IMG/VR virus record: IMGVR_UViG_3300035199_000786 | Coordinates: 1 to 41,095 of that record | Length of the DNA: 41,095 nt | Source: a virus | Strand: one strand, 5' to 3' | Part shown: piece after piece, positions 1-41,095 of the stretch | Layout of the letters: each line of letters starts with the position of its first letter | How positions within the stretch are numbered: the first letter of the stretch is position 1 | Notes under the pieces: model-generated | The model's database searches: none | Told to the model about the DNA's origin: nothing | What the model saw: only the letters and a program-made list of their open reading frames with translations | Program-made: the position numbers and the translations under genes

Positions 1-1197
1 CCCTCGACATTTTTGTTCGCAAATACAATACCAATTGCGGGACAAATCTATGGCAACATGTCCCTGAGTGCTTTTTGGGAAAACTCAATCGTCGACGCGC
101 CCAGCGATACCTGCTCTGACGGAGCTGGGTTCGCTACAAGCGGAACTGACCTGGACGACATGGGCCCCGCGGGCTGGATGGCCTGCGTATGGCCCACATA
201 TCTTGCTATGAGAGCCGGAACAAACCTTGGAAGTGGTATACCGACCTATTATCGTCAACCAGCGAGCGCCTCGAACCTAGCGGGTGAAGTGTGGCACGCG
301 CCCGAGGCAGATCCCGAAACTTACTGGCAGGAAAGTGTGTTAGTGCAGGCATTTATTAATCAATTCCGCGACTTGCTTGACGCCACTCTCCCGGAACTCC
401 CCCAACTTGGCGACCTCTGGCTCAGCGCTGATTACTCGATCTGGCGTACAGAGGCATGGTTCTGGCCTTCAAGTGATGCCGTCGTACCCTACATCGGCAT
501 GGAAGGGGGCCCCAACTGGACTCAATTCGCGTTCATCCTAACGGAACTGGGACTCACCGATGCAACTCAGATATGGACGTTATGTGTAGGCTGGCAGACT
601 TTGCATATTGGCTCCCTCGGCGCCGATGCGGACTACACCGGTCTCCTCCACTCCAGCGGGACAGTCACAGCGTTCTCCGCCACCCTGATGAGACCAAATC
701 CGTTGCCGTACAAGTTTGGCTTTAGGCCCAGATTCTGGTTCTCCTCCGCCGACATAGGCTACAACTGGCCTCGGACCTATCCGGCCGGCGAGCACGTCGA
801 CCCCACGCGTTCCGAAGGCTATGGCCGCTACGTCAATAAAATGATCTATGTGCCGGATCAGTCTTGGCATGCGGGTATCACCGACCACGACATCAGTTCG
901 CCTCCGATCCTCTGGGGCCTCAACAAAAAAAATCTAGCTGCTCCTCTGTCTGCTAGAGGGGAGATCAGAGACACCGGCCCGACCGGTACGGGCGCGCAGC
1001 TCGATGGGGTCGTATTCGAGAATGGCGTCGGATTTGTCGATGCATCCTTCCAGAACTATGGCGGGACCAGCATTGCCAGCGTGATAGCTTATCAAAGCAG
1101 GTTGCCCTACAATACTGAGGAAATATTGTCAATAGTCGCAGATTTCGTTGAAGCACTCGAGAGTGTCGGAATAATAATCCCCGACGCTGATTCATAG
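1..1197 (+). CDS. 5'-partial virion protein candidate, unknown function
   Basis: The reading frame is open from the first base, so the true start probably lies upstream; at least 398 residues are visible. The protein is rich in Trp, Tyr, Gly and Pro and has low Lys, with no membrane segment or signal peptide that I can see. I do not recognise a family. It is followed by a 51-base gap and then four further large genes of structural character, so a secreted-looking, beta-rich virion component (tail, baseplate or fibre) is the most reasonable guess. That guess is based on position only. Confidence 0.6.
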   Translation, partial: PSTFLFANTIPIAGQIYGNMSLSAFWENSIVDAPSDTCSDGAGFATSGTDLDDMGPAGWMACVWPTYLAMRAGTNLGSGIPTYYRQPASASNLAGEVWHAPEADPETYWQESVLVQAFINQFRDLLDATLPELPQLGDLWLSADYSIWRTEAWFWPSSDAVVPYIGMEGGPNWTQFAFILTELGLTDATQIWTLCVGWQTLHIGSLGADADYTGLLHSSGTVTAFSATLMRPNPLPYKFGFRPRFWFSSADIGYNWPRTYPAGEHVDPTRSEGYGRYVNKMIYVPDQSWHAGITDHDISSPPILWGLNKKNLAAPLSARGEIRDTGPTGTGAQLDGVVFENGVGFVDASFQNYGGTSIASVIAYQSRLPYNTEEILSIVADFVEALESVGIIIPDADS

Positions 1198-1221
1198 CTT
1201 GAATAGAAAACGAGATGGATT

Positions 1222-1230
1222 CTATTTACT
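1222..1230 (+). promoter_or_regulatory. candidate phage late promoter element CTATTTACT
   Basis: CTATTTACT lies 18 bases before the ATG at 1249 in a 51-base gap, just ahead of an AAGGAG ribosome-binding site (1234-1239). The same CTAYTTA core recurs in front of six other structural genes in this window. The role as a -10-like late promoter element is inferred from this recurrence. Confidence 0.35.
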
Positions 1231-1248
1231 AAAAAGGAGAACATTTTA

Positions 1249-1812
1249 ATGGCCATATCAAATAGAGTTAAGAGGAAACTGTCAGCTACCCGAAATAGCG
1301 TTGCTGGCGTTCAAAAAATCGACGGTCAATATACTATTCCGAATGCTTATCCAAATCGGACAGCGATCATAAGGTCTAATTCCATTTTAAGAGAACAAGG
1401 GTTTATCATAAAACAAGACGATTCAATTTTCAAAACTAAGGCACTCGCCCGGGATTACCTAGCAAATTTGAATTGTACAGTAATTCCTTTGGGGCCCGCA
1501 TACTCGATGGTGCGCTCCCAACGATCAACGACCAAAATAGACAACCCAAATATCGTCAATCCAGAGGACAATAAACAACAAAACATGCAAGTTGCAGCAG
1601 TTAATAATTTTCCAAATGAGTGTGATCCATTTTATGAATTGGACGATCAAATGCCCGATTCTATTTCTGACCGCCGTAAAAGACTGAAACAAAAAAATGC
1701 TCCTGATTTAACCATCACTGCTACCTTCATAGCTCAACTTAATAATGAGAAAAAAGAAGTGAGGTTAAAGCAATTCATGGATTCTCAAGCGGCGAAAAGG
1801 AGCAATTACTAA
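1249..1812 (+). CDS. hypothetical protein in structural operon
   Basis: 187 residues. The start is set by AAGGAG at 1234-1239, nine bases before the ATG. The N-terminus is basic (many Lys/Arg in the first 15 residues); the centre is polar, and the C-terminal 60 residues are charged and probably helical. No family is recognised. It ends two bases before the next gene, so it is almost certainly co-transcribed with 1814-3280 and 3283-6558. A small adaptor or chaperone for the large structural proteins is possible but not shown. Confidence 0.65.
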   Translation: MAISNRVKRKLSATRNSVAGVQKIDGQYTIPNAYPNRTAIIRSNSILREQGFIIKQDDSIFKTKALARDYLANLNCTVIPLGPAYSMVRSQRSTTKIDNPNIVNPEDNKQQNMQVAAVNNFPNECDPFYELDDQMPDSISDRRKRLKQKNAPDLTITATFIAQLNNEKKEVRLKQFMDSQAAKRSNY

Positions 1813-1813
1813 A

Positions 1814-3280
1814 ATGGCCGGCTCACCATTTGTAAATCAACTATTTCAATTAGTTTCAAACAATGTTGGGACTTTTTTAGATCCGTTTGATTTAATTGGC
1901 TTAGATAACGATATGATCCTCGAAGACGGAACATCCGGAAAATTGAGATTGGTTGTTATGGGCCACCCCGGGACAATCGATGGCTACGATCCAGATGGAA
2001 CCAATGCGGGAATAACAAATACCAGCGCGCATGCGGGAGCCCCAGATTTTGGGTTCTTAGACACAAAAAAAGGATGGAAATGGGGCGGCTCCTGGCGAAA
2101 ATATAACATTGCGATTGACTCCAGTGAATATATAAGCGCCGATGCATATGGCTCTGCAGAGGGCGTGCTAGACTGGCTTCAAGATCCAGACAATTTGGGC
2201 GGAGACAGTGAAGACGACACCTACGGCGTCGATGAGCGTGGCTGGGTCTATGTGGATAATGAGGATGATGACTGGGGCCTGACCGGCAATGCCCGGATCA
2301 TTAAAGGAAATCTATCATCCGACAGTATTTCACACGTGTACACTGGTGGCGCCGAGATCGGAGACCCCAGCTTAAACTCTAGTTTCCGGCTTTGGACTGG
2401 CATTTACCTGAGCTGGGATGACTACGCTGATTACTCCACATCCCCAACCAACTTCTCCATGAACTCATATTTTACTACAATGATCTGGAATTGTAACATC
2501 ACAAACTTTTATGATACCATGATGAGCGGAGTTTCGCTGGCGGCCTATTCACACCTAATTGGAGACATTCCCGCCCGCGAATCCGTCGGATTCTGGAACT
2601 ACGCGACTGGCCAAACGCTGGAGGAACTCAATGGCTTCGATATCGTGCACAGGAACACCCTCGAGTGGGGGTACTCAACAGTGAACGAAAACATAATTTT
2701 AGACTATGAGGACGTCTCATGGCTCGAGCCACGAGGTTACTGGGGCCCGGGCGCATCCGAACCGTACACGTTGAACCCGAACGCCACCTCGTGGTACTGG
2801 GCCTCAAGTGAGACGAAGAGTTATCATGGCGAGATCGGCGGCGATTGGGCGCACTTTGGCGGCTCGAGCCCCGAAGGTGAAGATCGACCGGTCGACACGG
2901 ATGGATATAGTAGCCCATCCCTAAAATTAGGCTTCCTCAATGGCGGCTACACGACCATCGAAGTGATAGATAAAGTACAACAGAGATACAAATCAACCAC
3001 CACCGAAGCGGCTGAATATAATCTCCACTTGAATGAAAGATGCACTACCCTCCATCAATCTTTATACACTTCAATTCTTAATAAAAAATTTACAGTCAAG
3101 ATGCAAACATCTGCCGGCCTAAGCGCAGAAGATAGAATAGGACTCACAGGCCCAACAACTTCCAAGGCCGCCGAAATGGCAGTAGCGGAACACCTTTCTG
3201 CCACCACTTCCCCTAGCACCTCGACTGGAATGGGCTCATCCCCCAGCAGCACAGGCCCAAGTGGCTATGGAGGGTATTAG
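1814..3280 (+). CDS. large virion structural protein candidate
   Basis: 488 residues, acidic, and rich in Gly, Trp, Tyr, Ser and Asp through residues 30-370, which suggests a beta-rich extracellular-type fold. The last 110 residues change character to a charged, helical part (about 390-440) followed by a Ser/Thr/Gly/Pro-rich tail. The composition resembles the partial gene at 1-1197. It sits between 1249-1812 and 3283-6558 with gaps of one and two bases. No catalytic motif is visible. Tail, baseplate or fibre component is an inference from size, composition and neighbours. Confidence 0.6.
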   Translation: MAGSPFVNQLFQLVSNNVGTFLDPFDLIGLDNDMILEDGTSGKLRLVVMGHPGTIDGYDPDGTNAGITNTSAHAGAPDFGFLDTKKGWKWGGSWRKYNIAIDSSEYISADAYGSAEGVLDWLQDPDNLGGDSEDDTYGVDERGWVYVDNEDDDWGLTGNARIIKGNLSSDSISHVYTGGAEIGDPSLNSSFRLWTGIYLSWDDYADYSTSPTNFSMNSYFTTMIWNCNITNFYDTMMSGVSLAAYSHLIGDIPARESVGFWNYATGQTLEELNGFDIVHRNTLEWGYSTVNENIILDYEDVSWLEPRGYWGPGASEPYTLNPNATSWYWASSETKSYHGEIGGDWAHFGGSSPEGEDRPVDTDGYSSPSLKLGFLNGGYTTIEVIDKVQQRYKSTTTEAAEYNLHLNERCTTLHQSLYTSILNKKFTVKMQTSAGLSAEDRIGLTGPTTSKAAEMAVAEHLSATTSPSTSTGMGSSPSSTGPSGYGGY

Positions 3281-3282
3281 AC

Positions 3283-6200
3283 ATGGAAGATGCAACCCCG
3301 CTTCCAACCGCGTTCGATGAAACCGAAGATCTGCCTGCAGAGTACACGGGTGACCTCACTGACATCGAGATGCATCGTTGGTTACATATAATACCCAATT
3401 CCGCCTGGATAGACGATAGCGACCTGGACTCGTATAAACATGTTACGTTTGTTCGCGAAGATTGCATGAAAAATTCTCAAGATTCACTTAGACAATTGTT
3501 GGGTTTATATTGGGAGAAAGGTGTCGATCCGGACAACTTAGAACCATTTATAGAATACAAGGAAAATTGGCCATATAGTAAATATATGATCGCGTCTTAC
3601 GCCGATCTTAACGACGTCAATGTTAAAAGACTGTCCTGTGCGTCTCCTTATATTGAATTTGTTGAATTTAATCCTCTATGGGCTGAGGTTTCGCAAGGGG
3701 CTTCTTATATGCACAATATAAAAATCCCGTTACGCCTATATGCATCAGAAGAGAACTCCAAAGGAGATTATTTTTGGAATATTTTATTAAATGGCGGTAC
3801 TTTCGGACCCGACACGTATCCCTCCATTGTCTCCGCTGATTTTCTTTTCTACGATGAGTCTTTTAGAATAAGTCTTCCTTACTCAAAACAAGAGGGGACG
3901 AGTATGAGCCCAATTCAAGTTACTTGTGAATATAAGTCATATAATGAAAATGTTAGAAAATACCAAGAATATGTTAAAGATTTAGAATCCGAATTATTAA
4001 TTCCAAATTCTCAAATTTATGCAAATACGACATATTATCCTTGGCTTGATGTAAGCGAAGCAGGAGGCCTTGATGATAAACAGTCGTGGTACCGCCAATT
4101 TGGAAGTGCATATCTGGACTATTTGTGTTACCCTTTTGAGAAAATAATTAGTAAAAGTTTTGATAGATATGATTCCGGTGACGGCCATTTTGAAGCTTCA
4201 GATGTATATGAATGGTTACGGGGTGATTTTGAGGACGATGGTGGCGGATCAGCTATCGACGACGTCTTAGACGCGATCTCGGGCATGCGTGAAACCGAAG
4301 CAGAATATGGCACCGAAAGTTCGCCCGACTTACTATCGACGTCAAAGAAAGCTATATATGACTATGTTTATAGTTATATACACAATTATTACGCATTCGA
4401 TTCAAGCCCGACCACCGCGCAAAGACTTTTATTTGAAAAATATTTGGCGTCATTGAGGGATTTCGAAGTCGGCATGCCGCAATCAATAAGACAAAAAGCA
4501 ATTGACAAACAAAGAAATATTATTTATGTTGATTCTTCTAAGTATATGTCCGATGTAACACGAAACTGGAACATCAAAACTGCCAAAGGACTATTTCCAT
4601 ATTGCATTAAAGTTGATATACCAACGATGCCAACGCCCTACTATAGCGGCCGCGCTAGGATTTTTAGAAATATGATCGAGGCTCATGGTTCCGGCGCAAA
4701 AATTATGGAATCACTCAAAGATATACACCACGGAGATTTTCCAAATTTATCAATGCAACCACAAAGGTTTCACACGGATACAAAAACACACACTGGAAGT
4801 GACACTGCGACAAAATCTTACAAGATGATCGATTTTGTAGAATTGCTATCAGAAGTATATAATCAGCCAAGTGCTGCTCTTAATCCTGACAATTATACGT
4901 TTATCGGATCCGCAATTGAAGAATATCTCACCACAATGGGCGCCTCTGGAGTGTTTCGGTATGCCGACAGTCAAGATATAATCAGTACTTTAGATCTTGT
5001 TGCGCTCATGAGCGAAAAAATATTGTCGCAGCTTGATACAGCCGGGGTCATCGACGACGTCGTCAATCAAATGCTTCTGGCTAACGTTCTACAGCCAAAA
5101 CTGAGGTATAATGAAATATTGGCTTATCGGATAGAAAAGATTGGAGGTATCCAACAGGGAGACGAGACAACAAGCAACGTAATTCAAGATATATGGATAT
5201 ACGCCGACGACACTGGCCAGCTTGGCGCCCCGGCATATCAATGGATCGATAATCAAATAAAATATGGCCAAAACTATACTTACAATATCTCAGCTTATGT
5301 CTTTGTGATTGGTTTTAAGTATAAATATTCTGATTTTAGGTTAACCAAGCAAACCGCCATATTAGGCGGCGCCCGCAATGACCCCGATCTATATTGCATG
5401 CAATTTTATGATCCTCACTCTCAAGAGTATGGTGATCAACTATTCTCAAAAACGTGGAATAGCGAAGATCCCACCGGCCATCGCCACGCGTTCGCCGCGC
5501 TGCACTCGGACGAGGTGATGACAGGGACCTCCTTTACCGATCTCGGCGATGCAGATACTGCGTGGATGATGGAGGTAGCGCCATGGCTTTCGCCGACTGC
5601 CACCGACCCCGAACGGCCCGGCACCTCCATAGAATGGAAAGCAATCGCTCCCCTCTCAATAAGAAATGAATTTTCCACAGACGAACAAGGCCTGAGCAGG
5701 TACCCACAATTGGCAGACCTATATTACCATATAGAGCCCTGTGTTAAGTTGGTTGAGGTTCCTATTTACTCTAAGACACTAAAAGTCACAGATCATCCTG
5801 CCAGCGATATCGTAGCCGCCCCATTCCAGTTTATAGATAGCTCTCAGCGCATCGGATTTGAGACAAAATACCAGTCATATCAAGAAAACATGTATCCGTC
5901 CACAATCAGCGCAGCCGATCGGAATCTTCAAAGCGAATACCTTCATGCTATGGACTTGAGCGTATCTGATATGATTATTAACAAATCTTTATCACCACCA
6001 CGATACTTGGAAGTATACAGGACCGAGAAAAAACCGACCGCCCTATCAGACTTTGAAGGAAAACGTATAAAAACCATAGATTTGAAAATACCAGAATCCG
6101 ACATGACACATGCAGATGCGATTGTTGTCCAAAAGATTGCTACGAACAAAAAATATTACTATATACTGAGATTTTTAAATGAAAATAAAATGCCGGGCCA

Positions 6201-6558
6201 TCTTTCTCAAATCATAGAAGCTGAGCTGGTAGATGATGGAGGCTATATTTATTCTTTGTTCAATATTCTATCAGAAGAAGAATTCAACCAAGACGCACAT
6301 TCTAAGCCATCAATCAACTTTAAGAAGCTTTTGCAACTTCAGCCGAACCTTAGACAATTAGAATTGGACACCACAAATGCTGATTTTTCACGTGCGGCTA
6401 CAGCCGAAAAAGACAAAGTGCAAGTTGGCGCGCACACCGGCGCAGGCTCTATTTGGGATCAGACATTCAAATTAAGACTCACATCTAAGAAAACTGGCAA
6501 AAAAGCAGATTTAAACGTAACGTTCAAAATAAAACAAGAAGATAAGTACAGCGTATAA
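3283..6558 (+). CDS. very large virion structural protein (baseplate or tail candidate)
   Basis: 1091 residues, the largest protein in the window. It is acidic and Tyr-rich, with an Asp/Gly-rich stretch near residues 305-330 and no signal peptide or membrane helix. The final 40 residues form a basic beta-like end that includes a TFKLRL...NVTFKIKQ pattern. A comparable alternating end (xxFKIKLD or xxIRVRLD) closes the proteins at 8764-9870 and 9872-11164, so these may share a C-terminal assembly strand. Base composition alternates between AT-rich and GC-rich blocks. Function is unknown; position at the head of the structural block suggests baseplate or tail. Confidence 0.6.
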   Translation: MEDATPLPTAFDETEDLPAEYTGDLTDIEMHRWLHIIPNSAWIDDSDLDSYKHVTFVREDCMKNSQDSLRQLLGLYWEKGVDPDNLEPFIEYKENWPYSKYMIASYADLNDVNVKRLSCASPYIEFVEFNPLWAEVSQGASYMHNIKIPLRLYASEENSKGDYFWNILLNGGTFGPDTYPSIVSADFLFYDESFRISLPYSKQEGTSMSPIQVTCEYKSYNENVRKYQEYVKDLESELLIPNSQIYANTTYYPWLDVSEAGGLDDKQSWYRQFGSAYLDYLCYPFEKIISKSFDRYDSGDGHFEASDVYEWLRGDFEDDGGGSAIDDVLDAISGMRETEAEYGTESSPDLLSTSKKAIYDYVYSYIHNYYAFDSSPTTAQRLLFEKYLASLRDFEVGMPQSIRQKAIDKQRNIIYVDSSKYMSDVTRNWNIKTAKGLFPYCIKVDIPTMPTPYYSGRARIFRNMIEAHGSGAKIMESLKDIHHGDFPNLSMQPQRFHTDTKTHTGSDTATKSYKMIDFVELLSEVYNQPSAALNPDNYTFIGSAIEEYLTTMGASGVFRYADSQDIISTLDLVALMSEKILSQLDTAGVIDDVVNQMLLANVLQPKLRYNEILAYRIEKIGGIQQGDETTSNVIQDIWIYADDTGQLGAPAYQWIDNQIKYGQNYTYNISAYVFVIGFKYKYSDFRLTKQTAILGGARNDPDLYCMQFYDPHSQEYGDQLFSKTWNSEDPTGHRHAFAALHSDEVMTGTSFTDLGDADTAWMMEVAPWLSPTATDPERPGTSIEWKAIAPLSIRNEFSTDEQGLSRYPQLADLYYHIEPCVKLVEVPIYSKTLKVTDHPASDIVAAPFQFIDSSQRIGFETKYQSYQENMYPSTISAADRNLQSEYLHAMDLSVSDMIINKSLSPPRYLEVYRTEKKPTALSDFEGKRIKTIDLKIPESDMTHADAIVVQKIATNKKYYYILRFLNENKMPGHLSQIIEAELVDDGGYIYSLFNILSEEEFNQDAHSKPSINFKKLLQLQPNLRQLELDTTNADFSRAATAEKDKVQVGAHTGAGSIWDQTFKLRLTSKKTGKKADLNVTFKIKQEDKYSV

Positions 6559-6573
6559 ACATAGGTAAACTAT

Positions 6574-7668
6574 ATGGCATTCAAAAACACCAGCGGCACT
6601 ATCATAATCGATGCAGTTCTCACCGACGTGGGGCGAAAAAAAGCGTCTCGAGGGGCCCTTAATATTACTAAATTTGCATTAGGTGACGATGAGATCAACT
6701 ACGAGACCTTTAGCGCCGAGGACCGCGACGATAGTGGATATTACCCAGAACTTACCGGCTCTCAAATATTTGAAGCATACGGAAGCCGTCATAAAAATAT
6801 ACAATATGGATTAATATCAAAAGACGAGTCTGCGTTTCAAAACGACAATTGGGAATTAGAGCATGCTTGGATTATACACATGCCAATTCTTAAATTAAAT
6901 GATAAGATTGCAATTGTCCCCGAACTGAGAGATGGTGTGTACTATTTGTCAGTTAACGACGAAACAACTGAAAAAATAAATGAGATTTTTTCAAATACAT
7001 TTAAGTTTTTAAGTGATAATGCCGTAGATAAAAGAAAAATAGTGATTGAAAGTGGTCTAGACCAAATCCCAGCTTTGGATGGTGGCGAAGAGCCTCCCGA
7101 CATCCATCCTTCTCAATTTGAAAAATATTTTGCTATATCGCCCGAAGCGCGAGAATATTTTATTGAAAAAAAATATTTATTGGATCAAGATTTTTATGTT
7201 TTTGCGGATAATCGGTTTATAGTGAAAATTCTAGGAATAAATACTAAAAGTGTTTTTAAAAATTATAAAAATGGCGAGTCGCAAATTAATTTTGAATCAT
7301 TAATAGAATCTTCCCCCATTAGTATAGAAAGTCAATTTACCACTCATGCTACTTACTTGATAAAAGGTATTAAAAATCTTATGTTTGATTTTTATGACGA
7401 ACTTAGCTCACCTAGTGCAGCGTATTCTTCGCTGGATGGCCCCAAAGGCACTGTTGTTGCAATGAATTTCATTGTCAATGGCTATTTAAAAAACAACTCT
7501 ACGTCCACAAGGGATTTTAGGTATTCTAAATATGGAGAAACTGATGAGTATTTGTTCGACTCTACACACAAGTTTGATTATATTGACACCACTGTTTATA
7601 TTGTTGGTGGGGCAACCCAGAGCAGAGTTCAGGTGCCATTGCGATTAATTCGTTATGCGGGAGCATAA
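6574..7668 (+). CDS. virion structural protein, GDDEI family, copy 1
   Basis: 364 residues. The N-terminus carries a pattern GTIIIDAVLTDVGRKKA, then KFALGDDEINYETF (about residues 34-47). The same pattern opens the protein at 7746-8750, and both end in a matching strand pattern (DTTVYIVGG...VPLRLI versus DTMVYVTFA...LPIRII). The two are therefore paralogues with conserved ends and diverged middles, a layout typical of assembling tail or fibre proteins. I recall similar N-termini in tail-associated proteins of marine myoviruses, but cannot confirm this here. It is AT-rich in its second half, unlike its neighbours. Confidence 0.65.
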   Translation: MAFKNTSGTIIIDAVLTDVGRKKASRGALNITKFALGDDEINYETFSAEDRDDSGYYPELTGSQIFEAYGSRHKNIQYGLISKDESAFQNDNWELEHAWIIHMPILKLNDKIAIVPELRDGVYYLSVNDETTEKINEIFSNTFKFLSDNAVDKRKIVIESGLDQIPALDGGEEPPDIHPSQFEKYFAISPEAREYFIEKKYLLDQDFYVFADNRFIVKILGINTKSVFKNYKNGESQINFESLIESSPISIESQFTTHATYLIKGIKNLMFDFYDELSSPSAAYSSLDGPKGTVVAMNFIVNGYLKNNSTSTRDFRYSKYGETDEYLFDSTHKFDYIDTTVYIVGGATQSRVQVPLRLIRYAGA

Positions 7669-7701
7669 AAGTTTAAAAGAAGATAATTATAGTGTTAGAA
7701 T

Positions 7702-7710
7702 CTATTTAAC
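7702..7710 (+). promoter_or_regulatory. candidate phage late promoter element CTATTTAAC
   Basis: CTATTTAAC sits in the 77-base gap between 7668 and 7746, about 36 bases before the ATG. It matches the CTAYTTA motif seen before other structural genes. Its position in one of the few real gaps of this cluster supports a promoter role, but the gap is AT-rich, so chance is possible. Confidence 0.33.
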
Positions 7711-7745
7711 AAAAAAAGCACTAATTATTGTAGCGAGGTAAATAA

Positions 7746-8750
7746 ATGGCGAGTATTTTAGATAATTCAGGCGATATCATCATTGTTGCCACTTTGACCG
7801 AAGTGGGTCGACGACGAGCAACGACCGGAACAGGTATCGGAAATCAAATAGTAAAATTTTGTCTCTTTGATGATGAAATTGATTATGCGCTTTACGATAA
7901 GAATCATGCGTCAGGATCAGCATACTCAGACTTGGAAATTATGCAGACGCCGATTTTCCAACCAGTTAGCAAATTTTCTGGCCTTGGTCGGTATGGCTTG
8001 CAAACTCGCCCACGAACCAATACTTTATATATGGTGCAAGCAAAGCCCAATACGCTGTTGACCGATCAGGCGATAAAACCTTACAAGGATATTTATTACC
8101 TGGCAGTTAATGACGGGGTCACTCACACCGCGATCGCCGACGTCATAGGCGAGCAATACGTTCTAGGTTCGGGAAACCAGCAAGGACGGGGAATTCTGAT
8201 TGAAACGGGGATTGACGATACGACCGCCGGCGCAGGCGATCAATTTACTAAGCAAAGACTTATCACATCTAACGGATTAGGCGGCGGAGGTTGCCAAATT
8301 CAAATTAATACCAAATTACTGGCTCAAGTGCTCGGACCGGGCCGCGGCTCATATTTTAACAATAACGGAGGAAATGGCCGGCCACAAGTCAACATGCCGC
8401 TGTCTCCCGCCTCGCCATCCAAGTCAGTGTCTTCGGCCGCCGTTAATGCCGGCATTGTCAACATTAGAGCAGTCAACAATCAGATGGTATTTCGTGAAAA
8501 CGACAACGAAGCAGTCACTTTAAATTCGGTTATTGCTTCAGCACGCGCCAACGCTACAAAAATTGGATTCACAACGCGTGTATTAACAGATACAGATTTT
8601 GCAGAGAGAGGCTTAGCTAATGTTACCTCAACAGAATTGTTTGGATCAGGCGCTTCTTCGTTCAAGCTTATTGATACGATGGTATATGTTACCTTCGCCA
8701 ATGGAGCAACGATAGACTTGCCAATTAGAATTATTAAGAAAATTACGTAA
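7746..8750 (+). CDS. virion structural protein, GDDEI family, copy 2
   Basis: 334 residues, paralogous to 6574-7668. The N-terminus reads GDIIIVATLTEVGRRRA and then FCLFDDEIDYALY, and the C-terminus reads DTMVYVTFANGATIDLPIR. The middle is rich in Asn, Gly and Gln, with a loop-like stretch near residues 178-225. The 77-base gap before it holds a candidate promoter, so this gene and those downstream may form their own transcription unit. The role is inferred as tail or fibre structural protein; no enzyme motif is seen. Confidence 0.65.
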   Translation: MASILDNSGDIIIVATLTEVGRRRATTGTGIGNQIVKFCLFDDEIDYALYDKNHASGSAYSDLEIMQTPIFQPVSKFSGLGRYGLQTRPRTNTLYMVQAKPNTLLTDQAIKPYKDIYYLAVNDGVTHTAIADVIGEQYVLGSGNQQGRGILIETGIDDTTAGAGDQFTKQRLITSNGLGGGGCQIQINTKLLAQVLGPGRGSYFNNNGGNGRPQVNMPLSPASPSKSVSSAAVNAGIVNIRAVNNQMVFRENDNEAVTLNSVIASARANATKIGFTTRVLTDTDFAERGLANVTSTELFGSGASSFKLIDTMVYVTFANGATIDLPIRIIKKIT

Positions 8751-8763
8751 ATGGAGCCATTAA

Positions 8764-9870
8764 ATGGGAAAAACGTTTAAACCAATTGGAACTGGAGACA
8801 GAGCCACAACAAGAACATTATTGCACGAAGCAATCCCGATCACAGGGACTATTCTAAGCGGAGTTTATGGCACTTGGCCAGACGACGGCAATATTAAGAA
8901 CTTTACACACGGACAATTTCAAAGTGTATATGATTATCCATATTTGAGTTCTTCCGCCAACCACATCTTTGATGTTATGGTTGGATTAAATCCATCGGGG
9001 TCAGCTTTGTATGAAAACCATGTTTCGGTAGGGTTTACTCAATATAAGAAAAAGAGAAACAACTGGAATCTTTGTAACTCCCTTCAGGTGGGCTATTCAT
9101 CTAGCGTATCTGGCGGCAATTACGCAGTTCGTGCAGCCGAAGCCGATCTGCTCTTAGATAAGAGCGGAGCCATGAACGATATTTTTGTTCTTGGGTTTTC
9201 GTCACTTCTTGTGAAAGACGAGATTAAGAAAGGCTCAGTAAGCATTACTGTGGGTACCGGTTCGTATGGCGACGTCTTTTCTACCGGAGGCTCTTCTACG
9301 CGAACCTTCACTGATGTTGATGCTACCGCCACCGGCGCCGGAACAAAAACTTTGCAAGGCGGCCAGTACGGCGTATTGGTCGACACTACTACAGAAATAA
9401 CTGGCGGAATTGTTTGGTACCAAGGGGGTCAGATCTGGCTTAGCAGTTCATGTTTTCTTGCTGATCCCGGCGTTGCAGGAAACTCAGACGTTCAGGATTT
9501 TTATGCCACCGCTAGTTCTGGAGTGTGGACTGTAGACCAGCAATTAGTATCAGGTACGATTTCAGGCTCAGCGGATGCTTTACGCCACCGTATTCAGAAT
9601 GTATCATTCAACAACACAACGGCAATCAACTCGCAGATCTTTTTCTGCCGTGCGGGCCACTCAGACTTTAATTATAGCACCAATCCGACTTATCTGAACA
9701 AAGGCAAAATTAGAGTTAAGAATAACGCATCTGACCCTCCCTTGACTTACATCACCACTGTTGGCCTTTATAATGGAGCCAACGAGATGGTAGCAGTCGC
9801 TAAACTATCTGAGCCTCTTAAGAAGACTCCCGAAAACGAGATAACGATCAGAGTCAGACTGGACTACTAA
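8764..9870 (+). CDS. virion structural protein, C-terminal RVRLDY family, copy 1
   Basis: 368 residues. The C-terminal third contains FNYSTNPTYLNKGKIRVK, then a strand pair ending VGLYNGANEMVAVAKLSEPL and the terminal IRVRLDY. The protein at 9872-11164 has the same order of elements (FSHNPTFLEKNQE, then IGVYDSDKNLIGIASLADPV, then FKIKLDI), so the pair share a C-terminal module of about 110 residues. A central Thr/Ser/Gly-rich part (170-260) is beta-like. This C-terminal pattern is familiar to me from structural proteins of marine T4-like phages, but the exact role is unknown. One base separates it from the next gene. Confidence 0.65.
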   Translation: MGKTFKPIGTGDRATTRTLLHEAIPITGTILSGVYGTWPDDGNIKNFTHGQFQSVYDYPYLSSSANHIFDVMVGLNPSGSALYENHVSVGFTQYKKKRNNWNLCNSLQVGYSSSVSGGNYAVRAAEADLLLDKSGAMNDIFVLGFSSLLVKDEIKKGSVSITVGTGSYGDVFSTGGSSTRTFTDVDATATGAGTKTLQGGQYGVLVDTTTEITGGIVWYQGGQIWLSSSCFLADPGVAGNSDVQDFYATASSGVWTVDQQLVSGTISGSADALRHRIQNVSFNNTTAINSQIFFCRAGHSDFNYSTNPTYLNKGKIRVKNNASDPPLTYITTVGLYNGANEMVAVAKLSEPLKKTPENEITIRVRLDY

Positions 9871-9871
9871 A

Positions 9872-11164
9872 ATGGCTTTCCGCAAGTTTGGGCCAAATGA
9901 TGTTAATATAAATACGATGAAGGCTCACCCAAAGAGTGAGTTTGTCATCTATGATGGAGATGTATATTATAATAACAGCGCCGTTCACTCTGGCAATTGG
10001 GTTGGAAACATTACAGAGCTTGAGCCCGGGTTCATAAGCCTATATGAATATAATATAGACAGAACTGCCGGCATTTTCGGCTCCGGATCCGGCGCCCGCG
10101 AGTACCTCTTGAATGATGGTAAAAACCCACTCATCTTTCCCTTCATCTCTAAAGACAGTTCGCGCATCAGCATTCAGTCAGCTATTGGTGGTATATCCAC
10201 CACGGTGTTTAATAATGAATTTGCATATGGAGATCAGCTATCCGGAGCATACCCTCAATATGCATCGATTACGCGGGAACCCATAGACACGCCATCTGCC
10301 CTTCCGTTTTCTGAAAAAATGAGTTTTGTGTCCTTAGAAAATACTTTGAATCTTTATGGAGTCAACAGCCAACATTATGTTGTAAGCTCATCGGCTTATG
10401 GCGATAAAACAGACCAGTTTTTAAATTTAATTCATATTCCATCAATATTTTACGGTACTAAAATAAAGCCCGGGACCATTTGCTTAAGGATGTATCACAC
10501 TGGAACTCTGATTGGCGAATGTCGCGACACAAAGGAGAACGGCGAGCTAATTCAAACGTATGGTCAGTGGTATGTTCCTGTTGCTGGTGACTGGATCGAC
10601 AACACAGACAGTGTCGCCGGCGTTGCTTTATATGATGAGGGGTTTTTGCTTCTTACTGGCTCGTGGCCATTGGACGACACAGGCATTGGGGCGATCAGCC
10701 CAGGGCCCGCCCGCCAGTTCCCGAGATGGATATATTTTGGAGCCGGCTCTAACGATGGAATCGCAGATGCATCTTATACTGGCGGCGGCGCCTCTAGATT
10801 TGATGATATATCTTTCAGTCTTTCTTTCGAAGGGCAGACGGACACACAGATCGTAACGATGATTGCACATGCAAAACGCGGCCAAGCCAATTTCTCTCAT
10901 AACCCAACCTTTCTTGAAAAAAATCAAGAACAGCTATATTATACTTCTTCTCATGTATACGAGGAGAATCCATCACGCACAATAAAAAACACAGTAAGCT
11001 CCAGCTATAGTGATTATAGCGCTTCCTTTAAAAGACAGGTATACATTTCTAAAATTGGAGTGTATGATAGTGATAAGAACTTGATCGGAATTGCTTCCCT
11101 TGCTGACCCAGTATTGAAAGAAGAAGACGAAGACCTGACATTTAAAATCAAACTGGATATCTGA
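9872..11164 (+). CDS. virion structural protein, C-terminal RVRLDY family, copy 2
   Basis: 430 residues, paralogous to 8764-9870 through the C-terminal module (about residues 310-430). The N-terminal half differs and may carry the specific function. It has high Ser, Tyr, Gly and Ile, with no membrane helix. Its stop overlaps the start of the resolvase gene (TGATG at 11162-11166), so translation of the resolvase is probably coupled to this structural gene. Likely a tail or fibre component; no adhesin or enzyme motif is seen. Confidence 0.65.
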   Translation: MAFRKFGPNDVNINTMKAHPKSEFVIYDGDVYYNNSAVHSGNWVGNITELEPGFISLYEYNIDRTAGIFGSGSGAREYLLNDGKNPLIFPFISKDSSRISIQSAIGGISTTVFNNEFAYGDQLSGAYPQYASITREPIDTPSALPFSEKMSFVSLENTLNLYGVNSQHYVVSSSAYGDKTDQFLNLIHIPSIFYGTKIKPGTICLRMYHTGTLIGECRDTKENGELIQTYGQWYVPVAGDWIDNTDSVAGVALYDEGFLLLTGSWPLDDTGIGAISPGPARQFPRWIYFGAGSNDGIADASYTGGGASRFDDISFSLSFEGQTDTQIVTMIAHAKRGQANFSHNPTFLEKNQEQLYYTSSHVYEENPSRTIKNTVSSSYSDYSASFKRQVYISKIGVYDSDKNLIGIASLADPVLKEEDEDLTFKIKLDI

Positions 11165-11733
11165 TGATTCTCGGAATAGACATTTCTACCAGCATAACTG
11201 GATTTGCCGTTGTTGGTGATGGACAATTGCTACATTACAGTTCGGTTGACTTGCGCAAGCACAAGGGCATTTTTGCAAAAGCCGAGGCTATTCGAGAGTA
11301 TATCGCTGATTTTTTTGAAAATTATCAACTTGATCAGGAAAATTCTGGCTGGGGAAATTCGCCACACCCCATCCAGCATATTTATATCGAACAACCGCTA
11401 CATATGTTCATGAAAGGCAAGTCATCCGCAAAAACATTGTCATCTTTAATGACGTTTAATGGGGTGGTTTCATGGCTTGTATACGAGCTTTTTGAGATAG
11501 AGCCTCAGTATATTTCAGCATCTTCGGCCCGAAAGCGTGCAGGGATTAAGGTACCCCGGGGCACTAAAGCGAAGCAAGTCGTATTAGAACATTTAATAAA
11601 AACTGAGCCAGCATTTAAAATAGAGTATACGACCTACGGAAACCCAAAGCCCGAGACCTATGATCGCGCCGACGCAATTATAATTGCCAAAGCCGGCTTC
11701 GCGATTGAAAAAGAAAAAGATATTGACTCCTGA
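11164..11733 (+). CDS. RuvC-like Holliday junction resolvase
   Basis: 189 residues, close to the usual length of RuvC (about 170). It has the RNase H-like fold signature: strand MILGIDISTSITGFAVV with D6, strand IYIEQPL with E76, and a C-terminal helix YDRADAIIIAKAG with D167 and D170. These match the acidic residues that bind metal in RuvC. Such enzymes cut four-way DNA junctions; in large phages this resolves replicating DNA before packaging, the job endonuclease VII does in T4. The start codon overlaps the stop of the upstream structural gene. The promoter for the primase lies across its last codons. A function as a flap or branch nuclease is also possible. Confidence 0.8.
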   Translation: MILGIDISTSITGFAVVGDGQLLHYSSVDLRKHKGIFAKAEAIREYIADFFENYQLDQENSGWGNSPHPIQHIYIEQPLHMFMKGKSSAKTLSSLMTFNGVVSWLVYELFEIEPQYISASSARKRAGIKVPRGTKAKQVVLEHLIKTEPAFKIEYTTYGNPKPETYDRADAIIIAKAGFAIEKEKDIDS

Positions 11734-11751
11734 CTCATATAGTGTTATGAT
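11723..11751 (+). promoter_or_regulatory. sigma70-like promoter for primase gene
   Basis: TTGACT (11723-11728) and TATGAT (11746-11751) are separated by exactly 17 bases. This is a near-consensus host sigma70 promoter, overlapping the 3' end of the resolvase gene. Transcription would begin near 11758, immediately before GAGGG (11758-11762) and the ATG at 11766. It would allow early expression of the primase independently of the structural genes upstream. Confidence 0.65.
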
Positions 11752-11765
11752 GCTTATGAGGGTCT

Positions 11766-12707
11766 ATGAACAAGAAAGAAGCCTTAAAGGTCTTACATGA
11801 AGTTATTGGAGACCACCGCCAAACCAGCAAGAACGAGCATTATTTCAAATGCCCTGAATGCGATCACTACAAGTATAAGCTCGCTATTAATTTGGATAAA
11901 AATGCTTTTCATTGTTGGGTTTGTGATTATCGGGGTCGTAATATTAGGCGCCTTATTAGACGTTTTGGTTCGTTTATCCAACTACAGAAATGGGACTCAA
12001 TATCGGACAGGACAGATCTTGAAAGATTTGCTGACCTCTTTGTGGAACGAAGCAGTGAAAGAAGCAAAACAAAAGTGGAACTCCCAGAGGAATTCCGAAG
12101 CCTCTGCGCAGAAAACATCCCAGCAACAGGCGCCTATGCCTTAAAATATCTGGAGAAAAGAGGCCTCACCAGATCAGATATTTTAAAGTGGAAGATTGGA
12201 TATTGCTTTAGTGGAGAGTATAGGAATAGAATTATAGTTCCTTCTTTCGACGAGGATGGCGATTGTAGCTACTTTATCGCCAGATCCTATACAGGGGACT
12301 CCTATAAGTATAAAAACCCATCAGCGTCCAAGGATGTAGTGTTTAATGAGCTATTTATTAACTGGAACGAAGACTTAACATTAGTAGAAGGAGTATTTGA
12401 TGCCATTGTCTGCGGAAATGCGGTACCAATCCTGGGTTCAACCTTGCGCCCGGGATCCGATTTATTACGAAAGATTGTATACAACGACACCCCGATCTAT
12501 ATCGCACTCGACCCCGACGCTGCCGCCAAAGAAAGGCGCATTATTAAGATGTTGCTGGAATATGATATTGAACTTTACAAGATCGATGTTTCGGGGTACG
12601 AAGACATAGGTTCGATGTCCAAAGAGACCTTCGAGGAAAGAAAGAATAACGCTTCCTTTATCGATAGAGATAACTATTTACTGTTGAATTTGTTATCAGC
12701 AGTCTAA
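11766..12707 (+). CDS. DnaG/T4 gp61-like DNA primase
   Basis: 313 residues. An N-terminal zinc-binding domain has C29-x2-C32 and C50-x2-C53. A TOPRIM catalytic domain follows, with LTLVEGVFDAI (E208, D212) and ALDPDAAAKER (D249, D251). This is the arrangement of bacterial-type primases that make RNA primers for lagging-strand synthesis. The protein lacks the long C-terminal helicase-binding domain of DnaG, and its size is close to T4 gp61. No helicase is visible in the window. A good sigma70-type promoter lies directly upstream, as expected for an early replication gene. Confidence 0.85.
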   Translation: MNKKEALKVLHEVIGDHRQTSKNEHYFKCPECDHYKYKLAINLDKNAFHCWVCDYRGRNIRRLIRRFGSFIQLQKWDSISDRTDLERFADLFVERSSERSKTKVELPEEFRSLCAENIPATGAYALKYLEKRGLTRSDILKWKIGYCFSGEYRNRIIVPSFDEDGDCSYFIARSYTGDSYKYKNPSASKDVVFNELFINWNEDLTLVEGVFDAIVCGNAVPILGSTLRPGSDLLRKIVYNDTPIYIALDPDAAAKERRIIKMLLEYDIELYKIDVSGYEDIGSMSKETFEERKNNASFIDRDNYLLLNLLSAV

Positions 12708-12718
12708 GGGCCCCACAC

Positions 12719-13027
12719 GTGAAGTTCACAAAAAAATATCTTAAGCAGATTATTAAAGAAGAGATTGCGGCTGTTTTAAGCGAAAAATCTAAAGAAGACG
12801 AAGTAGATCCATACGAGAGAGCCTTAGAGGCCCCTTTGGCGGAAGAAGATCTTGAAGAAGATAAGGACTGGATCCAGAAGGCGGTTAATCCAGATCACGA
12901 GGGAGACTGTACTCCGATGACAAAGAAGACGTGCACCCCTGCACGCAAGGCGTTAGCGAAACGTTTTAAGAAAGCAGCTAAGAAGAAGAAAAAGAAAGGC
13001 GGTACTGGCTGGCAAGGCAAGGTATAA
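12719..13027 (+). CDS. leader-A protein, Lys-rich internal protein candidate
   Basis: 102 residues with a GTG start at 12719. It opens with MKFTKKYLKQIIKEEI, the type A leader found on at least nine other genes here. A second (L/I)-x-E site follows (AVLSE). An acidic middle (residues 25-60) is followed by GDCTPMTKKTCTPARKALA and a C-terminus with runs of Lys, a plausible DNA-contacting tail. The proposed role is a protein packaged with DNA in the head, with the leader removed by the gp21-type protease. This is inference. It overlaps the next gene by one base (TAATG) and follows the primase after 11 bases. Confidence 0.7.
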   Translation: MKFTKKYLKQIIKEEIAAVLSEKSKEDEVDPYERALEAPLAEEDLEEDKDWIQKAVNPDHEGDCTPMTKKTCTPARKALAKRFKKAAKKKKKKGGTGWQGKV

Positions 13028-14007
13028 TGCAGATCTCAGAACATAGACTTCGACAGATTATTTTAGAAGAGGCGCCCCGCCGCATAGTTGAATACTATAT
13101 CGATCAAGAAATTGAGGCGTTAATCTCCGAAGATGAAAAGGCCGACTGGAATGCTGCAAAATGGAGAGCACGAAAAAAGAAGTTGCGCAACGCGGCCCTC
13201 GGAGCCTTGGGCCTCGGTACAGGTCTGGGTGGCCTTAAATACACTACGGATCAGTATTCTGACGCCAAGTCGGCAGATAACGCTGAGTGGGCGGCCGAGC
13301 GAGAAGCGGACCGCCAGTCTCTAGCTCAGAAAAAAATAGAACTTGAAACTTACATGAACAACCCAGCCGCCTTTCGATGGGGTGTTGGAGGCGAATCAAT
13401 GATGCAGCTTCCGGGAGAAGAAGGAATGGGGGGGACATCAGTGCTCCCGGCAAGTTATTCAGTCATTCAACAGGTGCACCATGATAAAAAGAACGGCACC
13501 CCTCGCTATGGAATTCCGGATCTTGATAAGATACCGAATATGACTGGGGAGCAGTCCGAGGGCATCGGAGATCCAATTAAAAATTTGCAAACGTTTTTCT
13601 CTGATTTTTCAGAATCTCAGATGATAGACGCGTCCGCCGAACTTTTTGGTGAGTATCCCAAGGGACACCCACAGGCCGGCCAACGAAAATACCCCCACAT
13701 TAAAAGAATGGCAGCTAGTGGTCTTGAATCAAGAATACTAATGCTTCACCCGGGCGAATTAGATCCAAACTATGTGCTGCCAGAAAACGGAATGACAGTT
13801 AAAGATTATTATAATTGGGCATTCTTTAATCAATTCTTGAGTGCGGATGAACAAGAGATGTTTGATATGGGCAATCCGGAACGAGAAGCGGACGCCCAAA
13901 CAACAACCCAACACAGTGTAGACATGACCCCTAACAAGGGGTTTACTTGGAAAGAAAGCCGCGTCACTTGGAAAAACTATAAAAATCGAAAGAAAGTGCT
14001 TGCATAG
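13027..14007 (+). CDS. leader-A protein, 326 residues, unknown cargo
   Basis: It begins MQISEHRLRQIILEEA, a divergent type A leader with an I-L-E site; a further I-S-E site occurs at residues 33-35. Next come a basic helix and a short Gly/Ala/Leu hydrophobic segment (about 55-70) that could insert in a membrane. The remaining 250 residues have no family I recognise. The final 40 residues are basic. The cargo size makes this one of the largest tagged proteins in the window. Possible role: ejected head protein that contacts the host membrane. It shares a one-base overlap with the Lys-rich tagged gene upstream. Confidence 0.65.
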   Translation: MQISEHRLRQIILEEAPRRIVEYYIDQEIEALISEDEKADWNAAKWRARKKKLRNAALGALGLGTGLGGLKYTTDQYSDAKSADNAEWAAEREADRQSLAQKKIELETYMNNPAAFRWGVGGESMMQLPGEEGMGGTSVLPASYSVIQQVHHDKKNGTPRYGIPDLDKIPNMTGEQSEGIGDPIKNLQTFFSDFSESQMIDASAELFGEYPKGHPQAGQRKYPHIKRMAASGLESRILMLHPGELDPNYVLPENGMTVKDYYNWAFFNQFLSADEQEMFDMGNPEREADAQTTTQHSVDMTPNKGFTWKESRVTWKNYKNRKKVLA

Positions 14008-14028
14008 TCAATAGAGACGTGCTATATT
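14000..14028 (+). promoter_or_regulatory. sigma70-like promoter for small ORF and Mre11-Rad50 gene
   Basis: TTGCAT (14000-14005) and TATATT (14023-14028) are spaced by 17 bases, giving a good host-type promoter in the gap after the leader-A gene. Predicted transcription start is near 14035, ten bases before the small ORF at 14046. It would serve as an early promoter for the recombination-repair gene at 14177. Confidence 0.55.
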
Positions 14029-14045
14029 AATACATGAGGGCAAAA

Positions 14046-14165
14046 ATGTATTTTATTGTGGACACGTTCGTCAAGGTCGTATGTTTTGAGATTGGTATGT
14101 GTTTTGGCATATTCGTCTTACCAATAATCATGCATGCATGTTTTGGTGCACCCTATATTAACTAA
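14046..14165 (+). CDS. small membrane protein candidate, 39 residues
   Basis: An ATG at 14046 follows GAGGG (14036-14040) at a suitable distance and gives a 39-residue protein ending in TAA at 14163-14165. An upstream in-frame ATG at 14034 would lie at the predicted transcription start, so 14046 is preferred. About residues 9-33 are hydrophobic (Val, Cys, Phe, Ile, Met rich), consistent with one membrane helix; three Cys are present. The stop is followed three bases later by the GGAGGA site for the nuclease gene, so the two are probably co-translated. No function is recognised. Confidence 0.5.
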   Translation: MYFIVDTFVKVVCFEIGMCFGIFVLPIIMHACFGAPYIN

Positions 14166-14176
14166 CCGGAGGATAT

Positions 14177-17100
14177 GTGAAGTTTGCCCATATTAGCGAC
14201 ACTCACATTAAAAATTTAAAATATCATTACGAGTATCGAGTAATTTTCGAACAGCTATATAAGAAGCTGCAAGAAGAGAAAGTCGATTACATCGTTCATT
14301 GTGGAGATATTGCTCATACAAAAACGCAAATATCTCCAGAGTACGTGGATATGTGCTCGCAGTTCTTTGAGAACCTTGCGAACATAGCCCCAACGTATGC
14401 TATTTTAGGCAATCATGACGGAAACTTAAAGAACAGTAGCCGTCAAGATGCCTTGACACCAATTTTTAATGCACTTAAACATCCGAACCTTCATTTGTTG
14501 AAAGAGTCCGGAGAAACAAATATCAACGATGAAGTGTGTTTAAATGTCTTATCGGTCTTTGATCGTGATAGTTGGATTAAACCGACCAACCCAGACAAGA
14601 TTAACATCGCTCTTTACCATGGATCCATCAGCAATTGCAAGACAGATGTTGGATGGGTTATGTTGAATGGCGAAGATACGATGGAGATTTTTGATGGATT
14701 TGATTTTGCTATGCTTGGCGATATCCATCGCCGTCAGATTCTTGATAAGGCCGGCCGCATTTGGTATGCCGGTAGCACTGTACAGCAAAACCACGGAGAA
14801 ACAAACGACAAGGGTATTCTTATCTGGGATATTCAATCAAAGGATGATTGGGATGTTGAGCCGATTGTGTTCAAGAATCCAAAGCCGTTCATTACGCTGG
14901 AACTCACACCGAAAGGCCGGATGCCCAAGGGTGCAAATGTCCCAGAGGGCGCCCGCCTTCGAATCGTAAGCCACAACAATCTGCCGCTTAACATTATGAA
15001 GCGCGCAATTGATATTGCAAAGCACCGATTTAAACCGGAGGTGGTAACCTTCTTGAATCGTGCGGCCGGCCAACGTGGAGATGTGACTGAGCTTACTGAC
15101 ACATTAAAAACCGAAAACCTGCGGGATATCAATATTCAAGAGGAGTTGATGGATGAGTATCTGAAAGACTTTCAGGTCGACTCTTCTACTATGGAAAGGG
15201 TGTACGAACTCAACCGCAAGTACAAGAAAGTAGTTGAGGACAATGATGACATTTCAAGAAACATTAATTGGAAATTGAGAAATCTTGAATTTGATAACTT
15301 ATTTAATTACGGAGAAAACAACAATGTACGCTTTGAGGAACTTAATGGGATTACAGGAATCTTTGGGAAGAACTTTTCTGGGAAGAGCAGCATTATTGAT
15401 GCTGTGCTGTGGACTCTTTTTAATACAACCTCGAAAAATGAGCGTAAGAATCTCAATGTTATTAACCAGAATAAGGAATCGTGCCGAGGAAAACTAACCA
15501 TTGACGTTGGCCATTTAACTTATACTATCGAAAGAACAGCAGAGAAATATACCAAACGGTTGAAAGGGGAGGAGACGCTGGAAGCCAAGACAGATCTTAA
15601 CTTTGAAGTTTATGATCAGGCCTCTGGCGACACCACGTCTCTCAATGGTTTAAGTCGAATTCACACGGACAACAACATTCGTCGACACTTTGGCGCCTCC
15701 GATGACTTCCTCATTTCTTCTATGGCATCTCAGCATGGTGCACTGGCTTTTATCGACGAAGGCTCAACTCGTCGAAAAGAAATCATTGCCAAGTTTCTTG
15801 ACTTGGAGATCTTCGAGAAGAAGTTCAAGCTGTCCAAGGACGACAGCACCGACCTTAAGGGCGCGCTAAAGCGCCTGGAATCGCGCAATTACGATGAAGA
15901 GATAGAAGAGGCCGCCGGAGAGCTAGGAGCCAAGAGGAGCGAACTGAGCGCCCACAAACAGGAGTGCGATAGTTTAAAATTGGAGATTGACTGTATAGCA
16001 ACAACTTGCGAAGAATTACGTAACAGCATCGAAGCGATACCCGAAGAAGTAATTAATGTTGTTGATACCAGGCGAGAGATCCGAAAGAAGCAGATCCAGA
16101 TTGCGTCTTTAGAAAGCGAGAACAAACAGTACGCTGTTGATTTGAGTGTCAAGCGAGGCTTATCTGAAAAGATAGAAGAGTATTTAAATAAAATAAATAT
16201 TAAAACTTTAGTAGAGCAACAGGAATTAATCGACGGTTTGGGATCCCAAAAGAGCGAGCAAGAAAGCGCGCTAGCCAGTCTGCTCCAGGAAATGGAAGAC
16301 ATCGAACGCAAAGCTTCGCTTCTAGAAGGTATTCCGTGCGGAATTGAATTTCCTCAATGTAAATTCATCCGAGATGCAAATGTTGCAGTGGCCAACTTAC
16401 CACACGTAGAAGAAAAACGTGGCCACTCGGAAGCAAACATTAACACAATTAACAAAAAGATGCAGAGTCTCCGGCCCGATTTTGTGGCAGAGCAAATTGA
16501 TAAGCACACAAAGATCGTTGACAGAAGAACGAATCTGACAAACGAGATAGCTGACTTTAATTTGTCTATGGAAAAGAATCAGACGTCCATCGAACGCTTG
16601 GGGTATGAATTGAAAGATTTAGAAAACAAAAGAAAGATGTACGAAGAAAACAAGGAAGCTATTGAAAACTTTGAAGAGTTTACAACGGAACTTGATGCCT
16701 GCAATGCTAAGTTAGAAAAAGCAGAGGCCCAACATGAGCTTTGTCAAGAACAAACGCTTGAACTCTATAAGGAAGTTGGTTCAATGGAACAAAAAGTAGA
16801 AAGCGTCCGAGAACAAAAGCAAGAATATGTAGACTTACAAGAGGAATATTCAGCTTATGATCTTTATATGCGGTGCATGCACACCTCGGGGATTGCTTAC
16901 GATATTATTAAGAGAAAACTCCCAGTTATCAATCAGGAGATAGCGAAAGTTCTTGCGAATATTGTAGACTTTGAAATCTTTTTTGAGGATTCCGGAAAGA
17001 AATTTGATATTTTTATTAAGCACCCTCGGCATGAAGCACGTCCCATTGAGATGGCTTCCGGCGCAGAAAAAACTTTGTGCGCCATGGCACTTCGTTTGGC

Positions 17101-17326
17101 TCTTTTGAGTGTCTCGTCACTACCTAAGAGCGATTTATTTATCCTCGATGAGCCGGGCACAGCGCTCGACGAAGAAAATATGGAGGGTTTTATTAGGATA
17201 TTGGAACTAATTAAAGTATATTTTAAGAACGTTTTGCTTATCTCACACCTTGATTCGCTCAAAGACTGTGTTGACATGCAAATTGTAATCGAAAAGAAAT
17301 CAGGATACGCTAGAGTTAATCAATAG
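14177..17326 (+). CDS. fused Mre11-Rad50 (SbcD-SbcC, T4 gp47-gp46) nuclease-ATPase
   Basis: 1049 residues in one uninterrupted frame from a GTG at 14177 (GGAGGA at 14168-14173). Residues 1-220 are an Mre11/SbcD metallophosphatase: D8, H10, D44, GNHD (78-81), H148 and GDIH (181-184). Residues about 270-355 fit the Rad50-binding helices of Mre11. Residues 366-1049 are Rad50/SbcC: Walker A GKNFSGKS (397-404), long coiled coil (about 545-900), signature ASGAEKT, and Walker B with FILDEPG (D991, E992). The hook at the coil tip has C721 and C728 separated by six residues rather than the usual CxxC. In T4 the two subunits are separate and process DNA ends for recombination-dependent replication. A single chain enforces 1:1 stoichiometry. 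Confidence 0.88.
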   Translation: MKFAHISDTHIKNLKYHYEYRVIFEQLYKKLQEEKVDYIVHCGDIAHTKTQISPEYVDMCSQFFENLANIAPTYAILGNHDGNLKNSSRQDALTPIFNALKHPNLHLLKESGETNINDEVCLNVLSVFDRDSWIKPTNPDKINIALYHGSISNCKTDVGWVMLNGEDTMEIFDGFDFAMLGDIHRRQILDKAGRIWYAGSTVQQNHGETNDKGILIWDIQSKDDWDVEPIVFKNPKPFITLELTPKGRMPKGANVPEGARLRIVSHNNLPLNIMKRAIDIAKHRFKPEVVTFLNRAAGQRGDVTELTDTLKTENLRDINIQEELMDEYLKDFQVDSSTMERVYELNRKYKKVVEDNDDISRNINWKLRNLEFDNLFNYGENNNVRFEELNGITGIFGKNFSGKSSIIDAVLWTLFNTTSKNERKNLNVINQNKESCRGKLTIDVGHLTYTIERTAEKYTKRLKGEETLEAKTDLNFEVYDQASGDTTSLNGLSRIHTDNNIRRHFGASDDFLISSMASQHGALAFIDEGSTRRKEIIAKFLDLEIFEKKFKLSKDDSTDLKGALKRLESRNYDEEIEEAAGELGAKRSELSAHKQECDSLKLEIDCIATTCEELRNSIEAIPEEVINVVDTRREIRKKQIQIASLESENKQYAVDLSVKRGLSEKIEEYLNKINIKTLVEQQELIDGLGSQKSEQESALASLLQEMEDIERKASLLEGIPCGIEFPQCKFIRDANVAVANLPHVEEKRGHSEANINTINKKMQSLRPDFVAEQIDKHTKIVDRRTNLTNEIADFNLSMEKNQTSIERLGYELKDLENKRKMYEENKEAIENFEEFTTELDACNAKLEKAEAQHELCQEQTLELYKEVGSMEQKVESVREQKQEYVDLQEEYSAYDLYMRCMHTSGIAYDIIKRKLPVINQEIAKVLANIVDFEIFFEDSGKKFDIFIKHPRHEARPIEMASGAEKTLCAMALRLALLSVSSLPKSDLFILDEPGTALDEENMEGFIRILELIKVYFKNVLLISHLDSLKDCVDMQIVIEKKSGYARVNQ

Positions 17327-17337
17327 GAGTGAGTACC

Positions 17338-17667
17338 ATGAAAGTAACCAAGGCAACCCTTAAGAAGATTATTAAGGAAGAGATAAAGAAAACCTTTGAA
17401 GATTTAAAAAGAGCACGTAATACCACTCTATTAGATTTATATGAATTCAGTAACTTAGTTCAAAGCGGAGAAAGAGAAGCGCGAGTCACCGGAATGGATA
17501 TGTCGTCGGGTACGAAAACTCCCATTACGATGACTCTATCTTTGGTTGATGAAGAGCCGGTCACAACTTTGACCGGCGGTACTAGAGTTCCGGTACCGGA
17601 CGATCTTCTTGGCCGGCCATTTAATGTTGCACAATTTGCTGAATACATTTTTGTCTTAAGGCAGTAG
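17338..17667 (+). CDS. leader-A protein, 109 residues
   Basis: The ATG at 17338 follows TAGGAG (17324-17329) and gives MKVTKATLKKIIKEEI, a clear type A leader. An in-frame GTG at 17329 would add three residues but would lie inside the ribosome-binding site, so 17338 is chosen. The cargo after the leader is about 90 residues: a charged helix, then a beta-rich part (about 45-100) reminiscent of small phage proteins, with no recognised family. Proposed as a head-packaged protein on the strength of the leader only. It begins 11 bases after the Mre11-Rad50 gene. Confidence 0.65.
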   Translation: MKVTKATLKKIIKEEIKKTFEDLKRARNTTLLDLYEFSNLVQSGEREARVTGMDMSSGTKTPITMTLSLVDEEPVTTLTGGTRVPVPDDLLGRPFNVAQFAEYIFVLRQ

Positions 17668-17688
17668 AATACACGAGGATAGCTAATA

Positions 17689-18708
17689 ATGAAGCGCATA
17701 ATAGAAAATTGGAATAAGTTTTTAAACGAACAAGGTGACATGGACCAGCAAGCAGCGCAATGGCTAGCCGATCAGATTGCGCCATTGATAGCAGCCGCCG
17801 ATTCGGGAAACTTTTCGCAGCCTCTACTGCAACTCGTTCAAAGGTTAAACACTCCGGAAGGAACGAGTCCTGCCGTACGAGCGCTCTTACAGCGCGGAGA
17901 TATGGATGGCGACCCCAGTGACGAGGTAGTCAAAGTCTTAGAGAAGCAGGCGATCCCAGCGCCACAACTTATCCCCACGCAGGGTGTTATCGACTTGTTC
18001 AAGTCGGTAGGATACAATGGCTCAAACGCCAAAGGCCTGCAATCAGTCATCAATGGGGTCTCCGGAGCACCGCCGATTCTCGCAGCCGGAAATGGCGGCC
18101 AATACTATATCATTGATGGCCACCACAGATGGTCTGGCGCCACAGTGTTCAACCCAAACTGCAAGATTCCAGCGAACATTATAGTGATGGACCCGGGGAA
18201 AGCACTCCTTGTTAGCCAGCTATCAATCGCCGCCTATCTGGGCGCCGGTAAAAAGTTACCCTCCGCTAGCGCGAAAGAGGGCCGAAGCATTATTGGACCA
18301 AACGCGATGGACCGCGAGCAGGTTGAAGAAGCGCTTTTAGCTAATATTGGCAAAGTTATGGATCCGAATGCAGGTGCACCCTTCATGAACCCCAGAGTCA
18401 TTGCTGTGGTAATGAACTCTAAATATGGACAGAATGCAAGCCAACAGGTACAAGAATTAGCCTCTGCTGGCGGCAAGCTTGGAAAAAGAAAAGAACGCAT
18501 TGTTCGTGGTGCGTGTGGTAAGATCGCAGATAACTGTGCGGGCTTAGCACAGAAATACTCCAGCGAAGGACCCCCACGAGAAATAATGCCCCAGTTTGAT
18601 CCAGATAAAGGCGGCCCAGACTTTAGTTCTGTTGATGATTCCTTTTCCTCTGGAAAACTTAACTTCAAGCCTAACTTCGGTACCGCCGGCACCACAACAA
18701 TGAAATAA
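17689..18708 (+). CDS. leader-B protein with ParB/sulfiredoxin-fold domain
   Basis: 339 residues. The first 14, MKRIIENWNKFLNE, are the type B leader, ending in L-N-E and resembling the T4 capsid-targeting peptide MKTYQEFIAE. Residues about 95-175 form a ParB/sulfiredoxin-like domain: a predicted substrate loop, then YYIIDGHHRWSGA with D143-G-H-H-R147, and then a strand IPANIIVMD. DGHHR is typical of ParB-like nuclease or NTPase proteins (the ParBc_2 type). The rest is Ala/Gly-rich and helical. If the leader targets the capsid, this would be an enzyme injected with the DNA, comparable in logic to T4 Alt. Whether it binds CTP, cuts DNA or modifies protein cannot be told. Confidence 0.7.
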   Translation: MKRIIENWNKFLNEQGDMDQQAAQWLADQIAPLIAAADSGNFSQPLLQLVQRLNTPEGTSPAVRALLQRGDMDGDPSDEVVKVLEKQAIPAPQLIPTQGVIDLFKSVGYNGSNAKGLQSVINGVSGAPPILAAGNGGQYYIIDGHHRWSGATVFNPNCKIPANIIVMDPGKALLVSQLSIAAYLGAGKKLPSASAKEGRSIIGPNAMDREQVEEALLANIGKVMDPNAGAPFMNPRVIAVVMNSKYGQNASQQVQELASAGGKLGKRKERIVRGACGKIADNCAGLAQKYSSEGPPREIMPQFDPDKGGPDFSSVDDSFSSGKLNFKPNFGTAGTTTMK

Positions 18709-18723
18709 AGGAATAGATCAATA

Positions 18724-19218
18724 ATGAAAATCACTAAAAGAAAACTCAAACAGATTGTCAAAGAAGAACTCTCTCTCGTTTTAAACGAAGAACAAGGGGC
18801 CCAAGATTCAGGAGCACAGGCTCTTGCCGCGGCCCTGTCAAAAAATCCCAAATTTCAACAAGAAGCCGAAAAGGCATTCTCGGATCCAAAAGTAATGAAA
18901 CTCTTAAAACAATTGGAACAAGCAGGAATGAACGAGGGGAAATACGAGGATATAATGGATGCGCCCACGGTCGGTGGCGCCATTGGTCAGTTTCCAATGG
19001 CAAGCAAGGTTGCCGGAGCAGCGACTGGTACCGGCATAGCCGTCGGAACGGCACACGATATCTTATTAGCGTTAGGCACATCTTCCCCGGCTCTTTTCGA
19101 TGCTGCAGCAGCCCTTGTGGGCGCCGGCGCACCAATTGTGATCGGAACCGCGCTATGGTTTGTCTATAAATTCATGACCGAGAAATCTCCGCTCGAGCGC
19201 TCCAAACATAAGGAATAA
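18724..19218 (+). CDS. leader-A protein with hydrophobic Gly/Ala-rich domain
   Basis: 164 residues. Leader MKITKRKLKQIVKEEL is followed by a second site, LNE (20-22). Residues 30-70 are a charged helix containing a DPKVMKLLKQ pattern that is also present (DPKVQAAVQQ) in the leader-C protein at 22305-22919. Residues 94-150 are strongly hydrophobic and Gly/Ala-rich, compatible with two or more membrane helices; the C-terminus is basic. A packaged protein that inserts in the host membrane after ejection is a possible reading. It is preceded by an AAGGAATA leader shared with four other genes nearby. Confidence 0.65.
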   Translation: MKITKRKLKQIVKEELSLVLNEEQGAQDSGAQALAAALSKNPKFQQEAEKAFSDPKVMKLLKQLEQAGMNEGKYEDIMDAPTVGGAIGQFPMASKVAGAATGTGIAVGTAHDILLALGTSSPALFDAAAALVGAGAPIVIGTALWFVYKFMTEKSPLERSKHKE

Positions 19219-19221
19219 ACA

Positions 19222-20373
19222 ATGTCAGACGAAAAAGAAAATAACGAAGATAAAAACGAATTTGATTTTCTGCCTCCCGCAGAACCACCTCCCGCGTTCG
19301 CGCAGGAAAAAGACAGCTACCACGAATCAGTAGAAGCAGAAGACTTCGGCATGGTAGAGGATTTCGGATTACAGATGGAATACTCTGATGAAGATTTACT
19401 CCCCGAGAACACTGCGCCTTCTTCGATCAATATCGGCTTTGTCGGGGTTGGCGGTGGAGGCAACAAAATGGCGAATGCGTTCATTGAACTTGGATTCAAT
19501 AAAACGCTACTCGTAAACTCAACCGGAAAGGATATTCCGAAGAATGTTGAAGAGGACCACGTCGTTTTAATTCCCGATTCTGACGGAATCGGAAAGAATG
19601 TAGAATATGGAAAAGAGGTTTTAAGTCAAAATGGTGCGATTATTGAAGATGCCCTGCGTATCAAGCTCGGTAAAGTTGATTGGTTATTCGTCCTTGCTGG
19701 CGGTGGTGGTGGTACCGGTAGCAGTGTTACCGCTCTGCACCCTGTCTTTGAGCGTTACATGCGCTCTGTGCAGTCGAGTGGCAAGGTCGTTTACATAGTC
19801 TCATGGCCGACAGCACAAGAAAACCTTAACCCCACAATCGCTCGTAATGCGTTGACGCTGGCAAATGATGTTGCCAGGCACCCGCATATCATTCTCGACA
19901 ATGAACGAGCCACTCGCTTACTTCGCGGCAGAATCGGCATGCTCGGCATGTATCCTGTCGCCAACACACAATTTGCTAAGTCGTTCGCCCAAGTTTTAAA
20001 ACTCTCCACCGAGGATTCACCGATCCAATCTTTCGATAGTAAAGATCTGGAAACATGCTTGGGCAATGACGGTCGTGCCTTCTTAGGCTCAACCATGATT
20101 AAGGATCCAAATACTGGAAAGCTTGGATCGGTGATCCTTCATAACTGCATGAATCGTTCTGCATGTCCTCCACCGAAAGGTAAGGCAGCTGCAGGTTCGT
20201 TGGTGCTGGTTGTGTCGGAAGAGATGGTGGCTGATCCAAAGGTCAGTAAGAACATTGAGTCGGCAATTGCTTATGTCGGCGGTCGATGCGAGACACTTTT
20301 CTCTGGCGTTTACGTCCGAAAGAATGTGCCCGGATTGATTGCGATACTAAGCATGAATGGATTAGCAACATAA
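19222..20373 (+). CDS. FtsZ/tubulin-like GTPase
   Basis: 383 residues. An acidic, Pro-rich extension (1-68) precedes a GTPase domain: GFVGVGGGGNKMANAF (72-87) as the phosphate loop T1, then the tubulin signature loop LAGGGGGTGSSV (158-169), and a segment FDSKDLETCLGNDGRAFLGS (271-290) that aligns with the FtsZ T7 loop NxDFADVxxxM...GxAMMG. D272 and D275 occupy the DxxD positions that complete the GTPase site of the neighbouring subunit. Polymerising, GTP-hydrolysing activity is therefore plausible. Phage tubulins (PhuZ, TubZ) position DNA, while an FtsZ mimic could interfere with host division. Unlike its neighbours it carries no A, B or C leader, so it probably acts in the cell. Confidence 0.8.
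   Translation: MSDEKENNEDKNEFDFLPPAEPPPAFAQEKDSYHESVEAEDFGMVEDFGLQMEYSDEDLLPENTAPSSINIGFVGVGGGGNKMANAFIELGFNKTLLVNSTGKDIPKNVEEDHVVLIPDSDGIGKNVEYGKEVLSQNGAIIEDALRIKLGKVDWLFVLAGGGGGTGSSVTALHPVFERYMRSVQSSGKVVYIVSWPTAQENLNPTIARNALTLANDVARHPHIILDNERATRLLRGRIGMLGMYPVANTQFAKSFAQVLKLSTEDSPIQSFDSKDLETCLGNDGRAFLGSTMIKDPNTGKLGSVILHNCMNRSACPPPKGKAAAGSLVLVVSEEMVADPKVSKNIESAIAYVGGRCETLFSGVYVRKNVPGLIAILSMNGLAT
20346..20371 (+). repeat. 26-base direct repeat, copy 1
   Basis: These 26 bases, at the 3' end of the FtsZ-like gene, recur at 20680-20705 with a single mismatch (C at 20352, T at 20686). In this copy they encode the last residues (LSMNGLAT) of the GTPase. The repeat pair brackets the leader-A gene 20385-20684. 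Confidence 0.9.
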
Positions 20374-20384
20374 GGAATAATGAA

Positions 20385-20684
20385 ATGAAAATCAGCAAAT
20401 CACAACTTAAACAGATTATTAAAGAAGAAATTGAAGATACCTTTCTTCAGAAAAGCCCAGAGCGCGCCGACGATCAACAATCATATGAAATGGCCATGGG
20501 TCAATCCCGCCAGACGGTCATAGATGTGTTTGGAGAAGATGTTGGTAGCATGGCTTGGAATCTTATTGAGACTGCGCTTCATGCGAAGCCCGGTAGTTTT
20601 GAAACTGTAATGCCGCTACATCAAGAGATTGCCGATTTGGCACGGATCGATAGCGATGTCAGAAGTGATATGGGAGAATACTAA
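20385..20684 (+). CDS. leader-A protein, 99 residues, between direct repeats
   Basis: The ATG at 20385 follows AAGGAATAA (20372-20380); it gives MKISKSQLKQIIKEEI, a canonical type A leader. An ATG at 20380 is followed at once by a stop, so it is excluded. The cargo is about 80 residues, acidic and helical, with no recognised family. The gene lies between two copies of a 26-base direct repeat, which suggests it arrived or was duplicated by recombination. Proposed as a head-packaged protein. Confidence 0.7.
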   Translation: MKISKSQLKQIIKEEIEDTFLQKSPERADDQQSYEMAMGQSRQTVIDVFGEDVGSMAWNLIETALHAKPGSFETVMPLHQEIADLARIDSDVRSDMGEY

Positions 20685-20705
20685 GTATGAATGGATTAGC
20701 AACAT
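20680..20705 (+). repeat. 26-base direct repeat, copy 2
   Basis: Second copy of the repeat at 20346-20371 (25 of 26 bases identical). Here it overlaps the stop of the leader-A gene and supplies the first two bases of the ATG at 20704. It replaces a normal ribosome-binding region, because no good Shine-Dalgarno sequence is seen before 20704. This fits a recombination seam. Confidence 0.9.
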
Positions 20706-21159
20706 GAACAAACTATTTGAAAATTGGAACAGATACTTGAATGAGACAGTTGGGTTAGAAGACAACCCTGACTTGTCCCAAGATGGCTTCCAAACTGCCA
20801 AGAAACCTATTCCATTAGAATTTAGATACGCCGAGACGGATGAAACCATCGAAACCAAGGAAGGTTCAGTGGGAGCAAAAGCCGGCGATGCTATTATGAC
20901 AGGCACGGAAGGCGAGCAGTGGCCGATTCCAGCCGAGAAGTTCGCGCAAACATACGACGACCTTGGCGATGGGACAGCGGCGAAGAAAAACATACCGGTA
21001 TTTGCCAAAGAAATGAGCGAACCATTCCAAGTTAAAGTATCGTGGTCAAATGATTTGCTCCAAGGAGAGCCGGGAGACTATTTAGTACAATACGGCCCGG
21101 GCGACTATGGAGTGGTCGGTAGAGAAATATTTGGGAAAACCTATGAAACAGCTATTTGA
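20704..21159 (+). CDS. leader-B protein with tandem PGDYG-like domains
   Basis: 151 residues from ATG 20704, opening MNKLFENWNRYLNE (type B leader). Two repeated units follow: residues 56-84, with AGDAIMTGTEGEQWPI then FAQTYD, and 119-147, with PGDYLVQYGPGDYGVV then FGKTYE. The second contains the literal PGDYG motif that names a Pfam family of small phage and bacterial proteins of unknown function. The duplication within one chain is clear by eye. The start region is the second copy of the direct repeat and lacks a strong ribosome-binding site. It overlaps the next gene by 17 bases. Confidence 0.65.
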   Translation: MNKLFENWNRYLNETVGLEDNPDLSQDGFQTAKKPIPLEFRYAETDETIETKEGSVGAKAGDAIMTGTEGEQWPIPAEKFAQTYDDLGDGTAAKKNIPVFAKEMSEPFQVKVSWSNDLLQGEPGDYLVQYGPGDYGVVGREIFGKTYETAI

Positions 21160-21469
21160 AAATTGGAACAAATTTCTAAACGAAGCAGCATATGAACCCG
21201 GTCGTGCTGTTGCTGATGTTGATACTGGCGAAGATTATATGAGCCCCGAAGATCTTATGCGTGAGGAGGTACAAGACTTGGCTGACAAGTTTAATGTCGA
21301 AGCATCCGTTGAGATCGCCAGCGATGGAAAGCCGGCTATTTTGGTAACACACCAAAATGGAGAAACTACGGTGTATAATGACACAGAAGAGATGTATCAA
21401 GATCTAGCAGACGAAATAGGCCAAGATATACATGGTTCACACGAATCTCCATATGATGCAGGTTATTAA
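21143..21469 (+). CDS. leader-B protein, 108 residues, acidic
   Basis: The ATG at 21143 lies inside the upstream gene and gives MKQLFENWNKFLNE, nearly identical in DNA to the start of 20704 (the ATTTGAAAATTGGAACA stretch is shared). An open frame extends upstream to 21107, but the leader fixes the start. The cargo is acidic, with a helix (about 40-60) and a beta hairpin-like part (64-85), and ends Asp/Gly/His-rich. No family is recognised. Proposed as a packaged protein because of the leader. Confidence 0.65.
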   Translation: MKQLFENWNKFLNEAAYEPGRAVADVDTGEDYMSPEDLMREEVQDLADKFNVEASVEIASDGKPAILVTHQNGETTVYNDTEEMYQDLADEIGQDIHGSHESPYDAGY

Positions 21470-21482
21470 AAGGAATATTATA

Positions 21483-21566
21483 ATGGCATTTAGAAAAAAC
21501 AAGAAGTTTATTGATCCTCGTTACTTTATGGACGAGAAAACAGAAATTATCAAAGAAGAAAAATAA
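21483..21566 (+). CDS. orphan leader-C peptide, 27 residues
   Basis: ATG 21483 to TAA 21564-21566. The peptide begins MAFRKNKKFIDPRYFMDE, matching the type C leader of 22305-22919 (MAIRKNKKRIDPRYFLHE), and ends EIIKEEK, like the end of a type A leader. It has an AAGGAATA ribosome-binding region (from 21470) and a TAATG overlap with the next gene, so it looks translated. It contains a leader but no cargo: either a minimal packaged peptide, or a leader left behind after its cargo was lost or replaced. Confidence 0.65.
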   Translation: MAFRKNKKFIDPRYFMDEKTEIIKEEK

Positions 21567-22279
21567 TGCAAATCACCAAGTCCCAACTTAAACAGATCAT
21601 CCGAGAAGAGATAAGTTCGTTAGAGGACCTTGAAGCAAGGCTTGCGGCCATGGACACTCGCCGTAGCGACGATGCCAAGAAAGTTAAACACAGAGCCGGC
21701 CGAGATGAATTAAATGAGATTGCTCGCACTCTGCAGCAAATGTTTGAGTTGTCAAATCTTATGGTGCAGAAGAAGTCAGAGCACTTTCAGAACACAACTG
21801 TTTATGGATTGTCCATACGAGAGCAGCCAGCCCTCAAGGAATTGGCTGATATCACTAGAGAATATGCCAAACACGTAAAAGACACAGAAACAGAGCCAGT
21901 GAGCGAAGGTCGCTCCTCGGAGGCTTCCGAAAACTTAAGATATGTAAATAATCAAGTCGGCCATATAATCAAGAAGGTTAGTAAACTTTCGGATGAGATA
22001 GTGCACGGCTCTACTCGGGGAGGCCCGTACCAGAGAATGCCGGTTGACATGTATATAGACGGCTTCGACAATTACGATGAACCACGAAAAGTGCTTCGCG
22101 ACCAAGGCGTAAAACTACACATGGCGATCAAATATGGCCTAGACAACAACATACCGAAACCAATCAGAGACAGACTTAAGAACGAGATGGCAGCTGGATT
22201 TCTGCGAAGCATGCGCGGTCAGCAGGACATCTATGAAAATATTCATGGCAAAAAAGATTTGCCGCACAAACAATTTTAA
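21566..22279 (+). CDS. leader-A protein, 237 residues, helical cargo
   Basis: MQITKSQLKQIIREEI opens the protein (type A leader). The start overlaps the stop of the orphan leader peptide (TAATG). The cargo is highly charged and almost entirely helical by composition, with heptad-like stretches around residues 45-100 and 125-150 and a basic C-terminus. No enzyme motif or membrane segment is seen. The length is above average for the tagged set. A DNA- or core-associated internal head protein is possible. Confidence 0.65.
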   Translation: MQITKSQLKQIIREEISSLEDLEARLAAMDTRRSDDAKKVKHRAGRDELNEIARTLQQMFELSNLMVQKKSEHFQNTTVYGLSIREQPALKELADITREYAKHVKDTETEPVSEGRSSEASENLRYVNNQVGHIIKKVSKLSDEIVHGSTRGGPYQRMPVDMYIDGFDNYDEPRKVLRDQGVKLHMAIKYGLDNNIPKPIRDRLKNEMAAGFLRSMRGQQDIYENIHGKKDLPHKQF

Positions 22280-22304
22280 TCATTTATATATAAGGAATAA
22301 CACA

Positions 22305-22919
22305 ATGGCTATAAGAAAAAACAAGAAGAGAATTGACCCTCGGTATTTTTTACACGAGACGACGTATAGAGATGCAAAGACCATGATCGAAGAGATGGGT
22401 GGCTCATCCAAGGGTATAACCGACACTGACGTCGCAAAGGCAGAAGAGATCGTGCCCAAGCTCAAGCAGAGCCCTGAAATTATGGATGCAGTCAAACAAG
22501 CCGCACAAGATCCAAAAGTGCAAGCAGCGGTACAACAGGCGCTATCACAGGGGGGATCCATGCAAGAGGAGGAAGATCCATATGCAGGAGATCCGATCGG
22601 CGGCGCATACAAAAAAAGAGCAGATCTACAGGGAATTGGCTCAGCCGCGGCCGGCACCGTGAGTGTTGCCGCATTCGCAGCTGCTATGACGCCCGGTGCC
22701 CTTGCCACTATTGGCATGGCGGCAGCTATGACCCCTGCGATGCTAGCCATGGGACTAGTCGGCGGCCCTATTTTGGCAGGTGTAGCACTGATGATCGCCG
22801 CAGAGCTGAGCATGTCCAAACATGCCAATCTGAACAAAGCCGCCGACAAAAGCGGCCGCACCCGCGACCGTTCCGACTTCTCTGATAAAGAGTGGCGAAA
22901 GATTCACAACAGAGGTTAA
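22305..22919 (+). CDS. leader-C protein with long hydrophobic Ala/Gly/Met domain
   Basis: The ATG at 22305 follows AAGGAATAA (22292-22300) and gives MAIRKNKKRIDPRYFLHE, the type C leader with an L-H-E site. Residues 40-85 are a charged helix with DPKVQAAVQQ, similar to part of 18724-19218. Residues 110-168 are a continuous Ala/Gly/Met/Ile-rich hydrophobic block, enough for two or three membrane helices, followed by a basic tail. The shared plan with 18724-19218 under a different leader implies the same kind of cargo can be carried on different tags. It may insert into the host membrane after ejection. Confidence 0.65.
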   Translation: MAIRKNKKRIDPRYFLHETTYRDAKTMIEEMGGSSKGITDTDVAKAEEIVPKLKQSPEIMDAVKQAAQDPKVQAAVQQALSQGGSMQEEEDPYAGDPIGGAYKKRADLQGIGSAAAGTVSVAAFAAAMTPGALATIGMAAAMTPAMLAMGLVGGPILAGVALMIAAELSMSKHANLNKAADKSGRTRDRSDFSDKEWRKIHNRG

Positions 22920-22922
22920 TCA

Positions 22923-23207
22923 ATGAAAGTCACCAAATCCCAACTTAAACAGATCATCAAAGAAGAGATTGCAGAAGCGCGCCTTCCCGCTTGGGAACGA
23001 CCGGGCAACGTGACACCTCCGGAAGATGTTGAGGTTATGATCCCGGGCTACGGCAGCATGAGGATTTACCAGATCAAAAGAAAGCTGGCCACGATGTTAG
23101 AAGAGGCGTTTCACGATGCCGCGAGAGATCCCCCCCAATTTACCCACCTTAATAGTGGGGTTATACAAGCGCTACATCAGGCACTAAAGGACAACGATGC
23201 GCTATGA
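22923..23207 (+). CDS. leader-A protein, 94 residues
   Basis: It opens MKVTKSQLKQIIKEEI (type A). A Pro-rich stretch (about 19-33) is followed by a helix containing LATMLEEAFHDAARD and a C-terminal helix. No family is recognised. It starts three bases after the leader-C gene and overlaps the next tagged gene by four bases (ATGA), the first of a run of three type A genes joined by such overlaps. Proposed as a packaged protein. Confidence 0.65.
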   Translation: MKVTKSQLKQIIKEEIAEARLPAWERPGNVTPPEDVEVMIPGYGSMRIYQIKRKLATMLEEAFHDAARDPPQFTHLNSGVIQALHQALKDNDAL

Positions 23208-23683
23208 AAATCACAAAATCACAACTTAAACAGATCATCAAAGAAGAAATTGGCTCTATAATTGAAGGCGACGGCCAGGTGAGCAACATGGGTGGTTTTT
23301 CAGGAGGTCTAGGCGCCCTCGGCCGAGCACCCCAAGAAAGCCCGGAAGACGAATTAGACTCGCAAGTTCAATCACGCGCCATGGGATTCTTTATGAATTT
23401 AGGATTGGACGAAAAAACAAGTGGGGTATTTGTCAAAAACATAGCTATTCCAGATTTGCAAACTGTGATGGAGATGGTGCCAAAAATAGATACAGCCGCG
23501 GAAGATGAGGGTCCCTTACGAGAAAAGGAACAGCACCCTAGTGAAAGTTGCGACCAAACACATCCTGACGAAAGCCACGAAGAGTGGGAAAAACAGCCAC
23601 TAAAGATAAGTACCCCGGCAATTGATCCGCTCAGTAAAACTCCTAAATCGCGCCGCTTCCGTGCCAAGGGGCAACGAAAATGA
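23204..23683 (+). CDS. leader-A protein, 159 residues
   Basis: It opens MKITKSQLKQIIKEEI, the consensus of the type A leader, followed closely by a further I-I-E-G site (18-21). A Gly-rich linker (25-45) precedes a helical part (48-100); the C-terminal 50 residues are polar with a Lys/Arg-rich end. No family is recognised. ATGA overlaps on both sides (23204-23207 and 23680-23683) imply coupled translation with its tagged neighbours. Confidence 0.65.
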   Translation: MKITKSQLKQIIKEEIGSIIEGDGQVSNMGGFSGGLGALGRAPQESPEDELDSQVQSRAMGFFMNLGLDEKTSGVFVKNIAIPDLQTVMEMVPKIDTAAEDEGPLREKEQHPSESCDQTHPDESHEEWEKQPLKISTPAIDPLSKTPKSRRFRAKGQRK

Positions 23684-24114
23684 AGATCACCAACTCACAA
23701 CTTAAACAGATCATTAAAGAAGAGATTGAAAATGACGATCGCATCGTAGCGGCTATAGAAAAACTCTCCAAAGAATCGTGGAGCGATGTTGCTCTTACGA
23801 GCGCTATACAAGAACTATCATCGAAGATGGAAGATTTAGATATTAGCGTAGACTTTTTATCGGCCGCCGTTTTGGGTACGGATCCTCAATCAATTTCCGG
23901 CGCCCAGTCTGGTGTTGGTCGCGCAGCGCGCCCCACCAAGAAGACACCGGCCCCTGCGCCCGACAAGACTGACAACACGATGGATGAGGTATCCTCAGAA
24001 AAGCAACGTCGCTGGGCATGCGCCCAGAAAGACAAATCAGCATCGGACCGCGCCCAAAGCCTGTCGGCAGCAGAAGCAGAAGAGATGTGCAAATCAAATG
24101 TGGAGGAAAAATGA
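23680..24114 (+). CDS. leader-A protein, 144 residues
   Basis: It opens MKITNSQLKQIIKEEI (type A). Residues 20-65 are an acidic helical part; 70-100 form an Ala/Pro/Thr-rich linker. The C-terminal 45 residues carry a helical patch with two Cys (CAQKDK and EEMCKSN). No family is recognised. It is the last gene in the contiguous tagged series and overlaps the holin-like gene, so tagged and lysis genes may be co-transcribed late. Confidence 0.62.
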   Translation: MKITNSQLKQIIKEEIENDDRIVAAIEKLSKESWSDVALTSAIQELSSKMEDLDISVDFLSAAVLGTDPQSISGAQSGVGRAARPTKKTPAPAPDKTDNTMDEVSSEKQRRWACAQKDKSASDRAQSLSAAEAEEMCKSNVEEK

Positions 24115-24311
24115 TGGCAACAACGAAAGCATTTGTAGATACGTGGTTATCAAAACTAACGTCTCGCAAATTAATGGTGTGGGCAACAGCAACGGGACTC
24201 ACATTCACAGGACACGTCACCAGTGAAGACTGGGTGATTATTTCAGCAATCTATATTGGTGGTCAAACAATTATTGACGGCATCGCTAGATTGCGGGGGC
24301 ACAATGCTTAA
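24114..24311 (+). CDS. holin-like small membrane protein
   Basis: 65 residues with two predicted membrane helices (about 20-36 and 39-58), a short loop and charged ends: the class II holin layout. Two start codons exist, at 24111 and 24114. GGAGG (24102-24106) is better spaced for 24114. The motif EDWVIISAIYIGGQTIIDGIARL resembles small phage membrane proteins often found beside Rz genes. It is directly followed by an Rz-like gene, which supports a lysis role. No endolysin is visible nearby, so an alternative role cannot be excluded. Confidence 0.55.
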   Translation: MATTKAFVDTWLSKLTSRKLMVWATATGLTFTGHVTSEDWVIISAIYIGGQTIIDGIARLRGHNA

Positions 24312-24690
24312 AGGGAAAATATTAGAATTCGCCCTCAAGCATTGGAAAATAATAGCTATCATATTATTGGCAGCTGTCGTCGTGCTGAAAACACGATATG
24401 ATTATCACCTGATGGAGTCTGCTTACACTACTATGGTTGAATCAAATGAGGCACAAATACAAGGCCTTAAGGAGATTCATAAAAGAGAGATAGAAGAGAA
24501 ACAGTTACTGATGGAAAGCTTTTTGGAATCAATGGCGAACATCGAAGAAGATTATGAAAATACGTTAGCTGAGCTAGAAAAAGAGCGCGCCAAAAAAACC
24601 AAAGAATACACAAGAAAATTCAGTGAAGACAAAGAGGGACTAATTAAAGATATAGAGACAACCCTTGGAATTGAATATGTGGCTCCTTAG
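24304..24690 (+). CDS. Rz-like inner-membrane spanin candidate
   Basis: 128 residues from ATG 24304. The N-terminus is cytoplasmic and basic, one membrane helix spans about 14-29, and the rest (35-125) is a highly charged periplasmic coiled coil. This is the type II signal-anchor plan of i-spanins such as Rz, which join inner and outer membranes in the last step of lysis of Gram-negative hosts. It overlaps the holin-like gene by eight bases and the next gene by 14. The presence of a spanin-like gene suggests a host with an outer membrane. The match is by architecture only. Confidence 0.6.
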   Translation: MLKGKILEFALKHWKIIAIILLAAVVVLKTRYDYHLMESAYTTMVESNEAQIQGLKEIHKREIEEKQLLMESFLESMANIEEDYENTLAELEKERAKKTKEYTRKFSEDKEGLIKDIETTLGIEYVAP

Positions 24691-25105
24691 TGTATTAATA
24701 GCATTCTCCACTCCGGCACACGCAGAAGATGCACAGTTTACCATTCTAGGACAAAATCAGCCGGCCCCGTTTGAGGGCGTTCTTCTCAACAAACAGGCCA
24801 TCGGCCAAGTGTTGTCAGGCTACGATAGGTTTCAATATGCATGCGACAGCGTTGTTCAATATGAATTAAGCAAACAATCAGAACTACATCGTTACGAATT
24901 AAATTCACTCAAGATCGAACATAAGGCCTTAACAGATGAGTACGATTTGTTTATAATGCAAAAGGACAAAGAGATTCAGTCGCTTGTTAAAACTCTAAAG
25001 AAAACATCACCACGCAATAAATGGTTATGGTTTGCCGGCGGCCTTGTTGCCGGTTCTGCCGCGTCATATGGTGCGTACAAAGCGTTCAATGAAAATGAAA
25101 GATAA
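24677..25105 (+). CDS. secreted coiled-coil protein with C-terminal membrane helix
   Basis: 142 residues from ATG 24677; a TTG at 24665 would add four residues. An N-terminal signal peptide ends in PAHA before Glu17, a signal peptidase I site with no lipobox Cys. The centre is a helical coiled coil (about 55-110), and a Gly/Ala-rich membrane helix lies at 115-136. It occupies the place of an o-spanin gene, overlapping the Rz-like gene in another frame, but lacks the lipoprotein Cys. It may be a non-canonical spanin partner or an envelope-stress protein. The C-terminal helix recalls u-spanin topology, but the N-terminal lipid anchor is missing. Confidence 0.55.
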   Translation: MWLLSVLIAFSTPAHAEDAQFTILGQNQPAPFEGVLLNKQAIGQVLSGYDRFQYACDSVVQYELSKQSELHRYELNSLKIEHKALTDEYDLFIMQKDKEIQSLVKTLKKTSPRNKWLWFAGGLVAGSAASYGAYKAFNENER

Positions 25106-25487
25106 AGACCTAAATCACATCGCAGCAGTAGAGAAAGCGATTGCTGAAAAGTATGGAGAAGCTACAATAGCCAACCCAAATGCAGACTGGGACGAGACCA
25201 AAGAAAGAGAATATTTGAAACAGATGAAAGAGTTATATCGAAAAACAAAGAAAAATGAAGAGTGGCAGGAAAAAGTCGACATAAATGGTATAAAGGTTTC
25301 AAAAAAACTACTTAATAGAGAATCTTTAAGGAGTTGTTCAGTCTGCGGAAGTTTTCCAAAGAAATCGATGGATGATGTCTGCCTTACCAAATTTGATTGT
25401 TGCAGTAAGTGCCACCTTCAATACGTGGAAGGCCGAGAAGAAAGATGGTTAAAAGGATGGAGACCGAATAATGGCAACAGTTTATGA
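25089..25487 (+). CDS. small Cys-rich (zinc-ribbon-like) protein
   Basis: 132 residues from ATG 25089, overlapping the previous gene by 17 bases. The first 75 residues are charged and helical. The C-terminal part has C83-x2-C86, C98, and C104-C105-x2-C108 followed by HLQYVEGREERW, a treble-clef or zinc-ribbon-like arrangement. This could bind DNA, RNA or host RNA polymerase, as many small phage zinc proteins do. No specific family is assigned. Its end overlaps the start of 25471-26019. Confidence 0.6.
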   Translation: MKMKDKDLNHIAAVEKAIAEKYGEATIANPNADWDETKEREYLKQMKELYRKTKKNEEWQEKVDINGIKVSKKLLNRESLRSCSVCGSFPKKSMDDVCLTKFDCCSKCHLQYVEGREERWLKGWRPNNGNSL

Positions 25488-26019
25488 AATCATACAAGGG
25501 CTAGCGCAAGCAGCCGCAAATGCTTACGACGGCGCGCTCGGAGAAGACTACGAGCCGGCTGACAATGGTATTCTACGGAGAGAAGAAGGAAACGCTCTCA
25601 TCGATCAGCGCGTAATGGATGGCTTCAATGTCAAGTTTTACGGCGATATGATGTGTCTTTCCTATCAATCTGAAATTCAACTCAAAGAGGTTTACGCCTC
25701 TGGGTTTGAAGGGGAAATGGATCAGAGGCTCACCGATATTGCAGGTTGGCTGAAGAAAGAGTACAAAAAAATAACAGGAGATTCCGTCACCCTAACTGAA
25801 GAAGGGGAGATTGATGTCATGGTACAAAATTCGTCCCGAGTCAGAACTTGGGTGCAAGCCAAGAAACACTATAAGGTGGGGGGCTTAGCGGAAGAAATGA
25901 ACAATGATACGGGCTCTCCCAGTCCCGGCGTAGAACGAGGCTGGAAGACTTTTCTTGAGCAAGGCGGCTGGAACGGTACCGGTGGCAAGCGACCTAAAAA
26001 TGATACTAGGAAGAAGTAA
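25471..26019 (+). CDS. conserved-looking phage protein, unknown function
   Basis: 182 residues. It opens with a helix YEIIQGLAQAAANAYDGA, then a region around GFNVKFYGDMMCLSYQSE and a helix with KKEYKKITG, before a polar, basic C-terminal tail with low-complexity Gly/Lys. The composition is that of a soluble alpha/beta protein. I have the impression of similar proteins close to terminase genes in marine phages, but cannot name a family. It overlaps the zinc-ribbon-like gene by 17 bases and is followed two bases later by a tagged gene. Virion association is possible. Confidence 0.6.
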   Translation: MATVYEIIQGLAQAAANAYDGALGEDYEPADNGILRREEGNALIDQRVMDGFNVKFYGDMMCLSYQSEIQLKEVYASGFEGEMDQRLTDIAGWLKKEYKKITGDSVTLTEEGEIDVMVQNSSRVRTWVQAKKHYKVGGLAEEMNNDTGSPSPGVERGWKTFLEQGGWNGTGGKRPKNDTRKK

Positions 26020-26021
26020 AT

Positions 26022-26756
26022 ATGAAAGTTAGCCGTCATGAACTTTATCGTATTATTGTAGAAGAGTATGCCCGTGACATGGGCATCGACGAATCTCAAG
26101 TTGACGATTTGCTAACCCACATTAAAGGCGGACCTAAGCCTGATTGGATGGACGATGACGAGCAGGATGTTCCAGATCCGCCCGAGGTACCTCCGGCACC
26201 GGATCAGTCAGATGTGACTTCGAGTGAGACTTATCCAATGGATATCCCAAGTGACGATGCTCCGGAGAGCGAATATCAGGGGCACCAAAATGACTCCGGC
26301 CCCGACGTCGAAGACCAACTATCGACTTTAATCCAGGGTATGGATCCCGAAGCAGTGGCTGAACTATTTCAAGCAGTTTTTGAAAAGATTCCTGGTGTCG
26401 AACTATCACGCCCGGGCGACGAAGACTACCCCGGGGAGGAGACGCTTTATTCCCCCGGCGCCGAAGGCCGCCCTACGGCGGGCTTTCAACTCGAGGCTCT
26501 GATAGAGCTTGTCCGTGAAGTATTAAACGAGGGCCATTATCATGATATGGGTGGAGAAGGAGAGATGTATGATGCGATTGCCGCCGGAGCAGAAGAGCGC
26601 ACCTCGGTACAGAAAATGGAGTCAGCATACCACCAGCTTCAAGATGTTTTCGATACTCTCGAAGATGAAGTCGCACAAGATATGGCTAGACGTATTATTT
26701 CTGATTTAGAAACTCTCATGGATACCACAGAACATCCGGAGGATTATCGCGAATAA
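26022..26756 (+). CDS. acidic protein with divergent leader A
   Basis: 244 residues. It opens MKVSRHELYRIIVEEY, a divergent type A leader with I-V-E. The body is extremely acidic, with Pro-rich linkers (40-95). Two helical parts (about 95-130 and 185-240) flank an internal LIELVREVLNEG (163-174) that looks like a second (L/I)-x-E site. No family is recognised. It sits four bases ahead of the terminase gene, where T4 has its small terminase gene 16, but it lacks the DNA-binding features I would want for that call. A core or internal head protein is more likely. Confidence 0.6.
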   Translation: MKVSRHELYRIIVEEYARDMGIDESQVDDLLTHIKGGPKPDWMDDDEQDVPDPPEVPPAPDQSDVTSSETYPMDIPSDDAPESEYQGHQNDSGPDVEDQLSTLIQGMDPEAVAELFQAVFEKIPGVELSRPGDEDYPGEETLYSPGAEGRPTAGFQLEALIELVREVLNEGHYHDMGGEGEMYDAIAAGAEERTSVQKMESAYHQLQDVFDTLEDEVAQDMARRIISDLETLMDTTEHPEDYRE

Positions 26757-26760
26757 ATGT

Positions 26761-28344
26761 ATGACCTTCCAACTAGACAAAACCCAAAGAGTACAAGAGA
26801 TATTGAAATGCGGAAAAGATCCATCTTATTTTCTCAATAATTATGCACGCATCTCACACCCTCTTCATGGGTTGATTTTATTTAATACTTATGATTTTCA
26901 AGATGATCTTCTTCGCGACTTCAACGACTATAGATTTAATGTAATCTTAAAGGCACGCCAGTTAGGCATATCCACTATAACCGCCGGCTACATTGTGTGG
27001 ATGATGCTTTTTCATCGCGACAAAGCCATCTTGGTTATGGCCACCAAGTTCGCCACGGCTGGAAACCTAGTCAAGAAAGTTAAGAATATTATGCGGAATG
27101 TCCCAGAGTGGCTTAAGATCGCTACTATCACGGTGGACAACCGTACTTCGTTCGAGCTTTCCAATGGCTCCTCTATTAAGGCTGCTTCGACTTCTGGCGA
27201 TGCTGGTCGGTCGGAGGCTCTCTCTCTACTTGTCCTTGACGAAGCTGCACATATTGAAAATCTTGAAGAATTATGGACGGGCCTATATCCCACACTATCG
27301 ACAGGTGGTCGATGCATTGCGCTCTCAACTCCCAACGGGGTAGGGAACTGGTTTCATAAAACATGCATGGGTGCCGAGGGCCAATCCAACAACTTCTACC
27401 TCACCACTCTTCCGTGGCAAGTACACCCCGATCGAGACGAAGAGTGGTATAAGAAAGAGACCAGGAATATGTCGAAAAGACAGATCGCTCAGGAGTTACA
27501 ATGTAACTTCAATACCTCTGGAGAGACGGTGATCGATCCGGCATGCATGGAATGGCTATTATCAACAGTAAAAGAGCCTCAACATAGAACTGGCTTTGAT
27601 CGTAATTTTTGGATCTGGGAGGAGTTTGATCCTACCTGCAATTATTTATTGGTAGCCGACGTCGCCCGCGGCGATGGAGCAGATTACTCTACTTTTCACA
27701 TAGTAAAATTAGAAACCTTAGAACTCATTGGAGAATACCAAGGAAGGCCAACCATAGATATGTATGCGAATATGCTCAATCAAGTAGGGAGAGAATTTGG
27801 CAATTGTATGCTAGTGGTTGAAAACAACAATATTGGCTACTCCGTTCTAAATAAATTGATTGAATATGCATATCCTAATTTATATCATTCAATTAAATCT
27901 ACACATGAGTATATTGAACAATACCAAGCAGAAGCGATTTCATCGGCTGTTCCCGGCTTTACCACCACCATGAAGACGCGCCCCCTCATTATAGCTAAAT
28001 TAGAGGAGTTTATCAGGAATAAACTAATTAAAGTATATTCATCTCGCACAGTTAACGAGATGAAGACTTTTATTTGGAAGAATGGAAAGCCACAGGCAAT
28101 GAAGGGGTATCACGATGATTTAGTTATGGCACTAGCAATTGCGTGTTGGGTAAGAGATACCGCATTACAAGCCAATGCTCGGGACCTAAATTACCAAAAA
28201 GCGTTTGTGGATGCCATCTATACCGCTCAAACAACCATGAATACTCAGATTAAAGGACAACAAGGCTATAAAAAAGATAATATCTTTGATAAAATGAATG
28301 AAGCAAAAAATTTATATGATCAATATAAATGGATAATAAAGTGA
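26761..28344 (+). CDS. terL: terminase large subunit (T4 gp17-like)
   Basis: 527 residues, a full-length packaging motor. The N-terminal ATPase shows Walker A LKARQLGIST (63-72), Walker B LLVLDEAAH with D160 and E161, and coupling motif ALSTPNG (187-193). The C-terminal RNase H-like nuclease shows VADVARGDGADYS (D300), VENNNIG (E354) and HDDLVMALA (D452, D453). It pumps and cuts concatemeric DNA at the portal. The portal gene follows nine bases later. T4 has tail genes 18 and 19 between these two, so the tail sheath and tube genes are elsewhere in this genome. No intein or frameshift is seen. Confidence 0.95.
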   Translation: MTFQLDKTQRVQEILKCGKDPSYFLNNYARISHPLHGLILFNTYDFQDDLLRDFNDYRFNVILKARQLGISTITAGYIVWMMLFHRDKAILVMATKFATAGNLVKKVKNIMRNVPEWLKIATITVDNRTSFELSNGSSIKAASTSGDAGRSEALSLLVLDEAAHIENLEELWTGLYPTLSTGGRCIALSTPNGVGNWFHKTCMGAEGQSNNFYLTTLPWQVHPDRDEEWYKKETRNMSKRQIAQELQCNFNTSGETVIDPACMEWLLSTVKEPQHRTGFDRNFWIWEEFDPTCNYLLVADVARGDGADYSTFHIVKLETLELIGEYQGRPTIDMYANMLNQVGREFGNCMLVVENNNIGYSVLNKLIEYAYPNLYHSIKSTHEYIEQYQAEAISSAVPGFTTTMKTRPLIIAKLEEFIRNKLIKVYSSRTVNEMKTFIWKNGKPQAMKGYHDDLVMALAIACWVRDTALQANARDLNYQKAFVDAIYTAQTTMNTQIKGQQGYKKDNIFDKMNEAKNLYDQYKWIIK

Positions 28345-28352
28345 GAAAGTAA

Positions 28353-30335
28353 ATGCCAGTAGATAATAATCCAAAAAACAAACAAGCTAGCTTATTTAAA
28401 GCATTGACGCGCCTATTTTCAGGGCCCATAATCAATTATCGTTCGCAAAGCGGCCGCCGGATACGTAGACAACATTTAGACAAGTTTTCCTCTCGATTTA
28501 AAACAGCATCAGGTCAACAGTTTAAAAAGTCTCTATATAATCCCTTAGATACGATTGCGTCGAATGCTATTCAAAATCAACGTAGATCAGAACGTTATGT
28601 AGATTTTGACCAAATGGAATACATGCCCGAAATAGCATCAACGATGGACATCTATGCGGATGAAATGACAACCTATTCTGATTTGCGGCCCATGCTTAAC
28701 ATTAAGTGCCCGAATGAAGAAATCACCGCCGTTCTCGCTATCCTGTATTCTAATATTTTAAACCTTGAATATAATTTATTTGGCTGGGCCCGCACAATGT
28801 GTAAATACGGAGACTTTTTCCTGTATCTAGACATTGATGAAAAATATGGAGTTCAGTCGGTTATCGCGTTGCCTCCCGCTGAGGTTGAAAGGCTCGAGGG
28901 AGAAGACTCCACGAACCCCAACTACGTCCAATACCAGTGGAACTCTGCCGGCATGACTTTCGAGAACTGGCAAATGGCCCATTTTCGCATTTTGGGTAAT
29001 GATAAATATGCACCCTACGGAACTTCAATTTTGGAGCCAGCACGCCGTATTTGGAGGCAGCTTACGTTGATGGAGGATGCGATGATGGCTTATCGAGTTA
29101 TCCGCTCTTCTGAGCGCCGCGTATTTAAAATTGACGTTGGGGCGATACCCCCTCAAGAAGTAGAACAATATATGCAAAAGATTGTTACCCAGCTTAAGCG
29201 CCACTCCGTAGTTGATGCTGATTCTGGTCGCGTCGATTTGCGCTATAATCCGATGAGCATCGAAGAAGATTACTTCATTCCGATTCGCCCGGGCTCTGTT
29301 ACCGATATTACTTCTCTCCCTGGTGCCCAGAACATCACGGCAATCGATGATGTTAAATATCTGAGAGACAAACTCTTCTCGGCACTTAAAATTCCCCAAT
29401 CATATTTGACCATGGGTGAAGGGGCCGAAGAAGATAAAACCACGTTGGCACAAAAAGATATTCGTTTTTCGCGCACAATCCAAAGATTGCAGCGCGTAAT
29501 CATTGCAGAACTGACGAAGATTGGAATTATCCACCTCTACACTTTGGGCTTTAGGGGCGACGACTTATTAGCTTTCGAACTTTCTCTTAATAATCCGTCT
29601 AAGATCTCGGAGCTTCAAGAGATTGAACACTGGAAACAGAAATTTGATATTGCAGCTTCCGCAACCGAAGGGTTCTTCTCGCGCCGATGGGTTACTGAGA
29701 AAATTTTTGGAATGTCTCACGAGGATTTCATTCGCAATCAACGGGAAATGTTCTATGACCGCAAACAAGACGCGGCCCTACAACAAGTAGCCGAAGGCGC
29801 CGCAGCAGCCGAAACCGGTGGCGCACTAGGCGGCGATCTTGGTGGAGACTTAGGCGGTGATCTTGGCGGTGATCTTGGCGGCGATCTTGGGGGCCCCGAA
29901 GAGATGCCCGCGGGAGACGCCGGCGCTGAAGAACCGGCAGGCGAAGAATCTCCTTTGTTGGCAGTGCCCCCCGGATCCCGGAACGCACCGCGCCTCACGC
30001 CCGGCGCAAAAGGGAAAGTGTATACACCAGTTAAATCAGACAAGAGATCAGCCGGCGCCCGAAGTCGTTCGTATGCGTCCAAACATTCTAAAGAAAAAAG
30101 CAGCAGCGCTATTAGAAACATCATGCCCGGGTATGGCGATTTGAGAGGTCTAACTAAAATGGATGGAGCCGCAACAGGTATTTATGAAGAGGATACTTCT
30201 ATTTATAAACTGAAAGAACAGAAAGAAGAAAACAAACTGTTCGTGATTAATGACTCAGTTCGTGATCTTTTGCAAGAGTTAAAAAAGAGAGACGAAACCA
30301 GTAGGGAGCAAAAAGATGAAAGTAAAACACAATAA
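28353..30335 (+). CDS. g20: portal vertex protein (T4 gp20-like)
   Basis: 660 residues, longer than T4 gp20 (about 520) because of a C-terminal extension. The core (about 60-470) shows gp20-type segments: YMPEIASTMDIYADEMT near 90, a GDFFLYLDID segment, FRILGNDKYAPYGTS, and SLPGAQNITAIDDVKYLRDKLFSALKIPQSYL. The dodecameric portal nucleates the prohead and is the DNA channel docked by terminase. After residue 485 a low-complexity tail includes five tandem GGDL units and basic and charged stretches. The tail could thread into the head interior or contact scaffold. It overlaps the next gene by 20 bases. Confidence 0.93.
   Translation: MPVDNNPKNKQASLFKALTRLFSGPIINYRSQSGRRIRRQHLDKFSSRFKTASGQQFKKSLYNPLDTIASNAIQNQRRSERYVDFDQMEYMPEIASTMDIYADEMTTYSDLRPMLNIKCPNEEITAVLAILYSNILNLEYNLFGWARTMCKYGDFFLYLDIDEKYGVQSVIALPPAEVERLEGEDSTNPNYVQYQWNSAGMTFENWQMAHFRILGNDKYAPYGTSILEPARRIWRQLTLMEDAMMAYRVIRSSERRVFKIDVGAIPPQEVEQYMQKIVTQLKRHSVVDADSGRVDLRYNPMSIEEDYFIPIRPGSVTDITSLPGAQNITAIDDVKYLRDKLFSALKIPQSYLTMGEGAEEDKTTLAQKDIRFSRTIQRLQRVIIAELTKIGIIHLYTLGFRGDDLLAFELSLNNPSKISELQEIEHWKQKFDIAASATEGFFSRRWVTEKIFGMSHEDFIRNQREMFYDRKQDAALQQVAEGAAAAETGGALGGDLGGDLGGDLGGDLGGDLGGPEEMPAGDAGAEEPAGEESPLLAVPPGSRNAPRLTPGAKGKVYTPVKSDKRSAGARSRSYASKHSKEKSSSAIRNIMPGYGDLRGLTKMDGAATGIYEEDTSIYKLKEQKEENKLFVINDSVRDLLQELKKRDETSREQKDESKTQ
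29829..29888 (+). repeat. five tandem GGDL-coding 12-base repeats in portal gene
   Basis: Five consecutive 12-base units encode Gly-Gly-Asp-Leu (residues 493-512 of the portal), preceded by one GGAL unit. The copies differ mainly at third codon positions. Slippage or unequal recombination could change copy number. Confidence 0.9.
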
Positions 30336-31149
30336 AAAGAGAAACACGGCCTTTGTTTATGAGGCCCTTTTACGTGAAAGTACCATAGCGGTTCTGCGCG
30401 AGAAGCACGAGACTAAAGATAAGATTGTTGCGCTTATTAAAAAGCACTTTGGATCGGAATCCATATTGCGTCATGATTTGGAATGTTATCGTTCTCTTTA
30501 CGAGGCCAGACAATTAGACAGACTGACATCTGAAAAAATTCTAAAAGAAGCGAAAGATCAAAAGAGCCGGCTCAACGAAAAAGAATTGTTTGAAAGCCAA
30601 AGTGATCTTATAAAAGATATCAACCAGACAATTTCCGCAAACGTTTTTAATAATTATATTCCAAATTATAAAACTCTGGCAACGATTGACCAGATCTTCT
30701 CGGACAGAACAAGTCCCAAAAACAAAGTTATCTTAGAGTCATTAGTAGTGGCCCAGATGGGAAGCACCCCCGGCTCATCAGATGCTCCGGATGATATTGA
30801 CAAGCTTGTTTATAATTCCTTTGTAAAGAAATTTAATAAAAAATATGATAGTAATTTACTAGAAGAACAAAGAACCCTTTTGTCATACTATATAAATTCT
30901 TTTACTGATAATGCTTTAGAACTAAAGGTGTTTTTAAATGAAGAAATTGCTCGTATGAGATCTCGTCTGCAAAAAGCACTGTCGATCGAAATCATTTCGG
31001 AGGATAGCGATATGACGACGAAGACACAGAAGCTCATAGAGAAGCTTGATTCTTATAGAGAGAGCGCCATTGACGAAGAGGTTCTCACCACGATACTTAA
31101 AACCCAACAAATTGTAAAGGATATTTTCGAAGATGGCAGTTGTAATTAA
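30316..31149 (+). CDS. conserved phage protein downstream of portal
   Basis: 277 residues. It opens MKVKHNKKRNTAFVYEALL and is highly charged and mostly helical throughout. This opening is familiar to me from genes next to the portal in marine myoviruses, where function is unknown. Its place corresponds to T4 genes 67/68 (prohead core), but it is larger and not obviously related. A head assembly or core role is plausible by position. It overlaps the portal gene by 20 bases and the following gene by 17. Confidence 0.68.
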   Translation: MKVKHNKKRNTAFVYEALLRESTIAVLREKHETKDKIVALIKKHFGSESILRHDLECYRSLYEARQLDRLTSEKILKEAKDQKSRLNEKELFESQSDLIKDINQTISANVFNNYIPNYKTLATIDQIFSDRTSPKNKVILESLVVAQMGSTPGSSDAPDDIDKLVYNSFVKKFNKKYDSNLLEEQRTLLSYYINSFTDNALELKVFLNEEIARMRSRLQKALSIEIISEDSDMTTKTQKLIEKLDSYRESAIDEEVLTTILKTQQIVKDIFEDGSCN

Positions 31150-31672
31150 AATAGGGAAAGGCGTGAACGAAAAGAAGGTTCGTTTAGAGATTGATGCACG
31201 CAAGAGTCTTTCTGGCGATGTAATGGTTTTTGATCATGGGGATATTGATATTGTGATATCATCCGCAAAGAATAAGATTGTAATTTTTCCGAAAGAAGTA
31301 ATGAACGATTTGGTATATGGTGCCCAAAATAGATTATTTAGTCATCTGTGTAAGAAGGGGATTGTAATTCCTGAATCTATTCAAGCCGGCTCCTTTTTTG
31401 GATCTTTTGAGGCGACATTAGAGACTCCTCTTTCTGAGGATATTAGCGCCCCAAAGCTCACACTAATCAATGTGTGCGGGTTTATAGAAGAAGAGCGCCC
31501 ATACTTTGAACAGACCGAAGCAATAGTATCCATGACGGACGATGAATTGGTACACCCAGATAAAGCGGACTCCACGGAACTAGGAGAAGTACCTCAAGCA
31601 ACCCAGAAGGGTTCAATCAGACCCGGCTATATTAGGGATCCGTATTCTCTAAATTACTTGTATACTATTTGA
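31133..31672 (+). CDS. hypothetical protein in head-assembly operon
   Basis: 179 residues. The N-terminal half has short strands and a helix (VVIKIGKGVNEKKVRL, then IDIVISSAKNKIVIFPKEVMNDL), suggesting a small alpha/beta domain. The C-terminal half is acidic and less ordered, ending PGYIRDPYSLNYLYTI. I do not recognise the family. It lies between the portal-linked gene and a small membrane protein gene, with a 17-base overlap upstream, and is likely expressed with the head genes. Confidence 0.6.
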   Translation: MAVVIKIGKGVNEKKVRLEIDARKSLSGDVMVFDHGDIDIVISSAKNKIVIFPKEVMNDLVYGAQNRLFSHLCKKGIVIPESIQAGSFFGSFEATLETPLSEDISAPKLTLINVCGFIEEERPYFEQTEAIVSMTDDELVHPDKADSTELGEVPQATQKGSIRPGYIRDPYSLNYLYTI

Positions 31673-31679
31673 GGATTAG

Positions 31680-32036
31680 ATGGAATTATTGGCTTTTATA
31701 TTATGTGCCTATGGCCTTACACAGATTTTAGTTTATAGCGAGATGCCCTTCATGAAGCGGTACCGCCCTTCTGCAGAAGCGGCCGGTGGCTATGGGAAGG
31801 TATTTCACTGCCCCATGTGCATGGGATTTCATGTAGGGTGGCTTTTAATGCTACTTTCTCCGTTTACGCAACTATTTAACTTTGACGTGAGTGCTGTAAA
31901 TTTCCTATTGCTAGGGTGTTTATCGTCAGGAACGTCATACATATTTAACATGATTTTTGGAGATGAAGGAATCAAACATGAACACAAATATTTGGACAAA
32001 AAAGTGGATGCTACAACCAGTCCGACATTGCTGTAA
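31680..32036 (+). CDS. small membrane protein with CPMC motif (DUF1360-like)
   Basis: 118 residues with about three hydrophobic segments (1-18, 51-66, 72-92). A motif FHCPMCMGFHVGWLL around residues 42-56 resembles the Cys-x2-Cys...Phe/Trp motif of DUF1360-type membrane proteins. The C-terminus is polar. Why a membrane protein is encoded between portal and protease is unclear; T4 proheads assemble on the inner membrane with help of gp40, so a membrane assembly role is possible but unproven. The family call is tentative. Confidence 0.55.
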   Translation: MELLAFILCAYGLTQILVYSEMPFMKRYRPSAEAAGGYGKVFHCPMCMGFHVGWLLMLLSPFTQLFNFDVSAVNFLLLGCLSSGTSYIFNMIFGDEGIKHEHKYLDKKVDATTSPTLL

Positions 32037-32048
32037 GGGGAGTTAGCT

Positions 32049-32657
32049 GTGGGTAAAGTTTTATTAAGAGAATATTACGAATTATGCGAAGGCGGCGTTT
32101 GCCAGGATCTTTTAACGGAGGCCGAGAAGCGCTTCGTTGCCGAGGGAGGAATGATACTCTCGGGCATTATGCAAAAGGCAGACACTCAAAATGGGAATGG
32201 TCGCATTTATCCTTCCCGCGTTTTGATGCGCGAGGTGGAAAACTATAAGAAGCTCGTTAAAGAACGCCGCGCCCTCGGCGAACTCGATCACCCAGATGAT
32301 TCAGTCATCAATCTTAGGAATGCGTCCCACATGGTCACAGAGGTGTGGACTGAAGGAAAGGACGTGATGGGGAAGGTGCAAGTATTGGACACCCCATCAG
32401 GCGGCATTTTGCGTTCGTTAGTGGAGTCCGGTGTTAAGCTGGGCATCTCATCCCGAGGCATGGGGTCGGTCACTGAAAGCGCCGGCCAAACTATCGTAGA
32501 GGACGATTTTCAATTGATTTGTTTTGATTTTGTTTCTGAGCCTTCCACGCCCGGGGCCTATATGATGAAAGAGTCCAAGAATTTGAGCGATCCAAACGTC
32601 TTCACCAAAGGCGATCGTATCAATAGATTATTAAATGAAGTCCTTAGTGAAGATTAA
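32049..32657 (+). CDS. g21: prohead core protease (T4 gp21-like)
   Basis: 202 residues from a GTG at 32049. It has the fold of herpes-type/U9 prohead proteases: NGNGRIYP (48-55), GELDHPDD with catalytic His81, and LGISSRGMGSV with Ser at 134-135. T4 gp21 has about 212 residues and cleaves scaffold, capsid and internal proteins after (L/I)-x-E, then leaves the head. That specificity matches the ends of leaders A, B and C in this window (I-K-E, L-N-E, L-H-E), making this the probable processing enzyme for the tagged proteins. It lies 12 bases after the membrane gene. Confidence 0.92.
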   Translation: MGKVLLREYYELCEGGVCQDLLTEAEKRFVAEGGMILSGIMQKADTQNGNGRIYPSRVLMREVENYKKLVKERRALGELDHPDDSVINLRNASHMVTEVWTEGKDVMGKVQVLDTPSGGILRSLVESGVKLGISSRGMGSVTESAGQTIVEDDFQLICFDFVSEPSTPGAYMMKESKNLSDPNVFTKGDRINRLLNEVLSED

Positions 32658-32671
32658 AATATAAGAGAATT

Positions 32672-33088
32672 ATGAATAAATCAGAATTAAAAAAAGCCAT
32701 CAAGCCGCTCGTCAAAGAATGTATCAATGAAATTCTAATTGAAGAGGGGATGTTGGCGACTGTCGTATCCGAAGTTAGCCGCGGCCTGCAAGGTGCACCG
32801 TTAGTAGAATCTAGAGTCGCACCCAGTACTCCTGACGAATCTCTGCGACGACAACAGGCGAAGGCTTCACGTGGCAAGATCATAGAACATAAGCGAAAAC
32901 TTATGGATTCCATTGGAAAAAATGCATATAACGGGGTCGATCTTTTCGAAAACACGGCGCCAATGACCCAACAAGAGACTAGCCCTGCCGCGGCCGGCTC
33001 AGTTGACCTGGGAAGTCCCCAGGATGCCGGCGTAGATATTGGCTCCCTGGTGGGCAATGCATCTAAAATTTGGAACGCAATTAAGTAG
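32672..33088 (+). CDS. prohead-associated protein with possible divergent leader
   Basis: 138 residues. The N-terminus MNKSELKKAIKPLVKECINE is amphipathic, like leader A but longer, and reaches ILIEEG (22-27), an I-x-E site before Gly. A charged middle and a Ser/Pro/Gly-rich linker follow. The C-terminus ends in an amphipathic helix, GSLVGNASKIWNAIK. It sits directly downstream of the protease. It may be a small core or internal head protein processed by gp21. Membership of the leader-A set is uncertain. Confidence 0.6.
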   Translation: MNKSELKKAIKPLVKECINEILIEEGMLATVVSEVSRGLQGAPLVESRVAPSTPDESLRRQQAKASRGKIIEHKRKLMDSIGKNAYNGVDLFENTAPMTQQETSPAAAGSVDLGSPQDAGVDIGSLVGNASKIWNAIK

Positions 33089-33095
33089 GTATAGA

Positions 33096-33353
33096 TTGGC
33101 ACAACGAACAAAAAAAGCAGCACACGTGTGTGTACATTCAAGACAGTGCGGAAACAATACTGAGAGAATGATCCGTCGGTTTATTAAGAAGTGTAAAAAA
33201 GAGAAAATAATAGAGAAATTTAAGGACAAACAGCGTTATACAAAGCCTTCGGTAGCAAAAAAAGAAAAACAGAAAAGAGCTATTCGCCGCGAAGAGCGTG
33301 AAAAACAAAAAAAAATAAGAGCAGAAGAAAGGCGTAATAGAAGAAAAAGATGA
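33096..33353 (+). CDS. rpsU: ribosomal protein bS21-like
   Basis: 85 residues if started at TTG 33096; GTG 33126 is an alternative that would remove ten residues. Residues 20-65 match bS21: NNTERMIRRFIKKCKKEKII corresponds to the E. coli segment around ALRRFKRSCEKAGVL, followed by RYTKPSVAKKEKQKR (compare FYEKPTTERKR). The Lys/Arg-rich tail is also typical. bS21 binds the 30S platform near the anti-Shine-Dalgarno region and is known from several aquatic phages, where it is thought to replace host bS21 and favour viral mRNA. It sits in the gap between head-assembly and fibre genes. The TTG start and weak upstream GGT make expression control uncertain. Confidence 0.8.
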   Translation: MAQRTKKAAHVCVHSRQCGNNTERMIRRFIKKCKKEKIIEKFKDKQRYTKPSVAKKEKQKRAIRREEREKQKKIRAEERRNRRKR

Positions 33354-33365
33354 CTATTTATATTG
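33354..33365 (+). promoter_or_regulatory. candidate phage late promoter element CTATTTATATTG
   Basis: The motif begins at the base after the bS21 stop, 38 bases before the ATG at 33392, with a strong CGGAGG ribosome-binding site (33378-33383) between. It contains TATTTATA, the reverse complement of the T4 late promoter core TATAAATA. The orientation is therefore opposite to T4, and I treat it as a separate motif. Confidence 0.4.
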
Positions 33366-33391
33366 AAACAGTAAAATCGGAGGTTTTTTAA

Positions 33392-33784
33392 ATGGCAACA
33401 GATTTTGAAACGTCTTGGATCATGAATGTTGGGATTAACAACGTTGCGTCATACCAAGTAAGCGGTCGACCATTCGCATCGGGCGGCATAGATTGCAGCG
33501 CCGCGGCAGAGAAAGTACTATTTCCAACTCTTACGAGATGGATCGTTGTACAAAACAATGTAGATAAAGCGCTGAAAGTGGGATACTCCAAAAATGGTGT
33601 TGATACCGACATGTATTATACGGTCCAATCCGGATCATCTGCACGTCTCGAAGTGAAGGTGGGAGAGATCTGGTTAAAGGGCTCATCTAACTGCGATGTT
33701 GCGGCAGGCCTAACCTCGATTGACAGAGTTAGAGCTAGCGGTTCTTACGGTCCAAGCTGGTCAGGTTCGTCAGGGGTAGGATAA
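33392..33784 (+). CDS. small structural protein candidate
   Basis: 130 residues; CGGAGG gives a strong start. The composition is beta-rich (Val, Gly, Ser, Thr, Tyr), with a Ser/Gly-rich end, and no membrane helix. It opens MATDFETSWIMNVGINNVASY. The centre reads like a single beta-sandwich domain (RWIVVQNN...LKVGYSKNG...ARLEVKVGEIWLKG). It is the first gene of the fibre cluster. Capsid decoration or fibre accessory protein are both possible. Confidence 0.6.
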   Translation: MATDFETSWIMNVGINNVASYQVSGRPFASGGIDCSAAAEKVLFPTLTRWIVVQNNVDKALKVGYSKNGVDTDMYYTVQSGSSARLEVKVGEIWLKGSSNCDVAAGLTSIDRVRASGSYGPSWSGSSGVG

Positions 33785-33788
33785 GCCC

Positions 33789-34484
33789 ATGGCAAAGTTT
33801 GGCTGGGCATATATAGATTGCGGCGATTCCGGAAGTAACGATGGAGGCGCCTACGGACCGACTGGATCGGTTCAGTTTATGAGCGGCGCTGGTAATACCA
33901 GCGGCACTATCAACTTTATGTATCATAGCTCGTCTGTGAACTCAGGTGACTTTACAGCCAATACTCTGGTTTTGACTGGAACTTTGGTTGTCTCCGGTAC
34001 CATCTCGGCTAGCCATTATCACATTAAGGACATCGCGGAGATCGGCTCCACCGGCTCCACCTATTTTGGCGATAGCAATGGTGATGTACATGCCCGTACT
34101 GGAAGTTTATATGTCGGAAAAGTGGGCCTCAGTCCCACCTTCACAGTCGACTCTAATAATGATCAGGCGTATTCCACCGGAGTCCGCGGAATGTATACCG
34201 CGGTCACTGCGACGGGCATCACCTCTTCTAATGCGAGCTATATTTATGGTGTGACGCAGACTGGTGATGTGGAAATCAGGATTCATAGCGCTTCCGTTGC
34301 ACAAGCCGGCGCAGTCTATGTCATTAAAGATCAGGTGACTTCGAGAACGGGCGACATTACCCTGTATGGATCCGTCGGTGGCAGTGGCACTGAAACTATT
34401 GACGGTGAGATTTCCTATGTCTTGAGCGGCGACATGCCGGCAATTAGTTTGTATTCAAATGGTAGTAACTGGTTCGTCTTCTAA
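33789..34484 (+). CDS. fibre-like structural protein with repeat and tip module
   Basis: 231 residues. A GPTGSVQF motif near residue 25 is followed by strand repeats including TLVLTGTLVVSGTISASHYHIKD, the LTG..SG..SAS pattern common in phage fibres. The C-terminal 80 residues (TSSNASYIYGVTQ to GSNWFVF) form a module also seen at the ends of the next four proteins: (aromatic/T) - VIKDQ - TIDG - S.YSNGS.WFVF. It lies four bases after the previous gene. A fibre or head-decoration role is inferred from composition and the shared module. Confidence 0.65.
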   Translation: MAKFGWAYIDCGDSGSNDGGAYGPTGSVQFMSGAGNTSGTINFMYHSSSVNSGDFTANTLVLTGTLVVSGTISASHYHIKDIAEIGSTGSTYFGDSNGDVHARTGSLYVGKVGLSPTFTVDSNNDQAYSTGVRGMYTAVTATGITSSNASYIYGVTQTGDVEIRIHSASVAQAGAVYVIKDQVTSRTGDITLYGSVGGSGTETIDGEISYVLSGDMPAISLYSNGSNWFVF

Positions 34485-34506
34485 TTATAGAAAGAGGGAA
34501 CCGTGA

Positions 34507-35547
34507 ATGGCATACAATAACCTATCTGGAACAGTATATCTCCCGGATAACTTGATTACAAGGATCGATGTCCTTACTAATTCTATTGTATCGGGTAATC
34601 TTAGCTACTCCGATGGCGCCGACATTATTAATGTACCACGCGTGGCCACCCCCAATGCAAATAGTCTTGTTATCAACAATAACGGGAATGCAAATAACTT
34701 ACGATGTGACACAGAACTGACCTTTGACGGTACCACTTTGTCAATTGTCGGCAACCTAACTGCCAGCATCAATATATCGGCCTCTTCGTTTTATGGAGAC
34801 GGCAGCAACTTGACAGGGATCTCCGCCGGCGGTGGAGGCACCGGTGGCGGGATTTTCACAGAGATTAACGCAACCAAGGCGTACACCACCAGCAGTGTTC
34901 AAATAGGCTCTTCTGCTACTCCGGCCCATACGATGTCGGTCGAGGGAACCACGTTGTTGAGTGGCGCCGTTGATGTTGATGGTGCCATTGTGCCCGTTAC
35001 TGGCGATACCTACGATCTCGGAAGCTCCGATAACCCATGGCGAAACCTGTATATCTCCAGCAGTACCATTTACTTTGGCACAGACACGCTTAGTGTGGGA
35101 GCCGACAATAATCTTAAGTTTGGCTCAGGGAGCACCACGAAGGGGTTTGATGTCGGATTCATGAATTTTAAAAATAATGGCATCTTCATGGACGAAGGGA
35201 GGCTCTTCAAACTAAGAGCATATCAAACTCAAATATTTGGAGGAATAGGGTATGTTCGCGCTACTGTTTCAAACAATTATACAATCAAAGATGTAGATTA
35301 CCTTATTGGAGTAAAATCAAACCTTTTAGATAGTACCATTGTCTTAACCCTTCCTGCAGCATCTACATTGTTAAATGGTCAGACATTTATCATTAAAGAT
35401 GAGGGTGGCGAGCTGGACACCTATCCTTTGACAATTTCGTGCGGTGGAACCGACACAATCGATGATCAAAATTCAATAATTTTAGAATCACCCTATGCTT
35501 CTATTTCGATTTATTGTGATGGGACCGGAAAGTACTACGCCTTCTAG
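34507..35547 (+). CDS. fibre-like structural protein, MAYN family
   Basis: 346 residues. It begins MAYNNLSGTVYLPDN, an N-terminal motif shared with three downstream proteins, likely a common attachment segment. ASINISASSFYGDGSNLTGI (about 86-105) is a classic phage fibre repeat. The C-terminal module (about 258-346) reads TLPAASTLLNGQTFIIKDEG, then TIDDQNSIIL, then SISIYCDGTGKYYAF. The middle contains a PVTGDTYDLGSSDNPWRNLYISSSTIYFG unit typical of side-fibre proteins. A trimeric fibre is likely; which virion part it decorates is unknown. Confidence 0.7.
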   Translation: MAYNNLSGTVYLPDNLITRIDVLTNSIVSGNLSYSDGADIINVPRVATPNANSLVINNNGNANNLRCDTELTFDGTTLSIVGNLTASINISASSFYGDGSNLTGISAGGGGTGGGIFTEINATKAYTTSSVQIGSSATPAHTMSVEGTTLLSGAVDVDGAIVPVTGDTYDLGSSDNPWRNLYISSSTIYFGTDTLSVGADNNLKFGSGSTTKGFDVGFMNFKNNGIFMDEGRLFKLRAYQTQIFGGIGYVRATVSNNYTIKDVDYLIGVKSNLLDSTIVLTLPAASTLLNGQTFIIKDEGGELDTYPLTISCGGTDTIDDQNSIILESPYASISIYCDGTGKYYAF

Positions 35548-35569
35548 TCTCTCCAAGCTTTCTGTTAGA

Positions 35570-35580
35570 CTACTTATAAG
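35570..35580 (+). promoter_or_regulatory. candidate phage late promoter element CTACTTATAAG
   Basis: The motif CTACTTATAAG lies in the 126-base gap between 35547 and 35674. It would start a transcript carrying a long leader with a stable hairpin (35580-35637). It shares CTACTTAT with the sites at 38175 and 39974. Confidence 0.4.
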
Positions 35581-35637
35581 TGGACGGGCACTTTGTATTA
35601 TAACTTTTCGGAGGATTGGTGCGTCTTGCCTGTCCGC
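35580..35637 (+). other. 5'-leader hairpin with Shine-Dalgarno in loop
   Basis: Bases 35580-35590 (GTGGACGGGCA) pair with 35627-35637 (TGCCTGTCCGC) through 11 base pairs, two of them G-U. The 36-base loop contains CGGAGGA. There is no U-tract, so it is not an intrinsic terminator. It lies directly after a candidate promoter and before the gene at 35674. It could protect the mRNA end or regulate translation; no known riboswitch is recognised. Confidence 0.5.
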
Positions 35638-35673
35638 CAAATATAAAACTTATAATATGGAGGGTTTTTAAAT

Positions 35674-36915
35674 ATGGCTTATAAATATCAATTAGGTACT
35701 GCTATCCTTAGTGGTGCCCTTTCTCCCGGTACTAACAATTCTTTTGATCTCGGCAAAGCCTACGTCAGCGACACCGACCCCGGTGCTGCATGGAATGATT
35801 TGTACCTCAGCGGTACGGCTTATGTCGTTACTCTGGGTACGTCTGGCGATCCGGTCGACACCGCAAACCTTGTGGCGCTCACCGCCACCGGTACTTCAAC
35901 TTTGACTACTGTGAAGGCAGGCACACTCTCTGGTTCTTCTACCTTAGATGTGGATGGTAACGCTAGCCTTAACGCCAACTTGGATGTTAAAGGTACTATC
36001 GTTAACTTCCCGAATGTTGCGGCCGCAGGGATGGATCCTGCTGACCTAATCGTGTCTCTTGATTCTACATCCAAGGACATGCAGCTTCGTACTCGTACGA
36101 GCTTTGTTACCGATCTGGCTGGTACTGTTACCACCACGGGGCTTAAGGACGTCACAGGCGTTCTGGCTATTGACATCGACAGCCTCGATGGCGCGCAAGC
36201 GATTGCCACTGGCGATACTATCATGTTCAATGATGATGGCGATAACGGTCTTCAGAAGGAAACCGTTGACGATCTGTTCGCTCTTGGACCCGCGCTTACT
36301 GCCGAAACAGCCATGACCGTGGCTGACGATTATATCACTTTCCTTGATGGCGGCGCCTCTGGTGCTTGCAAGAAAGAATCGTGGTCTGATCTTATGGGAT
36401 TAACGGCAGCTAGCGGTATTGCGGCTAGCGCTGGTACTCTTGTGCTTAGCGGTTCTACTCTAGCTGCTGCTACTGTCGATGGCGCCACCGATTCCTTGTC
36501 GTTCTTCGACTATTCGGCTGGCGGCGCAGCCAAGGTTGAAACCATTGCTGACTTTGTGGATGCCATGGCTGGTTCTGGCCTTACCGCAGTCGCTGGTGTT
36601 CTGTCTTCTGACGCGTCCCCGACGCCGACTGATCACGGAAACAACAACGCGACACTTGTACAGGGCTTTAACTTTAGTTCGGTAGTCTTTGGCACCTCTG
36701 CCAAAACTTGGACGCTTCCAGCGTCCCCGGACCTCGGTGACACTGTTACCGTTAAGGCTCCATCTAACGCGTCGGATTTCGCGCTCACGATTGCAGGTGC
36801 TGGTGGTTATACCATTGATGGTGAAGCTTCAATTATCATTGATTCGGATTATGGTGCTGTTGCATTAGTTGCTGCTAGTGGTTCTACCACTGGTGTTGAC
36901 TGGTACATCAAGTAA
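35674..36915 (+). CDS. probably abundant fibre or decoration protein, MAYN family
   Basis: 413 residues, opening MAYKYQLGTAILSGA. It contains three tandem units of about 25 residues (starting near 180, 218 and 272) of the form D-x-I-x-F-x-D-x-x-x-x-G-x-x-K-x-E-x-x-x-D-L, separated by LxxSGSxL stretches. The C-terminal module (about 335-413) has TLPASPDLGDTVTVKAPSNA, then YTIDGEASIII and DWYIK. It uses GGT, GCT, CGT, CTT and ACT/ACC codons much more than its neighbours, and it has its own candidate promoter, structured leader, GGAGGG site (35659-35664) and strong terminator. Together these suggest the most highly expressed structural gene in the window. Confidence 0.7.
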   Translation: MAYKYQLGTAILSGALSPGTNNSFDLGKAYVSDTDPGAAWNDLYLSGTAYVVTLGTSGDPVDTANLVALTATGTSTLTTVKAGTLSGSSTLDVDGNASLNANLDVKGTIVNFPNVAAAGMDPADLIVSLDSTSKDMQLRTRTSFVTDLAGTVTTTGLKDVTGVLAIDIDSLDGAQAIATGDTIMFNDDGDNGLQKETVDDLFALGPALTAETAMTVADDYITFLDGGASGACKKESWSDLMGLTAASGIAASAGTLVLSGSTLAAATVDGATDSLSFFDYSAGGAAKVETIADFVDAMAGSGLTAVAGVLSSDASPTPTDHGNNNATLVQGFNFSSVVFGTSAKTWTLPASPDLGDTVTVKAPSNASDFALTIAGAGGYTIDGEASIIIDSDYGAVALVAASGSTTGVDWYIK

Positions 36916-36954
36916 TCTATTGCTATATCTTTTGAAAGCTTTGCTTTCATTTGT

Positions 36955-36986
36955 GGATGCCCCCCTGGTGGGGGCATCCTTTTTAT
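36955..36986 (+). terminator. strong Rho-independent terminator
   Basis: GGATGCCCCC (36955-36964) and GGGGGCATCC (36970-36979) form a perfect 10-base-pair stem with a five-base loop, followed by TTTTTATTT. It is 40 bases after the stop of 35674-36915. A smaller hairpin, GAAAGC-TTT-GCTTTC, sits just upstream (36934-36948). It is the only convincing intrinsic terminator seen. Confidence 0.92.
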
Positions 36987-37009
36987 TTATGAGTTTGCCG
37001 ATGAATAAT

Positions 37010-37020
37010 CTATTTACTGG
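37010..37020 (+). promoter_or_regulatory. candidate phage late promoter element CTATTTACTGG
   Basis: The motif lies between the strong terminator and the ATG at 37036, 15 bases before the start. A gene directly after a terminator needs its own promoter, so this copy is one of the better supported. Confidence 0.42.
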
Positions 37021-37035
37021 TGAAGGGGAAACAAT

Positions 37036-38163
37036 ATGGCCTATAATGTTTTAAAAGGCACCGTAGAAGGTTCGGTAGATCAGCATGCAGATCAGGACAT
37101 CGAAGGGGTAAAGGTATTTAAAAATACCATAAGCGCTAGCGTATTCTACGATACCGACGCACAAAGCCCTTGCGCTACCTTAAAGGATGTAGCAGTAAAC
37201 AACATTGAGAATGCCACCAAACATGGAGTTGTGACGTTTAAAGAAGCCGGCGGCCTTCGCGTCGAGCCATCTCTTACCTTTCGAGATAATACGTTGCATG
37301 TTCGAAATATTGAAGCATCGCTCTTTAAAGGCTCAGCAGAAAAGATGATTAATTTGCCAGGCGAGCAGATCTGCGGCACCATAGATGCCAAGCACATAGG
37401 CCATGCAGCCGGCCTTCACGTCGTCCGTGGCCAATTACAAGTTAAATGTGGCCCAGGCATAACCCTCGAAGAGAATAATGTCAGCGTGGCGCTTTCTTCG
37501 GCTGGCGGCCTCGGAATGAAAGAAGGCGCTCTTGTAATCGATCCTAATAAGGCACAAAGTATTAATACCGATGGCCAAAACCTAAGCGACAACGACTTGC
37601 TGCTCATTGCGGACACGTCACACAACACGATACGGAACACCACTTTAAAAAATCTTTATGAAAAATATGTAAAAGTGAAGATGCCAGAGGCTTCGGGCGC
37701 CCTTAACCATGTTCAACTAAAAGGCCGCTCAGGTTTTGCGTCTTCTCCAAAATTAGTGTATGATGATAGTAAAAATACCTTAAATGTAGAAGGTAAAATT
37801 TCTACAACAAATATAGATATTGATAATCTCTTGAGATGCCGCGGCAGCATATCCGCCAATATTAAAACTATTGTGGGGGAGTACTACGAAGTCGAAGACA
37901 CAGACTATACCATTTTGTGCGATTCAATCAAGACGCCGATCACCGTGATGCTCCCGCCGGCATGCAACCACGTGGGCAGAATTCTGAACATTAAGAAGAC
38001 TAACCAAAATAAATATAGTTTAAGATCTTTTCCTGTGGCTATAAAGGTCTCCGAAGGCCTTATAGATATAGGTACCGATATTACTATGAAAATGAATTAC
38101 TCCTCGCGAACTATTCAATCAGATGGTAAAAATTGGTGGGTAATAGGTTCAAAGGGAACTTAA
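37036..38163 (+). CDS. fibre-like structural protein, MAYN family
   Basis: 375 residues, opening MAYNVLKGTVEGSVDQHADQ. The middle has short strand repeats (TISASVFYDTDAQ; LHVRNIEASLFKGSAEKMINLPG), and a DNDLLLIADTSHNTIRNTTLKNLYEKY segment similar to the DxxxFxD...KxExxxDL units of the protein at 35674. The C-terminal module (about 285-375) runs YEVEDTDYTILCDSIKTPIT, then LPPACNHVGRILNIKK, then a terminal WWVIGSKGT. It is less Gly/Thr-rich and more charged than its relatives. A fibre role is inferred. Confidence 0.68.
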   Translation: MAYNVLKGTVEGSVDQHADQDIEGVKVFKNTISASVFYDTDAQSPCATLKDVAVNNIENATKHGVVTFKEAGGLRVEPSLTFRDNTLHVRNIEASLFKGSAEKMINLPGEQICGTIDAKHIGHAAGLHVVRGQLQVKCGPGITLEENNVSVALSSAGGLGMKEGALVIDPNKAQSINTDGQNLSDNDLLLIADTSHNTIRNTTLKNLYEKYVKVKMPEASGALNHVQLKGRSGFASSPKLVYDDSKNTLNVEGKISTTNIDIDNLLRCRGSISANIKTIVGEYYEVEDTDYTILCDSIKTPITVMLPPACNHVGRILNIKKTNQNKYSLRSFPVAIKVSEGLIDIGTDITMKMNYSSRTIQSDGKNWWVIGSKGT

Positions 38164-38174
38164 AGAGTACAAAA

Positions 38175-38185
38175 CTACTTATGAT
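38175..38185 (+). promoter_or_regulatory. candidate phage late promoter element CTACTTATGAT
   Basis: The motif lies in the 36-base gap before the ATG at 38200 and just ahead of AAAGGAAA (38187-38194). It matches the sites at 35570 and 39974. Confidence 0.38.
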
Positions 38186-38199
38186 AAAGGAAACAGAAA

Positions 38200-39924
38200 A
38201 TGGCATACAACACTTCTAAAGGCTCTCGCGAACTAGGAGATATTGAGTACGAGGGGGATCCCTCTGATACCCAGATTGATTTTGAAGCAGATTTTATCGC
38301 TCTCAAGACGGGCGGCGTTCATAGATTTATAGTATCTGGTTCGGCCATTACATCTTCATTAGCTTTTTCAGCCTCTTCTGACTTATATGCGGGCGCTTTC
38401 CATGGTGACGGTACCGCGCTTACGGGCGTAGGAACTATGACTTCCATAGGCTTAAAAGGCGATGGGGGCCCAACACAGACGATTGCTGACGAAAATATAA
38501 TCTATGTTTCAGGTGGCACAGGAATTACAACAACAGCAGCTGCAACTGATACGGTATCAGTCGCGCTCGATAACACCGCGGTCAGCGCAGGATCATATAC
38601 ATATTCGGCAATCACTGTTGACGCGCAAGGTCGTTTGACCGCTGCAAGTACCGGTACGGGCCCATCCGTAACCACCTATAACAATGCGGTTGATAATTAT
38701 CTCTTGACCTCTGCCGGCGCTGCTTCTATTAATGGAGAAGCCAATCTGACATTTGATGGCACTGATTTGGTGGTGGTGGGGAATGCGTCTGCATCGCTGG
38801 GCATCACCGGCTCTGCCTTATACACAGCCACAACCACCATTGACACCACCCACGTGTCAAGTTCTCTTAATATTTCTGGCGCCGCTTTTTACGGAGATGG
38901 TGCAAACCTGTCCAATCTCCCAGACCCAGCTATTGTGACATACGGCAATGCAGCGCAATATAGAGTTTTAATTGGAAGCACCGCCACCGACGCCGTGAAT
39001 GGCGCCACCAACTTGAGTTTTAATACGTCCACGAATAAATTGGATCTGCTCGGCGATATGTCAGCCTCAGTGAACATTTCCGCCTCTTCTTTCTATGGTG
39101 ACGCCACCAACATGACGGGACTCCCAGTTGCTCCCATTAGCAATTATAATAATGCAGCGGTTAATCGGGTAATTACCTCGGTCGACGCGAGCACGGTCCA
39201 AGGAGAAGCCAATCTTACTTTTAATGGTAATGCCATGGTGCTGGCCGGTACCTTAACAGCAACCAGCGCCAGCAATCCTGTCGCCCAATTTGTACATCCT
39301 GGTGATAATGCCGTTGGCGCCGTCCTGGAGTTAATAAACAGTAGAGACGGAAATCCCGGACAAGCAGATGATTTTTGTGGAGGCGTGGCGTTTAAATCTA
39401 AAGATTCTACATCCGCCGCGACACAATACAGCAAGATAAGTACCAAAATAGGATCCCCCACCAACACTAGCGAGGCCGGTTATATGCTATTCGAAGTAAC
39501 AACGGGGGGCACTTCTGGCACTACCTACTTAAGATTGGACGGAGCTACTAACGCCGCGACCTCATCCGTAAACACCAAAATTGAAGGTGTGACTCATTTG
39601 AGCGGCGCGGTCCGCTCTATGTATGCCTATAAAACGTCCGACTATACCCTAACATCGGCCGATCATATTGTGGTCTTCAATGCCTCATCAGCGACTACCG
39701 GCACGCTGCCCACCATAGATCCATCTGTAGACGGCATTACTTGTACAGTGAAGAGTATCGGCACCAGCAATGTTAAGATAACTGGCGCCGCTGGCTTGGA
39801 CCAATTTATCGACGCTCAGCAATCTTTCATAATTGAACAAGGCGATGCAGTTACTCTTCTGGGGTATGCGGGCAACTATGGCTTTGAATGGTCAGTCATA
39901 AACTTTTATAACATGGTACCTTAA
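38200..39924 (+). CDS. long fibre-like structural protein, MAYN family
   Basis: 574 residues, opening MAYNTSKGSRELGDIEYEG. It has at least three fibre repeats of the form N-L-x-F-(D/N)-G-x-x-L-x-V-x-G-x-x-x-A-S-x-x-I-(S/T), each followed by SxxYGDGxNLxxLP (near 195-245, 265-310, 325-355). TGITTTAAATDTVSVAL and FSASSDLYAGAFHGDGTALT are also typical of phage side fibres. The C-terminal module (about 475-574) has TLTSADHIVVFNASSA, then TLPTIDPSVDGITCTVKSIG, then FEWSVINFY. It is the longest in the family and a good candidate for a projecting fibre. Confidence 0.7.
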   Translation: MAYNTSKGSRELGDIEYEGDPSDTQIDFEADFIALKTGGVHRFIVSGSAITSSLAFSASSDLYAGAFHGDGTALTGVGTMTSIGLKGDGGPTQTIADENIIYVSGGTGITTTAAATDTVSVALDNTAVSAGSYTYSAITVDAQGRLTAASTGTGPSVTTYNNAVDNYLLTSAGAASINGEANLTFDGTDLVVVGNASASLGITGSALYTATTTIDTTHVSSSLNISGAAFYGDGANLSNLPDPAIVTYGNAAQYRVLIGSTATDAVNGATNLSFNTSTNKLDLLGDMSASVNISASSFYGDATNMTGLPVAPISNYNNAAVNRVITSVDASTVQGEANLTFNGNAMVLAGTLTATSASNPVAQFVHPGDNAVGAVLELINSRDGNPGQADDFCGGVAFKSKDSTSAATQYSKISTKIGSPTNTSEAGYMLFEVTTGGTSGTTYLRLDGATNAATSSVNTKIEGVTHLSGAVRSMYAYKTSDYTLTSADHIVVFNASSATTGTLPTIDPSVDGITCTVKSIGTSNVKITGAAGLDQFIDAQQSFIIEQGDAVTLLGYAGNYGFEWSVINFYNMVP

Positions 39925-39973
39925 AAGCGATAGTCTCCTCCTTATTAAAAATGGGTTTTGGAGCATATTAGCA

Positions 39974-39984
39974 CTACTTATTTG
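39974..39984 (+). promoter_or_regulatory. candidate phage late promoter element CTACTTATTTG
   Basis: The motif lies in the 89-base gap before the scaffold gene, 40 bases before its ATG and upstream of TAGGAG (40001-40006). No clear terminator is seen in this gap. Confidence 0.4.
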
Positions 39985-40013
39985 TGAACTATTGTCATAT
40001 TAGGAGTTAATTT

Positions 40014-41095
40014 ATGTCTAACTTGCTCAGCGAGGCTATTGTCGACGCCAAAGCCTTGCGCGATGCAGCGTTAAAAAGTGCCGAGACCGCCGTTATCGAA
40101 AAATATTCAAATGAGGTAAAAAGAACCCTCGACCAACTGCTTGAACAAGACGATCTAGATCTTGAGATGGGAGGCGAGATGGAAACTCCCGACTTAGAAG
40201 CGCCTGCCATCGATCCGACAATGGAAATGGAGCCATCTGCCGATATAGAGGGCCCCGTAGAGCCCATCGACGAAGAGGACAACATCCCGCTATCAGCAAC
40301 AGACGATTTTAGTAACCTCGAGGGAGAAAACTTGAAAGACTTTCCCACAACTGGCGAACCAGTTGAACTAACCCTGGATCTTGGCGCTCTTCAAGAAGCC
40401 ATCGAAAAACTCCAAGACGCAGAAGAAGTTGAAATAAACGAAGACGAGATTGCAGCAGCTTTGGGTGATACCATAGCCGAAGAGGAAGATTTAGAAAGCG
40501 AAGTAGAAGATCTGGAAGAGGGTGTGCCCGATCCTGGCTCATTTGCCGGCGAAGAAGCCGAAGAGGAAGAAGGCTCAGGCGACGATAGCGCCGCAGCGCT
40601 CGCATCGTCTGCCGCGGCAGAAGAAGCCGACGTAGATGCGATGAAAGGCCTCGCCGAAGAAGATACTCTAGACGAATTGGTTGACGCAATCGCCGAAAAA
40701 CTTACCGTAGACATGGGTGCTACCTTATCCGGCTGGGCCGGCCGCTCTTCCGAGAGCCAAAAGTGGGAAATGGAAAAAGCATTAGCCCACCGACGCAGCA
40801 CCGACGTCGAAGAAGAATTAAAGAATTTGAAGAAAGCTCACGAGGAATTGGTTTTTGAAAATAACCAAATCAGTGAGCGCAATAATCAATACAAGCAAGT
40901 AGTAGAAGAGCTTAAAGAAAATTTACAAGATGTGAATCTCTCGAATGCTCGCTTGCTATATACGAACCGTGCTTTAAGAAATTCCTCCTTAAATGAGCGA
41001 CAAAAAGATAAAATTGTCGAAGCAATTTCCCGCGCCGGTTCAGTTACGGAAGCAAGAATGATCCACGAGACCCTTCAAAGCACAGTGGAGGCCGC
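40014..41095 (+). CDS. g22: prohead core scaffold protein (T4 gp22-like), 3'-partial
   Basis: The frame is open from ATG 40014 (TAGGAG at 40001-40006) to the window edge, giving 360 residues. The N-terminus MSNLLSEAIVDAKALRDAAL is a helix typical of marine T4-like scaffolds. A long, extremely acidic stretch (about 45-230) is followed by a coiled coil (260-310). The segment NARLLYTNRALRNSSLNERQ, then KIVEAISRAGSVTEARMI, strongly resembles known scaffold C-termini. gp22 forms the prohead core around which capsid protein assembles, and it is destroyed by gp21. In T4 the major capsid gene 23 follows, so it is expected just beyond the window. Confidence 0.85.
   Translation, partial: MSNLLSEAIVDAKALRDAALKSAETAVIEKYSNEVKRTLDQLLEQDDLDLEMGGEMETPDLEAPAIDPTMEMEPSADIEGPVEPIDEEDNIPLSATDDFSNLEGENLKDFPTTGEPVELTLDLGALQEAIEKLQDAEEVEINEDEIAAALGDTIAEEEDLESEVEDLEEGVPDPGSFAGEEAEEEEGSGDDSAAALASSAAAEEADVDAMKGLAEEDTLDELVDAIAEKLTVDMGATLSGWAGRSSESQKWEMEKALAHRRSTDVEEELKNLKKAHEELVFENNQISERNNQYKQVVEELKENLQDVNLSNARLLYTNRALRNSSLNERQKDKIVEAISRAGSVTEARMIHETLQSTVEA

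Follow-up and report, generated by a model that had tools for sequence, protein, structure and literature searches.

The window, by which we mean the whole stretch of 41,095 nucleotides that was analysed, belongs to a marine T4-like virus of bacteria, and 15 genes in one 14-kb stretch of it open with one of three short N-terminal leaders: ten with leader A, three with leader B and two with leader C. Each leader was read at the position given in the first-pass annotation, and all genes described below lie on the plus strand. Leader A is found in the genes at 12719-13027 (GTG start, 102 aa, VKFTKKYLKQIIKEEIAAVLSE), whose product has a very basic tail, [LI]xE at E14 and E22, and three A-tagged orthologues; 13027-14007, with a divergent leader (MQISEHRLRQIILEE) and a 326-aa cargo without known domain; 17338-17667 (109 aa, alternative GTG start at 17329); 18724-19218 (MKITKRKLKQIVKEELSLVLNE), with a 164-aa cargo containing a hydrophobic stretch; 20385-20684 (99 aa); 21566-22279 (237-aa cargo); 22923-23207 (94 aa); 23204-23683 (159 aa), which carries the consensus leader MKITKSQLKQIIKEEI; and 23680-24114 (144 aa), with at least 23 A-tagged orthologues in the fetched loci. 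The tenth, at 26022-26756 (244 aa), shows a divergent A-like leader (MKVSRHELYRIIVEEY) and has the terminase gene directly downstream.

Leader B opens the genes at 17689-18708 (MKRIIENWNKFLNE), which encodes a weakly ParB-like cargo of 339 aa with a DGHHRW motif; 20704-21159, with a PGDYG domain (PF14083, 5.5e-19) whose matches in phages of Gram-positive hosts start downstream of the leader; and 21143-21469 (MKQLFENWNKFLNE, 108 aa), whose orthologues elsewhere have leader B or leader C. Leader C is found as an orphan of 27 codons at 21483-21566 (MAFRKNKKFIDPRYFMDEKTEIIKEEK), with a terminal leader-A-like IIKEE and a stop codon that overlaps the ATG of the next gene, and at 22305-22919 (MAIRKNKKRIDPRYFLHETTYRD, 204 aa), whose product is hydrophobic in its C-terminal half. 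Homologues of the latter in relatives carry leader A in two cases and leader C in one; conserved-word searches of IMG/VR found no orthologues of it. Beyond the leader, the bodies of the tagged window proteins are unrelated, as had been proposed, with the sole exception of 18724 (A) and 22305 (C), whose cargo is homologous (E about 4e-9, with composition statistics off). The tagged genes are packed, with frequent overlaps, and several of them lie outside the head cluster, which counts against capsid targeting.

The window also contains a T4-type terminase, portal and protease. The large terminase of gp17 type (26761-28344) was assigned by similarity (47% identity to the terminase of Flavobacterium phage immuto) and is followed by a gp20-type portal (28353-30335; PF07230, 8e-78). 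The gp21-type prohead protease that had been reported, and that is proposed as the processing enzyme, is encoded at 32049-32657 (PF03420 Peptidase_S77, E=3.7e-31; phrog_207, 6e-55); such a protease by itself is no demonstration of packaging. Adjoining it is a conserved head-cluster gene (32672-33088) whose product has an N-terminus, MNKSELKKAIKPLVKECINEIL, superficially like leader A. Leader A could have been a copy of this N-terminus, but most homologues do not score above shuffles in the profile comparison. A gp22-like scaffold candidate, acidic and helical with many [LI]xE, is open at the window end (40014-41093) and shows 40% identity over part of the immuto protein adjoining gp23. The gp23 gene itself lies outside the window and is present in 24 of 29 protease-positive leader contigs; the major capsid protein propeptides of relatives have a conserved end, LL[RK]E/[AS] (slashes mark junctions here and below). 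In several relatives, leader genes are found immediately behind gp21. No enrichment of T4-like late promoters (TATAAATA) was found upstream of leader genes.

Leader conservation and register with T4 sites

The collected leader proteins number 605 and fall into 383 body clusters, including 308 singletons, so that a conserved N-terminal leader of 14-26 residues with [LI]xE sites precedes unrelated bodies. The leader patterns matched nothing in reversed sequence or among random virus contigs (1.03 Mb). Of the leader-A motif matches in the fetched loci, 304 of 310 directly follow a Met; therefore, the leaders are not chance matches.

In T4, residues 4 and 7 of the leader direct targeting, and residues 8 and 10 direct processing (PMC9026906). 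The sites in the T4 record (YQEFIAE in ipII and ipIII, FGSFLTE65 in gp23, INELLRE10 in gp24 and VEALIPE in gp68) are in register with WRKYLNE of leader B and with LKQIIKE and LExVLxE of leader A. The core of leader B, W-x-x-Y/F-L-x-E (W8, Y/F11, L/I/V12 and E14), aligns in register with Y-x-x-F-I-A-E of IPII/III and thus shows the aromatic-x-x-aromatic-[LI]xE of T4, while leader A has an aliphatic form of this core (L8, I11, I12 and E14). Leader C contains F-L-x-E and agrees with the T4 core only in part, because a Pro occupies the first core position and the first T4 aromatic is absent. The share of PHIxxPHI[LI]xE among leaders is partly circular, since this motif was in the collecting patterns; the aromatic-core pattern derived from T4 is the non-circular test. 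In 49 kb of T4 it finds exactly ipII and ipIII; the window and six relatives together (1.07 Mb) give 27 N-termini, and random virus contigs (1.03 Mb) a single one. The first 50 kb of cyanophage S-SM1 gave no T4-core N-terminus.

Conservation of leader B is lost abruptly right after E14, whereas leader A is conserved up to residue 22 and leader C about 8 residues beyond LHE. Thus, the proposal of a terminal gp21 site in each of the three leaders is borne out for leader B, where processing after LNE is predicted; many proteins tagged with A or C probably have a mature N-terminus that lies beyond the proposed IKE and LHE sites. Leader A appears to carry two [LI]xE sites: VLxE is located exactly at residue 22 in 27% of A leaders, and some [LI]xE is found at residues 16-32 in 59%. 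Only three of the ten leader A genes of the window show the second site exactly at residue 22, and the cut site is uncertain for many A leaders, because the second [LI]xE is absent there. A second site of RDLNE type is found in 25 of 35 C leaders. The shortness of [LI]xE and the abundance of Glu in helical leaders count against a cut-site reading.

Exchange of leaders on homologous cargo

Comparison across leader types gave 32 homologous pairs, in 11 clusters. The A-tagged 20385 matches a C-tagged protein (L101:301, 82% over 76 aa), the B-tagged 21143 has C-tagged orthologues at 81%, and the ParB-like cargo of 17689 (B) has a homologue with an A-like leader that adjoins gp21 (L260:2021). Some exchange junctions fall just after [LI]xE, as in LSE/EDSPMEILG (A) and LNE/ENSPMEILG (C), VLSE/KDDRCT (A) and SLNE/KDDRCT (B), and FLNE/AAYEPGR (B) and VLNE/AEYEPGR (A-like); for A (VLxE, residue 22) and C (RDLNE) these are downstream of IKE and LHE. 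Among orthologues of the tagged window cargo, a leader is present in at least 78 of 98; two untagged neighbour genes have 89 full-length orthologues, and not one of these is tagged. Three leader types are indeed present; however, they are not unrelated codes, since PHI-x-x-PHI-[LI]-x-E is common to A, B and the T4 sites, and the three leaders are swapped on homologous cargo. For these reasons the tags look equivalent rather than separate channels.

The same data bear on two other explanations. If the leader were a head-docking segment that is never removed, the tagged proteins would be structural or scaffold-associated and would not be delivered to the host. The similar-looking helical N-terminus of 32672 and its homologues, beside gp21, fits this idea, as does the majority of tagged cargo, which has no known domain; nevertheless, we consider it unlikely, because conservation of leader B ends exactly at [LI]xE, the junctions of several exchange pairs fall at the same motif, and the cargo domains recognisable behind the tags of relatives (NUDIX, zeta-toxin-type kinase, protein kinase, DnaJ and L,D-transpeptidase) are unlike structural proteins. 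Alternatively, the leader could be a recombination or translation-initiation cassette, conserved as DNA because it aids gene shuffling or expression, its peptide having no targeting role. Gene packing with frequent overlaps would agree with such a cassette, and codon choice at some leader positions varies less than it does in the bodies (in leader B, Leu5 is CTT in 85 of 95 and Glu6 is GAA in 218 of 228), which suggests recent spread by recombination. This explanation is very improbable, given that fixed residues elsewhere in the leaders show synonymous variation (as in Ile12 of leader A, ATC 167 and ATT 158), that a swap of three unrelated leader sequences on homologous cargo is not predicted by it, and that the T4-site register would have to be a coincidence.

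Distribution and proposed capsid targeting

As had been predicted, leaders are confined to genomes with a gp21-type protease where contigs are long: all 15 leader contigs of at least 140 kb encode an S77 protease. Overall, the protease is found in 29 of 46 leader-A contigs and in 4 of 47 random contigs (Fisher 2e-8), and none of the 17 leader-A contigs without protease has gp23. This co-occurrence is confounded, since T4-like phages descend from a common ancestor. The only leader match in cellular assemblies (257 Gb) was located on a phage contig. Searches of 50,697 phage records by tblastn with the leader A consensus found no leader, and those with the leader B consensus only chance matches, although both queries are too short to prove absence from isolates. 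The cultured relative immuto shows one A-like N-terminus (immuto35A_175), scoring above all shuffles, and a B-like one (immuto35A_201) directly behind gp21. Targeting to the host membrane, nucleoid or replication compartment, or a role as degron, would suit the predicted short amphipathic helices and a protease link that is only phylogenetic, but we hold it highly unlikely, as it leaves unexplained the end of conservation at [LI]xE, the T4 core register and the leader genes adjoining gp21.

Taken together, the leaders are very probably capsid-targeting propeptides of the T4 type, removed by the gp21-type protease from proteins that are delivered with the DNA, and exchanged near the cut site. 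T4 register, cargo exchange, confinement to protease-encoding phages and the loss of B conservation at [LI]xE uphold this part of the first-pass annotation; its sites for A and C probably need shifting in many proteins, and its three tags look equivalent. We infer that a short N-terminal helix (A, MKITKSQLKQIIKEEL..VLxE; B, MKLLLENWRKYLNE; C, MAIRKNKKRIDPRYFLHETTYRDLNE or a chimera of C with an A tail) would dock the cargo on the core or scaffold as the prohead assembles. The protease would then cut after [LI]xE, at residue 14 in B, at residue 22 where the site exists and/or at 14 in A, and at the second [LI]xE in C. The mature cargo would stay with the DNA and so be delivered into the next host, and recombination of tags at or near the cut site may recruit unrelated effector genes.

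Cargo functions are putative. The predicted structures of the L473:3857-5239 protein and of window 17689 reach a pLDDT of 32-33, too low to be of use; the former has no Pfam and no PDB match, and its designation as ADP-ribosyltransferase, from motifs by eye, is only a guess. Another protein, L492, contains EELENVLNE/AEYEPGR and EDELTQVLQE/KKKK internally, as apparent copies of the A tail. It is conceivable, although we put it forward tentatively, that these tags form a general cargo-loading code: being interchangeable and removable by the protease, they would let a whole lineage of uncultivated T4-like phages fuse almost any protein to a tag at the cut site and thereby bring it into the head. 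In polyproteins such as L492, internal A-tail copies would then divide the cargo into two or more units, and a single gene could supply several proteins for injection.

If capsid targeting is right, tags of the T4 loading kind on about fifteen genes make the likely injected proteins of an uncultured virus readable from sequence. In the same way, one could list the proteins that abundant uncultured marine phages inject as a first response; these would number in the hundreds, most of them unknown, and a few types of enzyme domain among them would suit host takeover or counter-defence. The leaders would also provide a new set of tags with which proteins could be loaded into capsids of T4 type. 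Exchange junctions predict mature N-termini, so the hypothesis is directly testable by mass spectrometry.

In encapsulins, diverse cargo enters an HK97-fold shell by way of a short terminal loading peptide; these tags are usually C-terminal and uncleaved and load a bacterial compartment, and the likeness is an analogy only. SPN3US gp53 and gp54 are diverged paralogues with near-identical short N-termini (PMC5694885). As in SPN3US and phiKZ, where head and ejection proteins have N-terminal propeptides and multiple prohead-protease sites, a protease would process the proteins described here; however, the AxE/SxE motif and the long propeptides of those phages, most of more than 100 residues, are not features of the window leaders, which are short, recur on unrelated proteins and are swapped. 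The closest likeness is to the T4 system (IPI-IPIII, Alt and gp21), in which such proteins counter defences of the host (IPI acts against GmrSD, and IPIII is required for infecting ECOR17; PMC9391042), and the cargo is highly diverse, the leader alone being conserved (PMC3012670, PMC9026906). In both systems, proteins with nothing else in common begin with a short leader and an S77-type protease is encoded, and the aromatic-x-x-aromatic-[LI]-x-E core of leader B stands in identical register. Unlike T4, the window has at least three tag families in one region, swapped on homologous cargo; leader A apparently has [LI]xE twice, nothing in T4 corresponds to leader C, and 15 tagged genes, as read from sequence, compare with the four known packaged targeted proteins of T4 (IPI-III and Alt).

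Leaders and the bodies behind them

All fifteen leaders reported by the first-pass annotation (ten of family A, three of B and two of C) were read in the window at the positions given there, all within 14 kb; near-complete relatives show 4-14 tagged genes each. Chance does not account for the leaders: when the window and six relatives were scanned in reversed sequence, the leader patterns gave no matches, and they gave none in 1.03 Mb of virus contigs picked at random. A pattern scan of IMG/VR found at least 119 stretches for leader A, at least 120 for leader B and 35 for leader C, and the listed loci contain at least 363, at least 231 and 41 tagged proteins, respectively. Among the matches listed, the bodies behind the leaders form 383 clusters, including 308 singletons. 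Thus, unrelated bodies behind a common leader are the rule and not a quirk of the window.

Leader A (188 non-redundant sequences) shows the consensus MKITKSQLKQIIKEELExVLxE, conserved through residue 22. An [LI]xE with its Glu at residue 22 is found in 27%, versus 1.2% in bodies, and any [LI]xE in residues 16-32 in 59% versus 16%. In leader B, with consensus MKLLLENWRKYLNE (190 non-redundant), the information content is 3.6 bits at E14 but only 0.6 and 0.3 bits at the following two positions. Leader C, with consensus MAIRKNKKRIDPRYFLHETTYRDE.EE, shows a second [LI]xE 4-12 residues past LHE in 25 of its 35 non-redundant sequences. Its MDE variant, including the window orphan at 21483, runs on into IIKEE, the tail of A, and is therefore a chimera of C and A. 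This orphan leader (21483-21566) has no cargo, its stop codon overlaps the start codon (ATG) of the tagged gene that follows, and it resembles a remnant of tag exchange. A leader-A subfamily of divergent sequence, M.[IV]S...LYRIIIEEY...EE, lies immediately before the terminase; it comprises window gene 26022-26756 and its many orthologues, and could be a structural rather than an injected member.

Tag exchange and leader ends

The strongest new evidence is the exchange of tags on homologous bodies. Among the matches listed, 32 homologous pairs in 11 clusters carry different leaders (22 A/B, 8 A/C and 2 B/C). Window gene 20385 (A) shares 82% over 76 aa with L101:301 (C), and 21143 (B) 81% over 78 aa with a C-tagged protein of locus L446; leader B is found on eleven distinct orthologues of 21143 and leader C on four. 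The window itself holds homologous genes with different leaders, 18724 (A) and 22305 (C), and the weakly ParB-like cargo of 17689 (B) is found again in L260, where it has an A-like leader and directly follows gp21. Of 98 orthologues of tagged cargo from the window, at least 78 are themselves tagged, several of the others having leaders too divergent for the pattern; of 89 full-length orthologues of the untagged neighbors 19222 and 25471, none carries a tag.

The first-pass annotation placed the cuts after IKE (A), LNE (B) and LHE (C). In several pairs homology starts at the predicted cut (slash): SAVLSE/EDSPMEILG (A) and YRDLNE/ENSPMEILG (C), IQVLSE/KDDRCT (A) and ESLNE/KDDRCT (B), and KFLNE/AAYEPGR (B) and ENVLNE/AEYEPGR (A-like). 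The functional ends of A and C are therefore placed at VLxE and RDLNE, downstream of IKE and LHE; other pairs join at the IIKEE segment, so both predicted sites of leader A may be in use. Several cuts in one propeptide are normal in T4 and giant phages (PMC5694885).

The single reading frame L492:2584-3759 carries the 21143 cargo in its middle, with LEQIVREELENVLNE before it and LEIMIEDELTQVLQE followed by KKKK after it, and copies of the A tail stand between cargo units and Lys/Cys-rich basic modules. It is a possible polyprotein cut inside the head. Internal A-tail motifs are about twofold commoner in tagged cargo (27 in 76 kaa) than in the rest of the proteins encoded by the same loci (125 in 701 kaa; p=0.002), a weak signal that suggests multi-unit cargo cut inside the head.

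Head module and protease

The gp21-type protease is present in the window (PF03420), in a T4-type head module with a portal (PF07230) and a terminase recognized by similarity. In contigs of at least 28 kb, the protease was found in 29 of 46 leader-A contigs among the matches listed versus 4 of 47 contigs drawn at random (Fisher p=2e-8). The major capsid gene gp23 accompanies it in 24 of the 29 and is missing from all 17 leader-A contigs without protease, which consequently look like fragments lacking the head module. Among the matches listed, leader-bearing contigs show the protease in 24 of 27 of at least 100 kb and 15 of 15 of at least 140 kb. The phages share ancestry, so this association does not count as independent evidence for a function.

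Across bacterial and archaeal assemblies totalling 257 Gb, leader A has one match; the contig concerned bears several more A and B leaders and is evidently from a phage, placed in a bacterial bin. Phage contig L473 (PBSV01000031.1), with several A and B leaders, is filed in an Opitutia MAG, either a binning error or a hint of the host.

In several relatives (loci L258, L259, L260, L263 and L250), an A-like or B-like leader gene lies directly downstream of gp21, before a conserved head-cluster gene; A and B versions have different bodies. Inside the window's leader cluster, 19222-20373 encodes an untagged FtsZ/tubulin-family protein (PF00091, 1.8e-8; FtsZ structures, 1e-10), a tubulin-like gene of a T4-like phage lineage with about 44 orthologue matches in related loci. 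One 1049-aa frame (14177-17326) combines an N-terminal calcineurin-like phosphoesterase with a RecF/SMC ATPase, predicted to be fused counterparts of T4 gp47 (Mre11/SbcD) and gp46 (Rad50/SbcC). Between tagged genes, 24018-25105 holds small membrane/coiled-coil frames with no Pfam match, resembling a holin-spanin lysis cassette.

Cargo and comparison with T4

Most of 150 tagged representatives had no Pfam match. The others show NUDIX, zeta-toxin-type and other P-loop kinases, protein kinase, DnaJ, L,D-transpeptidase (YkuD), TseH-like, GNAT, DNA methylase, guanylate kinase, PGDYG and LRR domains. The cargo of window gene 20704 is a PGDYG domain, and its relatives from phages that infect Gram-positive hosts align with it only behind the leader. 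By analogy with T4, this repertoire would be compatible with injected effectors: those of T4 include Alt, a modifier of RNA polymerase (PMC9026906), IPI, which blocks a restriction system, and IPIII, which is required on some hosts (PMC9391042).

Sites read from the T4 record are YQEFIAE10 (ipII/ipIII), FGSFLTE65 (gp23), INELLRE10 (gp24) and VEALIPE (gp68). In the T4 core, positions 4 and 7 govern targeting, and positions 8 and 10 govern processing (PMC9026906); leader B, WRKYLNE, has identical spacing. A non-circular pattern from this core (aromatic-x-x-aromatic-[LIVM]-x-E close behind MK/MR) matched nothing but ipII and ipIII when run on 49 kb of T4. Widened to MN, it matched 27 N-termini in the 1.07 Mb made up by the window and six relatives, among them additional B variants that escaped the collecting pattern, versus a single one in random virus contigs totalling 1.03 Mb. 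In six relatives, the major capsid propeptide has a conserved end, LL[RK]E/[AS], at residue 59-60, the counterpart of T4 E65.

The proposed mechanism of the leader system and most of its defining features are shared with T4 capsid targeting, and earlier work has already described the internal proteins of T-even phages as diverse and sharing only a conserved capsid-targeting sequence (PMC3012670). The leader sequences were not found printed in the literature searched, which is no proof of their being unreported. New here are the several exchangeable tag families, a leader A with what appear to be two sites, and an arsenal of this size and content.

Follow-up and report, generated by a model that had tools for sequence, protein, structure and literature searches.

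Mre11, a nuclease, and Rad50, an ATPase, are the two halves of a universal machinery for processing DNA breaks. Does a single phage gene encode both subunits of the Mre11-Rad50 complex, and if so, what would the resulting protein do? We analyzed a 41 095-nucleotide stretch of virus DNA (IMG/VR record IMGVR_UViG_3300035199_000786; hereafter the window, to which positions refer). At 14177–17326 it carries one open reading frame with a GTG start, encoding 1049 aa and preceded by a GGAGG ribosome-binding site (14168–14172); this gene, its parts and the two upstream neighbors described below lie on the plus strand. An earlier note, made from the sequence alone, had read the frame as Mre11 joined to Rad50. 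Our main reading, to which we assign a probability of about 0.85, is that of a phage Mre11-Rad50 (SbcCD, gp47-gp46) complex in one chain, of the Mimivirus R555 type, with a role in end processing for recombination.

Domain architecture of the fused protein

The marine phage protein runs from an Mre11 phosphodiesterase through a cap, Rad50-binding helices and an 8-residue linker into a complete Rad50 with Walker A, coiled coil, cysteine hook, signature and Walker B. Pfam assigned residues 1–184 to Metallophos and 367–1024 to SMC_N/AAA_23, an SbcC-like PHROGs family spans residues 304–1048, and every sequence search (Pfam, PHROGs, NCBIfam, PDB) returned Mre11/SbcD followed by Rad50/SbcC. The single 1049-residue frame claimed in the earlier note is thus borne out (ORF call, Pfam, PHROGs, independent contigs), and the gp47-gp46 order that it gave to the halves is correct. 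An AlphaFold2 model built from 42 relatives (mean pLDDT 74, pTM 0.38) is weak at the Walker A loop and in much of the C-lobe, and its overall confidence is only moderate. It lays out the phosphodiesterase, the cap, a helix-loop-helix (318–356), the Rad50 N-lobe from 365, arms of roughly 170–185 residues and the C-lobe. Foldseek gave matches of probability 1.00 to SbcD/Mre11 and to Mre11-Rad50 structures; the N-terminal part resembles solved SbcD and Mre11, and the top matches also included Rad50 chains of the Mre11-Rad50-Nbs1 complex.

The phosphodiesterase domain (aa 1–230, 14177–14866; Pfam Metallophos, invariant columns in 42 sequences, SbcD/Mre11 fold match) contains the full set of calcineurin-like phosphoesterase motifs (DxH, GD, GNHD/E, H, GHxH) expected of Mre11/SbcD, found in alignment columns as D8/H10, GD44, H47, GNHD 78–81, H148 and GDIH 181–184. 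Two positions are non-canonical: the last motif is GDIH for GHIH, with Asp replacing the first His, and GDxxH stands where canonical Mre11 has GDxxD. Both changes (motifs V and II) are common to close members of the fused family. The D12 protein of Vibrio phage PG07 has GDxH too, so that Asp in the last motif counts as an accepted variant. The cap (approximately aa 231–300, 14867–15076; model secondary structure, Foldseek match to the SbcD nuclease and cap 7dog) and the C-terminal Rad50-binding helix-loop-helix (aa 318–356, 15128–15244; model helices 318–332 and 336–356) are present with moderate confidence in the predicted structure and Foldseek comparison. The model places the linker at aa 357–364 (15245–15268). 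The earlier estimate of a junction around residues 340–370 was good, as the modeled helices end at 356 and the first Rad50 strand begins at 365.

The Rad50 half opens with the N-lobe (15269–15766; Pfam AAA_23, alignment), which contains Walker A (G397KNFSGKSS405) and the Q-loop (Q519). An ascending coiled-coil arm of about 184 residues (aa 531–714, 15767–16318; model helices) leads to the apex hook, read from the sequence as C721-GIEFPQ-C728 (CX6C, 16337–16360), and a descending arm (aa 729–901, 16361–16879; AlphaFold2 model) returns to the C-lobe (16892–17323; Pfam, alignment) with the signature S961-G-A-E-K965, Walker B (LDE 990–992) and the H-loop (H1024). The Rad50/SbcC ATPase set (Walker A, Q-loop, ASGAEK signature, Walker B, H-loop) is therefore complete and split by a coiled coil. 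Metal-site and ATPase motifs were invariant or nearly so across 42 members of the fused family.

Gene neighborhood and proposed function

Two conserved neighbors lie upstream: a RuvC-like Holliday-junction resolvase (11164–11733; PHROG 159, in 39 marine loci) and a DNA primase (11766–12707; PHROG 47, upstream in 55 marine loci). Most loci with sufficient flanking sequence keep the order RuvC-primase-fusion, and a primase also precedes the fusion in the distant fused phages Mel-JY01 and LR756508 (L082 and L083). Ten larger relative records (102–204 kb) each gave one Rad50-family match, with no separate Rad50; in nine of the ten the fusion was the sole metallophosphatase, and nine of the ten carried a RecA-family recombinase. 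With a single Rad50 match and, in nine of ten records, no other metallophosphatase, the phage most likely has no end-processing enzyme of the Mre11-Rad50 kind besides the fusion, which by analogy would feed recombination-dependent replication. The same neighborhood bears on an improbable alternative, in which the main role is degradation of host DNA, or that of a defence or counter-defence nuclease, rather than replication or repair. According to their annotation, T4 gp46/47 are required both for recombination and for breaking down host DNA; the fusion gene, however, adjoins the primase and resolvase genes and is conserved as a single copy, and most relatives have a RecA-like recombinase.

By analogy with gp46/gp47 (SbcCD), the protein most likely performs ATP-gated end processing for recombination. 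We infer its dimerization, activity and role as follows. Two fused chains would pair into M2R2, with an Mre11 dimer at the base, the two Rad50 heads closing on ATP and the coiled-coil arms joined at the cysteine hook. On ATP hydrolysis the heads would open, giving DNA ends access to the Mre11 metal site, where, from family knowledge, ends and hairpins would be cut and trimmed to leave 3' tails; these would then pass to the phage RecA-like recombinase for recombination-dependent replication and repair. A single chain would remove the need for assembling two subunits. The fixed stoichiometry proposed in the earlier note does follow from the fusion, but is trivial, since split Mre11-Rad50 complexes are already M2R2. 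Counted against our main reading are the moderate AlphaFold model and the two non-canonical Mre11 positions, and our literature search found no biochemistry of the fused family.

Distribution and integrity of the fusion

An IMG/VR scan yielded 339 stretches encoding relatives of the fused protein. All of the best 80 were fused (53–86% identity) and unbroken except where contigs end inside the gene. A further scan, with Microcystis phage Mel-JY01 as seed, added 20 loci from a second, distant phage clade: 18 encoded one frame of 1008–1074 aa, a nineteenth (L102) an intact 1048-aa ORF, and in the remaining locus (L118) the break fell within the Mre11 domain rather than at the junction. The search for the same fusion in other phages that the earlier note had proposed thus found it in every one of the best IMG/VR relatives and in nearly all of the second clade.

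Across the junction (codons for residues 341–372, a short region), nonsynonymous change was low and synonymous change high or saturated. In 75 members, the junction showed no conserved internal start preceded by a ribosome-binding site, and so nothing to suggest that Rad50 is also made on its own. It is very unlikely that the chain is made whole and then cut by a phage protease into Mre11 and Rad50 subunits: the phage does encode a head maturation protease, a weak argument as such proteases act on head proteins, whereas the junction offers only 8 residues between modeled structured elements, no conserved internal start was found and the fusion is kept throughout a diverse family. An assembly or sequencing artefact, with a stop and a start between two genes in the real phage, has a negligible probability even though T4-like and SPO1-like phages as a rule have split gp47/gp46 neighbors, because the frame is unbroken in 80 independent contigs and in the annotated Mel-JY01, and selection acts across the junction. 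We therefore exclude the loss of a stop through sequencing error, and the join reported in the earlier note is a genuine one.

In a FastTree phylogeny of domain blocks (the fused set comprising marine, freshwater and huge-phage proteins), all sampled fused proteins formed one group with FastTree support of 1.0; the split gp47/gp46 pairs, taken from T4, cyanophages, Herelleviridae and T5-like phages, fell outside it. The grouping suggests a single origin of the fused proteins but, as split taxa were few and branches long, does not prove it. A genome contig search for cellular fusions gave three strong matches that look like phage DNA binned into MAGs. We inspected one (L088), the WOR-3 bacterial "chromosome" CP070664.1, which contains RuvC, a primase and a truncated fusion with runs of N at its bounds; this locus is phage sequence scaffolded into a MAG.

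Relation to known systems

The fusion class is not new, and the 1049-aa protein belongs to the published Mre11/Rad50 fusions. Yoshida, Claverie and Ogata (2011) described such fusions in Mimivirus (R555), a Bacillus phage, plasmids, bacteria and eukaryotes; beside R555 they listed twelve, including those of Bacillus phage 0305phi8-36 and of Clostridium kluyveri and Deferribacter plasmids (PMC3175470). The rarity implied by the earlier note is accordingly wrong: fusions have been published since 2011, one of them in a phage, and IMG/VR holds hundreds of family members. The same authors noted a gap of ~28 Å, bridgeable by 9–12 residues (PMC3175470). The earlier note had suggested that the fusion may change how the complex opens and closes; the very short linker found here fits the ordinary Mre11-Rad50 contact of that measured geometry rather than a new one. 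They also argued that abundant marine fusion homologs are phage genes, several scaffolds carrying phage primases (PMC3175470). With a RuvC-like resolvase and a primase upstream, our gene fits that forecast, and whole genes now confirm what they inferred from short marine reads, namely that R555-like fusions occur widely among marine phages, some of which have genomes of close to 200 kb.

R555 shares, by its published description, the single chain with Mre11 first and both active-site departures (GDxxH, and Asp for P. furiosus His206; PMC3175470), but is longer (1351 vs 1049 aa) and comes from a virus of amoebae. Mel-JY01 WWT39521 (an annotated fusion) and the huge phage LR756508 are likewise fused, with GDIH, about 30% full-length identity and a primase upstream; LR756501, another huge phage, is fused with GDIH, but only about 26% identical and with a longer open frame (1202 aa). 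All three group with the fused family on the tree (support 1.0), yet have CX2C instead of CX6C hooks. T4 gp47/gp46 and their cyanophage equivalents agree in gene order, domains and expected function, but are two proteins with small genes between them, GHFH/GHYH motifs and a CPTC hook. In the T5-like D12/D13 of Vibrio phage PG07, the Mre11 GDLH resembles the GDIH of the fused family, whereas the genes are two and overlapping, with a CPTC hook and GDxxD.

LR756508 (a 484-kb phage) further differs in that an endonuclease gene interrupts its Mre11 domain. About 1 kb is inserted directly after GDIHKRQ (L083:5570-6608) and encodes a TnsA-like endonuclease, probably a homing element; no Rfam family matched an intron there. 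In L118, a 26%-identical relative, two overlapping ORFs of 221 and 860 aa (L118:3313-6547) break close to where the LR756508 gene is interrupted in the Mre11 motif, with no endonuclease gene, possibly a remnant that gives a differently split enzyme. The single-chain Mre11-Rad50 offers a convenient system for structural and single-molecule work.

Variation of the cysteine hook

The CXXC zinc hook has been described for Rad50 from archaea to humans and viruses (PMC5093744), but the 1049-aa protein carries CX6C (C721, C728) instead. Among 75 non-identical marine members, 60 had CX6C (PCGxxxPxC; the count includes four in which His or Gln follows the second Cys) and 15 had CXXC; CX6C-like hooks are found in the distant L116 and L118 as well. 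The SbcC of Moorella phage MTATph1 lacks a CXXC hook, so this hook is not strictly defining for Rad50/SbcC. Parsimony placed nine hook changes on the tree vs about 22 with shuffled labels, which indicates that hook type is inherited, yet switches often. For example, L020 and L038, with different hook types, share 90–100% identity through most of the heads and about 45% at the apex, while a control pair of the same hook type (L033/L035) shares 82–92% at the apex. We found no clean donor for the swapped hooks, and the L020 coil is still closest to its CXXC sisters.

We tentatively propose, at odds somewhat short of even, that the fused family has two interchangeable hook forms, CXXC (YDPxCxxC) and an apparently undescribed CX6C (PCGxxxPxCKF), repeatedly exchanged between close relatives, and hence a swappable recognition module. 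A Rad50 chimera carrying an SMC hinge is functional in yeast, which makes a swappable dimerization tip plausible (PMC6969161). The CX6C hook, a possible zinc binder, and its switching between otherwise near-identical proteins may be the new element here. If true, hook swapping perhaps stops the complexes of co-infecting phages from cross-pairing, or tunes zinc dependence, and the two types in near-identical proteins would allow a direct test of what a Rad50 hook must do.

Other genes in the window

The product of 19222–20373 (383 aa) is a phage tubulin/FtsZ by sequence match (Pfam E 1.8e-8; PDB FtsZ E 1e-10) and is unusually conserved, at ~96–98% identity across 354 aa, where the fused nuclease of the same relatives reaches just 57–78%. 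Many ORFs, small in size, open with the leader MKITKSQLKQIIKEEI or a close variant (starts at 12719, 13027, 17329, 18724, 20286, 21566, 22923, 23204 and 23680), and a second, FENWNKFLNE-like leader is found on ORFs 17689, 20629 and 21107. These shared leaders resemble a capsid-targeting tag for internal head proteins; the head maturation protease lies at 32049. A run of ORFs at 33392–39924, several starting with MAYN/MAYK and with similar C-terminal ends (SNGSNWFVF, DGTGKYYAF, SDGKNWWVI), perhaps forms a family of repeated virion surface proteins.
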